Below are positions 1 to 64,000 of a DNA stretch of 64,000 bases, piece by piece. The first letter of the stretch is position 1; each line of letters starts with the position of its first letter. A program made the translations under genes and the position numbers. The stretch spans positions 1-64,000 of the forward strand of contig NZ_JAUHPW010000011.1 of the NCBI RefSeq assembly GCF_030418455.1. Direction: 5' to 3'. This DNA comes from Demequina litoralis. Lineage in GTDB: Bacteria > Actinomycetota > Actinomycetes > Actinomycetales > Demequinaceae. The notes beneath the pieces were generated by a model that searched no databases, was not told where the DNA came from, and saw nothing but the letters and a program-made list of their open reading frames with translations.

Positions 1-70
1 GGCCGGGGGGGTCCCCTGGGGGGGGGGGGGGGGGGGGCGGCGCGCGCGGCGCGCGCCGCGCGGGGCCTCC
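1..70. other. Low-complexity G-run and GC-only stretch at the window edge
   Basis: Positions 18-37 are an uninterrupted run of 20 G, followed by a stretch of only G and C (38-69) that is nearly self-complementary. No reading frame here looks like a protein. It lies just past the stop codon of the first gene. A contig end with a poly-G sequencing artefact explains it at least as well as real biology. Confidence 0.6.
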
Positions 71-76
71 GTGGAA

Positions 77-90
77 TTTACATCGTTTAC
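77..90. promoter_or_regulatory. Operator-like site TTTACATCGTTTAC
   Basis: The CG-centred site resembles the sites found upstream of both GH43 genes (TACATCGTTGTA at 9629 and TACAACGTTGTA at 12186). It overlaps the stop codon of the glycerate kinase gene, so it could serve a gene lying to the left of the window. LacI-family regulators often bind CG-centred palindromes; assignment to that family is inference. Confidence 0.3.
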
Positions 91-1103
91 CGAGGCGGCA
101 CAAAAGCGGAGGGACCACGGTCCTCCCACGCATGCGCCGCGGCACGCCCGGCCGCCTCGAGCCACCGGTCCGGCTCCCGCATCGCGGCCTCCCGCGAGCC
201 CGCGAGCGCCGTCAGCGACGCGGACCACACCCCGGGGTCGACCGCCACCTCGCCGGCCACGACCGCCACCCGTGGGAAGGCCGCGAGCGCATGCCCGGTC
301 ACCTTGCCCAGCGAGGACTGCGAGTCGAAGCGCCCCTCCCCCGTGACCACCAGGTCCGCGTCCCGCCCCGCCTCCTCGAGGCCCGTCAGGCGCGCCATCT
401 CCGGCGCGCCCTCGACGAGCGCGGCGCCCCACGCGAGCAGCGCATAGCCCACGCCTCCGGCGGCGCCGGCGCCCGGCACCGTCGGGTCGGCCCCCAGCCG
501 CGCGGCGACCGCCTCGAGGCGCTCCTCGAGCACGGCCACGTCGAGAGCGGACGCGCCCTTCTGGGGCGCGAAGACGGCGGCCGCGCCCGCCGGTCCGAGC
601 AGGGGCGCGCGCACGTCGCACAGCACCGTGGCGCCGCCCGGGGGCGGCCGCCGGTCGCCGAGCGCCTCGAGCACGGGCAGCCCTCCGTCGGTCGACGCCG
701 ATCCCCCGAGGGCGACGACGAGCCGCGTCGCACCCGCGTCGAGCGCGTGCGCCATCACCTCGCCGAGCCCGCGCGAGGTCGCGCGCAGGGCGTCGAGCTC
801 CGGCATCAGGTGCATCCCCGCGACCACGGCGAGCTCGCACAGCGCCGTGCCGTCCCCGAGGTCCAACCATGCGCCCACCACGGGAGCGCCCGCGGGACCC
901 GTGACGAGGCCGCGGCTGCGCAGCTCCGCCTCGGGCCGCGCGTGTCGCACCCCGGCGAGCGTCCCCTCGCCGCCGTCGGCCTGCGGGATCTCGACCACCG
1001 CATCGTCCGGCCGCACGGACCTCCAGCCGCGCGCGATCGCGGCGGCCGCACGCTCGGCGGGCCACGTCCCCTTCAACGTGTCCGGCGCGACGACGACGCG
1101 CAT
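87..1103 (-). CDS. glxK: Glycerate kinase (GlxK/GarK type)
   Basis: The protein (338 aa) begins MRVVVAPDTLKGT, the typical start of type-I glycerate kinases, and contains IPQADGGEGT (about residue 48), the ALGGSASTDGG segment and the late VTGEGRFDSQS motif. These enzymes phosphorylate glycerate with ATP, feeding glyoxylate or sugar-acid breakdown into glycolysis. The frame is open further upstream, but ATG at 1103 is chosen because the family N-terminus starts there. Only 2 bases separate it from the stop codon of the preceding gene (1106-1768), so the two are probably one transcript. The length is slightly below the usual 370-380 aa because the glycine-rich middle is compact. Confidence 0.88.
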   Translation of the reverse strand: MRVVVAPDTLKGTWPAERAAAAIARGWRSVRPDDAVVEIPQADGGEGTLAGVRHARPEAELRSRGLVTGPAGAPVVGAWLDLGDGTALCELAVVAGMHLMPELDALRATSRGLGEVMAHALDAGATRLVVALGGSASTDGGLPVLEALGDRRPPPGGATVLCDVRAPLLGPAGAAAVFAPQKGASALDVAVLEERLEAVAARLGADPTVPGAGAAGGVGYALLAWGAALVEGAPEMARLTGLEEAGRDADLVVTGEGRFDSQSSLGKVTGHALAAFPRVAVVAGEVAVDPGVWSASLTALAGSREAAMREPDRWLEAAGRAAAHAWEDRGPSAFVPPR

Positions 1104-1105
1104 CG

Positions 1106-1768
1106 TCACGCCTTGCCGCGCGCCCGGGCGACCACCCGCCCGCGCTGCGAGCGCGGGAAGCGGTCGAGCATCGCGCGGATCTCCGCGGCGGTCGCGTCGG
1201 AGCCGAAGATCTCGGTCGGCGGCTCGAACATCACGCCCGCCGCGAGCGGGCCCGCGTCCACCGGGTCGAAGCCGAGCGCGTCGACGAGCGCCGCCACGGC
1301 CGCCCTGGCACCCGCATCGTCCGCCGCGACCGCGATGCCGCGGCGGTCCGGGTCGCCCGCGGGCCGCCCGAGGTTCTCGAGCTCCCACACGCTCGCATGG
1401 TTGAGCGCCTTGACGACGCGCGCGCCGTCGAGGAAGGCGGCCACGGTCTCGGACGTCGAGGTGGTGGGGTCCTCGAGGTCGGGACGGGCGCCGTCGATCT
1501 CCCACCAGTGGTTCATCACGTCGACGACGATCCGGTCGCGCAGCAGGTCCGCCGGCAACGACCGGTAGCGGCCGAGCGGGATCGCGAGGATCACCACATC
1601 GGCGGCGCACGCAGCCGCCGGGTCATCGCCGGACGATGCGACGGTCACCTCGATCCCCGCGTCGCGGCACAGCCGCGCGATCGCCGCGCCGAACCGGCCG
1701 GCGCCCAGGATGCCGACGGCGCGGTGCGCCGAGGGTGCCACCTCGTCGCGCGCATCGTCCACGCGCAC
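1106..1768 (-). CDS. NADP/F420-dependent oxidoreductase-like Rossmann protein
   Basis: A 220 aa protein with an N-terminal dinucleotide-binding fold: VGILGAGRFGAAIARLCRDAG around residues 18-38, then VVILAIPLGRY and a VVDVMNHWWE segment. This pattern fits the family of NADPH:F420 reductase-like and NADP oxidoreductase coenzyme-F420-dependent proteins (pfam F420_oxidored type). The substrate cannot be read from sequence. The start at 1768 is a GTG with no clear ribosome binding site; an internal GTG at 1738 is an alternative. The codons after the first GTG contain the dispersed GGACGATGCG 10-mer. It is followed 2 bases later by glycerate kinase. Confidence 0.65.
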   Translation of the reverse strand: MRVDDARDEVAPSAHRAVGILGAGRFGAAIARLCRDAGIEVTVASSGDDPAAACAADVVILAIPLGRYRSLPADLLRDRIVVDVMNHWWEIDGARPDLEDPTTSTSETVAAFLDGARVVKALNHASVWELENLGRPAGDPDRRGIAVAADDAGARAAVAALVDALGFDPVDAGPLAAGVMFEPPTEIFGSDATAAEIRAMLDRFPRSQRGRVVARARGKA

Positions 1769-1786
1769 GAGGCTACCGATCCCGGG

Positions 1787-2722
1787 TCAGGGACGCTCGA
1801 CCTGGATCACCGCGTAGATGCCGTCCTGCGGCACGAGCGCGAGGGCGTCCTCGCACGGGACGCCGGCCGCCGCGAGGAGCTCCGCGACACCCGCCATGTC
1901 CAGGGTCGGCCCCGTGGGCCATCCCAGCGCCGCGCAGCCCGCGCACGGCGGACGGTCGTCGAGCATCACGGAGAACACGAGCGTCCCACCCGGGCGTACC
2001 AGGGCATACGCATCCGCGAGCGCGGAAGGCGCCTCGTCCGGCGAGACCGTGGACAGCAGCGCCAGAGCCTCGACGAGGTGCTGCGTGCCCGCCTCGACGA
2101 CCGCCGCGGGCGAGGCAGGCTGGTCCTCGACGCTCACGAACCGGTGCGCGCCGGGGTCGATCCCGTGCGCGAGCGCCACCCGACGGCTCGCGTCGAGCGC
2201 ATCCGTGCAGGTGTCGACGAAGGTCGCGGACACGTCCGCCCCGACGCCCCGCGCCCCGGCCATCGCGGCCACGAGCGGGAACGCCGGACCGCACGACAGG
2301 CTGGCCCAGCGCAGCGTGCCTGCCACGTCGACGGCCGAGCGCTGCGCGATCCACTGCAGCACGCGGCCGCGGACCCGCAGGGCGCGGGCGTCGGTCGCGG
2401 CCGTGAGGTAGCGGCGCGCATGCGCGTCGAGCTCCGGTCCGGTGAACATGTCGTCGCCGTCGGGCCGCGACAGCCGCGGCTCGGACGGCAGGTAGACGTT
2501 GGGCAGCGCCCCGGGCGTCCCCAGGCGCGCGACCCACTGCGCGAACGCGCCCGGTGAGACCGGCGAAGGATGCTCGTCAGGCCCCAGCGGCATCGCGTCG
2601 TCGGACTCGTCCGACACGTCCAGCCGCACCATCCTCAGCCCCGACGGATCCAGCGCGGCCCCTACTGCTCGCACGTCGCGCGCGATGAAGCGACGAGCGG
2701 CCCCCTCAGCCGTGTGCACCAT
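1787..2722 (-). CDS. Class I methyltransferase-like protein of unknown substrate
   Basis: A 311 aa protein. ATG at 2722 is preferred over upstream in-frame codons because GGAGG lies 5 bases before it. The C-terminal half looks like a Rossmann methyltransferase: LSCGPAFPLVAAMAGARG in the position of motif I, and LVRPGGTLVFSV as the post-motif III strand. The motif I glycines are unusual (no GxGxG), so S-adenosylmethionine binding is uncertain. The N-terminal part is not recognised. It diverges from the MFS exporter gene across a 190-base gap carrying a palindrome at 2853-2868. A role in modification coupled to export is possible but purely inferred. Confidence 0.5.
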   Translation of the reverse strand: MVHTAEGAARRFIARDVRAVGAALDPSGLRMVRLDVSDESDDAMPLGPDEHPSPVSPGAFAQWVARLGTPGALPNVYLPSEPRLSRPDGDDMFTGPELDAHARRYLTAATDARALRVRGRVLQWIAQRSAVDVAGTLRWASLSCGPAFPLVAAMAGARGVGADVSATFVDTCTDALDASRRVALAHGIDPGAHRFVSVEDQPASPAAVVEAGTQHLVEALALLSTVSPDEAPSALADAYALVRPGGTLVFSVMLDDRPPCAGCAALGWPTGPTLDMAGVAELLAAAGVPCEDALALVPQDGIYAVIQVERP

Positions 2723-2852
2723 CAGAACCTCCGCATCCTCCGCCGGTCGACGGTCCCCCCAGGACACTTTCCGGCGGGGTGCACCGCCGGCTCAGCATGA
2801 CGATGTTAGGCACGCCGGGCGAGATCAGGCAATGACTGAGTTATCCACGGTA

Positions 2853-2868
2853 GTGAGGGCACCCTCAC
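2853..2868. promoter_or_regulatory. Palindrome GTGAGGG-CA-CCCTCAC in a divergent promoter region
   Basis: The two 7-base arms are perfect inverted repeats separated by CA. The site lies between the divergent methyltransferase-like gene (starts 2722) and the MFS exporter gene (starts about 2916), 47 bases before the exporter start. The position suits a repressor operator. No regulator gene is adjacent. Confidence 0.4.
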
Positions 2869-2915
2869 AAGTGGGGGCTCACGCGATGTCCGAGCCCCGC
2901 GTCACAATGGAGACC

Positions 2916-4421
2916 ATGTCCGACGACCTGGCGACCACCCCGACCCCCTCCGCCGCGCCCGCGGAGGCCGCTACGAACCCGGCGGACGACGCGGCCACCG
3001 TGCGCCGCAACTCGGTGGTGATCTGGGTCCTCATCGTCTCGGCGTTCGTCGTGATCCTCAACGAGACCATCATGGGTGTCGCGCTGCCGCACCTCATGAC
3101 CGACCTCGGGATCACGGCGGTCGCGGCGCAGTGGCTCACCACGGCGTTCCTGCTGACCATGTCGATCGTCATCCCGGTGACGGGCTTCCTGCTGCAGCGC
3201 TACCGCACCCGGCCCGTCTTCCTCAGCGCGATGGCGCTGTTCACCGCGGGCACCCTGATCGCGGCGCTGGCCCCCGGATTCGAGGTGCTGCTGCTCGCGC
3301 GCGTGGTGCAGGCCGGCGGCACCGCGATCATGCTGCCGCTGCTCATGACCACGGTGATGCAGCTCGAGCCGCCCGCGACCCGCGGGCGTCGCATGGGCTC
3401 GATCTCGGTGGTGATCGCGGTCGCGCCCGCGATCGGCCCGACCATCTCGGGGCTGATCCTCTCCGCCTTCTCGTGGCGGTTCATGTTCGTGTTCGTGCTG
3501 CCCATCGCGGCGGCGGTGCTCGTGCTCGGCTGGCGCCTCATGCGGGACGTCAGCGAGACGCGCGAGGCACCCATCGACGGCCTCTCGGTCGTGCTGTCGG
3601 CGCTCGGCTTCGGCGGGATCGTGCTGGGGCTGAGCCAGATCGGCGAGGCGCGCGGCGACGGGCTGCCGCTGTCGACGGTGCTCGCCGTCGCGGTCGGCGC
3701 GGTCGCGCTCGCGCTGTTCGTGTGGCGCCAGCTGGTGCTGCAGCGCATCGACGACGCCCTGCTCGACCTGCGCACGTTCCGCGCGCGCACGTTCTCGGTG
3801 TCGATCGCGATGTTCGTCGTCATGATGATGTCGCTGTTCGGCATGATCATCCTGCTGCCCATCTTCATGCAGGAGGTGCTCGGCCTGTCCGTGCTGCAGA
3901 GCGGCCTGCTGCTCCTGCCCGGCGGCCTGCTCATGGGCCTGTGCGCGCGCCCCGTGGGCCGGGCGGTCGACCGCTTCGGGCCGCGGCCGCTGCTCATCCC
4001 GGGCTCGGCGATCGTCGCGGCGACGCTGTGGACCCTGTCCGCGATCCTGGACCCGGGCACGCCGTGGTGGGCGCTGCTCGCGTGCCACGTGGCGATGAGC
4101 GCGGGCCTCGCGCTGATGTTCACGCCGCTGTTCGCCGCGAGCCTCGGCGCCCTCCCGCGACACCTGTACTCGCACGGCTCGGCCACGGTGTCGACGGTCC
4201 AGCAGGTCGCGGCCGCAGCCGGCACGGCGCTGTTCGTGTCGACCATGGCCGCTGTCGCCGCGGGCGAGGTCGCGACCGGCGCCGCGGAGGCCGAGGCCAT
4301 CGCCGCCGGCATCCGCGCGGCGTACCTCATCTCCGCCTCGCTCGCCACGACCCTCGTGATCGGAGCGTTCTTCATCGAGCGGCCCATCGACTCGCCCGAG
4401 CCGGGGCACGCCGCGCACTGA
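2916..4421 (+). CDS. DHA2-family MFS multidrug exporter
   Basis: A 501 aa integral membrane protein with about 14 hydrophobic segments, the hallmark of the 14-TM DHA2 (EmrB/QacA) drug:H+ antiporters. Family motifs include NETIMGVALPHL in TM1 and AAQWLTTAFLLTMSIVIPVTG in TM2. Motif-A-like and motif-C-like segments (AVAPAIGPTISG) follow. The start is ambiguous: ATG codons at 2886, 2907 and 2916 are in frame, and GGAG sits 3 bases before 2916. The N-terminus before TM1 is Ala/Pro-rich and probably cytoplasmic. The divergent neighbour and the palindrome at 2853-2868 suggest local regulation. The transported compound cannot be told. Confidence 0.88.
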   Translation: MSDDLATTPTPSAAPAEAATNPADDAATVRRNSVVIWVLIVSAFVVILNETIMGVALPHLMTDLGITAVAAQWLTTAFLLTMSIVIPVTGFLLQRYRTRPVFLSAMALFTAGTLIAALAPGFEVLLLARVVQAGGTAIMLPLLMTTVMQLEPPATRGRRMGSISVVIAVAPAIGPTISGLILSAFSWRFMFVFVLPIAAAVLVLGWRLMRDVSETREAPIDGLSVVLSALGFGGIVLGLSQIGEARGDGLPLSTVLAVAVGAVALALFVWRQLVLQRIDDALLDLRTFRARTFSVSIAMFVVMMMSLFGMIILLPIFMQEVLGLSVLQSGLLLLPGGLLMGLCARPVGRAVDRFGPRPLLIPGSAIVAATLWTLSAILDPGTPWWALLACHVAMSAGLALMFTPLFAASLGALPRHLYSHGSATVSTVQQVAAAAGTALFVSTMAAVAAGEVATGAAEAEAIAAGIRAAYLISASLATTLVIGAFFIERPIDSPEPGHAAH

Positions 4422-4455
4422 GCGGCGCGGAGCGGGCGGGCACCCTCGGGTCCCG

Positions 4456-4558
4456 CCGTCCACCAGCTCCCCGCAGGAGTCGCGGATCCCCCGGAACCGT
4501 CCGCCAGCTCCCCGCAGGAGTCGCGGATCCCCCGGAACCGTCCACCGGCTCCCCGGAA
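4456..4558. repeat. 41-bp tandem repeat, 2.5 copies, member of a dispersed family
   Basis: Units run 4456-4496 and 4497-4537, differing at one base, then a partial third at 4538-4558. Each begins CCGTCCACCAGCTCCCCGCA. The reverse complement of that core recurs at 44879-44898 inside a hairpin, so this is a dispersed intergenic element. It lies between the convergent MFS and NUDIX genes. Confidence 0.85.
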
Positions 4559-4606
4559 AGGGCGCGAGCGGATGAAGGGCAAGCGTGCGGAGCCCACCGC
4601 CGACGC

Positions 4607-5095
4607 TCAGACCTCGAAGCGCGTGACCTCGCCCGCCTCCAGCACCGCCGCCACCCGTGCGGTCATCTCGGCGCTGAGCCGCGGCAGGTCGTCCTCGTCG
4701 AACCAGCGGACCTCGAGGTTCTCGCCGTCGGCCGGGAACGGCTCCCCGCTGATCCAGCGGAACCGGAAGGTGAGGTCGAGGAACTGCACGTGATCGCCGT
4801 TGGGATAGACGGCGGGATCCTGCACATGCACCCACGCGAGGGTCTCGGGCTCCGCCTCGACTCCCGCCTCCTCACGGAGCTCGCGCGCGGCGGCGACCGC
4901 GGGCTGCTCGCCGGGATCGATGATGCCGCCGATCGTCGCCCACGTCAGGAAGTCCGCACGATGCGCAAGCAGCACCTCGCGCACGCCCGGCCGCGAGGAC
5001 GAGGGCCGCACCACCACCGCGGTCGCGCTCATGAGCCACAGCGGAGCATGACCGACCTTCGCCCGCAGCGCGTGGATGAAGTCGGGCGTCGCCAT
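4607..5095 (-). CDS. NUDIX hydrolase (copy 1)
   Basis: A 162 aa protein with a complete Nudix box, GGIIDPGEQPAVAAARELRE followed by EAGV, at about residues 56-79. Enzymes with this box hydrolyse nucleoside diphosphates linked to another moiety, using Mg2+ held by the RELREE glutamates. The substrate is not predictable. A paralogue of identical length lies 69 bases upstream (5164-5652). Both begin MATP(D/E)F and share FPADGENLE near residue 125, so this is a tandem duplication. The 41-bp repeat array lies just downstream. Confidence 0.9.
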   Translation of the reverse strand: MATPDFIHALRAKVGHAPLWLMSATAVVVRPSSSRPGVREVLLAHRADFLTWATIGGIIDPGEQPAVAAARELREEAGVEAEPETLAWVHVQDPAVYPNGDHVQFLDLTFRFRWISGEPFPADGENLEVRWFDEDDLPRLSAEMTARVAAVLEAGEVTRFEV

Positions 5096-5163
5096 GCGGT
5101 CACGCTACCCGGCGCGCCGGGCCTGGACCAGGGGCCCGACCAGGGCCGATGCCCGACGGCCCG

Positions 5164-5652
5164 TCAGAACGACCAGCGGCACACGTCGCCGGGCGCGAGG
5201 CCCGCGGCGACGCGGTTGGCCATCTCCTCCGACATCTCCGGCAGGTCGTCCTCCTCGTACCAGGCGGCCTCGAGGTTCTCGCCGTCAGCGGGGAACGGCT
5301 CCCCGCTGACGTAGCGGAAGCGGAACGTGAGGTCGAGGTACTGCGACCGGTCGCCGTTCTCGTAGCGCATCTCGGGCAGCGAGTGCACCCACACGAGCGC
5401 CTCGGGCTCGGCGACCACATCGGCCTCCTCGAGGCACTCGCGCGCGCCCGCCACGGCCGGCTCCTCCCCGGGATCGACGATGCCCGTCACCGGCGTCCAT
5501 GCGCCGTTGTCCGCGCGCCGCACCAGCAGCACCTGCCGCGAGCCGGGCCGCGCGGGCGAGGGCCGCAGCACCACGGCGGTCACGCCGGGCAGCCACAGGA
5601 GGTCGGTGCCGATCTTGGACCGCAGGTCGAGGATGAACTCGGGGGTCGCCAT
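5164..5652 (-). CDS. NUDIX hydrolase (copy 2, altered Nudix box)
   Basis: A 162 aa paralogue of the neighbouring NUDIX protein, with the same MATPEF start and a C-terminal EEDDLPEMSEEM segment. Its Nudix box reads GIVDPGEEPAVAGARECLEE followed by ADV. The metal-binding glutamates are kept, but the glycine near the end of the consensus (REUXEEXGU) is Asp. That may alter loop geometry or specificity. The fold is clear; activity is less certain than for copy 1. Confidence 0.85.
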   Translation of the reverse strand: MATPEFILDLRSKIGTDLLWLPGVTAVVLRPSPARPGSRQVLLVRRADNGAWTPVTGIVDPGEEPAVAGARECLEEADVVAEPEALVWVHSLPEMRYENGDRSQYLDLTFRFRYVSGEPFPADGENLEAAWYEEDDLPEMSEEMANRVAAGLAPGDVCRWSF

Positions 5653-5759
5653 GGCGTCACGCTACCGTGCGCCAGCGATGGTCCGGCCGCCGCGCGGCGC
5701 CCGCCGCGACCCGCACACCGGGCGGTGGAACGACGGCCCGCACACGGGGATCGCCCCTC

Positions 5760-6524
5760 TCAGGCAGAGGGTCCCTCGACGGTCGTCCAGCCCGGATGCT
5801 TGGGCAGCCGGCCGTCGCCCGACGAGCGCCCCGTGAGCCGGCGGCCGATCCACGGCAGCACGTAGCGCCCCACGTAGGCGGCCTCCGCGAGGACCCCCGG
5901 ACGGCCCGCGTCGCCCTCGGGCGCGACGGGCAGGTCGGTCTCGACGTCCAGCGCGGCGAGCACCCGCGCGGCGACGCGCGAGTGGCCCAGCGGGTTGAGG
6001 TGGATGCGGTCGGTGTCCCAGTAGGCGGCGCGGCGCATCTCGGGGTCGCGGTAGTTGTCGACGAACGTCACGTGGTCGTGCTCGGCCTCGAGGCGGTCGA
6101 CGATCGCCATGAGCTCGTCCGCGCGCTCCGAGAAGGAGCGCCCGCGCGGGAGCCGCTCGGTCGGGTCGGGACCCGAGAGGATGACGAGCCGCACCCCCGC
6201 ATCGGCGGTCCGGTCGACGACCCGTCGGGTGAGCGCCTCGACGCGCGCGCCGTCCCAGCCGGGCCGCATCATGTCGTTGCCCGAGCCGTTGAACGTCAGC
6301 ACGTCCGGCCGCGGGTCGAGCGCGAGCGCGGCGTCGAGCTGCTCGGTGGCGATCGGCTCGATGAGGCGGCCGCGGATCGCGAAGTTCGCGTACTCGACGG
6401 AGCCGTGCGCGGCCGCGAGGCCGAGCGCGACGAGGTCGGCCCACCCGCGCATCGTCCCGTCGGGCTGCGGGTCCCCGACCCCCTCCGTGAAGCTGTCGCC
6501 GATCGCTGCGTATCTCACGACCAT
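5760..6524 (-). CDS. SGNH/GDSL-family hydrolase
   Basis: A 254 aa protein starting MVVRYAAIGDSFTEGVGD. GDS carries the nucleophilic serine (block I) at about residue 10. Block III is seen as FNGSGND and block V as DRIHLNPLGHS, which contains the catalytic Asp and His. There is no signal peptide, so it is probably cytoplasmic. The family contains esterases, lipases and acetylxylan esterases; the substrate cannot be assigned. ATG at 6524 is chosen because the family motif begins directly after it; upstream in-frame codons lie in low-complexity sequence. Confidence 0.85.
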   Translation of the reverse strand: MVVRYAAIGDSFTEGVGDPQPDGTMRGWADLVALGLAAAHGSVEYANFAIRGRLIEPIATEQLDAALALDPRPDVLTFNGSGNDMMRPGWDGARVEALTRRVVDRTADAGVRLVILSGPDPTERLPRGRSFSERADELMAIVDRLEAEHDHVTFVDNYRDPEMRRAAYWDTDRIHLNPLGHSRVAARVLAALDVETDLPVAPEGDAGRPGVLAEAAYVGRYVLPWIGRRLTGRSSGDGRLPKHPGWTTVEGPSA

Positions 6525-6583
6525 CGACCCTAGACCCTTCCCGCCGGGTGTCCGCGCCCGCCCGAGGCACGGACCCGCGGCGA

Positions 6584-6619
6584 GGGGTGGGGCGGCGACG
6601 CCTCGCGCCACCCCACCCC
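6584..6619 (-). terminator. GC-rich hairpin downstream of the ketosteroid dehydrogenase-like gene
   Basis: Arms at 6584-6597 (GGGGTGGGGCGGCG) and 6606-6619 pair at 13 of 14 positions around an 8-base loop. The hairpin begins 5 bases past the stop codon of the minus-strand gene ending at 6625. There is no clear U-tract, as is common in actinobacterial terminators. Confidence 0.6.
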
Positions 6620-6624
6620 GCCGC

Positions 6625-8349
6625 TCACGCGCCGGAACCGTGCTCCGCGGGCTCGCCCACCGCCCGGTCCACGGCGCCCTCGACTGCCAGCTCGGCGGCG
6701 CGGGCCGCGGCATGGCGCCCGGCCAGGTAGCCGAAGACGAGCGCCGGGCCGAGCGTCGAGCCTGCTCCCGGGTACGTGCGCCCCACCACCGAGGCCGAGC
6801 AGTTGCCGGCGGCGTAGAGGCCCGCGATCACGGCACCCTCGGTGTCGAGCACGCGGGCGTGCTCGTCCGTCAGCAGCCCGCCCTTGGTGCCGAGGTCGCC
6901 GAGCACGATCTTCACCGCCACGAACGGACCCTTCGCGATCTCGCCGAGGTTCGGGTTCGGGCCGTGCGTCGGGTCGCCGTAGTACTGGTCGTACGCGTCC
7001 TTGCCGCGCCCGAAGTCCTCGTCGACCCCGGAGCGCGCGAACGCGTTGAAGCGCTGGATGGTGCGCTTGAAGGTCGGCTTGTCGACGCCCATCTTCTCGG
7101 CGAGCTCCTCGAGCGTGTCCGCCTTGACCGCGACGCCCTCCTCGTAGAGGTGCTTGGTGCCCATGAGGAACGGGTTGTTGAGGTAGCGACGCCGGTGGCG
7201 CACGTCGAGGACCATCCAGCTGTGGTTGGTGCGCTCGAGGCCGCGCTCGATCATGGCGTGGCCGAAGTCGACGTAGCTGGTCGACTCGTCGACGTAGCGG
7301 CTGCCCTCCTGGTCGACGACCATCGAGAACGGCATCGAGCGCTCGGAGACGATGAAGATCGGCCCGGACTTGCTGCTCGGCGCGACGGAGGGACCCCACC
7401 ACGCGTCGTCCATCAGCGCGACGTCCGCTCCGTGACGCATCGCGACCTCGATCGCGCCGCCCGTGTTCGCGGGGTTGCCGGACGACTGCTCCTGGTCGAG
7501 CCCCTGGTACTCCGCGCGCCATGCGGCGTTGTGGTCGAAGCCGCCGGCGCCGAGGTGCACGCCGACGCGGGTGCGGATGCGGCGCTCGCCGCCCGGCCCA
7601 CCGACGACCGCCCCGAGGCACACGCCGTCCTCGATCACGAGGTCGACCACGGGCGACTCGAGGCGCACCTCCGTGTGCTGCTCGAACTTCGCGATGTACA
7701 TGAGGCGCGCCGCGAGGGACATGCCCAGCCCGGTGAGCCGCTTCCCGGTCGCCAGGCCGCCGAGCGCCCGGAACACCAGCGTGGCGCCCCCCACGAAACC
7801 GCTCGGCGTCGACCATGCGCGCGCGAGCAGGTACGTGTCGCCCGCGAACAGCGGCAGCCCCGGCGGCAGCGTCTCCCTGGCGTGGCCGTACCAGTCGCCC
7901 AGGTCCTTGACGTCGAACGGTGCAGGCTCGACCGTGCGCCCGCCCGCGATGCCGCCGGGCAGGTCCGGGTAGTAGTCCGGGTACTTCTTGGCGGTCTTCC
8001 ACACCAGGCCGTGGCCCTCGAGCCAGGTGTGGACGGTCGGCGCCGTCCGCACGAAGGCGTGGCGGCGCTCGAGGGACGATGCGGGCCCCACCTCCTCGGG
8101 TGTGCCGACGCATGCGTCCAGGTAGGTGAGCACCTTCTCCTCGGAGTCCTCGACCCCGATCTCCTTCATGCCCGGGTGGCCGGGCAGCCAGCACCCGCCG
8201 CCGCTCATCGCCGTCGAGCCGCCCCACTCGGGCGAGCCCTCGACCACCAGCACCTCGAGCCCGTCGTCGGCCGCCGCGATCGCCGCGGACATCGCCGCCG
8301 CACCCGTCCCGGCGACCAGGAGGTCGACCTCCTCGTCCCACTCCGCCAT
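6625..8349 (-). CDS. 3-ketosteroid delta1-dehydrogenase-like FAD flavoprotein
   Basis: A 574 aa FAD-binding protein. The N-terminal ADP-binding motif is VDLLVAGTGAAAMSAAIAAA. WGGSTAMSGGGCWLPG follows and is typical of the 3-ketosteroid dehydrogenase/fumarate reductase family. Near the C-terminus GLYAAGNCSASVVG and TYPGAGSTLGPALVFGYLAG match the substrate-binding region of KstD enzymes. KstD inserts a C1-C2 double bond into 3-ketosteroids, but related enzymes act on other cyclic ketones and no other steroid genes are nearby. Two near-identical palindromes lie directly upstream. A zinc alcohol dehydrogenase gene follows further upstream in the same direction. Confidence 0.78.
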   Translation of the reverse strand: MAEWDEEVDLLVAGTGAAAMSAAIAAADDGLEVLVVEGSPEWGGSTAMSGGGCWLPGHPGMKEIGVEDSEEKVLTYLDACVGTPEEVGPASSLERRHAFVRTAPTVHTWLEGHGLVWKTAKKYPDYYPDLPGGIAGGRTVEPAPFDVKDLGDWYGHARETLPPGLPLFAGDTYLLARAWSTPSGFVGGATLVFRALGGLATGKRLTGLGMSLAARLMYIAKFEQHTEVRLESPVVDLVIEDGVCLGAVVGGPGGERRIRTRVGVHLGAGGFDHNAAWRAEYQGLDQEQSSGNPANTGGAIEVAMRHGADVALMDDAWWGPSVAPSSKSGPIFIVSERSMPFSMVVDQEGSRYVDESTSYVDFGHAMIERGLERTNHSWMVLDVRHRRRYLNNPFLMGTKHLYEEGVAVKADTLEELAEKMGVDKPTFKRTIQRFNAFARSGVDEDFGRGKDAYDQYYGDPTHGPNPNLGEIAKGPFVAVKIVLGDLGTKGGLLTDEHARVLDTEGAVIAGLYAAGNCSASVVGRTYPGAGSTLGPALVFGYLAGRHAAARAAELAVEGAVDRAVGEPAEHGSGA

Positions 8350-8370
8350 CGTTCTCCCCTTCGAGTCGGA

Positions 8371-8390
8371 ACCGGACAGCGTTGTCCGGT
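8371..8390. promoter_or_regulatory. Operator palindrome 1: ACCGGACAGCGTTGTCCGGT
   Basis: Eight-base arms ACCGGACA and TGTCCGGT are perfect inverted repeats around GCGT. The site is 22 bases upstream of the KstD-like start. A second copy starts 35 bases away. The architecture is typical of TetR-family operators; the regulator is not adjacent. Confidence 0.75.
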
Positions 8391-8405
8391 AGCGAGGTCG
8401 ACATT

Positions 8406-8425
8406 ACCGGACAACGCTGTCCGGA
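8406..8425. promoter_or_regulatory. Operator palindrome 2: ACCGGACAACGCTGTCCGGA
   Basis: Essentially the reverse complement of the site at 8371-8390, differing at one terminal base. Paired sites 35 bp centre to centre suggest cooperative binding controlling the minus-strand flavoprotein gene. Confidence 0.72.
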
Positions 8426-8523
8426 TGAAGGGTGCGACGGCCGCGCGGGGCGCGCGCCGCAGCGATGCGAGGCGGGCTCGCGGAGACCCCGGGTCGAGCC
8501 GGTCGGGTGGGGACGCCCGCGCC

Positions 8524-9507
8524 TCAGCCCATGCGAATCACGAGCGAGCCGCCGGCGCGGCCGGCACGCAGGTCCATCAGCGCATCGTCCACCCCGTCGA
8601 AGCCGTACGTGGTGACGGCGGGCGCGAGACGCAGGTTGCGCGCGAGGGCGAGGAACTCGGCGCCATCGGCCCTGGTGTTGGCGGTGACGGAGCGCAGGTC
8701 GCGCTCGAAGAAGAGCGACCTGTCGTAATCGATCCCGGGGATCGGCGACATGTGGATCCCCGCGCTCACCACGGTGCCGCCGCGCACCGTCGCATCGAGG
8801 GCCTGCGTGAGGATCGCCCCCACCGGCGCGAACACGATGGCGGAGTCGAGCGGCTCGGGCGGGGCGGCATCCTCTCCGCCGACGAAGTCGACCTCGAGCT
8901 CGCGAGCGAGCGCCTGATTGCGCTCGCCGCGCGTGATCGCGACCACGGTCGCGCCTGCCGCCTTGGCGAGCTGCGCGGTGATCGACGCGCTCGAGCCGAA
9001 GCCGTAGATCCCGAGCACCCCGCCCGGCGGGAGGTTGGCGCGGCGCAGCGCACGGTACCCGATGATGCCGGCGCACAGCAGCGGCGCGAGGCCGAGCGCC
9101 TCCTCGTCGCGCGGCAGCGGGTACGCGTACGCCTCGGGCACCGTGAGGAGCTCCGCATAGCCGCCGTCGTGGTCCCAGCCGGTGAACGTCGCCTCGGGGC
9201 AGAGGTTCTCGCGGCCGGACCGGCACCAGCGGCACGTCCCGCAGGTCCGGTGGAGCCACGCGACGCCGACCCGGTCGCCCTCGTCGATCGACCGCACCGC
9301 CTCGCCCGCGCCGACGACCGTCCCCACCACCTGGTGGCCGGGGATCACGGCGGGACGATGCACGGGCAGGTCGCCGTCGATGACGTGCAGGTCGGTGCGG
9401 CACACACCGCACGCCTCGACGCGCACGAGCAGCTCGTCGGCGGCGGGCACCGGGTCGGGCACGGACTCGCGTCGCAGCGCGCCGTCGCGGACCTTCCAGG
9501 CGTCCAT
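8524..9507 (-). CDS. Zinc-dependent alcohol dehydrogenase (MDR superfamily)
   Basis: A 327 aa medium-chain dehydrogenase. Visible features are the catalytic-zinc region CGVCRTDLHVIDGDLP with GHQVVG, the four structural-zinc cysteines (CGTCRWCRSGRENLC), and a nucleotide-binding motif GIYGFGSSASITAQLAKAAG at about residue 160. This matches the propanol-preferring or aldehyde-reductase-like zinc ADHs. ATG at 9507 is favoured by GGGGGAGG a few bases upstream; the longer in-frame extension is implausible. It is transcribed toward the KstD-like gene, but the double operator in the 174-base gap argues for separate control of the latter. Confidence 0.85.
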   Translation of the reverse strand: MDAWKVRDGALRRESVPDPVPAADELLVRVEACGVCRTDLHVIDGDLPVHRPAVIPGHQVVGTVVGAGEAVRSIDEGDRVGVAWLHRTCGTCRWCRSGRENLCPEATFTGWDHDGGYAELLTVPEAYAYPLPRDEEALGLAPLLCAGIIGYRALRRANLPPGGVLGIYGFGSSASITAQLAKAAGATVVAITRGERNQALARELEVDFVGGEDAAPPEPLDSAIVFAPVGAILTQALDATVRGGTVVSAGIHMSPIPGIDYDRSLFFERDLRSVTANTRADGAEFLALARNLRLAPAVTTYGFDGVDDALMDLRAGRAGGSLVIRMG

Positions 9508-9628
9508 CGGCACCTCCCCCACCAGTGAAGCACCGCGCCGAGGACGCCGCCCGGGCACCCGGAGGCACCCGCACGCACCAGGCGGGACGCTCCCCGGCGT
9601 CGCGCCCGCCACGGATTGCGCGCCCATC

Positions 9629-9643
9629 TACATCGTTGTACAG
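9629..9643 (+). promoter_or_regulatory. Operator-like site TACATCGTTGTACAG upstream of GH43 gene 1
   Basis: A CG-centred near-palindrome 65 bases before the GTG start. The same sequence with one change (TACAACGTTGTACAG) occurs at 12186, before the second GH43 gene. The leaders that follow both sites also share CTCTGTCCAACGA and ACAGGAG. TACAGT may double as a -10 element. A LacI-family regulator is the likely binder (inference). Confidence 0.6.
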
Positions 9644-9707
9644 TCGCGTCGGCGAGGTCACCGACGTCCTCGCAGCAGTCTCTGTCCAACGATGAACAGG
9701 AGATGAT

Positions 9708-12080
9708 GTGGCCCTCAGCCGCAGCACACGCCTCACCTTCGGGGCGATAGCCGCCACCGCCGCCCTCACCGGCGCGGCCGCCGCGACACCCGCGTGGGGC
9801 GACCAGCCCGCCACGCCGCCCGTACCGACCTTCGACGAGGTCACCGTCCACGACCCGTCGATCGTGACGTCGGGCGACGAGGTCTGGATCTTCGGATCGC
9901 ACGGCGCGTCGGCGTACACGACCGACCTCATGCACTGGACCCAGAACTCGATCGACCTGAGCCAGGACGCGGACAACCCGCTGTTCGAGGACATCTACGC
10001 GGAGCTCGAGGAGACCTTCGCGTGGGCGCAGACCAGCACCCTGTGGGCCTCCGACGTGATCCAGCTCGCGGACGGCCGCTACTACCTGTACTACAACGCC
10101 TGCAAGGGCGACTCCCCGCGGTCGGCGCTCGGCGTCGCGGTCGCCGACGACGTCGACGGCCCGTACGAGGACCTCGGGATCCTGCTCAAGTCCGGCATGT
10201 GGGACGAGGAGTCCGAGAACCCCGGCGAGATCTACGACGCCACCGTGCATCCCAACGCCGTCGACCCCGACGCGTTCTTCGACGCCGAGGGCGACCTGTG
10301 GATGGTCTACGGCTCGTACTCCGGCGGCATCTTCATCCTGCAGATGGACCCCGAGACCGGCCTCCCGCTGCCCGACCAGGGCTACGGCACGCACCTCGTC
10401 GGCGGCAACCACGCCCGCATCGAGGCGCCGACCATCCGCTACGACGAGGAGACCGGCTACTACTACCTCTTCCTGTCGTACGGCGGCCTCGGCGCCGACG
10501 GCGGCTACGAGGTCCGCGTCGCCCGCTCCGAGAAACCCGACGGGCCGTACCTCGACGCCAACGGGCACGACATGTCGACGGTCGCGGGCGCGCCCGGCAC
10601 CATCTTCGACGACGACTCGATCGAGCCCTACGGCGTCAAGATCATGGACGGCTACCTGTTCACGCGCGAGGTCGGCGACCCCGGCACCGGCGAGGGCACC
10701 GGGTACGTCTCCCCCGGCCACACCTCCTGGTACGACGACCCCGCCACGGGCGACTCGTACATGGTGCTGCACTCCCGCTTCCCCGGCACCGGCGAGATGC
10801 ACAACGTCCGCGTCAACAGGATGTACATGAACGCCGATGGCTGGCCCGTCGTGTCGCCCTTCCGCTACGCGGGCGAGACCGACCGCAAGATCAAGCGCGA
10901 CGAGGTCGTGGGCACCTGGCAGGTGGTCGACCTCGGCACCGAGGTCAGCGCCGCGCCGGATCTGCCGGTCGACGTCACGCTCACCACCAACGGCAAGCTC
11001 ACGGGTGGCCTCACCGGCACGTGGAAGCTCACCGGGCACGACCAGGCCGAGCTCATCACGCCCGATGCCACGTACACGGGCGTGTTCGCGCCCGTGTGGG
11101 ACGACCAGCGCGAGACCTGGACGGTGGGCCTCACGGTCCAGTCCTCGGAGGGCGTCTCGCTGTGGGGCCGGCAGGTCGACGTGCTGAGCGGCCAAGCCGC
11201 GGTGGACGCCGTCGTCGCCGACCTCACGCTCGGCGACACGTCCGCCGTGGTCGCGGACCTCGACCTGCCCACCACCGGGACCGGCGAGACCACCATCGCG
11301 TGGACCTCGTCCGACCCGGCGCACGTGTCCGCCACCGGCGACGCCACCCGGCCCGGCGTCGGGGAGGACGATGCGACGGTGACCCTGACCGCGACGATCG
11401 CCAACGGCGCTGCGGTCCAGGCCGTCCCGTTCTCGGTGGTCGTCAAGGCGCGACCCGAGCCCAGCCTCGTGGGCGCATGGTCCTTCGAGGGCACGCTCGC
11501 CGACGATGAGGCCGCCCTCGGCACGCCGTGGGTCACGGGCGACCGGGCCGACAACACCGGCGGCAGCGTCTCGTACGCGCCCGACGGCGTCGACGGCGCC
11601 GCGCTCCACCTCGACGGCACCTCCGGCGTGCGCCTCCCCGACGGGCTCGTCCAGGGCGACACGTACTCGGTGTCGATGTGGCTCCGTCCCGAGAAGCTGA
11701 CCGGGTTCACCACCGCCTTCTTCGCCGCGAGCGCGTCGAACAGGTGGCTCAGCGTGGTCCCGCAGGGCTGGAACGGCGAGACGATGCTGTGGTCCAACGA
11801 CGGCGCCGGCTGGTACGACGGCATCACGGGGCAGCTCGTCCCGGTCGGCGCGTGGACGCACGTGGCGTTCACGGTCGACGCCGGCGAGGTGGCGCTGTAC
11901 GTCGACGGCACGGATGTGGGCGCGAACCCGGCGTTCACCGATGTCCTCACCAGCCCGTCCGCCACCTTCGCGCTCGGCGTGAACTACTGGGACACCCCGT
12001 TCCAGGGCGACATCGACGAGCTCGCGGTGTGGACGTCGGCACTCTCCCCGGAGGACGTCGCCGCGCTCGCCGCCGGCTGA
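9708..12080 (+). CDS. Secreted GH43 arabinanase-type glycoside hydrolase with Ig-like and LamG domains
   Basis: A 790 aa secreted enzyme. Residues 1-31 form a Sec signal peptide. A five-bladed GH43 catalytic domain spans about 40-385, with the base Asp in VHDPS (about 48), the second Asp in VDPDAFFD (about 187) and the acid Glu in RIEAPT (about 237). A lipocalin-like GH43 C-terminal module follows (about 398-486), then an atrophied-Ig-like domain (about 490-583) and a LamG/concanavalin-like domain (about 585-788). The family includes endo-1,5-alpha-L-arabinanases; exact specificity is inferred. GTG 9708 follows AGGAG. The neighbouring lipoprotein gene is a clear paralogue of the first 486 residues. 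Confidence 0.85.
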   Translation: MALSRSTRLTFGAIAATAALTGAAAATPAWGDQPATPPVPTFDEVTVHDPSIVTSGDEVWIFGSHGASAYTTDLMHWTQNSIDLSQDADNPLFEDIYAELEETFAWAQTSTLWASDVIQLADGRYYLYYNACKGDSPRSALGVAVADDVDGPYEDLGILLKSGMWDEESENPGEIYDATVHPNAVDPDAFFDAEGDLWMVYGSYSGGIFILQMDPETGLPLPDQGYGTHLVGGNHARIEAPTIRYDEETGYYYLFLSYGGLGADGGYEVRVARSEKPDGPYLDANGHDMSTVAGAPGTIFDDDSIEPYGVKIMDGYLFTREVGDPGTGEGTGYVSPGHTSWYDDPATGDSYMVLHSRFPGTGEMHNVRVNRMYMNADGWPVVSPFRYAGETDRKIKRDEVVGTWQVVDLGTEVSAAPDLPVDVTLTTNGKLTGGLTGTWKLTGHDQAELITPDATYTGVFAPVWDDQRETWTVGLTVQSSEGVSLWGRQVDVLSGQAAVDAVVADLTLGDTSAVVADLDLPTTGTGETTIAWTSSDPAHVSATGDATRPGVGEDDATVTLTATIANGAAVQAVPFSVVVKARPEPSLVGAWSFEGTLADDEAALGTPWVTGDRADNTGGSVSYAPDGVDGAALHLDGTSGVRLPDGLVQGDTYSVSMWLRPEKLTGFTTAFFAASASNRWLSVVPQGWNGETMLWSNDGAGWYDGITGQLVPVGAWTHVAFTVDAGEVALYVDGTDVGANPAFTDVLTSPSATFALGVNYWDTPFQGDIDELAVWTSALSPEDVAALAAG

Positions 12081-12096
12081 CCCCTCCCTTCCCAGG

Positions 12097-12132
12097 AGCG
12101 GGGGCGCCCTACCTTCCCGGGGCGCCCCCGCT
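12097..12132 (+). terminator. Rho-independent-type hairpin after GH43 gene 1
   Basis: Perfect 13-base arms, AGCGGGGGCGCCC at 12097-12109 and its complement at 12120-12132, with a 10-base loop and a short TT. It begins 17 bases after the stop codon. Confidence 0.8.
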
Positions 12133-12185
12133 TCGCCGTGTCCGGGGACGATGCGCGGGCCGGGGGCGGGTTTGGAGCGCGTGTT

Positions 12186-12200
12186 TACAACGTTGTACAG
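12186..12200 (+). promoter_or_regulatory. Perfect palindrome TACAACGTTGTA upstream of GH43 gene 2
   Basis: A 12-base perfect palindrome (12186-12197) followed by CAG, 62 bases before the ATG of the lipoprotein GH43 gene. It matches the site at 9629 in sequence and in distance to the start. It is a shared operator candidate for an arabinan regulon. Confidence 0.65.
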
Positions 12201-12261
12201 TTGCGACCACGTCGGCGCCCCGCGCCGCCCGCTCTGTCCAACGACGCACAGGAGTACCCGC

Positions 12262-13725
12262 ATGAACCGCACCCGTGCCGCCGCCGCGGCGGCCACCCTC
12301 GCGACCGCCACCCTCGCGCTCAGCGCGTGCAGCGCATCGTCCGGCGGCCTGCCCGACCTGCCCGCCCCGACCTTCGACGAGGTCACCGTCCACGACCCCT
12401 CGGTGGTGACGGCGGGCGACGACGTCTGGGTCTTCGGCTCGCATGCCGCGTCCGCGCACACGACCGACCTCATGAGCTGGACGCAGAACAGCATGAGCGT
12501 CGGCGACGCGGACGCCGCGGGGCTCTTCGACGACATCCGCGCCGAGCTCGCGGAGACCTTCGCGTGGGCCCAGTCGGACACCCTGTGGGCGGCCGACGTG
12601 GTGGAGCTGCCCGACGGCCGCTACGCGATGTACTACAACGCCTGCGAGGGCAGCTCCGCGCGCTCCGCGCTGGGCCTCGCGATCGCGGACTCGGTCGAGG
12701 GCCCGTACGTGAACCAGCAGATCCTCCTCCGGTCCGGGATGTGGGACGAGGAGTCCGAGAACGCCGGCGAGGTCTACGACGCGACGGTCCACCCCAACAC
12801 CGTCGACCCGGACGCCTTCTACGACGAGGACGGCGACCTGTGGATGGTCTACGGCTCGTACTCGGGCGGCATCTTCATCCTCGAGATGGACGAGGAGACG
12901 GGTCTCCCCGTCGAGGGTCAGGGCTACGGCGAGCACCTGGTCGGGGGCAACCACTCGCGCATCGAGGCGCCGTCCATCCGCTACGACGAGGAGACCGGCT
13001 ACTACTACCTGTTCCTGTCGTTCGGCGGGCTGGACGCCTCCGGCGGCTACGAGGTGCGCGTCGCGCGCTCGGAGAGCCCCGACGGGCCGTACGTGGACGC
13101 CGAGGGCAACGCCATGGCGGACGTGGCCGGCGCGCCCGGCACCGTCTTCGACGACGCGTCGATCGAGCCGTACGGCGTCAAGCTCGTGGGCGGCTTCGAG
13201 TGGGCGGACGGCCCCGGCATGGGCGGCGATCAGGGCTACGTCTCCCCCGGCCACAACAGCTGGTACGACGACCCCGAGACGGGCGAGTCCTTCCTGGTCT
13301 TCCACTCGCGCTTCGCGAGCACCGGCGAGATCCACGAGGTGCGCGTGCACCAGATGTACATGAACGCCGAAGGCTGGCCGGTCCTCGCGCCCGCCCGCTA
13401 CGCCGGGGAGGGCCTCGCCGCGGTCTCGGCCGACGACGCGGCCGGCACGTACCAGGTGGTGCTGTTCGACAAGGTGATCTCGCCGTTCGTGCCGACCTCG
13501 GTCGCGGCGACGCTCGAGGCCGACGGCACCGTCTCCGGCGGCCTCGAGGGCACGTGGGAGCTGGGGGACGATGCGGCGGTCACCGTGACCACCGCCGCCG
13601 CCACCTTCTCCGGCGTGGTCGCGCCGGTGTGGAACCCGACCGCGGCCGCGTGGACCTGGGGCCTCACGGTGGTGTCCGAGGGCGGCGTCCCGCTCTGGGG
13701 ACGGCAGGACGGGGCCGGCGCCTAG
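12262..13725 (+). CDS. GH43 arabinanase-type lipoprotein
   Basis: A 487 aa surface lipoprotein. The signal peptide ends in a lipobox LSAC with the lipidated Cys at residue 23. The GH43 catalytic domain follows (VHDPS about 46, VDPDAF, RIEAPS), with the same lipocalin-like C-terminal module as the upstream paralogue but without the Ig and LamG domains. ATG at 12262 is supported by AGGAG; the longer frame upstream overlaps the operator. A membrane-anchored partner for the freely secreted enzyme suggests staged cleavage of arabinan at the cell surface (inference). The signal peptide region contains one GGACGATGCG copy (12333-12342, minus strand). Confidence 0.85.
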   Translation: MNRTRAAAAAATLATATLALSACSASSGGLPDLPAPTFDEVTVHDPSVVTAGDDVWVFGSHAASAHTTDLMSWTQNSMSVGDADAAGLFDDIRAELAETFAWAQSDTLWAADVVELPDGRYAMYYNACEGSSARSALGLAIADSVEGPYVNQQILLRSGMWDEESENAGEVYDATVHPNTVDPDAFYDEDGDLWMVYGSYSGGIFILEMDEETGLPVEGQGYGEHLVGGNHSRIEAPSIRYDEETGYYYLFLSFGGLDASGGYEVRVARSESPDGPYVDAEGNAMADVAGAPGTVFDDASIEPYGVKLVGGFEWADGPGMGGDQGYVSPGHNSWYDDPETGESFLVFHSRFASTGEIHEVRVHQMYMNAEGWPVLAPARYAGEGLAAVSADDAAGTYQVVLFDKVISPFVPTSVAATLEADGTVSGGLEGTWELGDDAAVTVTTAAATFSGVVAPVWNPTAAAWTWGLTVVSEGGVPLWGRQDGAGA

Positions 13726-13735
13726 GCTGGTCGGC

Positions 13736-14584
13736 GTGACGGACCCCGCCCCCGCATCGTCCCGCCGCGCGATCTTCCTCGACGTCGACGGCACCTACGC
13801 CCACCACGGCCGCGTGCCGGAGGCGCACGCGGAGGCCGTGCGCGCCGCCCGCCGCGCCGGACACCTCGTGCTGCTGTGCACCGGGCGCCCGGTGTCGCTG
13901 CTCCCCGAGCACATCACCGCGGCCGGCTTCGACGGCTTCATCGCGGGCGCGGGCGCGTACGCGATCCTCGGCGACGAGGTGCTGCTCGACACCCGCTTCC
14001 CCGCCGCCCTCGCCGCCCGTGCCATCGAGGCGCTCGACGCGCACGGCGCGCTGTACTTCCTCGAGGCGCCGGACGCGACCCACGCGCGCCCCGCGACGAT
14101 CGAGGCGATGTCCGCCTTCCTGCCGCGCCGGAGCGTCCACTCCGACGCCGAGGAGCGCGGGCGTCGCGACGTGACGTCCGCGCTGCGTCCGAGCGAGGAG
14201 CTCGCGGGGGTCGAGTTCGGCAAGATCACGAGCGTCCACGCCGAGGTGCCGCTGCCGGAGATCGCCGCGCTCGTCGGTCCCGACGTCGCGGTGATCCCGA
14301 GCTCGATCCCCGACCTCGGGCCGGGCGCCGGCGAGATGTTCCTCGCGGACGTGCACAAGGCCGTCGGCATCGCCGCGGTGGTCGAGCGGCTGGGGCTCGA
14401 GCGCGCGCAGGTGGTGGCGTTCGGCGACGGCCCGAACGACCTCGAGATGCTCGAGTATGCGGGTGTCGCGGTCGCGATCGAGGGCTCGGACCCGGAGCTG
14501 CTGGACCTCGCCGACCACGTGGCCGGACCGCCCGACCGGGAGGGCCTCGCCGCGGCGTTCGCGGAGCTCGGCCTGCTGGGCTGA
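13736..14584 (+). CDS. HAD-superfamily hydrolase (Cof type)
   Basis: A 282 aa protein with the HAD motif I IFLDVDGTYAHHG at about residues 13-25, motif II in LLCTGRP, a lysine in GEMFLADVHKAVGI, and motif IV in VVAFGDGPNDLEML. This order, with a cap domain inserted after motif II, marks the Cof/type IIB phosphatases. They dephosphorylate sugar phosphates, nucleotides or cofactors. The start is a GTG 10 bases after the GH43 stop, so cotranscription is possible. It ends 2 bases before the convergent hydrolase gene. Confidence 0.85.
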   Translation: MTDPAPASSRRAIFLDVDGTYAHHGRVPEAHAEAVRAARRAGHLVLLCTGRPVSLLPEHITAAGFDGFIAGAGAYAILGDEVLLDTRFPAALAARAIEALDAHGALYFLEAPDATHARPATIEAMSAFLPRRSVHSDAEERGRRDVTSALRPSEELAGVEFGKITSVHAEVPLPEIAALVGPDVAVIPSSIPDLGPGAGEMFLADVHKAVGIAAVVERLGLERAQVVAFGDGPNDLEMLEYAGVAVAIEGSDPELLDLADHVAGPPDREGLAAAFAELGLLG

Positions 14585-14586
14585 GC

Positions 14587-15453
14587 TCAGCCCTCGGCGT
14601 GCCGGGCCTCCCGGATCCAGCGCGCGACGTCCTCGGGCGCGTCGCACATGGGGAAGTGGTTGCCGCGCGGGACCACCTCCTGACGCGCGCGCGGGAAGCG
14701 GTCGCGCCAGCGGCGCTGGAAGCCGAAGTAGTCGTTGCGTGCGCCGAAGACCGTGGTGAGCGGACGGTCCGCGAGCGCGTCGAGCGCGCGGTCGGCGGCG
14801 GCTGGCACGTCGGTCCGAAGGCCGTCACGGAAGTAGTCGTGGGTCGCGCGGGACGCGTCGGCATCCATGAGCCGCAAGAACGCGGCGCGCGTGGCCGGAT
14901 CCCATCGCCGGCCGGCGCCGAGCCCGGTCGCGGTGGCGCGCGGCAGCCACCTGGACGCGCCGTCGAGCGCGCGCATCGGCGCGGATCCCATCGCGGCGAG
15001 GCCGATGCGGAGCAGGGCCGAGTCCGGCGCCCAGCCGAACGTGTTGACCGCGACGAGGGCGTCCACGCGATCGACCCGCTCCCCCGCCGCCGCGAGGGCG
15101 GCCGGCCCGCCGAGGTCGTGGAACACGAGCGTGAGATCGTTCAGGCCGAGCCCGTCGATCACGTCGCCGACGGCGCGCGCCGCGCCCGCGAGCCCGGGCG
15201 GCCCGCCCGACGAGGCCCCGGTGAGGCCGTTGCCGGGGGCGTCGAGCGTCACGCAGCGGTGGTCCGTCGACAGCAGCGCGATGACGTCGCGCCACACCAG
15301 GCTGGTCATGCCGGCATGGACGAGCAGCACGGTCGGGCCCTGGCCGACGTCGGTGACCGCGATCCGTCCGGTCGGGGTGGCGAGGGAGGCGACGGGCCAC
15401 GGCCAGGCGCCCCCGCGCAGGTGCTCGGGTCGGATGTCTGTGGTCGGGGACAT
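14587..15453 (-). CDS. Alpha/beta-hydrolase with Asp nucleophile (dehalogenase/epoxide-hydrolase-like)
   Basis: A 288 aa alpha/beta-hydrolase. The nucleophile elbow reads LVFHDLGGP, placing Asp rather than Ser at the catalytic position. That is the signature of haloalkane dehalogenases and epoxide hydrolases. An oxyanion segment VLLVHAGMTSL lies earlier, and the catalytic His is in RGNHFP near the C-terminus. ATG 15453 is supported by GGAGGG upstream. It lies 14 bases downstream of a TetR gene, and the pair probably forms an operon autorepressed through the palindrome at 16119-16133. Confidence 0.82.
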   Translation of the reverse strand: MSPTTDIRPEHLRGGAWPWPVASLATPTGRIAVTDVGQGPTVLLVHAGMTSLVWRDVIALLSTDHRCVTLDAPGNGLTGASSGGPPGLAGAARAVGDVIDGLGLNDLTLVFHDLGGPAALAAAGERVDRVDALVAVNTFGWAPDSALLRIGLAAMGSAPMRALDGASRWLPRATATGLGAGRRWDPATRAAFLRLMDADASRATHDYFRDGLRTDVPAAADRALDALADRPLTTVFGARNDYFGFQRRWRDRFPRARQEVVPRGNHFPMCDAPEDVARWIREARHAEG

Positions 15454-15467
15454 GGTGCCCTCCGTGA

Positions 15468-16106
15468 TTACGGCCGACGTGCGTGGGGCGTCGCGGCGGG
15501 CGCGCCGACGCCGCCCGCCGCGAAGGAGACGAGCCGGCGCACCTGCTCGTCGAGGGTGTCCGCGCCGAGGAGCGCGGGCCCGTCGAGGTCCGGCGCCTCG
15601 GCGAAGAGGCCCTGCACCACGGCGACGACGAGCCCGAGGCGCAGGCGCAGCTCCGCCGGGGGCACCTCGGGAAGGCACCCCGCCAACCGCGCGAGGAAGG
15701 CCTCCGCGACCGGATGGAACTGCGCCGCCATCAGCGCGGCGACCTCGGGCGTGGGGCGGGCGTAGGCCTCGCCGAGGAAGCGCGTGAGCGAGGCGCGCCC
15801 GTCGCGGCGCAGGCGGTCGATGAGCTCGAGGTCGGGTCGCAGGAAGGCCTCGAGCACCGCCGCCGGGCCGGCCGCCTCGTCGAGGCCGTCGAGCAGCGCG
15901 AGCCGTCGCGCGTTGAGCGGCGCGACGTGACGGTCGAGCATCGCCCGCATGAGGCCGTCGCGCCCACCGAAGTGGTAGTGGATCGCCGCGACGTTGACGC
16001 CCGCCTCGCGCGTGATGGATCGCAGCGACAGCGCGTCGGTGCCCCCGCTCGCGGCAAGGCGTTCGGTCGCGTCGAGGATGCTCTCGCGAGTGCTGGACGA
16101 TGTCAT
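15468..16106 (-). CDS. TetR-family transcriptional regulator
   Basis: A 212 aa regulator. The N-terminal HTH is typical: ILDATERLAASGGTDALSLR, then ITREAGVNVAAIHYHFGGRD (residues about 9-50). The C-terminal ligand domain is divergent. A palindrome TCAAAC-ACC-GTTTGA lies 12 bases upstream of its ATG, the usual position for autorepression. The downstream hydrolase gene is the likely co-regulated target. Confidence 0.9.
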   Translation of the reverse strand: MTSSSTRESILDATERLAASGGTDALSLRSITREAGVNVAAIHYHFGGRDGLMRAMLDRHVAPLNARRLALLDGLDEAAGPAAVLEAFLRPDLELIDRLRRDGRASLTRFLGEAYARPTPEVAALMAAQFHPVAEAFLARLAGCLPEVPPAELRLRLGLVVAVVQGLFAEAPDLDGPALLGADTLDEQVRRLVSFAAGGVGAPAATPHARRP

Positions 16107-16118
16107 GACGCCACCGTA

Positions 16119-16133
16119 TCAAACACCGTTTGA
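16119..16133. promoter_or_regulatory. Operator palindrome TCAAACACCGTTTGA upstream of tetR
   Basis: Six-base arms TCAAAC and GTTTGA are perfect inverted repeats around ACC. The site is directly upstream of the TetR-family gene starting at 16106, fitting autoregulation of the tetR-hydrolase operon. Confidence 0.7.
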
Positions 16134-16180
16134 AACATCGATGGGATTGCGTGTGAACGCGTGCTTACCAGGAAGGTCCC

Positions 16181-16195
16181 GCCCGCAGCGCGGGC
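16181..16195 (-). terminator. Short GC hairpin after the gntR gene
   Basis: GCCCGC and GCGGGC pair around AGC, 11 bases past the stop codon of the minus-strand regulator ending at 16206. It is short and lacks a T-tract, so it is only a weak terminator candidate. Confidence 0.35.
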
Positions 16196-16205
16196 GCGCG
16201 ACCTC

Positions 16206-16562
16206 TCAGGACTCCTCGGCGGCCGCCCTCACGAGCGCCGCGAGGGCCTCCGGGCCGAGCCCGAGCGCGCGGCCCCGGGAGGCGAGCGCCTCGGCCTCCG
16301 ATCGCAGCTCGGCAAGCGCATCGGCGCGCGACGAGACCACGGCGCCGCGCCCGCGGCGCATCTCGAGCAGCCCCTCGTCGCGCAGCAGCTGGTAGGCCTT
16401 GAGCACGGTGTGGAGGTTGACGTCGAGCGCCTCGGCGACCTCGCGCGCGGACGGCAGCCGCTCCCCCGCGCCGAGGCGGCCGACCGCGACCTCGCGCCGC
16501 ACCGAGGCTGCGATCTGGTCGTAGAGCGGCGCGGCCGAGTCGGGGTCAATCCTGAGCAGCAT
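16206..16562 (-). CDS. GntR-family regulator, YtrA subfamily
   Basis: A 118 aa protein with the winged HTH of GntR regulators: PLYDQIAASVRREVAVGRLG, then GERLPSAREVAEALDVNLHT and VLKAYQLLRDEGLLEMRRGR. The C-terminal part is only about 45 residues, which is typical of the YtrA subfamily linked to transport or membrane-protein genes. It overlaps the upstream DUF1648 gene by 17 bases, so the two are translationally coupled. It is the probable binder of the inverted repeat at 17563-17581. Confidence 0.88.
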   Translation of the reverse strand: MLLRIDPDSAAPLYDQIAASVRREVAVGRLGAGERLPSAREVAEALDVNLHTVLKAYQLLRDEGLLEMRRGRGAVVSSRADALAELRSEAEALASRGRALGLGPEALAALVRAAAEES

Positions 16563-17544
16563 GGGCGTCCTCCGCGACGGCGGCGAGCACGGCGGCGGCC
16601 GTGGTCGGGTCGTCCACGGTCACGACGAAGCGGCGTCCGCCGCGACGGGTGACCTCGAGCGCGGGACCCGAGCGCATGATGACGCCCGTCGCCCCGGGGA
16701 CCGAGCGGATCCCGTAGCCGCCGTACTGCGCCAGGCCGGAGACCTCGGTGGGGGCGGCGACCTCGACGTCCGCGGCGGGCACGCGCATGCGCACGATGCG
16801 CGCGGCGGACCGCACGGTGAGGCCCGTGGGATCGATCCGCACGTGGAAGACGGTGAACGATGCGGCGAGGAACGCGAGCAGCACGGCGAGCCCCGTGACG
16901 ATCCACGCCACGGCCTCGTCCCCGACGAGCCAGTTGGCGACGGCCGCGACGACCGCGACCAGGACCCCCGCCACGATCGCGGCGAGCGCCGGCGGGCTCA
17001 GCTCGGCCCTCCCCACCCACACCGTGCGCTCGCCGGGCTCGCGCGACAGCGGGCGTGCGGCCACCGCCTCGCGGCGGCGCTCCTCGTGGCGGGGCTGGAC
17101 GAGCCAGCCGAGCGCGCCGACGACCAGCGCCGAGCCGAGCCCCCACCACATCGTCGGCAGGACGGACGGCGCCTGCGCGGCGTCGTCGAGGCCGCGCTGG
17201 ATCAGCAGCGAGCCGACCATGAGGACGGCCATGAGGGTCGCGAGGCCGGCCGCCACCGCCGGCATGAAGCGGAGCACGAAGCCGCGCTCGCCGCGCCGGA
17301 TCGAGCGCAGGCCCGAGGCGCCGAGGACGATCGGGAGCACGCCGCCGACGACCACCGTCATGACCGGCACGAGCGCCGGGGACGCGAAGCCGTCGGGCGA
17401 GCTGCCGCTCCAGTGGGTCGCGACCGGGTCCGGGACGTCCCCGATCACCGCGAGCTCGAGCCCCACCGCCACGGCGCACAGCACCGCCGGCGTCACCACG
17501 CCCACGGCCGTCGCGCGGCCCAGGGCGCCATCGTTCGTCGTCAT
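16546..17544 (-). CDS. DUF1648-type membrane protein
   Basis: A 332 aa membrane protein. The first TM segment is followed by a PDPVATHWSGSSPDGFAS motif characteristic of DUF1648 proteins. Further TM helices lie around residues 60-80, 90-110, 135-155 and 190-245. The C-terminal approximately 90 residues are soluble and PH-domain-like (FHVRIDPTGLTVRS). ATG at 17544 is preferred because GAGGAG lies 5 bases upstream, ruling out the GTG two codons earlier. The gene is cotranscribed with the overlapping gntR. In other genomes similar pairs respond to cell-envelope stress, but function here is unknown. Confidence 0.75.
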   Translation of the reverse strand: MTTNDGALGRATAVGVVTPAVLCAVAVGLELAVIGDVPDPVATHWSGSSPDGFASPALVPVMTVVVGGVLPIVLGASGLRSIRRGERGFVLRFMPAVAAGLATLMAVLMVGSLLIQRGLDDAAQAPSVLPTMWWGLGSALVVGALGWLVQPRHEERRREAVAARPLSREPGERTVWVGRAELSPPALAAIVAGVLVAVVAAVANWLVGDEAVAWIVTGLAVLLAFLAASFTVFHVRIDPTGLTVRSAARIVRMRVPAADVEVAAPTEVSGLAQYGGYGIRSVPGATGVIMRSGPALEVTRRGGRRFVVTVDDPTTAAAVLAAVAEDAHAAQD

Positions 17545-17562
17545 CGCCACTCCTCGGCAGTT

Positions 17563-17581
17563 GTTATAGATGAACTATAAC
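17563..17581. promoter_or_regulatory. Inverted repeat GTTATAG-N5-CTATAAC
   Basis: Perfect 7-base arms separated by ATGAA, 19 bases upstream of the DUF1648 start. It is AT-rich in a GC-rich background, so it may include the promoter -10 region. Position and symmetry fit the operator of the co-transcribed YtrA-type GntR regulator. Confidence 0.7.
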
Positions 17582-17602
17582 ACTAGGCGCGCCCCGTTCC
17601 CC

Positions 17603-17699
17603 CGACAGTGCGCACGGATCTCGCCCCGACACGCCGTGGAACTCGGCCGATGCGCGGCCTCGGCGCGGCGTGTCGCCGCGGATTCCGTGCGGAGTGTCG
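17603..17699. repeat. Long imperfect palindromic intergenic element, family A copy 1
   Basis: Arms 17603-17635 and 17667-17699 are complementary at 26 of 33 positions. The left arm begins CGACAGTGCGCACGGA; the right arm contains GCGGATTCCGTGC. A second copy at 30330-30426 shares both segments. It sits between the DUF1801 stop codon and the DUF1648 operator. Confidence 0.8.
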
Positions 17700-17710
17700 A
17701 AGGGCGGCGC

Positions 17711-18142
17711 TCAGGACACCGCGAGCGCCTCGCGCGCCATCTCCGTCACGACCGCGAGGTCGAGGTCCTCGAGCCGCCGGAACGTGACCGCCGCCGCGCC
17801 GGTCCTCACCTTGCCGAGCCGATCGGCGTACCGGTGCGCGAGGTACGCGCCGTCCGCGACCGCGTTGACGTAGAGGCTCACATGGCCCTTCTGCTCCGCG
17901 AGCCCGATGAGGAACCACTCGACGTCCTCGCCGCGCGGGCGCGGCTGCGAGATGTCGCCGTAGCCCACGATCGCCTGCTCGGTACCGCCCCAGAAGACGC
18001 CGCGCCACAGGGTGCGGGACACCCCCGGCATGCCGGCGCGCAGCGCCGCGTCGACCGCGACCAGCAGCTCCGCGCGCGGGCTCGCGGCGAGGAACGCGTC
18101 GACGTCGTCGTCGGTCCGCCGCATCGAGTCGGGGCCGGCCAT
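17711..18142 (-). CDS. DUF1801 domain protein
   Basis: A 143 aa cytoplasmic protein. The segment WFLIGLAEQKGHVSLYVN, followed by the downstream LGKVRTG and FRRLEDLDLAVV, is the familiar DUF1801 (YdhG-like) pattern. The biochemical role of the family is not established. ATG at 18142 is chosen because GGAGG lies 6 bases upstream; longer in-frame starts would run into the tRNA terminator. One GGACGATGCG copy (18162-18171, minus strand) is in the short leader. Confidence 0.75.
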   Translation of the reverse strand: MAGPDSMRRTDDDVDAFLAASPRAELLVAVDAALRAGMPGVSRTLWRGVFWGGTEQAIVGYGDISQPRPRGEDVEWFLIGLAEQKGHVSLYVNAVADGAYLAHRYADRLGKVRTGAAAVTFRRLEDLDLAVVTEMAREALAVS

Positions 18143-18202
18143 GGCACACCTCCTGTACCGCCGCATCGTCCCACGCGACGGCTCCCGCCGCCCGGGAAAC
18201 AC

Positions 18203-18230
18203 GAAAGGCCGCTCCGAAGAGCGGCCTTTC
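18203..18230 (-). terminator. Strong hairpin terminator downstream of tRNA-Ala
   Basis: Perfect 12-base arms (GAAAGGCCGCTC at 18203-18214 and its complement at 18219-18230) with a CGAA loop. On the minus strand it begins 25 bases after the tRNA 3' end, which makes it the tRNA terminator. Confidence 0.85.
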
Positions 18231-18254
18231 GCCAAGTGCTGTCTCAACACTTCG

Positions 18255-18327
18255 TGGAGCTGAGGGGACTCGAACCCCTGACCCCCTGCATGCCATGCAG
18301 GTGCGCTACCAGCTGCGCCACAGCCCC
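18255..18327 (-). tRNA. tRNA-Ala (anticodon GGC)
   Basis: On the minus strand the 73-base sequence starts GGGGCTGTGGCGCAGC and ends in GCTCCA. The acceptor arm pairs with one G-U. The D-loop has AGCTGGTAGC, the anticodon stem CCTGC/GCAGG closes the loop ATGGCAT (anticodon GGC, reading GCC), and the T-arm contains GGTTCGAGTCC. CCA is not encoded. It lies between the phosphatase gene and DUF1801. Confidence 0.95.
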
Positions 18328-18366
18328 GTCATCCTTGCGGATTCCGTGCTCCTGAGAGCGAGATAG

Positions 18367-18397
18367 ATACTAGCCCAGATTCTTGGCGAAGTGTTAA
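18367..18397 (-). promoter_or_regulatory. Candidate promoter for tRNA-Ala
   Basis: On the minus strand TTAACA (18392-18397) and TAGTAT (18367-18372) are separated by 19 bases, about 39 bases upstream of the tRNA 5' end. The -10 is good, the -35 and spacing only fair. The -35 overlaps the stop codon of the upstream phosphatase gene. Confidence 0.45.
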
Positions 18398-19023
18398 TCG
18401 GCGTCGGCCGACTCGTCTACCAGCGACGACGCGATGGATAGGCCGTAGCGGGCGACGGACCAGCGGTCCCCCGTGGACTCGAGCACGTTCCAGTGGGCGT
18501 GCGGAAGCTTCCCGAGGACGGTCGAGTGGACGTCGAGCCCGAGCAGCGCGAGCGAGCCGAGCATGATCGCGGAGCCGTGGCTCACGGCCACGACGAGGCG
18601 CGCCCCCTCGCAGGCCTCGGCGAGCCCCTCGGCGACGCGGGCGGCGACGTCGGTCGCCTTGCCCCAGCCCTCGATGCGCGGGTCGAGGCCCTGGTGGCGC
18701 CGGTCGTACTCGCGGGGCCAACGCTCGCGCACCTCGTCGAGCGTGAGGCCCTCCCACTCGCCGTACGAGCGCTGCGTGAGGCGCGCATCGGGGCGGGCGG
18801 GCACCCCGGTGAGGGCGGACAGCTCCGCGGCGGTGTCGGCGGCGCGCAGCAGCGGCGAGCAGACGATGCGGTCCGGCGTGCCGTAGGTGCCGTGGAGCAC
18901 CCCGGCGGCCTCGCGGGCCTGGAGCCGCCCCTCCTCTCCCAGCGGCACGTCGAGCGAGCCCTGGAGGCGGCCCTCGGCGTTGTAGCCGGTGCGCCCGTGG
19001 CGCATGAGGACGAGGACGGTCAC
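18394..19023 (-). CDS. Histidine phosphatase superfamily protein (copy 1)
   Basis: A 209 aa protein with the catalytic RHG motif in VLVLMRHGRTGYNAEGRLQG at the N-terminus, the second-arginine region (CSPLLRAADTA), the acid region YGEWEGL, and the second His in VVAVSHGSAIM. The superfamily includes phosphoglycerate mutases and alpha-ribazole or sugar phosphatases. GTG at 19023 shares GTGA with the stop codon of the upstream paralogue, indicating translational coupling. It is the last gene of the nadD-rsfS-phosphatase cluster and is followed by tRNA-Ala. Confidence 0.88.
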   Translation of the reverse strand: MTVLVLMRHGRTGYNAEGRLQGSLDVPLGEEGRLQAREAAGVLHGTYGTPDRIVCSPLLRAADTAAELSALTGVPARPDARLTQRSYGEWEGLTLDEVRERWPREYDRRHQGLDPRIEGWGKATDVAARVAEGLAEACEGARLVVAVSHGSAIMLGSLALLGLDVHSTVLGKLPHAHWNVLESTGDRWSVARYGLSIASSLVDESADAD

Positions 19024-19640
19024 GACGCCACCTCGACGGCCGGCGCGCCCACGTTGTGGCTCTCGAGCGACCAGCCGCCCGCGGCGGACGGGACGAGGCG
19101 CGACCACGCGGCGTTGTGGAGGCTGCCGAGCGTGCGCCCCTCGAGCGGGAGGCCGAGCATCGCGAGCAGCAGCATGCGGCCCGACGAGCCGTGCGCGACG
19201 AGCACGAGGTCGCCGGGCGTCCGCGCGACCCACTCCTCCACGGCGGCGGTCGTGCGGGCGGCGACCTCGGCGTGGGTCTCGTAGCCGTCGAAGTCGGGCT
19301 CGTAGCCGGCCTTCCAGGCGGCGTGGTCGTCGGGGAAGCGGGTGGCGCGCTCATGCGCGTCCAAGCCCTCCCACGGGCCGTAGCGGCGCTCCCCCAGGCG
19401 CGCGTCCTGATGCATCGACGCGGGCCGGTCGCCCACGATGATGCGCGCCGTCTCGACGGCGCGGCCGAGCAGCGAGGAGACCACGACGGGCTCGCCCTCG
19501 AGGGCCGGCCACAGGGACGATGCGGCGGCCCGGGCCTGCGCGCGCCCCGTGTCGTTCAGCGGGATGTCGGTCGAGCCCTGGAGCCGCCCCTCGCGGTTCC
19601 AGTCCGTCTGTCCGTGCCGGACGAGGAAGACGCGCGTCAC
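19020..19640 (-). CDS. Histidine phosphatase superfamily protein (copy 2)
   Basis: A 206 aa paralogue of the downstream phosphatase: VFLVRHGQTDWNREGRLQG, then SSLLGRAVETA, YGPWEGLDAHE and LVLVAHGSSGRML. The REGRLQGSTDIPLNDTGR stretch is typical of the phosphoglycerate-mutase-like phosphatase commonly found next to rsfS in actinobacteria. GTG 19640 overlaps the rsfS stop codon (GTGA). The physiological substrate is not known. Confidence 0.88.
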   Translation of the reverse strand: MTRVFLVRHGQTDWNREGRLQGSTDIPLNDTGRAQARAAASSLWPALEGEPVVVSSLLGRAVETARIIVGDRPASMHQDARLGERRYGPWEGLDAHERATRFPDDHAAWKAGYEPDFDGYETHAEVAARTTAAVEEWVARTPGDLVLVAHGSSGRMLLLAMLGLPLEGRTLGSLHNAAWSRLVPSAAGGWSLESHNVGAPAVEVAS

Positions 19641-19999
19641 TCGCCGAGCTGCAGGTCGATGACCGGGCAGTCCTTCCACAGACGCTCGAGCTCGTAGTAG
19701 CCGCGCTCCTCGTCGTGCATGACATGGACGATCACGTCGTTGAAGTCCAGCAGCGCCCAGCGGCCCTCGCGGATCCCCTCGCGGCGGATGGCCTTGGCGC
19801 CGTGCTGGTGGAGCTCGTCCTCGACGGCCTCGGCGATCGCGGCGACCTGGCGCTCGTTGGACGCGGACGCGATGACGAAGGCGTCGGACAGCGGCAGGTG
19901 CGCCGAGACGTCGAGCGCGAGGATGTCCTCCGCCTTCTTCGCATCGGCCGCGTGCGCGGCGGCCCGGACCAGCTCGAGGGCCCGCTCGGTGGCGCTCAT
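19637..19999 (-). CDS. rsfS: Ribosomal silencing factor RsfS
   Basis: A 120 aa RsfS/Iojap protein: KKAEDILALDVSAHLPLSDA, FVIASASNERQVAAIAEAVE, REGIREGRWALLDFNDVIVH and the C-terminal WKDCPVIDL. It binds ribosomal protein uL14 and blocks joining of the 30S and 50S subunits in poor nutrient conditions. Its ATG overlaps the stop codon of the upstream Glu-rich protein gene (ATGA), and its own stop overlaps the next GTG. The nadD-rsfS association is widely conserved. Confidence 0.95.
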   Translation of the reverse strand: MSATERALELVRAAAHAADAKKAEDILALDVSAHLPLSDAFVIASASNERQVAAIAEAVEDELHQHGAKAIRREGIREGRWALLDFNDVIVHVMHDEERGYYELERLWKDCPVIDLQLGE

Positions 20000-21666
20000 C
20001 AGGCGTTCCCCGTGAGGTGCCACACGAGCACGCCGAGCAGGAACGCGACGGCACCGATCACCGCGAGGTGCGCCCACGCGAAGTGGTGCGCGCCCTCCTC
20101 GGGGGCCTCGGGCTGCGGGCGGCGCGGGTACTCGTCGCCGGGAGCGCCGGGCAGGTCCGTGCCGGACGGCTCGTCCCCGACCTCGCCCGCGGGGGCCGTG
20201 CCCGCGGAGGACGACGTCGACGCGTAGCCGTGCATGATCTTGGTGAAGTCCGGGATCGGGATGTCCTCGGACGGGGCGTAGTCGGCGACCTCGCGCGTCT
20301 GGGCCTGCGCGAGCGGGTGGGCGTCCCACCGCGTGGGCGCCGACGCGCTCGCCTGCGCGACGTGACGCATGCCCGCCGGCACGATCGCGGAGCCGCCCGA
20401 CGGCGTCGCCGACGTGGCGGTCTCGGTCGCGGCCTCCGCCTCGACGGGCGCGGGGGCCTCGGTCACGGCGGTGCCCCGCTGCGGGAGGCCCTGGGCGGCC
20501 GCCTCCGCGGCCAGGGCGGGCGCGTAGGTGTCCTCGAGGTCGTCGGCGGCGTCCTCATCGGGGGCGCTGGCCGACTCGGCCTGCGCGTAGACCTCGGCGG
20601 GGTCGAGCACCTCGGTCTCGACGTCCTCCTCCATCACGCCGGGCTCGGCGCCCTGCGGCTCCACCTCGGGGGAGGACACGGCCTCGGGCTCCGCCTCCGG
20701 GGCGGCGTCCTCCGCCGGCACGTCCTCGGGCGCCTCCGCAGGCTCCGGCGCCGGCGCGCGCCGGGCCTGCTGCGCGCGGGTGATGCCGGCCATCGCCTCG
20801 GCGGTCAGCCGGCGGATCTCCGCGGCCGGGTCGTCGGCGTCGGGCTGGGGCGCGGGCGTCTCGGGGGTGCCGCCGGGAGGCGTCACGGTCTCGCCGCGGG
20901 CCACCCGCTCCTCGAGGCGACGCGCCTGCAGCGAGCCCGGCGGGAACAGGTGACGGTACTCCTCGGGGATCGTGTCGATCGCACCCGTGGGCGTGGGCTC
21001 CTCGGCGACGGGCTCGGGCTCGGCCTCCGCGACCGGCTCGTCCCCGGCCTGCGGCTCGAACGCCTCGGGCTCCGGCTCGGCGGGCTGCTCCGGCTCCGGC
21101 TCCGGCGCGACGGCCTCGACCATCGGCTGGGTCTCCTCCTGAGGGATCACCTCAGGCTCCCAGGCGTCCTCGGGCGCGGGCTGGGCCTCGGCGGCCGGCT
21201 TCGGCTCGGGCTCGGGCTCCGTCATGACGGGCTCGTCGACAACGTCCTCGGGCTCGACGGGCGCCTCCGCAGCAGCCTCGGCCTCCGGCTCCGGCTCTGC
21301 CTCCGGCTCGGGCGCCTCCACGGCTGCCGCCTCGGGCTCGGCCTCGGGCACAGCCTCGGCCTCCGGCTCCGCCGCACGTTCCGCACGACGGCGGGCCACC
21401 ATCTCCTGCGCCTCGAGGAGGTCCGGCGTCATCGCGGGCAGCTGGCCCGTGGCGATGAGCTCCTCCTCCTGGGTCCACGTCTCGACGCCGCGCTCGCCGC
21501 GCTCGAGCGCGCGGCGCTCCTTGCGGGTGAGCGGCGTGCCGTCGGGATGCGTCGGCGGACCCGGGACGGCTGCGGTGATCGGCGTGGTGGGCTCCTCGGG
21601 GGCGGCCTTCCTGAGCTCGGCCTCTCGACGCTCTCTGCGCGACAAAGGCCTGCCCTGGTCAGTCAT
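19999..21666 (-). CDS. Glu/Pro/Ala-rich tail-anchored protein of unknown function
   Basis: A 555 aa protein. The N-terminus is basic (SRRERREAELRK and LTRKERRALERGE). A long acidic low-complexity region rich in E-A-P-E repeats follows (about residues 95-250 and 300-370). A single hydrophobic helix, AHLAVIGAVAFLLGVLVWHL, sits at the very C-terminus, so the protein is probably tail-anchored with its bulk in the cytoplasm. The segment EEYRHLFPPGSLQARRLEER is the only clearly structured-looking part. ATG 21666 has GGAGG 5 bases upstream and overlaps the end of nadD; its stop overlaps the rsfS start. Function unknown; partners are probably found through the disordered acidic region (inference). 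Confidence 0.75.
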   Translation of the reverse strand: MTDQGRPLSRRERREAELRKAAPEEPTTPITAAVPGPPTHPDGTPLTRKERRALERGERGVETWTQEEELIATGQLPAMTPDLLEAQEMVARRRAERAAEPEAEAVPEAEPEAAAVEAPEPEAEPEPEAEAAAEAPVEPEDVVDEPVMTEPEPEPKPAAEAQPAPEDAWEPEVIPQEETQPMVEAVAPEPEPEQPAEPEPEAFEPQAGDEPVAEAEPEPVAEEPTPTGAIDTIPEEYRHLFPPGSLQARRLEERVARGETVTPPGGTPETPAPQPDADDPAAEIRRLTAEAMAGITRAQQARRAPAPEPAEAPEDVPAEDAAPEAEPEAVSSPEVEPQGAEPGVMEEDVETEVLDPAEVYAQAESASAPDEDAADDLEDTYAPALAAEAAAQGLPQRGTAVTEAPAPVEAEAATETATSATPSGGSAIVPAGMRHVAQASASAPTRWDAHPLAQAQTREVADYAPSEDIPIPDFTKIMHGYASTSSSAGTAPAGEVGDEPSGTDLPGAPGDEYPRRPQPEAPEEGAHHFAWAHLAVIGAVAFLLGVLVWHLTGNA

Positions 21667-22255
21667 CAAGTCCTCCGTAGTAGAGCCCGTTCATGGCGAT
21701 GTAGTCGGCCACGGATCGGGGTACAAGGTAGCGGATCGGCAACCCGGCCCTCACCCGGCGACGCACATCGGTCGACGATATCGCCAGCGAAGGGGTCTCC
21801 ACCAGGATATGTGGCCATTCCGACTCCTCCAACGAATGACCGGGCCGTGTCACTCCCACGAAGTTCGCCAGACCCGGCAGCCGGTCGGCGTCCCGCCACT
21901 CGTCGAGCCGTGCCAGCGCATCGGCCCCGGTGATGAAGAACAGCTCGGCGTCGGGCCGCTGCTCCCGCAGATCGACGAGGGTGTCGACCGTGTAGGTGAC
22001 GCCGCCGCGCTCGATGTCGACGGGCGACACCGCGAAGCGCTCGTCCTCCGCGGCCGCGAGCTCGCACATCGCGAGCCGATGCGCGGGCGACGCGGCGTCG
22101 ATCCCCTGCTTGAACGGCTGCGAGTATGCGGGCGTCAGCAGGATCTGGTCGAGCCCCAGGCGCGCGCACACCTCCGAGGCCGCCGCGAGGTGGCCGTGGT
22201 GGATCGGATCGAACGTGCCGCCGAGCACGCCCACTCGCGCGAGGGGCGACCCCAC
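21659..22255 (-). CDS. nadD: Nicotinate-nucleotide adenylyltransferase NadD
   Basis: A 198 aa nucleotidyltransferase with VGVLGGTFDPIHHGHLAAAS (HxGH motif), TPAYSQPFKQG, and the C-terminal SISSTDVRRR-type motif (here LAISSTDVRRRVRAG). It makes deamido-NAD from nicotinate mononucleotide and ATP. GTG 22255 is one base from the stop codon of the upstream small membrane protein. The 3' end overlaps the Glu-rich protein gene. Confidence 0.95.
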   Translation of the reverse strand: MGSPLARVGVLGGTFDPIHHGHLAAASEVCARLGLDQILLTPAYSQPFKQGIDAASPAHRLAMCELAAAEDERFAVSPVDIERGGVTYTVDTLVDLREQRPDAELFFITGADALARLDEWRDADRLPGLANFVGVTRPGHSLEESEWPHILVETPSLAISSTDVRRRVRAGLPIRYLVPRSVADYIAMNGLYYGGLDD

Positions 22256-22256
22256 G

Positions 22257-22403
22257 TCAGTGGCGCGTGCCGACGCTCCGGAACGCGTACGTCACGAACA
22301 GCAGCGCCATCAGGCCCGTGAAGGCCAGCAGCCCGATCGCGGGCGCGCTGATGGGGAGCTCGTTGACGACGTGCGACGTGGTCTCGACGGCCTCGGTGAT
22401 CAT
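22257..22403 (-). CDS. Small single-pass membrane protein
   Basis: A 48 aa protein, MITEAVETTSHVVNELPISA then one hydrophobic helix (PAIGLLAFTGLMALLFVTYAF) and a basic tail. ATG 22403 has AGGAGGAG upstream. Similar short proteins of unknown role commonly sit between proA and nadD in actinobacteria. It abuts the nadD GTG with one base between, so the two are cotranslated. Confidence 0.75.
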   Translation of the reverse strand: MITEAVETTSHVVNELPISAPAIGLLAFTGLMALLFVTYAFRSVGTRH

Positions 22404-22468
22404 GGGGGGACTCCTCCTGATGTTGTCTCCCGCGATTATGGCACCGCCGGGGACGATGCGGGGACGGC

Positions 22469-23752
22469 TCAGCCGCGGATGTGGCCCTCGCCGTACGCGA
22501 CCCACGTCGTCGTGGTGAGCTCGCCCAGCCCCATCGGGCCGCGAGCATGCAGCTTCTGCGTGGAGATCCCGATCTCCGCGCCGAGGCCGAACTCGCCGCC
22601 GTCGGTGAACCGGGTCGACGCGTTCACCATGACAGCGGCGGAGTCGATGTGGGCCACGAAGTGCTGCGCCGCGTCGATGTCGTTGGTGACGATCGCCTCG
22701 GTGTGGCCCGTCGAGTAGCGCGCGATGTGCGCGATCGCCTCGTCCATCGAGTCGACGACCTTGACCGCGAGGTCGAGCGACAGGTACTCGGTCGCCCAGT
22801 CCTCCTCGGTCGCCGCGACGGTGGGGACGTTGGCCGGCGCGAGGTCGGCCGCCGCATCGTCCGCGTGGATGGTCACGCCCGCCTCGTGGAGCTGCTCGAG
22901 GATCACCGGAAGGTAGTCGGCCGCGTCCTTGTGGACCAGCAGCGTCTCCGCCGCGTTGCACACGCCCACGCGGTGGGTCTTGGAGTTGAGCACGATCGCC
23001 GCCGCACGGTCGAGCGGCGCGGACGCGTCGAGGTAGACGTGGCAGTTGCCCTCGCCGGTCTCGATCGCGGGCACCGTGGACTCGCGCACCACGGTCTGGA
23101 TGAGGTCGCGGCCACCGCGCGGCACGAGGACGTCGACCAGCCCGCGGGCGTTCATGAGGACGCGCGCGCCCTCGCGCCCGTACGCGTCGATCGACTGCAC
23201 CGCGTCGCGCGGCAGGCCCACCCCCTCGAGCGCGTCCTGGAGGACCTCGACGATGACCTCGTTCGAGCTCGCCGCCGCCGATCCGCCGCGCAGCACCGCG
23301 GCGTTGCCGGACTTCAGCGACAGGCCCGCGGCGTCGACCGTGACGTTGGGTCGCGCCTCGTAGATCATGCCGACCACGCCCATCGGCACGGCCTTCTGGA
23401 TGAGGCGGATGCCGTTGGGCAGCGTCGAGCCGCGCTTGACCTCCCCCACGGGGTCGGGCAGCGTCGCGACGTAGCGCAGCGCCTCGGCGATCGTCGCGAT
23501 CCGCCCCTCGTCGAGCGCGAGGCGGTCGAGCAGGCCCGGGCTCATGCCGTTCGCGCGGCCGCGCTCGAGGTCCTTCGCGTTGGCCTCGACGATGCGCGCG
23601 CCCTGGGCGACCAGCGCATCGGCCATGGCGTGGAGCGCATCGTTCTTGACGGTCGTCGTGGCGGTCGCGAGCGCGCGCGAGGCGAGCTTGGCGCGACGGC
23701 AGGCCTCGAGGACGGCGGACTCGACATCGGTGGGGATCGCGGTCTCGGTCAT
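22469..23752 (-). CDS. proA: Gamma-glutamyl phosphate reductase ProA
   Basis: A 427 aa enzyme of proline synthesis reducing glutamyl-5-phosphate to the semialdehyde with NADPH. Seen are [46 protein letters not shown], the catalytic cysteine in [13 protein letters not shown], and the C-terminal [23 protein letters not shown] 23752 gives the family length. ProB is encoded nearby but separated by the P-type ATPase gene. GGACGATGCG copies flank the gene at 22451 and 23822. Confidence 0.97.
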
Positions 23753-23836
23753 GGCACTCGAGTCTAGGAGCCTCGAGGGTGCCTGCCCAGGGGTGGCTGG
23801 CACCTTCCCCCTGCCGCCGGGGGACGATGCGGGGGC

Positions 23837-26596
23837 TCAGCGGCCCCGGGCGGGCGCCACCGCCTCGGCGACGGTCGGCGCGACGGCCGGAGCGACGGCC
23901 GCCTGGCGACGTCGGCGGACCGCCTTGTCGACCTCGACGACGACCATCACCGCGAGGGTGAGGCCGAGGCAGGCCAGCCACTCCCAGCCGGTGAGGGACG
24001 ACGTGTCGAGCCATCGCTGGAGGAAGTCCAGCTCGGTGGCGAGGACGATGAAGGCGATCGGCCACAGCAGCATCCGGGGGCCGCGTCCCCACGGCCCGGT
24101 GAGCCCGGTCTCGGGGTCGCGGCGCAGCTGCAGCCCGGTCGTCAGCGTGCCGAGCGCGACGATGACGAAGGCCATCGTCATGGGCTGCGAGGCCTCGTCG
24201 GGCGAGAGCTCGTCGCTGCCGACGAGCAGGGGCACGAGGGCGGCGAGGAACAGCGCGCCGCCGTAGACGAGCCAGCGCCCCACGTTGCGCGGCGACGCGA
24301 TGCCCGCCGACGGGTCGCGGGGCGGCCGCTGCATGAGGCCCGGCGGCTCGGGCTCGAAGATGATGACGAGCACCGAGAAGATCGCGACCGCGAAGTTGAG
24401 GACGAGGACCATGACCGGGGTGAGCGCGACACCCTCGTTGAGGTTGATGAGGCTCGCGACCACGAACAGCAGCAGCAGGGCGATCAGCTGCGACAGCTGG
24501 AAGGTGAGGTACGAGGTGATCTTCGCGTAGACGACCCGCCCGAGCTTGACCGCCCCAACGAGCGTCGCGAAGTTGTCGTCGGTGAGGACCAGCTTCGCGG
24601 CCTGCTTGGTGACCTCGGAGCCCGACCCCATCGCCACCCCGATGTCGGCCTGCTTGATCGCCGCCGCATCGTTCACCGCGTCGCCCGTCATGGCGACCAC
24701 CTCGCCGCGCGCCTGCAGGCGCTGGACGAGCCGGAGCTTGTCCTGAGGCGTGACGCGTCCGAACACCGACAGGTCGTCGAGCCTCGCGTCTACCTCGTCG
24801 TCGCTGAGGGCGGCGAACTGGGCGCCCGACAGCCCCTCCCCCGGCAGGTCCAGCTCGCGCCCGATGGCGGAGGCGGTCACCACGTGGTCGCCGGTGATCA
24901 TCCGGACGTCGATGCCGGCGGCGTGCGCCTCGTCCACCGCGACCTTCGCCTCGGGACGCAGCGGGTCGACGATGCCGACCACGGCGACGAATCCCAGCTC
25001 GCTCACCGCCGCCATGGGATCCGCGAGGACCGCCGCCTCCTCGGCGACCTCGAAGACCCGCAGCGCGAGCGCGAGCGTCCTCAGCCCCTGCGACGAGCGG
25101 TGCTCGATCTCGGCGGTGACGTCGTCCGCGAGCTGCGCGACCGGCACGGAGTCCCGCGTCGGCAGGTAGGCGTGCGACGAGCGCGCGAGCAGCACGTCGG
25201 GGGCACCCTTGACCACCGCGACGAGCCGCCGCTCCCCCTGCCACTCCACGTGGTGGAACGTGGCCATGAACTTGTAGTCCGAGTCGAACGGCACCTCGGC
25301 CTCGCGCGGGAAGCGCCGCTGCGCCTCGGGCACGTCGACGCCGAGCTTCTGCGCGAGCACCACGAAGGCCGCCTCGGTCGGGTCGCCCACGACCACCCCG
25401 TCCGCGCTGACCGTCGCATCGTTCGGCAGCGCGAGGGCGTAGGCGATCGGGGCGCCCAGCGGGATCTCGTCGCCCTGCGTGCGCCGCACCCGGCCCTCGA
25501 ACGAGTACCCCGAGCCGTCGACCGTGAAGGTCTCGCCGCCCACCCACACGCTGCGCGCCATCATCTGGTTCATCGTGAGCGTGCCGGTCTTGTCCGAGCA
25601 GATCGCGCTGGTCGCGCCCAGCGTCTCCACGTCGTTGAGGGACGCGACCACCGCCTTGGCCTCCGCGAGCCGCGAGGCGCCCCACGACAGCAGGCCCTGG
25701 ACGAACGTGGGCAGGCCCGTCGGGATCGCGGAGATCGCGACGGCGGTGCCGAGGAACATGAGGTCGGAGAACGACTGCCCGCGCGTGATGCCGAGGCCGA
25801 CGATGAGCACCACCGCGCCCCACGCCACCGCGCCGATGATACGGGTGAGCGCGGACAGCTCGCGCTGCAGCGGCGACTTCACGCGCTCGACCGTCGACAG
25901 CATCGTCGCGATCGCGCCCATCTCGGTCGCCATGCCGGTGGCGACCACGAGAGCGGTGGCGGTGCCGCGCGTCACGGACGTGTTCTGGAAGAGCATCGCG
26001 GTGCGGTCGCCCAGCGCCGTCTCGGGGTCGGGCAGCGCCGCCGCGTTCTTCTCGATCGGCGCGCTCTCGCCCGTGAGCGCCGACTCCTGCGTCTCCAGCG
26101 TGCTCGCGCGGACGATGCGCGCGTCGGCGGGGACGATGTCGCCCGCCTCGAGCTCGATGACGTCGCCCGGGACCAGCTCGGGCGCGGGGATCGCCGCCAC
26201 GGCGCCGTCGCGGCGGACGCGCACCTGCGGCACCTGCATCGTCGCGAGGGCGTCGACGCTCGCCTGCGCCTTGCGCTCCTGGCTCGCGCCGGACCACACG
26301 TTGAAGACCACGAGGAGGCCCACCATGATCGCGGTCGACACCTCGCCGATCGCGGCCGAGATCACGGTCACCGCGATGAGCATGAGGTTCATGGGGTCCG
26401 CGAGCTGGCGCAGCGCGAGCTGCCACAGGGTCGCGGCCTGCGCCGCCGTCAGCTCGTTCGGACCGTAGCTCGAGTAGCGTTCGCTCGCCTCGACGGCGGT
26501 GAGTCCGTCGAGCCCGACGCCCAGCTCCGTCGCCGCGTCCGCGGGCTCCATGGACCACCACGCCGTCGCTGTCCGCTCGGCCGATTCCGTGCTCAT
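23837..26596 (-). CDS. P2-type cation-transporting ATPase
   Basis: A 919 aa P-type ATPase. The order is an N-terminal cation-ATPase domain (LTAVEASERYSSYGPNEL), the actuator loop with ALTGESAPIEKN, TM4 with AISAIPTGLPTFV, the phosphorylation site ICSDKTGTLTMNQMM (about residue 335), the nucleotide-binding domain with KGAPDVLL, the hinge TGDAVNDAAAIKQADIGVAMG, and six C-terminal TM helices. Two motifs deviate: TM4 has PTGLP where Ca2+ pumps have PEGLP, and the hinge reads TGDAVNDAAAI instead of TGDGVNDAPAL. The ion is therefore uncertain (Ca2+, Mg2+, Na+ or K+). The gene lies between proB and proA. Confidence 0.9.
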   Translation of the reverse strand: MSTESAERTATAWWSMEPADAATELGVGLDGLTAVEASERYSSYGPNELTAAQAATLWQLALRQLADPMNLMLIAVTVISAAIGEVSTAIMVGLLVVFNVWSGASQERKAQASVDALATMQVPQVRVRRDGAVAAIPAPELVPGDVIELEAGDIVPADARIVRASTLETQESALTGESAPIEKNAAALPDPETALGDRTAMLFQNTSVTRGTATALVVATGMATEMGAIATMLSTVERVKSPLQRELSALTRIIGAVAWGAVVLIVGLGITRGQSFSDLMFLGTAVAISAIPTGLPTFVQGLLSWGASRLAEAKAVVASLNDVETLGATSAICSDKTGTLTMNQMMARSVWVGGETFTVDGSGYSFEGRVRRTQGDEIPLGAPIAYALALPNDATVSADGVVVGDPTEAAFVVLAQKLGVDVPEAQRRFPREAEVPFDSDYKFMATFHHVEWQGERRLVAVVKGAPDVLLARSSHAYLPTRDSVPVAQLADDVTAEIEHRSSQGLRTLALALRVFEVAEEAAVLADPMAAVSELGFVAVVGIVDPLRPEAKVAVDEAHAAGIDVRMITGDHVVTASAIGRELDLPGEGLSGAQFAALSDDEVDARLDDLSVFGRVTPQDKLRLVQRLQARGEVVAMTGDAVNDAAAIKQADIGVAMGSGSEVTKQAAKLVLTDDNFATLVGAVKLGRVVYAKITSYLTFQLSQLIALLLLFVVASLINLNEGVALTPVMVLVLNFAVAIFSVLVIIFEPEPPGLMQRPPRDPSAGIASPRNVGRWLVYGGALFLAALVPLLVGSDELSPDEASQPMTMAFVIVALGTLTTGLQLRRDPETGLTGPWGRGPRMLLWPIAFIVLATELDFLQRWLDTSSLTGWEWLACLGLTLAVMVVVEVDKAVRRRRQAAVAPAVAPTVAEAVAPARGR

Positions 26597-26772
26597 ACCA
26601 GGCCCCCTGTCTCGCTCCCTCGAGTCTAGGGACGGGTGCGACGGCGCGCACGGGGAGCCCGCGCGACCGCGATTCCCAATGACATGGGTGCAAGAAGTGA
26701 CGCGTGGGACCGGTGTGACGGCTCCGAGCTCACCAAGGATTCACATGCGTCACATGTGTGATGGGGAACCGA

Positions 26773-27888
26773 CTACAGGACCACCAGGTGGTCGATGTGG
26801 ATGAGCTCGCGCGCGTACGCGTCGCCCAGCACCTCGCCCAGCGCCTCGGTCGACAGCCCCTTCATGCGGTCGGCCTCCTCGGAGGAGAAGCCCGCGAAGC
26901 CGCGCGCGACCAGCGAGCCGTCCCGCGCCACGAGGTCGACGGGCTCCCCCGCCTCGAAGTCGCCGCGGATCTCGACCACGCCGGCCGCGAGCAGCGAGGC
27001 CTGCCGGCCGCGCAGCGCGCGCACCGCGCCGTCGTCGAGCACGATGCCGCCGCGGGTCTTCGCGGCGTCGGCGAGCCACTGCAGGCGGGTCGTCTCGGGC
27101 TTGCCCGTGGGGAGGAACAGCGTGCCGACGTCCTCGCCCGCGACCGCCCGCTCCGCATCGTGCGCCGAGGCGAGGACCACGTGGACACCGGAGTTCGTGG
27201 CGAGCGACGCGGCCTCGATCTTGGTGATCATGCCGCCCGTGCCGACGGCGGAGCCGCGTCGGGAGATGTCGATGCCGTGGAGGTCGTCGGGCCCGTGCAC
27301 CTCGACGATGCGACGCGCGCCCGGGGTGTCGGGCGCGGCCGTGTAGAGCGCGTCGACGTCGGTGAGCAGCACGAGCGCGTCCGCGCGCACGGCCGTGGCG
27401 ACGAGCGCGGCGAGGCGGTCGTTGTCGCCGAAGCGGATCTCGTCGGTCGCGACCGTGTCGTTCTCGTTGATGAGGGGCACGACGCCGAGCGCCAGCAGCG
27501 ACTCGAGCGCGCGGCGCGCGTTGCCGTAGTGGGCGCGGCGGACCATGTCGTCCGCGGTGAGCAGCACCTGGCCCACCGTGAGCCCGTAGCGCGCGAACGC
27601 GACGGTGTAGGCGTGGACGAGCTTGCCCTGGCCCACCGAGGCGGCGGCCTGCTGCAGCTCGAGGTTCGTGGGGCGCGCCACCAGCCGGAGGGGCCCGATG
27701 CCCGCGGCGATCGACCCGGACGTCACGAGCAGGACCTCGCGGCCGTCGGTGCGCGCCGCTCCCAGCACGTCGACGAGCGCGCCGAGACGTCCCTCGTCGA
27801 GCTGACCGTCGGGTCCCGTGAGCGACGACGACCCGACCTTGACGACGATGCGCCGTGCCTGCGCCACGACCGCGCGCGCCTCGCTCAC
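26773..27888 (-). CDS. proB: Glutamate 5-kinase ProB with PUA domain
   Basis: A 371 aa enzyme that phosphorylates glutamate, the first step of proline synthesis. The amino-acid kinase domain has RRIVVKVGSSSLTG, LVTSGSIAAGI, PLINENDTVA, FGDNDRLAALVA and GTGGMITKIEAA. The C-terminal PUA domain (about 275-371) has GGIVLDDGAVRAL and ARGFAGFSSEE. GTG at 27888 has GGGAGG 4 bases upstream; the ATG two bases earlier reads straight into a stop. It follows obgE by 34 bases, the usual obgE-proB order. Confidence 0.96.
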   Translation of the reverse strand: MSEARAVVAQARRIVVKVGSSSLTGPDGQLDEGRLGALVDVLGAARTDGREVLLVTSGSIAAGIGPLRLVARPTNLELQQAAASVGQGKLVHAYTVAFARYGLTVGQVLLTADDMVRRAHYGNARRALESLLALGVVPLINENDTVATDEIRFGDNDRLAALVATAVRADALVLLTDVDALYTAAPDTPGARRIVEVHGPDDLHGIDISRRGSAVGTGGMITKIEAASLATNSGVHVVLASAHDAERAVAGEDVGTLFLPTGKPETTRLQWLADAAKTRGGIVLDDGAVRALRGRQASLLAAGVVEIRGDFEAGEPVDLVARDGSLVARGFAGFSSEEADRMKGLSTEALGEVLGDAYARELIHIDHLVVL

Positions 27889-27922
27889 ATGACCTCCCGG
27901 GGGACGGATACCTGCGAGAAGG

Positions 27923-29449
27923 CTACTCGTCGTCCTTGGACGGATCGGTCCAGTGGCCCGCATCGCGCTCGGTCCACAGCTCCTCGCGGGCCGCGGCGCG
28001 GGCGTCCATGGTCTCCTTGTGCTCCTGGCGCTTCTCCGCGCGGGTGGCGCGGTGGTGGCGCTCGTGCTGCTCGATGCGCAGGTCCGACCCGCGCTGGCCG
28101 AGCAGCTCGGCGCCTGCCATCATCGTGGGCTCCCAGTCGAAGATGATGCCGCCCTGGCGCGGGCCGATGACGACCTCGCAGCCGGGCGTCGCGCCGGCCT
28201 TGAACAGCCTCTCCTCGACGCCGGCCTTGGCGAGGCGGTCGGCGAGGTAGCCCACGGCCTCGTCGTTGGCGAAGTTGGTCTGCTTGACCCAGCGCTCCAC
28301 CTTGGTGCCGCGCACCTGGTAGTAGTCCTCCGCGCCGTCGCGCACGTGGGTGACGGTGAAGCCGGACTCGTCGACGGCCTTGGGGCGGATGACGATGGGC
28401 GCCTTCTCGAGGACCGGCACCTTGGCGCGCTCCTCGTCGACCATCTTCGCGAGCGCGAAGCCGAGCTCGCGCAGGCCCTCGTGGCTGACCGCGCTCACCT
28501 CGAAGATGGGCATGCCGCGCTCCTCGAGGTCGGGGCGCACGATCTCCGCGAGGTCGCGGCCGTCGGGCACGTCGATCTTGTTGAGGATGACGATCTGCGG
28601 GCGCTCGGCGAGCGGGACGCCGCTGATGGCCTCGTCGCCGGAGTAGGCGCGCAGCTCCTTCGAGATGATGTCGAGGTCGCGCAACGGGTCGCGGTCGCTC
28701 TCGAGGGTCGCCGTGTCGAGCACGTGCGCGATGACCGAGCAGCGCTCGATGTGGCGCAGGAAGTCGTGGCCCAGGCCCTTGCCCTCGGAGGCGCCCTCGA
28801 TGAGGCCGGGCACGTCCGCGATGGTGAACTTGGTGCCGCCCGCCTCGACGACGCCGAGGTTCGGCACGAGCGTGGTGAACGGGTAGTCCGCGATCTTGGG
28901 GCGCACGCGGCTCATCGCGGCGATGATCGAGGACTTGCCCGCGCTGGGGAAGCCCACGAGCGCGACGTCCGCGATGGACTTGAGCTCGAGCACGACGGAG
29001 GCCTCGTCGCCGGGCTCGCCCAGCAGCGCGAAGCCCGGGGCCTTGCGCTTCTGGGTCGCGAGGGCCGCGTTGCCGAGGCCGCCGCGTCCGCCCTGGGCGA
29101 TGACCAGCTCCGCGCCGTCGCCGACGAGGTCCGCGAGGAACTCGCCCTCGCGCGTCTTGACGATGGTGCCGTTGGGCACGCCCAGGCGCAGGTCGGCGGC
29201 GTTGGCGCCGTGGCGCAGGTCGCCCGCGCCCTGCTTGCCGTTCTCCGCGGTGCGGTGCGGCGCGTGGTGGTAGTCCAGCAGCGTGGTGACCTGCGGGTCG
29301 ACCACGAGGACGACGGAGCCGCCGCGGCCGCCGTTGCCGCCGTCAGGACCGCCGAGCGGCTTGAACTTCTCGCGGTGGACGGAGGCGACGCCGTGGCCGC
29401 CGTTGCCCGCCGTGACGTGAAGCGTCACGCGGTCGACGAACGATGCCAT
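27923..29449 (-). CDS. obgE: GTPase ObgE/CgtA
   Basis: A 508 aa GTPase in late 50S assembly and stress signalling. The Obg domain is glycine-rich ([13 protein letters not shown]-type segments, residues about 1-158). The G domain has [17 protein letters not shown] (P-loop), FTTLVPNLG (switch I), DVPGLIEGA and NKID. The C-terminal OCT domain ends with an acidic tail extended relative to many homologues. It is separated from rpmA by a terminator and by the inverted 10-mer pair at 29476-29510, which lies in its leader. Confidence 0.97.
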
Positions 29450-29475
29450 GGGTGCCTCCTGAAGGCGGCCGTGCC

Positions 29476-29510
29476 GGACGATGCGCGGGATCCGCTCCCC
29501 CGCATCGTCC
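29476..29510. repeat. Inverted pair of GGACGATGCG forming a hairpin
   Basis: GGACGATGCG at 29476-29485 and its reverse complement at 29501-29510. With adjacent G/C bases the arms reach about 14 bp around a 7-base centre. It lies 26 bases upstream of obgE and 72 bases past the rpmA stop codon. Confidence 0.9.
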
Positions 29511-29524
29511 CCAGCCTAGATATG

Positions 29525-29560
29525 AGTCAGGGGCGTCGCCTCGCGGCGCCGCCCCTGACT
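29525..29560 (-). terminator. Terminator of the rplU-rpmA transcript
   Basis: Arms AGTCAGGGGC (29525-29534) and GCCCCTGACT (29551-29560) pair perfectly, with further GC pairing inside. It starts 22 bases downstream of the rpmA stop codon. Confidence 0.8.
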
Positions 29561-29581
29561 GGAAAACCTGTGTACGAGTGC

Positions 29582-29833
29582 TTACGCCTCGACGATGTCG
29601 ACGACCTTGCGGCCACGACGCTGAGCGAACTGGACCGAACCGGCGGCCAGCGCGAACAGGGTGTCGTCCTTGCCGCGGCCGACGTTGTTGCCGGGGTGGA
29701 AGTGGGTGCCACGCTGACGGACGATGATCTCGCCCGCGTTGACGACCTCGCCGCCGAAGCGCTTCACGCCCAGGTACTGGGGGTTCGAGTCGCGACCGTT
29801 GCGCGAGGAGCTCGCGCCCTTCTTGTGTGCCAT
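29582..29833 (-). CDS. rpmA: 50S ribosomal protein L27
   Basis: An 83 aa bL27 protein starting [20 protein letters not shown] with [20 protein letters not shown] and [14 protein letters not shown]. No Firmicutes-style N-terminal extension is present. It lies 14 bases downstream of rplU in the standard rplU-rpmA operon. Confidence 0.98.
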
Positions 29834-29847
29834 GAGTGTCTCCTCGC

Positions 29848-30156
29848 TTACTTGATGCCGGTGACCTTGAGGCGCGTGAGGTCCTGGCGGTGACCAATGC
29901 GCTTGCGGTAACCAGTCTTGTTCTTGTACTTGAGGATGGTGATCTTCGGGCCGCGCTCGTCGCGCACGACCTCGGCGGTCACCTTGACCTTGGCCAGCGA
30001 CTTCGCGTCGGCGGTCACCTTGTCACCATCGACGAGCAGCACCGGGGCGAGCTCGACGGTCGAACCGGCGTCGGCCTTCAGACGGTCAACGACGACGATG
30101 TCGCCAACGGAGACCTTCTCCTGGCGGCCACCGGCCTTCACAATCGCGTACACCAT
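29848..30156 (-). CDS. rplU: 50S ribosomal protein L21
   Basis: A 102 aa bL21 protein: [60 protein letters not shown]. It heads the rplU-rpmA operon with a leader of about 105 bases and a good upstream promoter (30271-30300). Confidence 0.98.
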
Positions 30157-30270
30157 GATCTATTCCTCGTGAAACTCGTTGTTGTACCCCGCGAGGGGGT
30201 CAGATTCCTGCCGCAGCCGCTCCCGATGAGGGCGCAGGCAGGGCCTCAGCGCTCGGCGCGCCGACGTACA

Positions 30271-30300
30271 AATGTACCCGCTCGACCCGTCTCGGGTCAA
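30271..30300 (-). promoter_or_regulatory. Promoter of rplU-rpmA
   Basis: On the minus strand TTGACC (30295-30300) and TACATT (30271-30276) are separated by 18 bases, a near-consensus housekeeping promoter. The predicted start near 30263 leaves a leader of about 105 bases before rplU. No leader structure was assigned. Confidence 0.65.
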
Positions 30301-30329
30301 ACCGGGAGCGTCGCGCACCCCTCCCCTCC

Positions 30330-30426
30330 CGACAGTGCGCACGGACGCGGCCGCGACACGCCGAAGGAACGGGGTACCTGAAGGATCCTACCCGGCGTGG
30401 CGGGCCGGATTCCGTGCCTGCTGTCC
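30330..30426. repeat. Long imperfect palindromic intergenic element, family A copy 2
   Basis: The left arm (30330-30362) starts with the same CGACAGTGCGCACGGA as the copy at 17603. The right arm (30394-30426) shares GGATTCCGTGC. Arms pair at roughly two thirds of positions. It lies between the rplU promoter and the DUF2505-like gene. Confidence 0.75.
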
Positions 30427-30450
30427 CGGGTGGACGATGCGGCGCGGGCA

Positions 30451-30549
30451 CCTGTCCACGCGCGTGAGGCGCTGCTCCACACGAGGACCCCGATGTGAAC
30501 GTCACCATGAGCGGATCGGGACGGTCGCGGTGGGGCCCGCGTGGACAGG
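30451..30549. repeat. Palindromic intergenic element, family B copy 1
   Basis: Outer arms CCTGTCCACGCG (30451-30462) and CGCGTGGACAGG (30538-30549) are perfect inverted repeats. The inner part 30469-30500 is the reverse complement of a conserved segment found at 41435-41465 and 60143-60174 (starting GTTCACATCG). It ends 15 bases before the stop codon of the DUF2505-like gene. Confidence 0.8.
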
Positions 30550-30563
30550 TCACCGGGAGGCGG

Positions 30564-31042
30564 CTAGACCCGGGCGCGCGCCTCGATGGCGGCGCCCCAG
30601 CGGGCCATCTGGGCGGCGAGCTGGCGCTCGAACGACCGGGCGGTGCGGGGCTCGAGGGCGCGCTGGAGCAGCCGGCTGAGCGGGTCGCGCAGCGACAGCT
30701 CGGCGCGCACGTGCCACGCGACCCCGGTGAGCCCGTCGGCGCCGCGCCTGGGCTCGACGAGGGTCGTGGAGGTCTGGACGAGCGCCCCGTCGCGCGCCTC
30801 GCTGCGGACCACGACGGGATCCGCGGACACGAGCGTCGAGACGTTGCGCTGCCGGAGGATCCCCGCCCTCACCACCGTCGTCCACGTGTGAGGGAACCCG
30901 GGCACCGACTCGATGAGGTCGCGGACCTCGTGGCCGGCCGCGCTCCCGGACCACGCGACGTCGAGGGAGGCCGCACGGATCTCGTCCGGAGACGCGTCGA
31001 GGCGCGCCGCATGGCGCGCGTCGAACACGAACTGCTGTCGCG

Positions 31043-31046
<4 letters not shown>
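30564..31046 (-). CDS. DUF2505-like (SRPBCC-fold) protein
   Basis: A 160 aa cytoplasmic protein with alternating strands and a long C-terminal helix (FERQLAAQMARWGAAIEARA), fitting the START/SRPBCC-like DUF2505 proteins of actinobacteria. The DTS-like segment VQTSTTLVEPRRG is mid-protein. Function unknown. GTG 31046 overlaps the rne stop codon (GTGA), so it is translationally coupled to RNase E. Confidence 0.6.
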
Positions 31047-33562
<2,516 letters not shown>

Positions 33563-33577
33563 GGCGGGTACCTCGAA

Positions 33578-33603
33578 TCGGGACCGCCCACACGCGGTCC
33601 CGA
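33578..33603 (-). promoter_or_regulatory. Leader hairpin immediately upstream of rne
   Basis: Arms TCGGGACCGC and GCGGTCCCGA are perfect over 10 bp with a 6-base loop, ending 16 bases before the TTG start. In enterobacteria RNase E autoregulates through structured leader RNA. A similar role here is inference; it could also be an operator. Confidence 0.5.
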
Positions 33604-33921
33604 CCTCATCGTCGTTCGCGGCTCACGATCCGTGGCCACGGAAGTCTGCTGGTCGCGGCGGACAGCGGCGATCTCGAGCGCCCATCCCCGTTTTCTCCGC
33701 TCGTGGCCTGTAGGCCTGCGGGATCGGTCGGGACTGGCAGCTGCGTCCTCGCTGCGTCTGTCGCGCGGTGGGCGTCCGGTGTGGCTGGGCGCCTGACCTA
33801 TGGGACATTGTGTCACAGCGCAGGCCGAAACCCCGAAACCATGCGCCCGCCAGGCGCGTCGCGGACCGTCGAGGCGCCCCGACGACGGCGCTGGTCCGAT
33901 GCCGTTCCGTGACCTCGGCGG
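33604..33921. other. Intergenic region between divergent rne and cydA
   Basis: About 320 bases without a convincing gene on either strand. It should hold the rne promoter on the minus strand and distal cydA control sequences. Apart from the rne leader hairpin on one side and the DevR-box-like palindrome on the other, no clear structure was recognised. Confidence 0.5.
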
Positions 33922-33933
33922 GGACCTAGGTCC
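33922..33933 (+). promoter_or_regulatory. DevR/NarL-box-like palindrome GGACCTAGGTCC upstream of cydA
   Basis: A perfect 12-base palindrome within GGGGACCTAGGTCCTGG. It resembles the mycobacterial DevR (DosR) box, consensus GGGACTWWAGTCCC. A possible -10 (TAGGTT, 33959-33964) puts the palindrome centre near -43, the usual activator position. A DevS/DevR-like pair is encoded in the same cluster. Confidence 0.6.
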
Positions 33934-33997
33934 TGGTGCGCGAAAACGCGCGCCCGAGTAGGTTTTGCGCTTAGAACACCTAGGAGGTCCCCGTCCC

Positions 33998-35473
33998 ATG
34001 GAAGCTCTCGAGCTTGCACGGTGGCAGTTCGGCATCACCACCGTCTACCACTTCGTCCTCGTCCCCCTCACGATCGGCCTGTCGGTCCTCGTCGCGATCA
34101 TGCAGACCGCATGGGTCCGCACCGGCAACGAGAAGTGGCTCCGCCTCACGAAGTTCTACGGCAAGCTGCTGCTCATCAACTTCGCGCTCGGCGTCGCGAC
34201 CGGCATCGTGCAGGAGTTCCAGTTCGGCATGAACTGGTCCGAGTACTCGCGCTTCGTCGGCGACGTGTTCGGCGCGCCGCTGGCGATGGAGGCGCTGCTC
34301 GCCTTCTTCCTCGAGTCGACCTTCCTCGGCCTGTGGATCTTCGGCTGGGACCGGCTTCCCAAGAAGCTGCACCTGCTCACGGTGTGGGCGTTCGCGATCG
34401 GCTCGACGCTGTCCGCGTACTTCATCATCGCCGCGAACTCGTGGATGCAGCACCCCGTGGGCGCGGAGTACAACGCCGAGACCGGGCGCGCCGAGATGAC
34501 CGACATCGGCGCCGTGCTGACGAACAACACCACGCTCGTCGCGTTCCCGCACGTCATCGCGACCGCCTTCCTGGTCGCGGGCACGTTCGTGGCCGGCATC
34601 GCCGTGTACTGGATGGTCCGCAGGCACCGCGAGGACGCCGGCCACAAGGACCTCGGCATGTACCGCACCGCCGCCCGCTTCGGCGCCGGCGTGATGATCC
34701 TCTCGGGCATCGCCGTCATCATCACCGGCGACCTGCAGGCGAAGCTCATGTTCGAGCAGCAGCCCATCAAGATGGCCGCCGCCGAGGGCCTCGTCGAGAC
34801 CGAGCAGCCCGCACCCTTCTCGCTGCTCGCGATCGGCAACCTCGCGGGCGACGACCCCGCATCGGTCCAGCACCTCATCGAGATCCCCGGCCTGCTGTCC
34901 TACATGGCGACCGGCGACTGGAACGCCGAGATCGAGGGCCTCGAGGAGCTGCAGGAGCAGTACGCCGAGCGCTACGGCGCCACCACGCCCGACGGCGAGG
35001 AGATCGAGTACCGCCCCAACCTGGCGGTCACGTACTGGTCATTCCGCCTGATGATCGGGCTCGCGGCGTTCTCCGCCGCGCTCGCGCTCGGCATCCTGTG
35101 GTTCACGCGCAAGAAGCGGACCGAGATGCCGGGCTGGATGAAGACGCTCGCGGTCGTGTCGCTGCCGATGCCGTACCTCGCGGCGAGCTTCGGCTGGATC
35201 TTCACGGAGATGGGCCGCCAGCCGTTCGTGGTCGCGCCGAACCCGACCGGGTCCGACCAGATCATGCTGATGACGATGTTCGGCTACTCGACGTCGGTCA
35301 GCGCCGGCGAGGTGCTCACCTCCATGATCGTCTTCACGATCGTCTACGCCGTGCTCGGCGTGTTCTGGTTCCGCCTCATCCAGCGCTACGCGGTCGAGGG
35401 CGCTCCGGTGGTCGAGGAGCCCGTGGTCCGCAAGGACGACGACCAGTCCACGCCGCTGTCCTTCGCGTACTAA
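33998..35473 (+). CDS. cydA: Cytochrome bd ubiquinol oxidase subunit I
   Basis: A 491 aa membrane protein of the high-affinity terminal oxidase that reduces O2 with quinol. The N-terminus LARWQFGITTVYHFVLVPLT carries the high-spin haem ligand histidine region. FLESTFLGLWIFGWDRLPKK and EMGRQPFVV are also typical. The Q-loop is short, as in Gram-positives. ATG 33998 has AGGAGG 10 bases upstream. It is first of cydABDC. Confidence 0.97.
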   Translation: MEALELARWQFGITTVYHFVLVPLTIGLSVLVAIMQTAWVRTGNEKWLRLTKFYGKLLLINFALGVATGIVQEFQFGMNWSEYSRFVGDVFGAPLAMEALLAFFLESTFLGLWIFGWDRLPKKLHLLTVWAFAIGSTLSAYFIIAANSWMQHPVGAEYNAETGRAEMTDIGAVLTNNTTLVAFPHVIATAFLVAGTFVAGIAVYWMVRRHREDAGHKDLGMYRTAARFGAGVMILSGIAVIITGDLQAKLMFEQQPIKMAAAEGLVETEQPAPFSLLAIGNLAGDDPASVQHLIEIPGLLSYMATGDWNAEIEGLEELQEQYAERYGATTPDGEEIEYRPNLAVTYWSFRLMIGLAAFSAALALGILWFTRKKRTEMPGWMKTLAVVSLPMPYLAASFGWIFTEMGRQPFVVAPNPTGSDQIMLMTMFGYSTSVSAGEVLTSMIVFTIVYAVLGVFWFRLIQRYAVEGAPVVEEPVVRKDDDQSTPLSFAY

Positions 35474-35486
35474 GGAGTCCCCGCTC

Positions 35487-36512
35487 ATGGATCTCGCACT
35501 CGTCTGGTTCATCCTCATCGCGGTCCTGTGGACCGGCTACCTGGTCCTCGAGGGCTTCGACTTCGGCGTCGGCATGCTCATGCCGATCATCGGCCGGTCG
35601 AACAAGGGGCGCCGCGTGGTGCTCAACACCATCGGCCCTGTGTGGGACGGCAACGAGGTGTGGCTGCTCACCGCGGGCGGCGCCACCTTCGCCGCCTTCC
35701 CCGAGTGGTACGCCACGATGTTCTCCGGCTTCTACCTGCCGCTGCTGCTCATCCTGCTCGCGCTGATCGTCCGCGCGGTCGCGATCGAGTACCGCGGCAA
35801 GATCAACGACGAGACGTGGCGCTCGCGCTGGGACTACGTCATCATCGGCTCGGCCTGGGTCCCCGCGATCCTGTGGGGCGTCGCGTTCGCCAACCTGGTC
35901 CGTGGCGTCAACCTCGACGCCGACCACCAGTACGTGGGCAACTTCTTCGACCTGCTCAGCCCGTTCGCGCTCCTCGGCGGCGCGGTGACGCTCGCGCTGT
36001 TCCTCTCGCACGGCGCGATCTTCCTGTCGCTCAAGACCGACGGCGAGATCCGCGAGCGTGCCGAGGCCTTCGCCCGCAAGGCCTCCCTCGCGACGGTCGC
36101 GGTGGCCGGCGTGTGGGCCGTGTGGGCGCAGCTCGCCTACTCGCGCAACACGTGGACCTGGGCGGCCGTCGCGCTCGCCGCGGTCGCGCTGGTCGGGGCG
36201 TGGTTCTCGACGCTCAAGGGCCGCTTCGGCTGGGCGTTCATCGCCAACGCCGTCGCGATCGTCGGCGCCGTGGTGCTGATCTTCGGCGCGATGTACCCCA
36301 ACGTCATGCCCGCGATCAACGACCCGGCGAACTCGCTCACCATCGACAACGCGTCCTCCACCGACTACACGCTCACCGTGATGACGTGGGTCGCGGTCAT
36401 CATGACCCCGATCGTCCTCGCGTACCAGGCGTGGACGTACTGGGTGTTCCGCAAGCGCCTGTCGATCGAGCACATCCCGGAGCACAACGAGCTCACCTTC
36501 TCGAAGGGCTGA
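35487..36512 (+). CDS. cydB: Cytochrome bd ubiquinol oxidase subunit II
   Basis: A 341 aa membrane protein: VLWTGYLVLEGFDFGVGMLM, NTIGPVWDGNEVWLLTAGGA, FAAFPEWYATMFSGFYLPLL are family-defining. It pairs with CydA. It starts 13 bases after cydA and is followed 8 bases later by cydD. Confidence 0.97.
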   Translation: MDLALVWFILIAVLWTGYLVLEGFDFGVGMLMPIIGRSNKGRRVVLNTIGPVWDGNEVWLLTAGGATFAAFPEWYATMFSGFYLPLLLILLALIVRAVAIEYRGKINDETWRSRWDYVIIGSAWVPAILWGVAFANLVRGVNLDADHQYVGNFFDLLSPFALLGGAVTLALFLSHGAIFLSLKTDGEIRERAEAFARKASLATVAVAGVWAVWAQLAYSRNTWTWAAVALAAVALVGAWFSTLKGRFGWAFIANAVAIVGAVVLIFGAMYPNVMPAINDPANSLTIDNASSTDYTLTVMTWVAVIMTPIVLAYQAWTYWVFRKRLSIEHIPEHNELTFSKG

Positions 36513-36520
36513 CCGCCTCG

Positions 36521-38113
36521 ATGAAGCCTCTCGATCCGCGGCTCGTCCGCCGGATCGGCCCGGCCCGCCGCCACATCCTCGTGACGGCGGGCCTGGGCTT
36601 TGTCACGGCCCTGCTCATCCTCGTGCAGGCCCTGGTCATCGCCCGCCTCCTCGCGCCGATCCTCTCCCCCGTCCCCCTCGCCGACGACGGCCTCCACTGG
36701 TGGGGCCGCATCGTCCCCGAGGGCGCCCGCACGCTCGCGACGGGCCTCGCCGTCCTCGCCGCCGTCGTGCTCGCCCGTACCGCGGTCGCGTGGCTGCAGG
36801 AGCGCCTCGCGCACCGCGCGGGCGTCCGCGTCATCTCGCAGCTGCGCGAGATGGTCGTCGACCACGTCGCGACGCGCGGACCGCGATGGTCCGCAGGCGG
36901 CCGCACCGCCGAGGTCGCGACGCTCGTCACCCGCGGCCTCGACGACCTCCTCCCCTACTTCGTGCGCTACCTGCCGCAGCTGGCCCTCGCGGTGACGGTG
37001 ACGCCGGTCATGCTGGTCGTGGTGCTCGGCCTGGACTGGCTCTCCGCGGTCATCGTGTTCGCGACGCTGCCGCTCGTGCCGGTGTTCATGATCCTCGTCG
37101 GCCTGGTCACGCAGGAGCGGTCCGCGCGCCACCTCGCGGCGATGCAGCGCCTCGGCGCGCGCACGCTGGACCTCATCGAGGGCCTCCCCACGCTCAAGGC
37201 GCTGGGTCGCGAGCGCGGTCCCGCGGCGCGCGTGCGCGAGCTCGGCGACGCGCAGCGGCGCGCCACGATGGGCTCGCTGCGCGTCGCGTTCCTGTCCGGC
37301 ATGGTGCTCGAGCTGCTCACGACCCTGGCCGTCGCGATCGTCGCCGTCACCATGGGCTTCCGGCTCATCGCCGGGGAGATCGGCATCGAGACCGCGCTCG
37401 CGGTGCTCGTCCTCGCACCCGAGGTCTACCTGCCGCTGCGCAACGTCGGCACGCACTTCCACGCCTCCGCCGACGGCCTCGCCGCCGCGGACGCCGCCTT
37501 CACCCTGCTCGACGAGGAGGACCCGGCGCGGGCGCGCCGACCGCTCGGCACGGCCCCCGACGCGCGCGGCCGCGTGCTCGAGGTGTCCGGCCTCGCGGTG
37601 GCCACTCCCGACGGCACGCGTCTCGCTCCCGCCGCGCTGAGCTTCGCCGCGGCCCCCGGAGCGATCACGGCGCTGCGGGGCCCCAACGGCGAGGGCAAGT
37701 CGACGGCGCTGCTCGCGCTCACGGGCCTGCTCGCGCCCGATGCGGGCACCGTCGCCGTGGGCGGCACCGCCGTGCTGAGGGACGATGCGGCGGTCGACGA
37801 GGCGTCCTGGCTCGCCCAGGTCGCGTGGGTGCCGCAGCGGCCCGACCTCGGGCCCGCGGGCCGCACCCTGTCGCTCGGGCAGCGCCAGCGGCGCGCCCTG
37901 GCGCGGGCCTTCGAGTCCGGCCGCCCGCTGATCCTGCTGGACGAGCCCACGTCCCACCTCGACCGTGCGTCGCGGGCCGACGTGATCGCCGGGATGCGCG
38001 CGCTCGCCGAGGCGGGCGCGACGGTCGTCGTGGCGACCCACGAGGCCGAGGTGCTCGCGGCCGCCGATGCGGTGGTCGAGGTCACCGCGGCGCGCGCGGA
38101 GGCGGCGTCATGA
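36521..38113 (+). CDS. cydD: CydD, thiol exporter ABC subunit with shortened helical domain
   Basis: A 530 aa fused TM-ATPase subunit. CydDC exports glutathione- or cysteine-type thiols and is needed to assemble cytochrome bd. The TM domain spans about 1-330. The Walker A is GPNGEGKST (about 387), the Q-loop VPQRP (Q439), the signature LSLGQRQRR (450-458), and Walker B is LILLDEPTSHLD. Only 11 residues separate the Q-loop Gln from the signature, where about 50 (the helical subdomain) are usual, and the signature is LSLGQ rather than LSGGQ. The reading frame is intact. CydC starts within its stop codon (ATGA). Confidence 0.92.
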   Translation: MKPLDPRLVRRIGPARRHILVTAGLGFVTALLILVQALVIARLLAPILSPVPLADDGLHWWGRIVPEGARTLATGLAVLAAVVLARTAVAWLQERLAHRAGVRVISQLREMVVDHVATRGPRWSAGGRTAEVATLVTRGLDDLLPYFVRYLPQLALAVTVTPVMLVVVLGLDWLSAVIVFATLPLVPVFMILVGLVTQERSARHLAAMQRLGARTLDLIEGLPTLKALGRERGPAARVRELGDAQRRATMGSLRVAFLSGMVLELLTTLAVAIVAVTMGFRLIAGEIGIETALAVLVLAPEVYLPLRNVGTHFHASADGLAAADAAFTLLDEEDPARARRPLGTAPDARGRVLEVSGLAVATPDGTRLAPAALSFAAAPGAITALRGPNGEGKSTALLALTGLLAPDAGTVAVGGTAVLRDDAAVDEASWLAQVAWVPQRPDLGPAGRTLSLGQRQRRALARAFESGRPLILLDEPTSHLDRASRADVIAGMRALAEAGATVVVATHEAEVLAAADAVVEVTAARAEAAS

Positions 38114-39753
38114 CCCGCCGCACGTCCGACCTCTCCCTGCTGCGCGAGGCGATCCGCGACACCGGCGTGAGCCGGTGGGCGATCACCCGCGCGATCCTCG
38201 CGGGCACCATGGCGCTCGGCTCCGCGGTCGGGCTCGCGGCCGTCGCCGCGTGGCTCATCGCCAAGGCCGCGCAGATGCCCTCGCCCGCGGACGTCGCCCT
38301 CGCGGCGACCATCGTCCGCTTCTTCGGCATCTCCCGCGGGCTCTTCCGCTACCTCGAGCGGCTCGCGTCGCACGATGCGGCGCTGCGCGGCGTGGTGACG
38401 CTCCGCGAGCGCGCCTACGACCGCCTCGCGCGCTCGGGCGCCCGCACGGTGCTGGGCCTGCGCCGCGGCGACATCGTCGCGCGCATGGGCGCCGACCTCG
38501 ACGCGATCGGCGACGCGGTGGTGCGCGCGATCGTCCCGCTCGGGGTCGCCGCGACGGTGTCCGCGATCTCGGTCGCGATCGTCGCGATCCTGCTACCGAC
38601 CGCGGGCCTCGCGCTGGCCGTGTGCCTCGTGCTCGCGGGCGTGGTGCCGGCCGTGCTCACCGCCCGCTCGGCGCGCATCGCCGCGGTGGCGGGCGCGCGG
38701 GCGCACGCCGAGGTGTCCGCTGCCGCGCTGTCCGCCATGGACGGTGCGACCGAGCACCGCGTGTGGGGCACGCTCGACGACGCGGCCGGCGCGCTGCGGG
38801 ACGCCGACCGGGACGCCGAGCACGCCCACGAGCTGGCGGCGCGGCCCGCCGCGTGGGCCGCGGGCTTCCAGGCGCTGTTCTCCGGTGTCGCGCTCGTGGC
38901 GCTGGTCGCGCTCGGCGTGCTCGCGGTGCGGTCCGGCGACCTCGACGGCCCGTCCGCCGCGGTGGTCGCGCTGCTCCCGCTCGCGGCCTTCGAGGCGGTG
39001 GGCGCGGTGCCCGCCGCGATCATGCAGTACTTCCGCTCGGCGGCGGCGGCGCGCCGCCTCGCCGAGCTCGTCGACGAGCCCGGCGAGGACCCGGCGACGG
39101 CGCCGCGGGAGGCACCCGCCGCATCGTCCCTCGCGCTCGACGCCCTCAGCGTCGCCTGGCCCGGGATGACCCCCACCCCGCCGGTGAGCGCGCGCGTCGC
39201 GCCCGGTCAGGTGCTGGCGGTCGTGGGCCGCTCCGGGGTGGGCAAGACCACGCTGCTCACCACCATCGCGGGCGCCCTGGCGCCCGCCTCCGGCGACGTG
39301 ACGCTCGACGGGCGGCCCTCCTCCCCCGCCGACACCGGCACGGTGGTGGCGATGACCGCGGAGGACGCGCACGTGTTCGGCACCACGGTCCTCGAGAACC
39401 TGCGCGTGGCTCGCGGCGACGTCACCGAGGCCGAGGCATGGGACGCGCTCGCGCTCGTCGGGCTCGACGCCTGGGTGCGCGGGCTGCCCGACGGGCTGCA
39501 CACCGAGCTGGGCGCCGGCGGACGGTCGGTCTCGGGCGGCGAGCGCCGCCGCCTGCTGCTCGCGCGGGCGGGCCTCGCGCCCGCGCCGGTCGCGCTGGTG
39601 GACGAGCCCGCGGAGCACCTCGACGACGCCGGCGCGGACGCGCTGCGGGCGTTCGTGTCACGGATGCGGGCGGAGGGCCGTACCGTGGTGCTCGTCACCC
39701 ACGACCTGTCGCTCCTCGACCTTGCGGACTCGGTGGTGAGCCTCGATGACTGA
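38110..39753 (+). CDS. cydC: CydC, thiol exporter ABC subunit
   Basis: A 547 aa fused TM-ATPase subunit, partner of CydD. The TM domain holds SRGLFRYLERLASHDAALR, typical of CydC. The ATPase has a full set: VVGRSGVGKTTLL (Walker A), TAEDAHVFGTTVLENLRVAR (Q-loop region with Glu-Asp replacing Gln), SVSGGERRRLLLARA, and VALVDEPAEHLDD. Walker B is thus degenerate in its second half. It overlaps cydD by 4 bases and the kinase gene by 8. Confidence 0.94.
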   Translation: MTRRTSDLSLLREAIRDTGVSRWAITRAILAGTMALGSAVGLAAVAAWLIAKAAQMPSPADVALAATIVRFFGISRGLFRYLERLASHDAALRGVVTLRERAYDRLARSGARTVLGLRRGDIVARMGADLDAIGDAVVRAIVPLGVAATVSAISVAIVAILLPTAGLALAVCLVLAGVVPAVLTARSARIAAVAGARAHAEVSAAALSAMDGATEHRVWGTLDDAAGALRDADRDAEHAHELAARPAAWAAGFQALFSGVALVALVALGVLAVRSGDLDGPSAAVVALLPLAAFEAVGAVPAAIMQYFRSAAAARRLAELVDEPGEDPATAPREAPAASSLALDALSVAWPGMTPTPPVSARVAPGQVLAVVGRSGVGKTTLLTTIAGALAPASGDVTLDGRPSSPADTGTVVAMTAEDAHVFGTTVLENLRVARGDVTEAEAWDALALVGLDAWVRGLPDGLHTELGAGGRSVSGGERRRLLLARAGLAPAPVALVDEPAEHLDDAGADALRAFVSRMRAEGRTVVLVTHDLSLLDLADSVVSLDD

Positions 39754-41371
39754 ACCTGCCCCCCGGAAGGAGTCGCGCTTGTCGGACGCGATGACCGACG
39801 CGATCGTCTCGCTCAACCAGGAGCTGGACCTCGCGCACACGCTCGACATGTTCCTCACCGCGCTGATCGACCAGACCGGCGCGAAGTACGCCGCGATCAA
39901 CGTGCTCGACGAGGAGGGCATCAGCGTCGAGTTCCACTACAAGGGCATCCCGTCCGGCGTGTGGGAGCACATCCAGCGCGCGCCCAACGCCGTCGGCGTG
40001 CTCGGTCAGATCCCCGACGAGGGCACCCTCGTCCTCGCGGACCTCACGCAGCATCCGGCCTTCCAGGGCATGCCGAAGCACCACCCGCCCATGGGCTCGT
40101 TCCTCGGGACCTCGCTCAAGGTGCGCGGCAGCGTGTTCGGCTACCTCTACCTCGCGAGCAAGCCCGGCGAGTTCACGGCCGAGGACGAGGCCTCGGTCGA
40201 GGCCCTGGCCGCCGCCGCATCGGTCGCGATCGACAACGCGCAGCTGTACGAGAAGGCGCTCGCGCGCGAGCGCTGGCTGACCGCGTCGCAGGACATCACC
40301 ACCGCGCTCCTCGCGGACCCGGGCGACGAGGAGGTCTTCGAGACCATCGTGGAGTCCGCGAAGGACCTCGCGGGCGCGGTCAACGCCGCGCTCGTGCTGC
40401 CCGGCGTCGACGGCAGCTGGACCATGGAGATCACGTCAGGGCCGCGCGCGGGCGAGCTGCTCGGCCTCGAGCTGCCGGCCGAGGGGCGCGCGATCGAGGT
40501 GATCCGCTCCGGTCGGGGCGTGACGTCCACGGAGCCGCCCGGGTCGATCGTGCTCGACGCCGTGCAGTCCTTCGGGCCCACGATGTACGCGCCGCTGAGC
40601 GCCGAGCACCGCCCGGTGGGTCTGCTCATGCTGTGGCGCGATCGCGGCATGGCGTCGTTCACCGCGGAGGACCTCGAGATCGCGCAGCGCTTCGCGACGC
40701 AGGCGGCCATGGCGCTGTCCGTCGCCGAGCTGTCGCATGTGAAGAGCAAGACGACGCTGCTCGAGGAGCGTCAGCGCCTCGCGGACGACCTTCACGACTT
40801 CGTGTCGCAGGAGCTGTTCGCGACGGCGATGCAGCTCGAGTCCGTCTCGCACGACGTCGAGCCGCGCATCGCGACGCGGCTCATGCGCACGCTCGACCAC
40901 GTCAAGCGCGCGCAGCACGAGGTGCGGGGCGTCATGAGCTCGCTCGCGGGCCAGCGCACGTCCGAGCCGATCTCGGAGCGCATCCGCCGCGAGATCGTCA
41001 TGGCCACCGACTCGATGGGCTTCGCGCCGCGCGTCAAGGTCGACTGGGCGGAGGTGTCGCACGCGATCGCGGGCGAGCCGTCCCTGTCGGACGACGTGGT
41101 CGCGGTGGTCCGCGAGATGCTCTCGAACGTGGCCCGCCACGCGGAGGCCACCTCGGTCTACATGGAGATCTCGGGCGCCGAGGGGCGCCTCGTGGTGTCG
41201 GTCGTCGACGACGGCATCGGCCCCGTCGGCGCGACCAACCGCCACTCCGGCACGTCGAACCTCGCGAACCGCGCGCTGCGCCGCAACGGCACCTTCACGC
41301 TCGCGCCGTCGCGGCCCGGCGCGTCACGCCCCGGCACGTACGCCGAGTGGAACGTCGAGGGCCAGGGGTAG
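39746..41371 (+). CDS. DevS/DosT-like GAF sensor histidine kinase
   Basis: A 541 aa soluble kinase: GAF domain 1 (about 25-165), GAF 2 (about 190-335), HisKA_3 dimerisation domain with phospho-acceptor His350 (LADDLHDFVSQELFA), N-box EMLSNVARHA, G-box DDGIGPVG, and an HATPase ending near 540. GAF1 contains HHPPMGSFLG (His112-113) and VFGYLYLASK. This corresponds to the region that carries the haem ligand in mycobacterial DevS/DosT, so haem-based O2, NO or redox sensing is a reasonable inference. ATG 39746 overlaps cydC by 8 bases, so the kinase is made with cytochrome bd. The likely partner is the regulator at 41518-42135. Confidence 0.88.
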   Translation: MTEPAPRKESRLSDAMTDAIVSLNQELDLAHTLDMFLTALIDQTGAKYAAINVLDEEGISVEFHYKGIPSGVWEHIQRAPNAVGVLGQIPDEGTLVLADLTQHPAFQGMPKHHPPMGSFLGTSLKVRGSVFGYLYLASKPGEFTAEDEASVEALAAAASVAIDNAQLYEKALARERWLTASQDITTALLADPGDEEVFETIVESAKDLAGAVNAALVLPGVDGSWTMEITSGPRAGELLGLELPAEGRAIEVIRSGRGVTSTEPPGSIVLDAVQSFGPTMYAPLSAEHRPVGLLMLWRDRGMASFTAEDLEIAQRFATQAAMALSVAELSHVKSKTTLLEERQRLADDLHDFVSQELFATAMQLESVSHDVEPRIATRLMRTLDHVKRAQHEVRGVMSSLAGQRTSEPISERIRREIVMATDSMGFAPRVKVDWAEVSHAIAGEPSLSDDVVAVVREMLSNVARHAEATSVYMEISGAEGRLVVSVVDDGIGPVGATNRHSGTSNLANRALRRNGTFTLAPSRPGASRPGTYAEWNVEGQG

Positions 41372-41388
41372 CCGCCCGCTGTTCGCCT

Positions 41389-41465
41389 CTCCACACAGAG
41401 GTGCCCGGATCCGCAGGGATCCGGGCATGTCCTCGTTCACATCGGGGTCTCGTGTGGAGCAGTGC
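41389..41465. repeat. Palindromic intergenic element, family B copy 2
   Basis: CTCCACAC (41389-41396) pairs with GTGTGGAG (41452-41459). The right part 41435-41465 starts GTTCACATCGGGGTCTCGTG and is nearly identical to 60143-60174, and to 30469-30500 in reverse. It fills the convergent gap between kinase and regulator. Confidence 0.82.
41402..41427. terminator. Bidirectional terminator between kinase and response regulator genes
   Basis: Perfect 11-base arms, TGCCCGGATCC (41402-41412) and GGATCCGGGCA (41417-41427), with a GCAG loop, in the middle of a convergent gap and inside the family B repeat. Confidence 0.7.
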
Positions 41466-41517
41466 ACCGCTCGCGTGGAGGGGTACCCGGCGCGGGGCGG
41501 CTGTGGGCCGCCGCAGG

Positions 41518-42135
41518 CTAGCCGCGGAAGGAGTGCGCGCGCTTGGCGGTCGCCCACGCGACCACCTGGGTGCGGCGCTGGAGGCCCATCTTCGCGAGCA
41601 CGCTCGTGACGTGGTTCTTGACCGTCTTCTCGGCGATGCCGAGCTTCTCGGCGATCTCGCGGTTCGCGAGGCCCGCGCCGACGAGGTCGAGCACCCGGCG
41701 CTCCATCGGCGTGAGGCGGGCGACCACGTCGTCCTCGTGCACGGAGATGTGCTGGCCGTGCTCCCGACCGCTCGCGGCGTCGCGGACGGCCTTGAGGACC
41801 TCGTGCGAGTCGGCGGTCTTGGCGAGGAACACGTCGGCACCGGCGTTGCGGGCCGCGGCACGCGCCTCGTCGTCGTCGTAGCTGGTGAGCACCACGATGT
41901 GGGTCTCGGGCAGCTTGGCGCGCACGTGGTTGATCACGTCGAGGCCGGTGCCGTCGGGAAGGCGCAGGTCAGACAGGATCACCTGGGGTCGGACTGCCTC
42001 CGCGCGGCGGACCGCCTGCGCGACCGTCGACGCCTCGGCGACGACGGCGATGCCGTCCGCCCGCTCGAGGATGTCGCAGATGCCACGACGCACGACCTCG
42101 TGGTCGTCGAGAACCAGCACGGTGATGTCAGACAT
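41518..42135 (-). CDS. NarL/DevR-family response regulator
   Basis: A 205 aa regulator. The receiver domain has LVLDDHEVVRRG (acidic pocket), phospho-acceptor Asp56 in VILSDLRLPDGTG, and a lysine in VFLAKTADSHEV. The LuxR-type HTH is LTPMERRVLDLVGAGLANRE then IAEKLGIAEKTVKNHVTSVL. It is convergent with the DevS-like kinase gene and is its obvious partner. Its expected target is the DevR-like box before cydA. Its own promoter is in the short gap shared with mutM. Confidence 0.92.
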   Translation of the reverse strand: MSDITVLVLDDHEVVRRGICDILERADGIAVVAEASTVAQAVRRAEAVRPQVILSDLRLPDGTGLDVINHVRAKLPETHIVVLTSYDDDEARAAARNAGADVFLAKTADSHEVLKAVRDAASGREHGQHISVHEDDVVARLTPMERRVLDLVGAGLANREIAEKLGIAEKTVKNHVTSVLAKMGLQRRTQVVAWATAKRAHSFRG

Positions 42136-42156
42136 AAGCAGAATGCTACCCCGGTC

Positions 42157-43086
42157 CTAGGACCCGGGACCCTTGCGACGCGCGCTCCACCGGCGCTGGC
42201 AGCGGGGGCACCAGTGGGTCGAGCGCCCGCCGATCGTCTCGCGGCGCAGCGGTGAGCCGCAGCGGGTGCACGGCTCGCCCGCGCGCCCGTACGCCTCGAG
42301 CGAGCGCGAGAAGTAGCCGGACTCGCCGTTGACGTTGACGTACAGCGCGTCGAAGGACGTGCCGCCCTGGGCGAGCGCCCGGGACATCACCTCCCGACCG
42401 GCGTCCAGCAGCGTGCGGGCGGACGATGCGGTGACGGCGTGGGCGGGACGCTCGGGGTGGACGCGGGCGAGCCACAGGGCCTCGTCGGCGTAGATGTTGC
42501 CCAGCCCGCTCACCACGGTCTGGTCGAGCAGCACCTGCTTGATCCCTCGGGCGCCGCGCCGCAGGGCCCGGGCGGCCGCCGCATCGTCCAGCGCCGGGTC
42601 GAGGGCGTCGCGGCCGATGTGCGCGACCGAGGCCGGCAGGACCGGCAGCGGCGTGCCCTCTCCCCCGGGGCCGCCGTCGGGCGCGGCGACGAGCGGCTCG
42701 ACGTGCAGGTAGCCGAACGTGCGCTGGTCGAGGAAGTCGAGGGTGAGCGCGGGTGCGGCGAGGGTGAGGCGCGCGCGGCAGTGACGGTGCGGCTCGGGGA
42801 CATCCGTGTGGACGCGGAACTGGCCCGACATGCCCAGGTGCGCGGACAGCGCGAGGAGGGGCGCATCGTCCCCCTGCTCGGGGGCGAGCTCGGCCCACAG
42901 GAACTTGCCGCGGCGGACCCAGCGCGACAGCACGAGACCCTCGGTCTCCGCGGAGAACTCCGCGGGCCCGCCGGGCAGGAGGCGCACGCACGAGTCGCGC
43001 AGGACGTCGGCGCGTGCGATGCGGGCGCCGGTGACGAGCGACGCGAGTCCGCGGCGGACCGTCTCGACCTCGGGAAGCTCAGGCAA
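42157..43086 (-). CDS. mutM: Formamidopyrimidine-DNA glycosylase MutM
   Basis: A 309 aa base-excision repair glycosylase/AP lyase for oxidised purines. The mature N-terminus must be Pro after the initiator Met. TTG at 43086 gives (M)PELPEVETVRRGL, so this start is chosen over the longer frame. The lesion-binding loop lysine is in RRGKFLWAEL. The zinc finger is CTRCGSPLRRETIGGRSTHW followed by CPRC. It carries three GGACGATGCG copies (42421, 42580, 42862). It follows rnc closely, as in most actinobacteria. Confidence 0.95.
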   Translation of the reverse strand: MPELPEVETVRRGLASLVTGARIARADVLRDSCVRLLPGGPAEFSAETEGLVLSRWVRRGKFLWAELAPEQGDDAPLLALSAHLGMSGQFRVHTDVPEPHRHCRARLTLAAPALTLDFLDQRTFGYLHVEPLVAAPDGGPGGEGTPLPVLPASVAHIGRDALDPALDDAAAARALRRGARGIKQVLLDQTVVSGLGNIYADEALWLARVHPERPAHAVTASSARTLLDAGREVMSRALAQGGTSFDALYVNVNGESGYFSRSLEAYGRAGEPCTRCGSPLRRETIGGRSTHWCPRCQRRWSARRKGPGS

Positions 43087-43111
43087 CGGCGTGCTCGGGT
43101 GACGGCGGGCG

Positions 43112-43816
43112 TCAGGCGTCGGTGAGGACCGCGTACGCCTCGGCCGCGGCATCCTGCTCGGCGTGCTTCTTCGCGGTGCCGGTGCCGGAGCCCTTGGGCT
43201 CGCCCGCGATGAGGACGGTGGCGGTGAAGCGGCGCGCGTGGTCGGGGCCCTCGCCCGTGACCTCGTAGACGGGGCTGCCGAGGCCGCGCTCGGCGCAGGC
43301 CTCCTGGAGCGACGTCTTCCAGTCGAGCGCGACGCCGGAGGTCGCGGCGGCCTCGAGGCTGGGGCCGACCAGGCGGAGCACCACCTCGCGGGCGGTGTCG
43401 ATGCCGTGCGTGAGGTAGACGGCGCCGAGGATCGCCTCGAAGGCGTCGCAGAGAATCGAGTCCTTGTCGTTTCCGCCGGTGGCCTTCTCGCCCTTGCCCA
43501 GCAGGATGCAGGGGCCGAGGCCGATGTCGCGCGCGACCACCGCGAGGGCCCGCTGCGAGACGCAGGCGGCCCGCATCTTCGCGAGCTCGCCCTCGGGGAG
43601 GTCGGGGTGCGCGTGGTAGAGGCGGTCCGTCACGACGATGCCGAGGACGGAGTCTCCCAGGAACTCCAAACGCTCGTTCGTCGGGAGGCCTCCGGCCTCG
43701 TAGGCGAACGAGCGGTGGGTGAGCGCGAGCACCAGCAGGTCGGGGTCCACGTGGACACCCAACCTGCTGATCAGGGCGTCAGCTGCCTGCTGCCCTGGAA
43801 TGCTCATGCTCGTCAT
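43112..43816 (-). CDS. rnc: Ribonuclease III
   Basis: A 234 aa RNase III: the signature NERLEFLGDSVLGIVVTDRL at about residue 47, the second metal site in DAFEAILGAVYL, and a C-terminal double-stranded-RNA-binding domain (WKTSLQEACAERGLGSPVYE, then KKHAEQDAAAEAYA). It processes rRNA precursors. Start codons at 43816 and 43807 are both possible. The rpmF-rnc-mutM order is conserved. Confidence 0.96.
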   Translation of the reverse strand: MTSMSIPGQQAADALISRLGVHVDPDLLVLALTHRSFAYEAGGLPTNERLEFLGDSVLGIVVTDRLYHAHPDLPEGELAKMRAACVSQRALAVVARDIGLGPCILLGKGEKATGGNDKDSILCDAFEAILGAVYLTHGIDTAREVVLRLVGPSLEAAATSGVALDWKTSLQEACAERGLGSPVYEVTGEGPDHARRFTATVLIAGEPKGSGTGTAKKHAEQDAAAEAYAVLTDA

Positions 43817-43838
43817 TCACGCCGTGAGGCGTGGTGCC

Positions 43839-44033
43839 TCAGCCAGCGTGCTCGGTGCGCAGCGCCTCGACGTACTGGCGCCCGTTGTAGGCACCGCACG
43901 ACGGGCACGCGGTGTGCTGCAGCTTGTCGGCCTTGCACTGGGGGCACGTCGAAAGGTTGGCAGCGGTCGTCTTCCACTGCGAGCGACGTGCACGCGTGTT
44001 GCTGCGCGACATCTTGCGCTTCGGAACAGCCAC
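43839..44033 (-). CDS. rpmF: 50S ribosomal protein L32
   Basis: A 64 aa bL32: (M)[20 protein letters not shown], with zinc-ribbon cysteines CPQC and CPSC. GTG at 44033 gives the conserved AVPKRK start. It begins 2 bases after the DUF177 gene stop codon. Confidence 0.97.
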
Positions 44034-44035
44034 GG

Positions 44036-44593
44036 CTAACTCTCTTTCTCGTCGGTCAAACTCTTGAGTGCGGCCCACCTCGGGTCCAGCACCTCGTGCG
44101 CGTGATCCGGGTCGTCCGCGAGGCGTGCTCCGCACTGGTCGCACAGCCCCGGGCAGTCCGGGTCACACAGCGGCGTGAACGGGAGGTTCGTCACCACCGC
44201 GTCTCGCACCACCTCTTCGAGCTCGAGGTTCTCACCGTCGAACTCGAAGACGTCCTCCGAGTCCTCGTCCTCGCCCGCGGTACGCGAGTCGGGGTACTCG
44301 AACAGTCCTTGGACCGGGGCGGCAACCTGCTGCCGCACCTCGTCCAGGCACCGTCCGCACTCCCCGATCGCCGTCCCGTGGACGGTTCCGGAGACCCAGA
44401 TGCCCTCCTGCACGGATTCGAGGCTCAGCTCGAGCCTCACCTCCGCGCCCTCGGGCACTGCGATCAGATCGGTGCCGAGGACCGCGGGGGCCGGGAAGAC
44501 CTCGGAGACAAGCCTCTGCGCACCCGGGCGCCGCACGATGTCTCGAACAGAGAAGGTGTACGGCGAGGGAGCAGGGCGTGAAGTGTGAGCCAC
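44036..44593 (-). CDS. DUF177 (YceD) protein
   Basis: A 185 aa protein of the YceD/DUF177 family, which in bacteria and plastids is linked to 23S rRNA accumulation and is nearly always encoded next to rpmF. Cysteine motifs [11 protein letters not shown] and [13 protein letters not shown] are typical. GTG 44593 is supported by AGGAGG upstream; the longer frame is not. Confidence 0.88.
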
Positions 44594-44760
44594 ACGCGCC
44601 TCCTGGTCGTTCCGGTCCGCGGGGACCTCGGCCCGCGCCTGTCGGCAGGGCCAGCCCACAACTGTACGCGATGCGGGCGGATTCGGCCAACTCGTCGAGC
44701 GGACCGAGGCTCCATTCTCGCACGCGCGTGAGGGCGGGCGTCGCCTGGCCGCACCACCGC

Positions 44761-44829
44761 CGCCTGCGGTGCCCCACCCTCACCGCCTGCGGTGCCCCAC
44801 CCTCACCGCCTGCCGTGCCCCACGCTCAC
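44761..44829. repeat. 23-bp tandem repeat, three copies
   Basis: Units 44761-44783, 44784-44806 and 44807-44829 start CGCCTGCGGTGCCCCACCCT; the third has two changes. A partial fourth follows. It lies in the 406-base gap between the DUF177 start and the coaD stop. No gene is evident in that gap. Confidence 0.9.
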
Positions 44830-44878
44830 CGCCTGCTTCCGGGGAAGTGAGCGACGGTTTCAGGCGGTCTCCGACTTC

Positions 44879-44927
44879 TGCGGGGAGCTGGTGGACGGCA
44901 CCGTCCGCGAGCTCCCCGTGGGAGTCG
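44879..44927. repeat. Hairpin element sharing the 4456-4558 repeat core
   Basis: GGGGAGCTGGTGGACGG (44882-44898) pairs with 44901-44917 at 15 of 17 positions around CA. The first arm with its flanks (44879-44898) is the exact complement of the core of the tandem repeat near 4.5 kb. It lies 73 bases downstream of coaD and may act as its terminator. Confidence 0.8.
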
Positions 44928-44999
44928 AGGACTCCTCAGGACCGCCGCTCAGCTCCCCGAAGCGCCAACGACCGGCGTCGATCCTGGTCGCGGCGTCTC

Positions 45000-45488
45000 T
45001 CAGCGGGCGCGCTCGGCCGCCAGCGCCGCCGCGACCGCGTCCACGACGCCGTCCGGCACGTAGCGGCCGATCGAGCCGCCGTGGCGCGCGACGTCGCGCA
45101 CCAGCGACGAGGCGACGTGGCTGAGCGCGTTGTCGCCCGTGATGAAGACCGTCTCGATGCCGGTGAGCGACCGGTTCATGAGCGCCATGGGCCGCTCGTA
45201 GTCGTAGTCGGCTCCGCCGCGCAGGCCCTTGACGATCACGCCGGCACCGATCCCCTTGCAGAAGTCGACGAGCAGCCCCTCGACCGGGACCACCTCGACC
45301 CCGTCGAGCGGCTGCGTGGCCCGCTTGGCGAGCGCGACGCGCGTCTCCAGGTCGAGCAGCGGCGTCTTGGTGGAGTTGTGGGCGACGGCGATGACGACCT
45401 TCGAGAACATCGAGCGGGCCCTCGTGGCGATGTCGACGTGCCCCCAGGTCATCGGGTCGAAGGAACCGGGGAAGACTGCCGTTGTCAT
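45000..45488 (-). CDS. coaD: Phosphopantetheine adenylyltransferase CoaD
   Basis: A 162 aa enzyme of coenzyme A synthesis: TAVFPGSFDPMTWGHVDIAT (HxGH motif written TWGH), VKGLRGGADYDYERPMALMN, and SSLVRDVARHGGSI. The ATG overlaps the rsmD stop codon. Confidence 0.97.
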   Translation of the reverse strand: MTTAVFPGSFDPMTWGHVDIATRARSMFSKVVIAVAHNSTKTPLLDLETRVALAKRATQPLDGVEVVPVEGLLVDFCKGIGAGVIVKGLRGGADYDYERPMALMNRSLTGIETVFITGDNALSHVASSLVRDVARHGGSIGRYVPDGVVDAVAAALAAERAR

Positions 45489-46078
45489 GGCTCGACGCTA
45501 CCGCCGTCGGCATCGTCGGCCAACTCCGGCGCCGCGCGCCGCGCGTAGTGGATCGCGGTCTCGCCGTAGGCCTTGGAGGCGACCGGGACGAGCGACGCGG
45601 GCCAGGGCGCCGCTCCGGCCCGCGAGGCCCACTCGAGGACCGCGACGCCGTCCGGTGCGAGGCGCTCCCCCACCCCCGCGAGGACCGCGGCGAGCTCGGA
45701 CGGCGCGATGTCGTACGGCGGGTCGAGCAGGATCACGTCCCACGGCTCGTCGCCGCGCGACAGGAAGGGGCGCACGCGCTCCTTGACGACCCGCGCATCG
45801 GCCCCCGCCGAGAGGTCGCGTGCGTTCGACCGCAGCACGCCGACGGCGCGCGCGTCGGCCTCCACGAGCGTCGCGTGGGCCGCCCCGCGGCTGAGCGCCT
45901 CGAACCCGAGCGCGCCCGAGCCCGCGAACAGGTCGAGCACGCGCGCGCCGCGCAGGTGGTCGCCGTGGTCGAGGCGGCTGAACACCGCCTCGCGGACGCG
46001 GTCGGTCGTGGGGCGGGTGCCGCGGGGCGGCACCGCGAGGCGGCGACCTCCCCAGCGGCCCGCGATGATCCTGGTCAC
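45485..46078 (-). CDS. rsmD: 16S rRNA (guanine966-N2)-methyltransferase RsmD
   Basis: A 197 aa methyltransferase: RIIAGRWGGRRLAVPPRGTR, PTTDRVREAVFSRLDH, motif I VLDLFAGSGALGFEALSRGA and catalytic motif IV LLDPPYD. It modifies G966 of 16S rRNA. The GTG start fits the family. The rsmD-coaD pairing is widely conserved. Confidence 0.95.
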   Translation of the reverse strand: MTRIIAGRWGGRRLAVPPRGTRPTTDRVREAVFSRLDHGDHLRGARVLDLFAGSGALGFEALSRGAAHATLVEADARAVGVLRSNARDLSAGADARVVKERVRPFLSRGDEPWDVILLDPPYDIAPSELAAVLAGVGERLAPDGVAVLEWASRAGAAPWPASLVPVASKAYGETAIHYARRAAPELADDADGGSVEP

Positions 46079-46094
46079 GCCCCCAGCCTAGGGG

Positions 46095-47339
46095 TCACGC
46101 CTCGATGCGGCGGAGGACCTCCAGGCATGCGCGAGCGTTGTGGTACGGGCACTTCCAGGGGCCCATCTTGAGGTCCCCGGTGCCACCCGACCGCGGCCGG
46201 TTGTCCGGTCCCAGCCGCGCGAACCACTCGCCGTGCGCGTGGTCCTTCATGTGCGTCTCGATGAAGTCCCAGGTCCGGATGGCCGCGCGACGGTCCTCGG
46301 CCCGGCCGCCGAGCTGGAAGGCGTTGAGCCACCCCACCACGCCCTCGGCCTGCGGCCACCAGTGGCGGTCGAGGTCCGTGGGCCCGTCGGGTGTGCCGGC
46401 GTAGAGCACCGCGCCGTCCGCGTCGACGCCGCGGGCGCGCACGGCCTCCGCGAGGTCGAGCGAGGCCTCGCGGGTCCGCCACTCGAGGTCGGGGTCGGCG
46501 ACGCCGTGCAGCGCGAGCGCCTCCCACGCGTCCCACAGCAGCCACGAGGTCTCGATGTCGTGCCCGTACGACACGCCGTCCGAGCACGGGTCCCACGTCT
46601 GGTCGAAGTACAGCCGGCAGTGCGTGAAGGGCGCATCGGCGAGGATGCAGTCGAGGGTGGTGCGCAGGAGCGTCTCGAGCGACTCGCGGATCGCGAGGGC
46701 GGCGGACGAGCGCAGCAGCTCGGTCAGCCCCTCGAGCACGTGGAGGTTGGTGTTCATCGACTTCGGCACGTCGGGGTCCAGCTCCGACAGCGCGAGCCGC
46801 GCGGTGGGCGACCAGTCGCGCGCGAGCGCCTCGACGTAGCCCCCGTACTCGAGGTCGCGGGCGGAGGCGTCGAGCGCACCGGCGAGCCATAGCGCCCTGT
46901 CGAGCGCCTCCCCGTCGCCGGTCGCGCGGGACCAGCGCGCGAGGCCGTAGATCGCGAACGCCTGCGCGTACACCTGCTTGCGGTCATCCAGCACGGAGCC
47001 GTCGGGGGCGAGCGACCAGAACACACCGCCGTGCTGCGGGTCCCACATGGGACCCACGAGGACGTCGAGCGCGCGGCGCGCGGTCGCGAGGTGGCGCTCG
47101 CGGTCCGCGGGCAGGGCCTCCGCCGCCGCGGAGAAGGTCCACAGGATGCGGGCGGCCAGCACCGCGTGGCGCGGCAGGTCGTCCAGGTAGTCGAGATCGT
47201 CGCTGACGCCGCCGCGGAGAGCCCCGTCCTCGGCGAAGGCGTGCGCCTCCCAGAAGGGCAGGATGCCGCGGGCGAGCTCGCGCTCGGCGAGGTCGCGGAG
47301 GGCGGACAGCTGACGATCGGCGCTTATGGCTTCCGTCAT
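46095..47339 (-). CDS. AGE-family epimerase (cellobiose or N-acylglucosamine 2-epimerase type)
   Basis: A 414 aa alpha/alpha-barrel protein: RHAVLAARILWTFSAAAEAL, GGVFWSLAPDGSVLDDRKQV, KSMNTNLHVLEGLTELLRSS, YGHDIETSWLLWDAWEAL, DRHWWPQAEGVVGWLNAFQL and GPWKCPYHNARACLEVLRR. The HWWPQAE and CPYHN histidines are catalytic or binding residues in cellobiose 2-epimerases. No Shine-Dalgarno precedes ATG 47339, so it may be leaderless. A LacI-type operator lies just upstream. Confidence 0.82.
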   Translation of the reverse strand: MTEAISADRQLSALRDLAERELARGILPFWEAHAFAEDGALRGGVSDDLDYLDDLPRHAVLAARILWTFSAAAEALPADRERHLATARRALDVLVGPMWDPQHGGVFWSLAPDGSVLDDRKQVYAQAFAIYGLARWSRATGDGEALDRALWLAGALDASARDLEYGGYVEALARDWSPTARLALSELDPDVPKSMNTNLHVLEGLTELLRSSAALAIRESLETLLRTTLDCILADAPFTHCRLYFDQTWDPCSDGVSYGHDIETSWLLWDAWEALALHGVADPDLEWRTREASLDLAEAVRARGVDADGAVLYAGTPDGPTDLDRHWWPQAEGVVGWLNAFQLGGRAEDRRAAIRTWDFIETHMKDHAHGEWFARLGPDNRPRSGGTGDLKMGPWKCPYHNARACLEVLRRIEA

Positions 47340-47348
47340 ACGCAGAAC

Positions 47349-47362
47349 TGTAAACGCTCTCA
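47349..47362 (-). promoter_or_regulatory. LacI-family operator TGAGAGCGTTTACA
   Basis: Read on the minus strand it fits the general LacI/CcpA-type pattern TGNNANCGNTNNCA at every fixed position. It begins 10 bases upstream of the AGE epimerase start, implying sugar-dependent control. No LacI gene lies in the window. Confidence 0.65.
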
Positions 47363-47379
47363 GGCGGGACCTCGGCACC

Positions 47380-47394
47380 GCGCCCACCGGGCGC
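47380..47394 (-). terminator. Hairpin after the YpsA-like gene
   Basis: GCGCCC and GGGCGC pair around ACC. A wider pair GGCGGGAC (47363-47370) and GTCCCGCC (47401-47408) encloses it. It is downstream of the minus-strand gene ending at 47434. Confidence 0.5.
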
Positions 47395-47433
47395 GACGGC
47401 GTCCCGCCGAGGTACCTGGCCGGACGCCGACGC

Positions 47434-47973
47434 TCAGGTCCCGGGCACCTCGAAGGGCGCGAGGATGTCGAGCAGCAGCGCCTTGGCCGCGCGCCGGATC
47501 CCGGGCGCCTCGGACTCGCGCGGGCCCGCGATGTCGAGGCTCGGCGGTGTCCCCGGCACCTCGGCGAGCAGCTCGGCGAGCGTGTCGCGCGCGGCCTTCG
47601 CGCCCTCGAGCGGCCGGCGCGGGTCGATCGGCACGATCGCGGTCGGGCGGTCGAGCCGCTCGGCGGCGCGCAGCGTGATGCCCGTCCCCGGCGAGGTCGA
47701 ACCCTCGGTCAGCACGACGAGCACGGCACCAGCCTCGCGCACGTTGAGCGACGTGCGCTCCGCCGGGTCGGCCGACAGCGTCTCGCGCAGCAGCGGATAC
47801 GAGCCGCGCACGCCAGGGGCGGTCGGCATGTCCTCGGCCCAGCCGCCGGCCGGGCACCAGCCGCCGTACTCGAGTCCCAGCTCGACCGCCACCTCGAGGG
47901 CCGCGCGGTCCACGCCGCTCTGGCCGCCGGACACGATCCGGAGGCCGCGCGAGGCGTCGAGGCGACGCGTCAC
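47434..47973 (-). CDS. Putative molybdenum-carrier / YpsA-like SLOG protein
   Basis: A 179 aa protein: LRIVSGGQSGVDRAALEVAV, GGWCPAGGWAEDMPTAPGV, YPLLRETLSADPAERTSLNV and GSTSPGTGITLRAAERLDRP. This is the pattern of the Rossmann-type SLOG proteins annotated as putative molybdenum carriers. They may bind nucleotides or molybdenum cofactor. GTG 47973 overlaps the recG stop codon (GTGA). No molybdopterin genes are nearby. Confidence 0.78.
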   Translation of the reverse strand: MTRRLDASRGLRIVSGGQSGVDRAALEVAVELGLEYGGWCPAGGWAEDMPTAPGVRGSYPLLRETLSADPAERTSLNVREAGAVLVVLTEGSTSPGTGITLRAAERLDRPTAIVPIDPRRPLEGAKAARDTLAELLAEVPGTPPSLDIAGPRESEAPGIRRAAKALLLDILAPFEVPGT

Positions 47974-50198
47974 GATCGCGATAGGAAGTCCTCGCGCTCT
48001 TCGTCCAGCATGTCCGCGATCGTATCCGCGAGGGCGGCATGCGCGCCCAGCGACGGGTCCGCGGCGACCAGCGCGGCGGCCTCCGCGCGCGCCTCCTCGA
48101 TGAGCCCCGCGTCCCGCACCACGCGCAGCAGCCGCAGCGAGTTGCGCCCGCCCGACTGGGCCGCGCCCAGCACGTCGCCCTCGCGCCGCAGCTCGAGGTC
48201 CTTCTCCGCGAGCTCGAAGCCGTCCGTGGTGGCCGCGAGCGCCGCGAGCCGCTCGTGCGCGACCGTGCCCTCCTCCGCGTGCGACACCAGCAGGCAGATG
48301 CTCGCCCGGTCGCCGCGTCCCACGCGGCCGCGCAGCTGGTGCAGCTGGGAGATCCCGAAGTGCTGGGCGTCCACGATCACCATCGCGGTCGCCTCCGGCA
48401 CGTCGACGCCCACCTCGATCACGGTCGTCGCCACCAGCACGGGCGCCTCGCCCGACGAGAACCGGCTCATCGCCGCGTCCTTCTCGTCGGCGGACAACCG
48501 CCCGTGCATCACCCCGATCCCCACGCCCGCGAGCGCGGGGTTCGCGCGCAGCGCCTCGGCGACCTCGAGGACCGCCGCGAGCGGCGGACGGGACGATGCG
48601 TCGCCCCCGGCCGCCGCATCGTCCCCCTCGAGCGCGTCGAGCGGGACCTCCTCGGCCTCCTCCTCGGTGTCGCCGTCGATGCGCGGGCACACGACGTACA
48701 CGCGGCCCCCGCGGTCGACCTCCTCGCGGACGCGCGACCAGACACGCTGGACCCAGGCCTCGTTGCCGGCCGGTACGAGGTGCGTGACAGTGTCCTGGCG
48801 GCCGGCGGGCCGATCGCTCAGCACCGAGGTCTCGAGGTCGCCGAACACCGTCATCGCGACGGTGCGCGGGATGGGCGTCGCGGTCATGACGAGCGTGTGC
48901 GGGACGCGCTCGCCGCGGGCCCGCAGCGCGTCGCGCTGCTCGACGCCGAAGCGGTGCTGCTCGTCGACCACCACCAGCCCGAGGTCGGCGAACTGCACGG
49001 TGTCGCTCAGCAGCGCATGGGTGCCGACGACGATGCCCGCGGCTCCCGAGGCGGCCTCCGCGAGCGACGCGCGGCGCTCGCGCGAGCCCTGCGATCCGGT
49101 GAGGAGCGTGACGCGCGTCGCGTGGTCCGCGGCGGTGAGCATGCCCCCGTCCGCGAGGGGGCCGAGCAGCGCGCGCAGCGACCGGGCGTGCTGGGCCGCG
49201 AGCACCTCGGTGGGCGCGAGCAGCGCCGCCTGCCCCCCGGCGTCGACCACCTGGAGCATCGCTCGCAGCGCGACCACGGTCTTGCCCGCGCCGACGTCGC
49301 CCTGGAGCAGGCGCAGCATCGGCGTCGCGCGCGCGAGGTCGGCGGCGATCGACTCCCCCACCTCGCGCTGGCCGGCGGTGAGGTCGTACGGCAGGCGCGC
49401 ATCGAGCGCCTCGACCATCCCACCGGCGCGGGCCGGACGCGGCACGGAGGCCAGCGCATCGTGGTCCGCGCGCCGCCGCGCGAGCGCCGTCTGGAGCACC
49501 AGCGCCTCCTCGAAGCGCAGGCGGGCGCGCCCGCGGCGGTGGTCCGCCTCGGTCTCCGGGACATGCACGAGGCGCAGCGCCTCGAGCAGCGTGGGCAGTC
49601 CGCGGCGCGCGCGGATCTCCTCGGGGATGGGATCGGGCACGCCGGCCTCGACGAGCGGGTCGAGCGCCGCGCGCACGGCACGGCCGATGCGCCACGTGGG
49701 GACCGCCGCCGCGGCCGGGTAGATCGGGATGGGACGGGACGCCTCGGCGAGGGCCTCGTCCTCGTCGGCCGCGTCGACGCCGACGATCAGATAGTCCGGA
49801 TGCGTGAGCTGGCGCCGCCCGCGGTAGTCGCCAACCGTGCCGGTGAAGAGCCCGCGCCGGCCCGGACGGAGCTTGTCCTCGTGCATGCGCAGCACGCCGG
49901 CGCGCTTCGCGAAGAACGTGAGCTGGAGGCTGTCGCGACCGTCGGTGACCACGGCCTCGAGCATCGCGCCGCCGCGCGAGCGCATCTGGCGGACGGTGGC
50001 GGTGCGCACCTCCGCCATCACGGTGACGTGCTCGCCCTGGCGCAGCTGCGCGAGCGGCGTGAACTCGCCGGGTGCGCCGTAGCGCCGCGGGTAGTGGCGC
50101 AGGAGGTCGCCGACGGTCTCGAGTCCCAGCTTGCCCAGCGATCCCGCGGTGCGCGCGCCCAGCACCTTCGTCAGCGGCTCCTCGAGGCGGTCGGTCAT
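47970..50198 (-). CDS. recG: ATP-dependent DNA helicase RecG
   Basis: A 742 aa helicase that remodels stalled forks and Holliday junctions. The wedge/OB domain spans about 60-150. Helicase motifs are [17 protein letters not shown] (I), [12 protein letters not shown] (Ia), [14 protein letters not shown] (II), MTATPIPRT (III), GVDVPEA and [10 protein letters not shown] (V-VI). A variable acidic linker between lobes ([16 protein letters not shown]) encodes an inverted pair of GGACGATGCG. The ATG overlaps the DAK2 gene stop codon. Confidence 0.96.
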
Positions 50199-51709
50199 GC
50201 GGGCGCGGACTCCACGCCGATGAGGATGGGCGGCCACTCCTGGCCGCCCGGGTAGACCGCGACGTCCGCGCCGGGCGAGCGGGCCTCGATCGAGACGCGT
50301 GCCTCGTCGCCCACCGACTCGTCGATGCCTCGCGCGAGCACCAGGGTCACCACCTCGGTGCCTGGGCCGACGAGGCCGTCGAGGTCCTCGTCGAGGGCGT
50401 CGCCGGTGCTCTGCCCGACGGTGGTGGCCGCCACGGCCACGCGCATGAGCGCGGCGACGTCCTCACCGGGGGTCGCGAGCGCGGACGCCGCGACCGCGGA
50501 GATGACGTGGGCCTCGTGCGAGGCCTCGATGACCACGAGGCGGGGCTTGCCCCGCTTCTCCGCGAGCGCACGGGCGGTCGCGAGGAGCGCCGGGTTGCCC
50601 GCGACAACGATCGCCTCGGCGCCCGAGGCGTCGCGCACCGCGCGGTTGAGGTCGCGCTTGCGCAGCGAGGACGGCTCCGGGACGACGAGCACGACGGCGC
50701 CGGCATCGGCGAGCGGCTCCGCGAGGCCGGGACAGGTGGTGAGGGCGACCACGCCCGTCGCGGCGCGGTCGTGGACCATGCTCAGCGTGATCGACCGCAC
50801 GACGATCTGGTGGGCGTCGAGCTCCTCCGCGATGGTGACCGCGAGCGCGGGGTGGTCGGTGTGGACGTGCGCGTGCAGGAGCCCGTGCGCGCTGGTGACG
50901 GTCACCGAGTCGCCGATCCCGCCGAGACGCTCGACCACTCCGGCGCGCTCGTCCTCCTCGCGCTCGGCGACGAACATCACCTCGTAGGCGCCGCCGTCCT
51001 CCTCGCCGTGCGCGGGATGGCCCGGCTGGACCACGTGGTGGTGGCGCCCCGGCAGCTCCCACGCCACGGCCGGATGGTCGACGAGGGCGTCCTTGCCGGC
51101 GATGGTCTCGGCGAGCATCTCGAGCTGGAGGACAAGCGCGGCCGCCCCGGCGTCGACGACTCCCGCCGCGCGGGCGCTGGGGAGCTGCTCCGTGGTGCGG
51201 GCGAGGCCCTGGCGGGCGCCGTCGACCGCGGCGACGATCACCTGCTCGCGGGTGCCGCCCTCGTTCGCGACGCCGTTGGCGGCGCGGGCCGCGGCGCGCG
51301 CGACGGTGAGGATGGTGCCCTCGACGGGAGCACCCACCGCGGCGTACGCGGCCTCCGCGGCGCGCCCGAGCGCGAGCGACAGCCCCCGCGCGTCCACGCT
51401 CTCGAGGCCGCCCTTGGTGTCGATCACCCGCAGGAGGGCGCTGAGGTACTGGCTGACGATCACGCCGGAGTTGCCGCGCGCCCCCATGAGGGCGCCGCGG
51501 GCGAAGGCGGCCGCGACGTCGCGATGCGAGGCATCGGCGGGCAGGCGCGCGATGGCACGGTTGCCCTCCTGCAGCGTGAGGAAGACGTTGGTGCCGGTGT
51601 CCGAGTCCGCGACCGGGAACACGTTGATGGCGTCCAGGTGGCCGCGCGACCGGTGCACGGCGTCGAGCCCGGAGCCCAGCCAGCGGCGCAGCGCATGCGC
51701 TTCGCTCAC
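50195..51709 (-). CDS. DAK2-domain protein (FakA/YloV-like)
   Basis: A 504 aa protein. The DAK2 kinase-like domain (about 1-200) has [20 protein letters not shown] (Asp residues binding Mg-ATP) and [20 protein letters not shown]. The C-terminal domain has [14 protein letters not shown], as in YloV/FakA. In Firmicutes FakA phosphorylates fatty acids bound to FakB; no fakB gene is seen here. GTG 51709 follows GGAGGT. It is coupled to recG, a common actinobacterial arrangement. Confidence 0.88.
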
Positions 51710-51820
51710 GGGTCACCTCCGGCACTGGAACGGCCTCGGCTCGCCGCTCGCGTACTATCGTGTCACGCCCCGCCGACAGCGCGGGCACCCCGCCCGGCCA
51801 TGGCCCCGCAGCACGTGGGT

Positions 51821-51850
51821 TTGCCGCATTCGCGGGTTCTCGGTTACCCT
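51821..51850 (+). promoter_or_regulatory. Candidate promoter of rpmB
   Basis: TTGCCG (51821-51826) and TACCCT (51845-51850) are separated by 18 bases, about 80 bases before the rpmB GTG. The gap is shared with the divergent DAK2 gene. Confidence 0.5.
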
Positions 51851-51931
51851 AGTGCGGTTGCCCGAGCACCCGGGCCCTCAAGCTTTGCGGATCGATCACA
51901 CCGGTCCGCGCCGGAAACTAGGAGAACTATC

Positions 51932-52123
51932 GTGGCTGCAACCTGCGACGTCTGCGCCAAGGGACCGTCCTTCGGTCACAACATCTCGCACTCGCACCGC
52001 CGCACCAAGCGCCGCTGGAACCCGAACATCCAGCGCGTCCGTGCCGTGGTCGCGGGCACCCCGAAGCGCCTCAACGTGTGCACCTCGTGCCTCAAGGCCG
52101 GCAAGGTCCAGCGCGCCATCTGA
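51932..52123 (+). CDS. rpmB: 50S ribosomal protein L28
   Basis: A 63 aa bL28: (M)[36 protein letters not shown] and [13 protein letters not shown]. Paired cysteines form the zinc-ribbon (C+) form. GTG 51932 has AGGAG upstream. A strong terminator follows. Confidence 0.97.
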
Positions 52124-52176
52124 TGGATGCGCGCTGACGCGCGCATCGGCGCGGCTGACAGCCGACCCACCCAGAG

Positions 52177-52207
52177 ACGGACGTCCTCCTCGGAGGGCGT
52201 CCGTTTT
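52177..52207 (+). terminator. Rho-independent terminator of rpmB
   Basis: Arms ACGGACGTCCTCC (52177-52189) and GGAGGGCGTCCGT (52192-52204) pair at 12 of 13 positions with a TTTT tail. Confidence 0.85.
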
Positions 52208-52396
52208 CGCATGCCCGGACGATGCGACGAGGGGCGGCCACCGGGAGCCTTGGCCGTCCACGCGTGACCGCCCGAGGACCGAACTCTCCAGGAACGACGG
52301 GAAGGCCCGCCTCATGCGGAGTGGACACCCGTCTGGTTTCGGGTGATGCTGACAAGGTTGGACGCTGAAAAAGGGGCAGTACAAGGGGGTCCGCCC

Positions 52397-53764
52397 GTGA
52401 GCGACGACGACCAGAGCATCCCTGAGAACGCTTCGGAGCGCGCGAGTGCTCTGCCGGACGTCGTGCGCGAGAACCTCAAACGGGGCATCGCCGCGCTCGT
52501 CGCATTCATCGTGGCGGCCGTGGTCACCTCGCTACCCTCCATCGGGCTGGGGTTCAAGATCACGGCCGCAGCCCTTGCGCTCGTGTCCCTCATCGCGGCG
52601 TTGATCTGGCTTGGCGACTCCTGGGAGCAGTGGCGCGCTCATGTCGGCCAGCGATCAGTCGTCCTCGGCGCGCCGGCCGCGTTGGCGGTGGGCTCTCTCG
52701 CGCTCGGCGCGCTTCTCTGGGTCGAGCCGCTCAGTCTGGACTCACCGGCCCACATGATCGTCGTGGACTCGTCCGCCTCGATGGCCGAGGCGTTCGACGG
52801 CGGCGAGTCCAAGCTGTCAGCCGTCCAGGAGTCGATCGGGCGGCACACCGCCGACACAAGCTTCCAGACAGGCTTGACCGCGTACGCCGCGGACGACTGC
52901 GATGACAGCGCCGCGGGCGTCGAGGAGATGGTTCCGCTCGGCTACGGAACTGGGGATGCGATCACGAGCGCAGTATCGGGTCTGTCCGCGCACGGAGCCG
53001 CCAACCTGGTGAGCGCCGGAGACCAGGCGCTGGACGCGCTCGAGCCATTCGCCGACGGCGTCAGGAAGAAGATCACCTTCGTGGTCGGGTCGCTGCTCGA
53101 CGAATGCGGCGGGTCGATCGAGAGCCTCATCACCAAGCTCGAGCGCGAGGGCATCTCGACCGAGATCGACGCAGTCGGCATCAACGTGGTCGCCGTTGGC
53201 GTCGGAGACGGCGAGCAACAGCAGGAAGCCGCCGAGAAGCTGGCAGGCATCAGCGTGAACGTCACCTTGGCCGACGACCCCGAGGAGCTCGAAGCCGCCA
53301 TCGAGGAGATCCTCTACATCCAGGCGATCCAGGATGGGCTGGACCACATGGACGAGCAGGTCCGGGCCGTGCACGAGAGCGGCAACGCGGTGCTCGACGC
53401 AGTCTGGGACGGCGAACCGATCGAGACGGTCGAGACGCTGATCGGCGACCTGCAACGCACCGTCCGCGTCGGCCGCGCGAGCTTCGAGGCGATGTCGGGC
53501 TCCGACGAGGATGCCATCCTGGCTACTGCCGAAGAGGGCTTTCTGCGCTTGATGGGCATGATCGAAGGGGACATCATTCCTGCAGCACAGCGTGCTTCCG
53601 AGACCAACCTCTCGCTCGGCGAGGAACCATCCGACGCCGACGTGACGAGACGCGACGATGCATTCGACGCTCTCGGCGAGAAGGTCGACGAGTACAACCT
53701 CGCCTTCGGTGAGGTCTCCGAGGAGATCTCGATCGCGATCGAAGGTTGGGCGGCCCAGCTCTGA
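52397..53764 (+). CDS. Membrane-anchored von Willebrand factor A-domain protein
   Basis: About 455 aa. Three hydrophobic helices lie near residues 31-50, 53-72 and 87-106. A vWA-like domain begins AHMIVVDSSASMAEAF (DxSxS of a metal-ion adhesion site, about residue 120) and runs to about 290. A helical, acidic C-terminal region follows (to 455). GTG 52397 after AAGGGGG is preferred; upstream ATGs lack a binding site. Codon use is less GC-rich than neighbours (frequent GAA, GGA, TCA, GTT), and it interrupts the usual rpmB/thiL neighbourhood, so recent acquisition is likely. Its partner and function are unknown. Confidence 0.72.
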   Translation: MSDDDQSIPENASERASALPDVVRENLKRGIAALVAFIVAAVVTSLPSIGLGFKITAAALALVSLIAALIWLGDSWEQWRAHVGQRSVVLGAPAALAVGSLALGALLWVEPLSLDSPAHMIVVDSSASMAEAFDGGESKLSAVQESIGRHTADTSFQTGLTAYAADDCDDSAAGVEEMVPLGYGTGDAITSAVSGLSAHGAANLVSAGDQALDALEPFADGVRKKITFVVGSLLDECGGSIESLITKLEREGISTEIDAVGINVVAVGVGDGEQQQEAAEKLAGISVNVTLADDPEELEAAIEEILYIQAIQDGLDHMDEQVRAVHESGNAVLDAVWDGEPIETVETLIGDLQRTVRVGRASFEAMSGSDEDAILATAEEGFLRLMGMIEGDIIPAAQRASETNLSLGEEPSDADVTRRDDAFDALGEKVDEYNLAFGEVSEEISIAIEGWAAQL

Positions 53765-53819
53765 GATCGCGAGGCGCCGAGCGTCGAGACGCGCAGACGC
53801 GGTCGCAGCCCGCCCCGGC

Positions 53820-54761
53820 TCAGCCCCCGAAGTGGTCCCAGCCGAGGTCCTCGGGCACCTCGCCGTCGACGCGGACGCCCGCGAACGCGTCCGTCGTCTC
53901 GCCGATGACGGTCCACCCCGCCGGCACCGCGGACCCGCGCGGGAAGACCGCGAGCATGTGATGGTCCTCGCCGCCCGTGAGTGCCCACGGCCGCGGGTCG
54001 ATCTGCAGCTCGAGAGCCGCGAAGCGCGCACCCTCGTGCACCGGGACGTCCGCGGCGCGGATCGCGATCCCCACCTCGGAGCGGCGCGCGATCCGCGCGG
54101 CGTCGCGCAGCAGCCCGTCGGAGATGTCCATGAGCGCGGTCGCGCCGTGGAGCGCCGCCTCGAGACCGGCGCCGATGCGCGGGCGCGGGCGCAGGAACAG
54201 CCCGATCGTCTCCTCGTCGATGCGCCGACCCTCCGTGAGCTGCACGTAGCCCGCCGCGGCCGCCCCGAGCGGCGCGGACACCGCCACGACCTGCCCGGGC
54301 AGCGCATCGTCCCGCGTCACCGGCTCGGTGCCGTGCGTCTCCCCCAGGACCGTGACGCACACGGAGACCTCGCGCGCGCCGGAGAGGTCTCCGCCGATCA
54401 CGCCGACGCCGTGCGGCTCGCACGCCTCGCGCAGCCCGTCGGCGAAGCGCAGGACCCAGTCGGCGTCGAGCGACGGCGGCGCCGCGAGCGTGACCTGGAG
54501 CGCGGTGGGCACGGCGCCCATCGCGTCGATGTCCGCGAGGTTCTGCATCGCGGCGCGCCAGCCCACGTCCTCGGGGCCGGACCAGTCCATGCGGAAGTGG
54601 CGGTCCTCCATGAGGATGTCCGAGGACACCACGAGGTCGCCGTCGACCGCGAGCACCGCCGCGTCGTCGCCGGGGCCCAGGATCTCGGAGTCGGTCACGG
54701 GAAGCCGCGGGGCGAAGGCCGCGATGAGCGCGTCCTCCCCCATCTCGCCGATCGTCGTCAT
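53820..54761 (-). CDS. thiL: Thiamine-monophosphate kinase ThiL
   Basis: A 313 aa enzyme making thiamine diphosphate from the monophosphate. Motifs are EILGPGDDAAVL, VSSDILMEDRHFRMDWSGPE, NLADIDAMGAVPTALQVTLA, GVGVIGGDLSGA, MDISDGLLRDAARI and WALTGGEDHHML. ATG 54761 begins the conserved N-terminus. A GGACGATGCG copy lies in the 84-base gap to the divergent TfoX-N gene. Confidence 0.96.
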   Translation of the reverse strand: MTTIGEMGEDALIAAFAPRLPVTDSEILGPGDDAAVLAVDGDLVVSSDILMEDRHFRMDWSGPEDVGWRAAMQNLADIDAMGAVPTALQVTLAAPPSLDADWVLRFADGLREACEPHGVGVIGGDLSGAREVSVCVTVLGETHGTEPVTRDDALPGQVVAVSAPLGAAAAGYVQLTEGRRIDEETIGLFLRPRPRIGAGLEAALHGATALMDISDGLLRDAARIARRSEVGIAIRAADVPVHEGARFAALELQIDPRPWALTGGEDHHMLAVFPRGSAVPAGWTVIGETTDAFAGVRVDGEVPEDLGWDHFGG

Positions 54762-54845
54762 GGCGTCAAGCGTAGGGCGGGACGATGCGGGACCCCGCCA
54801 CACGCCCGGGTCGCGATCGCGCCGGGGTTGCGCGAGCATCGTGCC

Positions 54846-55181
54846 ATGGAGATGCCCCGACCGACCGACGCGCAGAAGGACGCCTTCCGCGCGCTCGTGC
54901 CCGACGTCCCGGGCGTCGAGGTGCGCCCCATGTTCGGACAGCTAGCCGCGTTCGTGGGCGGGCACATGTTCATGTGCCTGTTCGGCGACCGCGTCGCCTT
55001 CAAGCTCGCGTCCCCCGACCTCGAGGCGGCGCGCCGCCTCCCCGCGGGTGAGCCGTTCGCCCCCGGCGGGCGGACGATGCGCGAGTACGTCGCGCTGCCG
55101 CTCGCGGCCCCCGGCCCCGACGACCTGGTCGGGCAGGCCCTCGCCTACGTATCGACCCTGCCGCCGAAGCCGGGGCGCTGA
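54846..55181 (+). CDS. TfoX N-terminal-domain protein
   Basis: A 111 aa protein: EVRPMFGQLAAFVGGHMFMC, VAFKLASPDLEAAR and MREYVALPLAAP. This is the TfoX/Sxy N-terminal fold. In Vibrio and Haemophilus that domain is part of competence regulators. Single-domain actinobacterial members have no demonstrated role, so no competence function is claimed. It converges on the oxidoreductase gene 10 bases downstream. Confidence 0.78.
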   Translation: MEMPRPTDAQKDAFRALVPDVPGVEVRPMFGQLAAFVGGHMFMCLFGDRVAFKLASPDLEAARRLPAGEPFAPGGRTMREYVALPLAAPGPDDLVGQALAYVSTLPPKPGR

Positions 55182-55191
55182 GCCGCCGGCG

Positions 55192-56166
55192 TCACGCGAC
55201 CGCGACCACCACCTTGCCCGCGACATGCTGGGCCTCGAGCGCGGCGAGCGCCTCGGCGGTGCGGTCGAGCGGGTAGGTCCGCTGGATGATCGGGCGGACG
55301 CGGCCCTCCGCGAGCCAGCCGGCCATGCGCGTGAGGTTCTCGCGGGACGGCTCGGTGCCGACGACGACCACGCGGCGCCGCACGAACGGACCGAGCGCCT
55401 TGGCGCTGAAGATCGCCCAGGCCGGGCCCAGCAGGGGCCCGCCGCCGAGCCCGCCTGCGCCCAGGTAGACGCCGTCGGGCTCGAGGATGCGACGCAGGCG
55501 CACGAGCGAGGTGGTGCCCACCGTGTCGTAGATGACGTCGAACGTCTCGCCGCAGTCGAGCACGTCCTCGCGGGTGTAGTCGATGACGCGGTCCGCGCCC
55601 AGGAGCGACACCATGGACGCGTTGCGGCCCGAGCACACCGCGACCACGCGGCTCGCGCCCAGCACGCGCGCCACCTGCACCGCCATGTGGCCCACGCCGC
55701 CCGAGGCGCCGATCACGAGGACGCTCCTGCCCTCGCAGCCGCCGCCGTCCTCGAGCCCGCCGAGCGCGGTGATCGCGCCGATCGGCACGGCGGCCGCCTC
55801 CTCGTCGGTCACGCCGTCGGGGGTGCGGGCGATCTTGGAGGCGTCGGCGACCGCGTAGTCGGCGCACGCGCCGAAGCCGAGGAAGCCGAACACCCGGTCC
55901 CCCACGGCGAGCCCGTCGACGCCGGGGCCGAGGGCGTCCACGGTGCCCGCCGCATCGGCCCCGACCACCCGCTCGCCGGGCGAGAAGAGGCCCTGCGAGA
56001 AGCGCGCGAGCCACGGGTCGCCGCGGTAGAGGTGCCAGTCCCACGGGTTGAGGCCTGCGGCGTGGACGCGGATGCGCACCTGACCCTCGCCCGGCTCCGG
56101 GATCGGGATCTCGCGCAGCTCGTGCGTCTCGGGTCCCGCGTACCTGTCGTAGGTCACCGCCTTCAT
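55192..56166 (-). CDS. NADPH:quinone oxidoreductase-like MDR protein (copy 1)
   Basis: A 324 aa zinc-free medium-chain dehydrogenase: VRIRVHAAGLNPWDWHLYRG, GADAAGTVDALGPGVDGLAV, VLVIGASGGVGHMAVQVARV, and the C-terminal YPLDRTAEALAALEAQHVAG then KVVV. It is homologous to the next gene upstream, and the two overlap by 4 bases (ATGA). Substrate unknown. Confidence 0.88.
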   Translation of the reverse strand: MKAVTYDRYAGPETHELREIPIPEPGEGQVRIRVHAAGLNPWDWHLYRGDPWLARFSQGLFSPGERVVGADAAGTVDALGPGVDGLAVGDRVFGFLGFGACADYAVADASKIARTPDGVTDEEAAAVPIGAITALGGLEDGGGCEGRSVLVIGASGGVGHMAVQVARVLGASRVVAVCSGRNASMVSLLGADRVIDYTREDVLDCGETFDVIYDTVGTTSLVRLRRILEPDGVYLGAGGLGGGPLLGPAWAIFSAKALGPFVRRRVVVVGTEPSRENLTRMAGWLAEGRVRPIIQRTYPLDRTAEALAALEAQHVAGKVVVAVA

Positions 56167-57149
56167 GGCTCGACCACCACCTTTCCTGCAGCATGCCGGG
56201 ATGCCACCCGGCCCATGGCCTCCGCCGCCCGGTCGAGCGGGTGGACGGAGTCGATGTGGGGACGGAGCGAGCCCGCGGCGAGCATCGCCCCGAGCTCCTC
56301 CAGGTCGGCCCGGTCGGCCGTCGAGAGGTAGGTGACCACGCGGCGGCGGGTCACCAGGTCGAGCCACCGCGCACGTAGGACGCGACGCAGCCCGCCGCCG
56401 TCCGGTCCGGGCTCGCCCGAGTTGGGCAGCATCACGCCGCCCTCGCGCACCAGCGCGAGCATGTCGCGCAAGGCGTGGTTGCCGACGTTGTCGAACACCA
56501 CGTCGAACCGCTGGTCGAGGTCGAGGACCGGCTCCCGGGTGTAGTCCACCACCCGGGCCGCGCCGAGCTCCCCGACCCAGCCGACGTTGCGGGTCGAGCA
56601 CACCGCCGTGACGGTCGCGCCCTGCGCGGCGGCGAGCTGGACCGCGAGGTGGCCGATGCCGCCCGAGGCCCCGTTGACGAGCAGCGTCTGGCCCGGCTCG
56701 AGGCGCGCGGCCCGCAGGCCGTGCATGGCGGCGAGGCCCGTCATCACCGCGGCCGCGGCGGTCGCGGCGGGCACCGCCTCCGGCAGCACCGCGACCTTGG
56801 CGGCGGGCGCGACGGCGTACTCGGCGAGCGAGCCGCGGGCCTCCCCGAAGATGCGGTCGCCGACGCGGAGGTCCGTCACGCGCTCCCCGACCGCGACGAC
56901 CGTGCCCGCGACGTCGCTGCCCCGCACGGGGCGGCGCGGCCGGCGCAGGCCGTACGCGAGGCGCAGCACGCGCGGCTCGCCCCGCATGAGGAAGACGTCG
57001 GCCGGGTTGAGCGCGGCCGCCTCGACGCGGACGAGCACGTCGGCGGCGCCGGGGCGCGGCACGGGGACGTCCGCGAGGGCGAGCCGCTCGACGCCGCCGT
57101 ACGCCTCCTGGGCTACGGCGCGCATCGTGGCCGGGACCGCGGCGGTCAT
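56163..57149 (-). CDS. NADPH:quinone oxidoreductase-like MDR protein (copy 2)
   Basis: A 328 aa MDR protein: VRVEAAALNPADVFLMRGEP, GSDVAGTVVAVGERVTDLRV, LLVNGASGGIGHLAVQLAAA, HPLDRAAEAMGRVASRHAAG then KVVVEP. The same architecture as the following gene indicates tandem duplication. The ATG overlaps the stop codon of a 43-codon ORF, and a 12-base LacI-like palindrome lies upstream. Confidence 0.88.
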   Translation of the reverse strand: MTAAVPATMRAVAQEAYGGVERLALADVPVPRPGAADVLVRVEAAALNPADVFLMRGEPRVLRLAYGLRRPRRPVRGSDVAGTVVAVGERVTDLRVGDRIFGEARGSLAEYAVAPAAKVAVLPEAVPAATAAAAVMTGLAAMHGLRAARLEPGQTLLVNGASGGIGHLAVQLAAAQGATVTAVCSTRNVGWVGELGAARVVDYTREPVLDLDQRFDVVFDNVGNHALRDMLALVREGGVMLPNSGEPGPDGGGLRRVLRARWLDLVTRRRVVTYLSTADRADLEELGAMLAAGSLRPHIDSVHPLDRAAEAMGRVASRHAAGKVVVEP

Positions 57150-57277
57150 GATCGGACCGCCGGTCGGCGCGCCCGGGGCGGCGCGGTCACGTGGGCGTGG
57201 ACGATGCGCGGCCCGGGTGCCGCGGGCCCGAGGACGGTGACGCCCGCGAGGCGGGCGGGGCTGGTGGTGGATGTCAT
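57146..57277 (-). CDS. Possible 43 aa leader ORF coupled to the oxidoreductase genes
   Basis: ATG 57277 (GGGGAG upstream) reads MTSTTSPARLAGVTVLGPAA to a TGA sharing ATGA with the next gene. Composition is unremarkable and no homologue is recognised. It contains one GGACGATGCG. It could be a coupling leader peptide or chance. Confidence 0.35.
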   Translation of the reverse strand: MTSTTSPARLAGVTVLGPAAPGPRIVHAHVTAPPRARRPAVRS

Positions 57278-57292
57278 GGTGACTCCCCGTAC

Positions 57293-57304
57293 GAGAGCGC
57301 TCTC
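57293..57304. promoter_or_regulatory. Perfect palindrome GAGAGCGCTCTC
   Basis: CG-centred 12-base palindrome, 16 bases before the small ORF and the two oxidoreductase genes. It shares GAGAGCG with the operator at 47349, so the same LacI-type regulator may bind both (inference). Confidence 0.55.
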
Positions 57305-57360
57305 TCCGGCATCCGCGAGGCGCCGACGGCGCCCGCGGGAGGGGTCTCCAGCGACGGGGG

Positions 57361-57585
57361 CTAGGCCGCCTCGTCGGGATACTGGAAGACCGCGTCGAGC
57401 GGGACCTCGAGGGCCCGCGCGATCTGGAAGGCCATCTCGAGCGAGGGCGAGTAGCGGCCCTGCTCGATGGCGATGACCGTCTGGCGGGTGACGCCGATGC
57501 GCTCCGCCAGCTCGGCCTGGGTCATCTCCCCGTGCGCGAACCGCAGCGCGCGGATCGCGTTGGTGACCTTGGTGGACCGGCCCAT
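57361..57585 (-). CDS. XRE-family transcriptional regulator
   Basis: A 74 aa single-domain [23 protein letters not shown] then [20 protein letters not shown] and [12 protein letters not shown]. This small Cro/CI-like type is usually paired with a membrane protein gene. Its ATG shares TGATG with the stop codon of the membrane gene. Two palindromes upstream of that gene are the expected binding sites. Confidence 0.9.
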
Positions 57586-58031
57586 CACAGACCCGTCCGG
57601 TACGCGTAGGCGCGGCTGCCCGCCGCGATGATGCCGGCGATCAGGCCCGCGAGGAAGAGCGTGTTCGCGGCCCAGAAGCGGTCGAGGTCGAGCATCAGCA
57701 GGACGGTCGCGGCGAGGCCGCCGAAGGACGACATGCCGTACGCCCGGGCGTTGCCGAGGCGCTCGATCTGCTTGTCGCGCTCGTCGCCGTCCTCGAACTC
57801 CGCCTTCTCCCCGGAGACCTCCGCCTGGATGGCGGTCGCGATCGCCGAGGCGATGGTGCCGAGGATGATGAACACGATGAGCGAGCCCCACGCCCACAGC
57901 ATGGGCGTGACCCACGAGATCTCCTCGAGGGGACGGTCCGCGGCCTGCGTGAGGATGACGGTGAAGTAGACGATCCCGACGAGCGGGAACACGACGAGCG
58001 TGGCCCACACGGTGCGTTCGGTCATGGTCAT
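57585..58031 (-). CDS. Four-helix membrane protein paired with the XRE regulator
   Basis: A 148 aa protein with helices at about 12-32, 47-70, 105-120 and 122-140, and a charged loop ([20 protein letters not shown]) resembling DUF2178-type proteins. ATG 58031 has GGGGGA 4 bases upstream. The XRE regulator is translated from the same mRNA. Role unknown. Confidence 0.75.
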
Positions 58032-58042
58032 GGCATCCCCCG

Positions 58043-58062
58043 ATGTCAAAGGTTCTTGACAT
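58043..58062. promoter_or_regulatory. Operator 1 of the XRE operon: ATGTCAAAGGTTCTTGACAT
   Basis: Seven-base arms ATGTCAA and TTGACAT are perfect; the centre is partly symmetric. It lies 11 bases before the membrane-protein start and matches the second site at 58090. Confidence 0.75.
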
Positions 58063-58080
58063 CTCGAAGGTAAACCCGGC

Positions 58081-58107
58081 TTGACACGGTGTCAAGAGTT
58101 CTTGACA
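58081..58107. promoter_or_regulatory. Operator 2 of the XRE operon: TGTCAAGAGTTCTTGACA
   Basis: Perfect 8-base arms around GT at 58090-58107. An overlapping TTGACA-CGG-TGTCAA occupies 58081-58095. TTGACA could be the -35, so binding would block the promoter. Confidence 0.75.
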
Positions 58108-58158
58108 TGGCCCGCGGCCCCACTTCTGGTGCCCCCCGGCATGGGGGCACCGCGGGAG

Positions 58159-59514
58159 TCAGGCGTGCGCGCCCTGGAGCCACGCGCCGCGGCGGGTGAT
58201 GCGGGCGTACGCGATCCCGAGGAACACCCCTCGCGCGACGTTGAAGAGCAGGAAGGCGCGCCACAGGTCGTGGTTGCGCGCATCGTCGATCCACCACAGC
58301 CCGGCGAGCAGCGCAGGCACGAAGACGAGCAGCGCGGACTCGGCCATCGTCACCGCCATCGCGCGGGTGCGCCCCGAGCCGAGGAACACGCCGTCGCACA
58401 GGTACGCGAGCGACGAGGCGAGGGGCAGCCACACGACCCAGCCGATGTACTCGTCAGCAGCCGCCGTCACCTCCGGCAGGGACGTGAGCACCGCGATGAA
58501 CGGCCCCGACGCCACCAGGTAGAGCAGGCTGAAGACGGCGCCGATCGCGACGGCGGGCAGCGCCGAGGCCGCGACCGCGCGATGGAAGGCGGGCACGTCG
58601 CGCCTGCCGATCTCGCGCGACACCATCGCCTCGGCGGCGTGCGCGTAGCCGTCCTGGCCGTAGCTCGCGAGCAGCATGAGCTGCATGAGGATCGCGTTGG
58701 CCGCGAGGATGTCGGGGCCCAGGCGTGCGCCGTACGCGGTGACGAACGTGAGCACCGCGTAGAGGATCGCCGTACGCACGAAGAGGTCCGTGTTCATGGC
58801 CGCCAGGCGTCGCCAGCCGGACCGCAGACCGCGGCCCCGCCAGCGCCGCACCGCGGCACGCACGGGCGACGATGCGGCGCGCCACCACAGCACGACGGCG
58901 AGCGCGAGGCCCAGCCACTCGGCGATCGCGGTGGCGGAGGCCGCTCCCGCGGCGCCCCAGCCGAGCCCGCCGACGAATGCGACGTCGAGGCCGAGGTTGA
59001 CGACGTTGACCGTCGCGACGATCGCGAGCGGTCGTCGGGTGTCCCCCGCGCCCACGAACCAGCCGGAGATGACGAGCGTGAGCAGCGCCGCAGGCACCGA
59101 CGCCATGCGGATCCACGCGTACTGGATCGCGAGGTCGCGCACCTCGCCCGCCGGCGCGAGGACCGACATGATCCCGGGGATCGCGACCCACTGGAGGATC
59201 ACGGCGCCCGCGCCGATCGCGACCGCGAGCATCGCCGCGCGCTGCGCGTGGGCGACCGCCGCATCGTCCCTCCCGGCGCCGAGCGCCCGTCCGACGAGCG
59301 ACGTGGTCCCGGTGCGCAGGAAGCCGGTGAGCCACATGATCGCGCTCAGCACCGTGGCGCCGAGCGCGACGGCGCCGATGTTGGTGGCGTCGGAGTAGTG
59401 GCCCAGCATCGCGGTGTCCACCAGCCCGACGAGCGGGACGGTGACGTTGCCCACGATCGCGGGCCAGGCCAGGGAGAACGCGCGCCGATGCGGGAGCTGG
59501 GCGAGCGCGGTCAC
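58159..59514 (-). CDS. MATE-family efflux transporter (DinF-like)
   Basis: A 451 aa protein with twelve hydrophobic segments in two homologous halves. Motifs are LAWPAIVGNVTVPLVGLVDT (TM1), AMLGHYSDATNIGAVALGAT and FLRTGTTSLVGRALGAGRDD. MATE pumps export cationic drugs using H+ or Na+. GTG 59514 is the only start giving a full TM1. Confidence 0.92.
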   Translation of the reverse strand: MTALAQLPHRRAFSLAWPAIVGNVTVPLVGLVDTAMLGHYSDATNIGAVALGATVLSAIMWLTGFLRTGTTSLVGRALGAGRDDAAVAHAQRAAMLAVAIGAGAVILQWVAIPGIMSVLAPAGEVRDLAIQYAWIRMASVPAALLTLVISGWFVGAGDTRRPLAIVATVNVVNLGLDVAFVGGLGWGAAGAASATAIAEWLGLALAVVLWWRAASSPVRAAVRRWRGRGLRSGWRRLAAMNTDLFVRTAILYAVLTFVTAYGARLGPDILAANAILMQLMLLASYGQDGYAHAAEAMVSREIGRRDVPAFHRAVAASALPAVAIGAVFSLLYLVASGPFIAVLTSLPEVTAAADEYIGWVVWLPLASSLAYLCDGVFLGSGRTRAMAVTMAESALLVFVPALLAGLWWIDDARNHDLWRAFLLFNVARGVFLGIAYARITRRGAWLQGAHA

Positions 59515-59613
59515 CGGGCAACGCTACACCGCGGCCCGGACACCGCCGCGGGCCGGGTGGCGGGCGCGCGGCGGGCGGTCGGGCGGCACCGCCGGCGCCC
59601 GTAGGCTGGGCGC

Positions 59614-60075
59614 ATGCCCCGCCCGCTGCCGCTGCTCGCGCTCGCCGTGCTCGCGGCGCCGCTGGCCGGCTGCGCGAGCCAGTACCCCGTCGATGCGGCA
59701 CCGTACGCCGCCGACCCCGACTGCGCGCGCGTGATGCTCGCGGTGCCGGACGTGCTGGGCGGGCTCGACTACCGCGAGACCACGTCGCAGGCCACGGCCG
59801 CGTGGGGCGACGAGTACCCGATCGTCATGCGCTGCGGCGTCGAGCCGCCCGGCCCCACCACGGACGAGTGCCTGGCCGTCGAGTCCGGCGGCACCACCGT
59901 CGACTGGCTCATCCTCGACGAGGACGACGCGTGGCGGACGGTGTCGTTCGGCCGCTCCCCCGCGGTCGAGCTGATCGTCCCGAAGGTGCGCGCCCAGGAC
60001 GCGGTGGGCGACCTCCTCGCGGAGGTGTCGCGCGCGGTCGCAAAGGCGCCGTCCAACGGCCTCGCCTGCCGCTGA
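59614..60075 (+). CDS. DUF3515 lipoprotein
   Basis: A 153 aa secreted lipoprotein with lipobox LAGC (Cys20), and DPDCARVMLAVPDVLGGLDY then VMRCGVEPPGPTTDECLAVE. DUF3515 genes sit next to ddl in many actinobacteria; here it is convergent with ddl. Role unknown, perhaps envelope-related (inference). Confidence 0.82.
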   Translation: MPRPLPLLALAVLAAPLAGCASQYPVDAAPYAADPDCARVMLAVPDVLGGLDYRETTSQATAAWGDEYPIVMRCGVEPPGPTTDECLAVESGGTTVDWLILDEDDAWRTVSFGRSPAVELIVPKVRAQDAVGDLLAEVSRAVAKAPSNGLACR

Positions 60076-60093
60076 GTCCCTCCCACCCGGGCG

Positions 60094-60174
60094 CTCCTCC
60101 ACGCACGCTCGGCTCGACACGGGCCGGTCCGACCGTGTGCCCGTTCACATCGCGGGTCTCGCGTGGAGGAGTGC
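60094..60174. repeat. Palindromic intergenic element, family B copy 3
   Basis: Arms CTCCTCCACGC (60094-60104) and GCGTGGAGGAG (60161-60171) are perfect, and the right part 60143-60174 matches 41435-41465. It lies between convergent DUF3515 and ddl and may act as a bidirectional terminator. Confidence 0.82.
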
Positions 60175-60206
60175 CTGAGCCGCGTGGAGGAGCTTCCGGG
60201 GGAAGG

Positions 60207-61295
60207 TCAGCGCAGGCCCACGGGGCGCTCGAGCGCGACCGTGAGCAGCGTCTCGACGAGCTCGCCGTACGAGATGCCGGCGGCGGCGGCCATGCGCGGG
60301 TACATCGACGTGGGCGTGAAGCCCGGCATCGTGTTGATCTCGTTGACCACCACGTCGCCGGAGTCCGTGACGAAGACGTCGACCCGCGCGAGCGACTCGG
60401 CGCCGACCGCGAGGAAGGCGCGCTTGGCGTAGTCCGCGACGGTCGCGGCCACGGCACCCTCGAGCGAGGTCGGGCACAGCAACGTCACCGCGGCCTCGTC
60501 GAGGTACTTCGCGTCGAAGTCGTAGAAGTCGTGGTCGCCACCGGTGATGATCTCCCCGGCCGGCGACGTGAGCAGCCCGCCCGCGGTCGCGAGGACCGCG
60601 GTCTCGACCTCGCGGCCGACGACGGCGGCCTCGATCAGCACCTTGGGGTCGTGCTTCTGGGCGTCGGCGACGGCCGCGTCGAGCGCGGCCCAGTCGGACA
60701 CCTTCGAGATGCCCATCGACGAGCCGGCGCGCGCGGGCTTGACGAAGACGGGCAGGCCCAGCGCCTCGATCTCGAGCCGCTGCTCCTCGAGACCGCGATG
60801 CGCGGTGATCGTCACGTCGCGCGCGACCGGCAGGCCGGCGTTGCGGAACGCGGTCTTCATGAACTGCTTGTCCATGCCGGCGGCGGACGCGAGCACGCCG
60901 GACCCGACGTAGCGCACGTCCACGAGCTCGAGGGCGCCCTGGATGGTGCCGTCCTCGCCGAACGGGCCGTGAAGCAGGGGGAACACGACATCGATCTCGC
61001 CGAGCTCCCGGAGCCCGTCGGGCCCCGCGACGCGCCACGCGCGCGAGCCCGCCTCGAACGGCGGCAGCACGACCTCGTCGGAAGGAGGCACGGTGGGCAT
61101 CGCGCCGGACGCGATCGCCCAGTCGGCGGGATCGGACGAGGCGAGGGTCCAACGACCCTCGCGGGTGATGCCGATCGCGACGACGTCCCAGCGATCGCGG
61201 TCGATCGCCCCGAGCACACCGCCCGCGGTCACGCACGAGACGCCGTGCTCGGTCGAGCGGCCGCCGAACACGATCGCGACCGTGGGCCTCGCCAT
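60207..61295 (-). CDS. ddl: D-alanine--D-alanine ligase
   Basis: A 362 aa ATP-grasp enzyme making D-Ala-D-Ala for peptidoglycan: VAIVFGGRSTEHGVSCVTAG, PLLHGPFGEDGTIQGALEL, VFVKPARAGSSMGISKV, ARVDVFVTDSGDVVVNEINT then MPGFTPTSMYP. The Ser-Tyr-type loop cannot be used to infer D-Lac specificity by eye. The ATG shares TGATG with gpsA. Confidence 0.96.
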   Translation of the reverse strand: MARPTVAIVFGGRSTEHGVSCVTAGGVLGAIDRDRWDVVAIGITREGRWTLASSDPADWAIASGAMPTVPPSDEVVLPPFEAGSRAWRVAGPDGLRELGEIDVVFPLLHGPFGEDGTIQGALELVDVRYVGSGVLASAAGMDKQFMKTAFRNAGLPVARDVTITAHRGLEEQRLEIEALGLPVFVKPARAGSSMGISKVSDWAALDAAVADAQKHDPKVLIEAAVVGREVETAVLATAGGLLTSPAGEIITGGDHDFYDFDAKYLDEAAVTLLCPTSLEGAVAATVADYAKRAFLAVGAESLARVDVFVTDSGDVVVNEINTMPGFTPTSMYPRMAAAAGISYGELVETLLTVALERPVGLR

Positions 61296-62296
61296 CAGTC
61301 GACCTCCGACTTGCGCGGCCGGGACAGCAGCGCGCCGATGACGGACTCGACCGGGGCCTCGCCCGCGAGCATCGTCACCACGCCGTCGCAGATGGGCACG
61401 TCGACGCCCGCGCCGCGCGCGAGCTCCTGCACCGCGGACGCGGTCTTCACGCCCTCGGCGGTGCCGCGCGTGAGCGAGATCGCCTCGTCGAGCGTCCGCC
61501 CCTGGCCCAGGTGCGAGCCGAGCGTGTGGTTGCGCGACAGCGGCGACGCGCACGTCGCGATGAGGTCGCCCATGCCGGCGAGACCGGAGAACGTCTCGGG
61601 ACGCGAGCCGAGCGCGAGACCCAGCCGCGTGATCTCCGCGAGGCCGCGCGTGATGACGGTCGCGGTGGTGTTGTTGCCGAAGCCCAGCCCGTCGGTGATG
61701 CCCACCCCCACGGCGATGACGTTCTTGTACGCGCCGCACAGCTCGACGCCCACGAGGTCGTCGTTCGTGTACGGACGGAAGTAGGACGATGCGGTCGCGG
61801 CAGCGACCAGCTCGGCCGCCTCGGCGTCCACGGACGCGACGACGGTCGCGGTCGGCTGCCGCTGCGCGATCTCCTTCGCGAGGTTCGGCCCGGAGACCGC
61901 CGCGACGCGCTCGGCGGGCAGGTCCCAGACCTCCGCGAGCACCTCGGACATGCGGGCATGCGTGCCGAGCTCGATGCCCTTCATGAGCGACACGGCGACC
62001 GCGCCGGAGGGCACGAGGCCGGCGAACGGCGCGATGATCTGGCGCGCATGCTGCGCGGGCACGGCGACGGCGACCACGTCGGCGCCCGCGAGCGCCTCCT
62101 CGATGTCGGTGGTCGCGCGGATGCCCGCGGGCAGCTCGACACCCGGGATCGCGCCCTCGTGGCGGCGGTCGTCGCGGATGGACCGGACCACCGCATCGTC
62201 CCTGCCCCACAGGGTGACGTCGGTGCCGGCATCCGCCATCACGGCGGCGTACGTGGTGCCCCACGCACCCGCGCCGAGGACAGCGGCGCGGGTCAT
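61295..62296 (-). CDS. gpsA: Glycerol-3-phosphate dehydrogenase [NAD(P)+]
   Basis: A 333 aa enzyme forming sn-glycerol 3-phosphate for phospholipids: AAVLGAGAWGTTYAAVMADA, VSLMKGIELGTHARMSEVLA, ELCGAYKNVIAVGVGITDGL (catalytic Lys) and SGLAGMGDLIATCASPLSRN. It overlaps plsC (ATGA) and ddl. Confidence 0.97.
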   Translation of the reverse strand: MTRAAVLGAGAWGTTYAAVMADAGTDVTLWGRDDAVVRSIRDDRRHEGAIPGVELPAGIRATTDIEEALAGADVVAVAVPAQHARQIIAPFAGLVPSGAVAVSLMKGIELGTHARMSEVLAEVWDLPAERVAAVSGPNLAKEIAQRQPTATVVASVDAEAAELVAAATASSYFRPYTNDDLVGVELCGAYKNVIAVGVGITDGLGFGNNTTATVITRGLAEITRLGLALGSRPETFSGLAGMGDLIATCASPLSRNHTLGSHLGQGRTLDEAISLTRGTAEGVKTASAVQELARGAGVDVPICDGVVTMLAGEAPVESVIGALLSRPRKSEVD

Positions 62297-63018
62297 CGGA
62301 CGGGCCTCCCGCCGTCGCCCTTCTTGCGCACGTCGTACGGCGTCTCGGGCGGCGTCTCCCCACGGATGTCGGCGACCATGCTCGTCAGCGTAGCCATGAT
62401 GCGGTCCGTGGCGGCGCGCAGGGTGGCGGTGTCGAGGTCGCCGCCGCGCAGGTCGTCGAGGTCGATCGCGGGCCCCGCGACCACGGTGATGGTCTTGCGC
62501 GGGATCGGGTGGACCATCTTGCCGTAGCGCGGCAGGAGACGATGCGCGCCCCACTGGGCGACCGGGATGACCGGCACGCCCGTGGACAGCGCCATGCGGG
62601 CGACGCCGGTACGGCCGACCATGGGCCACAGGTCGGGGTCGCGCGTGAGCGTGCCCTCGGGGAACATCGCGATCATGTCGCCGCGCTCGAGCACGTCGAC
62701 CGCCGCGTCGACGGCCTCCGCCGCGCGCGACGTGCCGCGGTGCACCGGGATCTGGTCGAAGCCGCGCAGCAGCCACCCGATGAAGGGCGCGCGGAACAGG
62801 CTCTCCTTCGCGAGGATGCGCGGCGGGTGGCCGTTGTTGTAGAGGAAGTGCGCGAGCGTGATGGGGTCCGCGTACGAGACGTGGTTGGACACCGCGATGA
62901 AGCCCTGGTCGGCCGGCAGGTGCTCGGCGCCGTGCCAGTCCTTCTTCGTCACGGACGTCATGAGCGCCTGGAGGGGGCGCGCGGCGTTGCGGTAGAAGCG
63001 CGAGGCGGGGGTGGGCAC
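62293..63018 (-). CDS. plsC: 1-acylglycerol-3-phosphate acyltransferase
   Basis: A 241 aa acyltransferase: NHVSYADP (HX4D catalytic motif), PVHRGTSRAAEAVDAAVDVL, FPEGTLTRDP and VPVIPVAQWG. It adds the second acyl chain in phosphatidate synthesis. The GTG start is 3 bases after the murA stop codon. The plsC-gpsA-ddl order joins lipid and wall precursor genes. Confidence 0.92.
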   Translation of the reverse strand: MPTPASRFYRNAARPLQALMTSVTKKDWHGAEHLPADQGFIAVSNHVSYADPITLAHFLYNNGHPPRILAKESLFRAPFIGWLLRGFDQIPVHRGTSRAAEAVDAAVDVLERGDMIAMFPEGTLTRDPDLWPMVGRTGVARMALSTGVPVIPVAQWGAHRLLPRYGKMVHPIPRKTITVVAGPAIDLDDLRGGDLDTATLRAATDRIMATLTSMVADIRGETPPETPYDVRKKGDGGRPVR

Positions 63019-63021
63019 GGC

Positions 63022-64000
63022 CTACTCGACCTCGGCCCCGAGCGCGGCGAGCTTCGCGCGGAAGTTCTCGTACCCGCGGTCGATGATGCCGATGCCGTGC
63101 ACCGTCGAGGTGCCGTCGGCGGTCAGCGCCGCGATGAGGTGGGAGAAGCCGCCGCGCAGGTCCGGGACCTCGATCTCGGCCGCCTGCAGCGGCGTCGGCC
63201 CCGAGATCACCGCGGAGTGCTTGAAGTTGCGCGCGCCGAAGCGGCACGCCACGTCGCCGAGGCACTCGCGGAAGAGCTGCACCTGCGCGCCCATCTGGTT
63301 GAGCGCATCGGTGAAGCCGAAGCGGTTCTCGTAGACGGTCTCGTGGACGATGCTGAGGCCCTTGGCCTGCGTGAGCGCGACCACGAGCGGCTGCTGCCAG
63401 TCCGTCATGAAGCCGGGGTGCACATCCGTCTGCAGCGCGATCGAGCGCAGGTCGCCGCCCGGGTGGTAGAAGCGGATGCCGTCGCGGACCACCTCGAACT
63501 CGCCGCCGACCTTGCGGAAGACGTTGAGGAACATGCCCATCGTGCGCTGCTGCGCGCCGTGGACGAAGATGTCTCCCTTGGTCGCGAGCGCCGCGGACGC
63601 CCACGAGCCGACCTCGATGCGGTCGGTCAGAGCGACGTGGTCGTAGCCGTGGAGGCGGTCGACGCCCTCGATGGTGATGGAGCGGTCGGTCGACACCGAG
63701 ATGATCGCACCCATCTTCTGGAGCGTGTCGATGAGGTCCTTGATCTCCGGCTCGACCGCGGCGCCCTCGAGGTGCGTGATGCCCTCGGCCATGACGGCCG
63801 TGAGGAGCAGCTGCTCGGTCGCGCCCACCGACGGGTACGAGAGCTTGTGCTTGATGCCCTTGAGGCCGTTCGGCGCGGTGAGGTAGAGGCCGTCCTCCAT
63901 CTGCTCGACCTCGGCCCCGAACTTCTGGAGGATCTCGAGGTGGAAGTCGATGGGACGGTCGCCGATGCGGCAGCCGCCGAGGTCGGGGATGACGGCCTCG
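63022..64000 (-). CDS. murA: UDP-N-acetylglucosamine 1-carboxyvinyltransferase MurA (5' end outside window)
   Basis: The C-terminal 326 codons of MurA; the frame stays open to the right edge. DLGGCRIGDRP at the edge contains the catalytic Cys (Cys115 in E. coli), which fosfomycin targets. LSYPSVGATEQLLLTAVMAE, ALTDRIEVGSWASAALATKG, HPGFMTDWQQPLVVALTQAK and DLRGGFSHLIAALTADGTST are also visible. It makes the first committed peptidoglycan precursor. The N-terminal approximately 95 residues are missing. Confidence 0.96.
   Translation of the reverse strand, partial: EAVIPDLGGCRIGDRPIDFHLEILQKFGAEVEQMEDGLYLTAPNGLKGIKHKLSYPSVGATEQLLLTAVMAEGITHLEGAAVEPEIKDLIDTLQKMGAIISVSTDRSITIEGVDRLHGYDHVALTDRIEVGSWASAALATKGDIFVHGAQQRTMGMFLNVFRKVGGEFEVVRDGIRFYHPGGDLRSIALQTDVHPGFMTDWQQPLVVALTQAKGLSIVHETVYENRFGFTDALNQMGAQVQLFRECLGDVACRFGARNFKHSAVISGPTPLQAAEIEVPDLRGGFSHLIAALTADGTSTVHGIGIIDRGYENFRAKLAALGAEVE

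What the first reader, a model, noticed from the sequence alone, without database searches (positions are those of the whole stretch)
999..62201. A 10-mer, GGACGATGCG, is repeated at least 39 times in 64 kb
At about 74% GC a 10-mer of this composition should appear about 0.3 times on both strands. I count 21 plus-strand and 18 minus-strand copies. They fall in unrelated genes in different reading frames (DDA, ASS and RIV peptides) and about ten are intergenic, so the selection or spread acts on DNA, not protein. The D-D-A copies use GAT, although GAC is the preferred Asp codon here. This behaves like a genome-wide signal: an uptake sequence, a Chi or KOPS analogue, a nucleoid-protein or methylation site, or a spreading micro-element. 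None can be chosen from one window.
Basis: partly seen in the sequence, partly recalled or inferred. Interest (0 to 1): 0.88.

Follow-up and report, generated by a model that had tools for sequence, protein, structure and literature searches.

The report
Candidate DNA-uptake tag in Demequina
A ten-letter DNA word repeated more than a thousand times in this Demequina genome, with differently spelled versions in many sister species, looks like a self-recognition tag for taking up DNA from relatives, a kind of system known so far from two families of Gram-negative bacteria.

Summary
Confirmed. GGACGATGCG occurs 39 times in the window (0.88 expected) and 1,564 times in the 3.02-Mb genome (reversed word: 5). 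The host is a Demequina (Actinomycetota) near D. phytophila. The signal acts on DNA: rare codons are forced, 62 of 196 copies are intergenic though 9% of DNA is, strands are near balance, and close inverted pairs form hairpins. The key new fact is dialects: 35 of 47 Demequinaceae genomes are loaded with GGACGATGCG (15), GGACGATGCC (1, from a sample), GGCCGATGC plus G, C or T (17) or GCCCGACGC (2). A few orthologous sites (3 of 19 comparable positions) are respelled in place. Type IV pili, ComEC, ComEA and DprA are near-universal in the family. This matches DNA uptake sequences (DUS/USS) of Neisseriaceae and Pasteurellaceae, in a phylum where my searches listed none. Not shown: transformation of any Demequina, motif-dependent uptake, or a receptor; the pilins compared do not follow the dialect. 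Best reading: an independently evolved uptake sequence (about 0.67); main rival, a HIP-like methylation or repair signal.

The parts
999..1008 (-). GGACGATGCG copy
1313..1322 (-). GGACGATGCG copy
1631..1640 (+). GGACGATGCG copy
1751..1760 (-). GGACGATGCG copy
6448..6457 (-). GGACGATGCG copy
8074..8083 (+). GGACGATGCG copy
8581..8590 (-). GGACGATGCG copy
11366..11375 (+). GGACGATGCG copy
12146..12155 (+). GGACGATGCG copy, intergenic by own gene finder
12333..12342 (-). GGACGATGCG copy
13566..13575 (+). GGACGATGCG copy
13753..13762 (-). GGACGATGCG copy
18162..18171 (-). GGACGATGCG copy, intergenic by own gene finder
19515..19524 (+). GGACGATGCG copy
22451..22460 (+). GGACGATGCG copy, intergenic by own gene finder
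22853..22862 (-). GGACGATGCG copy
23822..23831 (+). GGACGATGCG copy, intergenic by own gene finder
26110..26119 (+). GGACGATGCG copy
29476..29485 (+). GGACGATGCG copy, intergenic; left arm of inverted pair 29476-29510, between the ObgE gene (27923-29449, minus) and the gene upstream of it
29501..29510 (-). GGACGATGCG copy, intergenic; right arm of inverted pair (hairpin, 15-base spacer)
30432..30441 (+). GGACGATGCG copy, intergenic by own gene finder
32948..32957 (+). GGACGATGCG copy
32999..33008 (+). GGACGATGCG copy
36707..36716 (-). GGACGATGCG copy
37780..37789 (+). GGACGATGCG copy
39120..39129 (-). GGACGATGCG copy
42421..42430 (+). GGACGATGCG copy
42580..42589 (-). GGACGATGCG copy
42862..42871 (-). 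GGACGATGCG copy
48591..48600 (+). GGACGATGCG copy; left arm of inverted pair 48591-48624 (not classed intergenic)
48615..48624 (-). GGACGATGCG copy; right arm of inverted pair (14-base spacer)
52217..52226 (+). GGACGATGCG copy, intergenic by own gene finder
54303..54312 (-). GGACGATGCG copy
54780..54789 (+). GGACGATGCG copy, intergenic by own gene finder
55072..55081 (+). GGACGATGCG copy
57199..57208 (+). GGACGATGCG copy, intergenic by own gene finder
59260..59269 (-). GGACGATGCG copy
61784..61793 (+). GGACGATGCG copy
62192..62201 (-). GGACGATGCG copy

Best explanation
GGACGATGCG (extended form about GGGACGATGCGnnGG) is the DNA uptake sequence of this Demequina. A DNA receptor on a type IV competence pilus binds double-stranded DNA that carries the word better than other DNA (inferred). 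The pilus retracts, ComEA and ComEC bring a strand into the cell, and DprA/RecA-dependent recombination installs it (inferred from the machinery present). Because word-bearing fragments are preferentially imported, mutations that create the word spread and losses are repaired; the word piles up wherever sequence is free to change, chiefly intergenic DNA and tolerant peptides (the distribution is shown, the drive is inferred). When the receptor's preference shifts in a lineage, existing sites are respelled in place to the new dialect (seen at a few positions; the receptor shift is inferred). Close inverted pairs have been co-opted as hairpins, perhaps terminators (predicted structure shown, function inferred).
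For: (1) Density: 1,564 copies in 3.02 Mb, control 5; 0-102 copies in the 273 genomes of other families among the 297 of the order searched. (2) Dialects: 35 of 47 Demequinaceae are assigned one; whole-genome counts of the assigned word are 659-2,018 in 34 of them, and G022's GGACGATGCC was counted only in a 64.5-kb sample (16 vs 0.7 expected). (3) A rigid core and softer edges: single-base variants at positions 4-9 are about at chance, those at 1, 2, 10 and A3C are in excess; dialects differ at positions 2, 3 and 10 (and T7C in GCCCGACGC). (4) No marked strand bias. (5) Intergenic 62 of 196 against 9.0% of DNA; excess also in 100-kb samples of three other-dialect genomes (25 of 61 vs 16.7%, 15 of 52 vs 13.4%, 19 of 41 vs 19.4%). 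The 2007 DUES paper reports 65% of H. influenzae copies in reading frames and no orientation bias (passages). (6) Convergent inverted pairs, spacer 4-20: 5 against 0.35 expected; inverted pairs are reported for DUS dialects (passages). (7) In-place respelling: of 49 B-genome places orthologous to an A site, 6 have the B word and 0 the A word, control words 0 of 103; these 49 are 19 distinct positions, of which 3 show the B word. In reverse, of 150 A-genome places orthologous to a B site 21 have the A word (3 of 15 distinct positions) and 8 the B word, against 0 of 67 with the A word in genomes called 'none'. (8) Machinery: PilT over cut-off in 47 of 47, ComEC 46, ComEA 45, 14 of them over the curated cut-off, DprA 46, 40 over the cut-off; a pilB-T-C-A-minor pilins-D-M-N-O cluster in the window's genome (most names mine from sequence features). 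(9) G017 holds two dialects, 927 A words and 664 GGCCGATGC, as S. muelleri does for DUS.
Against: I found no report that a Demequina is transformable (searches, listings only). No receptor is identified: alleles of the pil cluster do not follow dialect (G000 and G014 share dialect A and 98% AlaS, but PilB 80% and PilM 44%), and the orphan pilins of G000 and G014 are 36% identical in the part compared. A high-scoring orphan pilin outside the pil cluster is not listed for several dialect-bearing genomes (e.g. G006, G007, G013, G042). Genomes without clear dialect also keep pili and, nearly all, Com proteins. The core is not fully invariant: dialect E differs at position 7. The pil cluster, though apparently exchanged between species, is poor in sites (A genomes 11 in 129 kb against 51 in 162 kb of flanks), and foreign-dialect words are not enriched in it (5 inside, 17 outside). 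Respelling rests on 3 of 19 and 3 of 15 distinct positions in the few loci held, so the Fisher values (9e-4, 3e-4), which treat places as independent, overstate it; none of the 78 gap-free pairs between A sites and E genomes shows the E word. Three of 15 A genomes fall outside the main A clade.
Confidence: 0.67

Rival explanations
1. A HIP-like element: a lineage-specific DNA methyltransferase plus biased mismatch repair creates and maintains the word, as modelled for HIP1 in cyanobacteria; dialects would reflect different enzymes.
For: HIPs are also very frequent, are replaced by alternative words in some lineages that have matching methyltransferases, and their 1-base deviations cluster at the ends (abstract of PMC4390886). 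The rigid core with softer ends here would fit an enzyme site.
Against: HIPs are palindromic; this word is not, and has a further conserved GG two bases on. Inverted pairs and 3.5-fold intergenic enrichment fit DUS well. Methyltransferases and methylation were not examined, so this rival was not really tested.
Confidence: 0.15
2. Binding site of an abundant nucleoid or chromosome-organising protein whose specificity drifted between clades.
For: Spacing slightly more even than random (variance/mean of 10-kb counts 0.74); both contigs sampled are populated, on both strands.
Against: A chromosomal protein binding over 1,000 sites would have to change specificity repeatedly within one genus; near-exact conservation of 10 bases at so many sites is unusual for such proteins (established knowledge); some genomes of the genus have no clear word.
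Confidence: 0.1
3. Chi-like recombination hotspot or KOPS-like translocase guide.
For: Genome-wide 10-mer of high abundance.
Against: Chi and KOPS are strongly strand-biased (established knowledge); here 793/771 overall, and the 50-kb bins of the window, of 400 kb of contig 1 and of 100 kb in each of three other-dialect genomes are near balance, the most uneven being 22:14. Intergenic enrichment is not expected.
Confidence: 0.03
4. A spreading micro-element (REP/MITE-like) or a terminator hairpin family.
For: Five close inverted pairs in 464 kb form hairpins; 10 neighbour pairs within 60 bp against 4.9 expected.
Against: Most copies are single and inside genes (132 of 196) and share no flank beyond about five bases.
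Confidence: 0.03
5. Codon-pair or peptide bias without DNA-level function.
For: In genes most copies lie in one frame on either strand, giving D-D-A or A-S-S.
Against: Spelling exceeds codon usage about 15-fold (DDA) and 100-fold (ASS); a third of copies are intergenic.
Confidence: 0.005

Closest known systems
DNA uptake sequence (DUS) dialects of Neisseriaceae, receptor ComP
   Same: Short non-palindromic word in very many copies (2,257-5,918 quoted for dialects in the passages), dialects that differ by few bases around a core, two dialects in one genome possible, intergenic excess, inverted pairs as hairpins, type IV pilus uptake (PMC3630211 passages).
   Different: Unrelated word and GC-rich host; monoderm actinobacterium; no transformation data; no ComP-like receptor proven. 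Orphan pilins here match the N-terminal pilin motif in Pfam (12 of 12) and, in the PDB, chiefly pilin N-termini; no ComP entry was listed.
Uptake signal sequence (USS) of Pasteurellaceae
   Same: About a third of copies outside reading frames in H. influenzae and no orientation bias (PMC1939737 passages); about one copy per kb (a figure of 1.08 per kb stands in the passages) against 0.52 per kb here.
   Different: USS has a core with AT-rich flanking segments; here only a short GG extension was seen.
HIP1 and alternative HIPs of cyanobacteria
   Same: Short word at very high density with lineage-specific replacements (abstract).
   Different: HIPs are palindromes tied to methyltransferases; this word is not palindromic and methylation is untested.
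Natural competence of Micrococcus luteus (Actinomycetota)
   Same: Same phylum, ComEA/ComEC (passages).
   Different: M. luteus uses Tad/Flp pili, and the passages I saw mention no sequence preference; Demequina has a PilB/PilT/PilC/PilM-N-O type IV pilus.

Membership tests
DNA uptake sequence (DUS/USS type) | Genome-wide over-representation of a short exact word far above expectation | tested here: met
   1,564 vs 5 for the reversed word; 196 vs 6.9 in 464 kb
DNA uptake sequence (DUS/USS type) | No strand or replication-direction bias | tested here: met
   793/771; near balance in 50-kb bins; no closed genome examined around origin and terminus
DNA uptake sequence (DUS/USS type) | Enrichment in permissive, intergenic DNA, and inverted pairs | tested here: met
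   62 of 196 vs 9.0%; 5 pairs vs 0.35
DNA uptake sequence (DUS/USS type) | Dialects shared by related species around a common core | tested here: met
   35 of 47 genomes; ObgE tree, 30 rows: 12 of 15 A genomes plus the A2 genome form one clade, three A genomes (G017, G020, G028) lie outside; core position 7 changes in dialect E
DNA uptake sequence (DUS/USS type) | Type IV pilus and ComEA/ComEC/DprA present | tested here: met
DNA uptake sequence (DUS/USS type) | A receptor whose sequence follows the dialect | tested here: not met
   pil-cluster alleles and 12 orphan pilins do not follow dialect; other candidates (e.g. ComEA) not compared. I therefore do not file it as a ComP-DUS system, only as something that works like one
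DNA uptake sequence (DUS/USS type) | The word increases DNA uptake or transformation | not testable with these tools
   needs bench work
HIP element | Palindromic word | tested here: not met
   GGACGATGCG is not its own reverse complement (sequence)
HIP element | Matching orphan methyltransferase | not tested
   no methyltransferase search made
Chi / KOPS | Strong strand bias along replichores | tested here: not met
   on parts of four genomes; replichores themselves not mapped
REP/MITE-like element | Shared flanks beyond the word | tested here: not met

The most novel reading that the evidence does not exclude
Demequina has evolved, independently of Neisseriaceae and Pasteurellaceae, a complete sequence-tagged mating system: several DNA dialects within one genus, read by an as yet unknown receptor on a monoderm type IV pilus, which restrict recombination to same-dialect relatives. 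It would be, as far as my searches go, the first such system in Actinomycetota and in any monoderm.
Probability: 0.58. Interest if true: 0.92.

Novelty: new variant of a known kind. Interest (0 to 1): 0.86.

Why it matters
Strong uptake preferences are described for two Gram-negative families (PMC7811141, passages), and most competent species are said to take up DNA without sequence preference (PMC12040237, passages). A third, independent case in high-GC monoderms would show that the phenomenon is convergent and more general, would imply natural competence in a genus where my searches listed no report of it (13, 57), and would offer a natural experiment: many sister species with several dialects plus some without a clear one, in which receptor evolution, molecular drive and recombination barriers can be tested. 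In-place respelling that changes a housekeeping protein (Ser to Ala in a protein I recognise as AlaS, in three B genomes) would be a direct record of drive overriding protein sequence.

Tried and rejected
Chi/KOPS: set aside on strand balance. Peptide or codon bias: rejected. Micro-element: set aside on flanks. Presence or absence of pili or Com genes as the reason for motif-poor genomes: rejected, they are near-universal. Minor pilins of the pil cluster as dialect readers: two gene architectures occur but do not follow dialect. Orphan pilin as a ComP equivalent: one family (alignment A1) in 12 of 13 genomes fetched (G022's stretch gave a different, longer pilin that I left out); its identity does not follow dialect, it is not listed at high score for several dialect-bearing genomes, and no ComP model or entry was hit. 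Import of the pil cluster from other dialects: foreign words not enriched there. Survey of the 75 named actinobacterial loci of 10 kb or more (of 80 fetched) for dispersed 10-mers: D. phytophila (L009) has 12 GGACGATGCG; a few others have different 10-mers at 6-10 copies against 0.1-0.4 expected (e.g. L016, L027, L038, L052) and L057 a palindrome; not followed up, and the loci are too short to judge. Literature: searches (20 of 32 listed; 0 papers; 15; 8; 15 of 34 listed; 4; 15 of 145 listed; 1) listed no actinobacterial uptake sequence; only open-licence PMC papers are held. No structure was predicted: the tool's stated sources do not name loci taken with the fetch from genomes, so I did not send them.

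In one search and the trees, G011, G012 and G032 (409-584 copies of GGCCGATGC) were counted as 'none'; D. phytophila's locus L009 and G018, probably the same genome, both counted as A targets. Several scripts used my own gene finder trained on the genome itself, not a curated annotation; in lower-GC relatives it missed genes.

Full report
WHAT IS THERE. The word GGACGATGCG occurs 39 times in the 64-kb window, 21 on the plus and 18 on the minus strand, at the coordinates given. Dinucleotide-preserving shuffles give 0.88, a third-order Markov model 1.06. In the whole genome (3,024,998 bases in 22 contigs) there are 793 + 771 = 1,564 copies against 5 for the same letters read backwards. The host is a Demequina: the ObgE protein of the window (named) is 95% identical to that of Demequina phytophila NBRC 109391, whose 21.5-kb locus L009 holds 12 copies. 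One of the unnamed relatives, G018, is probably that very genome, because a contig of it has the same length, 501,236 bases.

IT ACTS ON DNA. In 464 kb of the genome (window plus 400 kb of contig 1) there are 196 copies against 6.9 expected. Of these 62 are intergenic, although only 9.0% of the DNA is (p = 5e-19; my own gene finder); 132 lie inside genes, 77 with and 55 against the gene, and 2 overlap an end. They force rare codons: 80 of 159 Asp-Asp-Ala are spelled GAC GAT GCG (5.5 expected) and 43 of 91 Ala-Ser-Ser as GCA TCG TCC (0.4 expected). Per kb of intergenic DNA, copies are densest between convergent genes (11 in 4.7 kb) and least dense between divergent genes (13 in 10.3 kb), so they do not look like promoter elements (my division).

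ANATOMY. Single-base variants show a rigid core: changes at positions 4-9 occur at about chance level, whereas changes at positions 1, 2 and 10 and A3C are in excess. At the 62 intergenic copies, free of codon effects, G precedes the word in 73%, and G stands at the third and fourth base after it in 76% and 60%, giving about GGGACGATGCGnnGG. Five convergent pairs with spacers of 4-20 bases were seen against 0.35 expected (P = 3e-5); each is predicted to fold into a long hairpin, for example window 29476-29510 and 48591-48624. Strands are near balance in the 50-kb bins looked at, and counts per 10 kb are slightly more even than random (variance/mean 0.74). Copy density is 0.61 per kb in the window, 0.39 in the 400 kb of contig 1 and 0.52 in the genome.

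DIALECTS. A search of the family (47 genomes) showed a split: 15 genomes with 711-1,564 copies and 32 with 4-235. Among the 297 genomes of the order searched, the 273 outside the family have 0-102 copies. Many motif-poor Demequina proved to be rich in their own version. K-mer counts without a preset motif, on samples of 40-125 kb, gave GGCCGATGCG in G001, G002, G015, G030 and (as GCCGATGCG) G027; GGCCGATGCC in G007, G010, G025, G029, G040, with G or C in G031 and weakly in G038; GGCCGATGCT in G005, G016, G021 and (as GCCGATGCT) G003; GGACGATGCC in G022; and GCCCGACGC in G026 and G037; G041 was put with B on a 17-kb sample. Whole-genome counts confirm: GGCCGATGC 659-2,018 copies in 17 genomes, against reversed-word controls of 44-110, and GCCCGACGC 1,101 and 1,206 copies in G026 and G037, controls 146 and 100. 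The picture is not perfectly clean. G017 carries both the A word (927) and GGCCGATGC (664), and other A genomes have 134-488 GGCCGATGC (G013 488, G042 487). Twelve genomes show no clear dialect; three of them (G011, G012, G032) have an intermediate 409-584 copies of GGCCGATGC, and G004, G012, G036 and G043 have 274-349 GCCCGACGC, two to four times their controls.

PHYLOGENY AND POSITION. On an ObgE tree of 30 genomes, 12 of the 15 A genomes together with the A2 genome form one clade (support 81/86); G017, G020 and G028 (all A) lie outside, the latter two next to two genomes without clear dialect. The six B genomes group with one C and one D genome (97/92); the two E genomes are unresolved. Some sites are homologous in place. 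Of 49 unique places in B genomes that align to an A site, 6 carry the B word, none the A word; five control 10-mers gave 0 of 103 for the corresponding single change. Of 150 places in A genomes that align to a B site, 21 carry the A word and 8 the B word; in genomes called 'none' 0 of 67 carry the A word and 2 the B word. For the other dialects the own word stood at 2 of 14 (A2), 4 of 67 (C) and 2 of 29 (D) places aligned to A sites, and 11 of 63 (C; 9 more had the B word) and 4 of 38 (D) aligned to B sites. Fisher values are 9e-4 and 3e-4, but places in related genomes are not independent: the 49 places are 19 distinct positions, 3 of them respelled, and the 150 places are 15 positions, 3 of them with the A word. 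One of these lies in the gene C1:300221-302893, which I recognise as alaS (not checked by a family search): Ala-Ser-Ser in G000, Ala-Ser-Ala in three B genomes (the G000 reading is mine from the printed sequence). Among A genomes 90 of 255 places are identical. So respelling is seen, but on few positions.

MACHINERY. PilT-family ATPases score over the cut-off in 47 of 47 genomes, ComEC in 46, ComEA is found in 45 (14 over the curated cut-off) and DprA in 46 (40 over the cut-off). In the window's genome a cluster at contig 1, 284,785-297,714, reads pilB, pilT, pilC, a pilin, three larger minor-pilin-like genes, a prepilin peptidase and pilM, pilN, pilO-like genes (names from position and sequence features, PilT/PilB also). 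This type IV pilus differs from the Tad/Flp pilus used by the competent actinobacterium Micrococcus luteus (passages of PMC6370729 and PMC12849477).

THE RECEPTOR IS NOT FOUND. The pil cluster appears to be exchanged between species: G000 and G014 share 98% of AlaS but 80% of PilB and 44% of PilM, and the minor pilins occur in two architectures that ignore dialect. A separate orphan pilin of about 130 residues, with an invariant pair of cysteines, was found in 12 of the 13 genomes whose stretch I could fetch, but G000 and G014, which share a dialect, are 36% identical in the part compared, while G014 and the B genome G015 are 69% identical. It matches only the N-terminal pilin motif convincingly in Pfam, and pilins in the PDB, ComP not among them. 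So either specificity rests on few residues, or the receptor is another protein. The pil cluster is also poor in sites in A genomes (11 in 129 kb against 51 in 162 kb of flanks) and in B/C/D genomes (10 inside against 80 outside, 0.07 and 0.44 per kb).

COMPARISON. DUS of Neisseriaceae come in eight dialects around a CTG core, are consistent with the core-genome phylogeny, are common in permissive and intergenic DNA and form inverted pairs; one genome holds two dialects (passages of PMC3630211). For H. influenzae 65% of copies are in reading frames (35% for N. gonorrhoeae), about 10% are inverted repeats, and there is no orientation bias (passages of PMC1939737). The sequence features of this kind that I tested are met; a dialect-matched receptor was looked for in the pilins and not found; uptake itself cannot be tested here. 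The main rival is a HIP-like, methylation-linked signal: HIPs too have lineage-specific replacements (abstract of PMC4390886), but are palindromes; methyltransferases were not searched for here. PMC7811141 names Pasteurellaceae and Neisseriaceae as the two families with strong preference, PMC12236230 names Neisseria, and PMC12040237 says most competent organisms are sequence-independent, all seen in passages. My searches listed no case in Actinomycetota, and of the 145 papers of one search on the words themselves the 15 listed are on other subjects.

VERDICT. The most likely explanation is an independently evolved DNA uptake sequence with dialects in the genus Demequina, as far as my searches go the first in a monoderm phylum. 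Shown: abundance, DNA-level selection or drive, approximate strand symmetry, predicted hairpin pairs, dialects, presence of the machinery, and respelling at a few positions. Inferred: competence, uptake bias, receptor, terminator role of the pairs.

Noticed in passing
G000 contig 1, 284785-297714 and the same cluster in 42 other genomes (L167-L186, L233, L237, L247-L266): The type IV pilus cluster appears to be exchanged between Demequina species (AlaS 98% but PilM 44% between G000 and G014), has two minor-pilin architectures, lower GC than its flanks in the A genomes and few motif copies.
   Followed up: partly
464 kb of G000; also samples of G026, G006, G008, G040: A second over-represented word, GGGGGAGAGG / CGGGGGAGA (19 vs 0.4 and 41 vs 3.2 expected in G000); related strings recur in several Demequina. 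Possibly another intergenic element.
   Followed up: no
G017: One genome carries two dialects at once, 927 GGACGATGCG and 664 GGCCGATGC, as if in transition.
   Followed up: partly
G022 contig 1, 423579-424363: ComEC is matched in two pieces, one with a TGA inside; sequencing error or loss of competence cannot be told apart. This genome has the variant dialect GGACGATGCC.
   Followed up: no
L057 (Galbitalea sp. SE-J8) and L052 (Herbiconiux daphne): Other repeated words in 21-kb loci: palindrome GTCTCGAGAC with CCTCGACCAA in L057, CGGATGCCGC (10 vs 0.4 expected) in L052; unexplained.
   Followed up: no
G000 contig 1, 107067-121292: Largest gap without a motif copy in 400 kb (14.2 kb; about 12.9 kb would be expected as the maximum by chance), in a 20-kb bin of lower GC (0.69); possibly imported DNA.
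   Followed up: no
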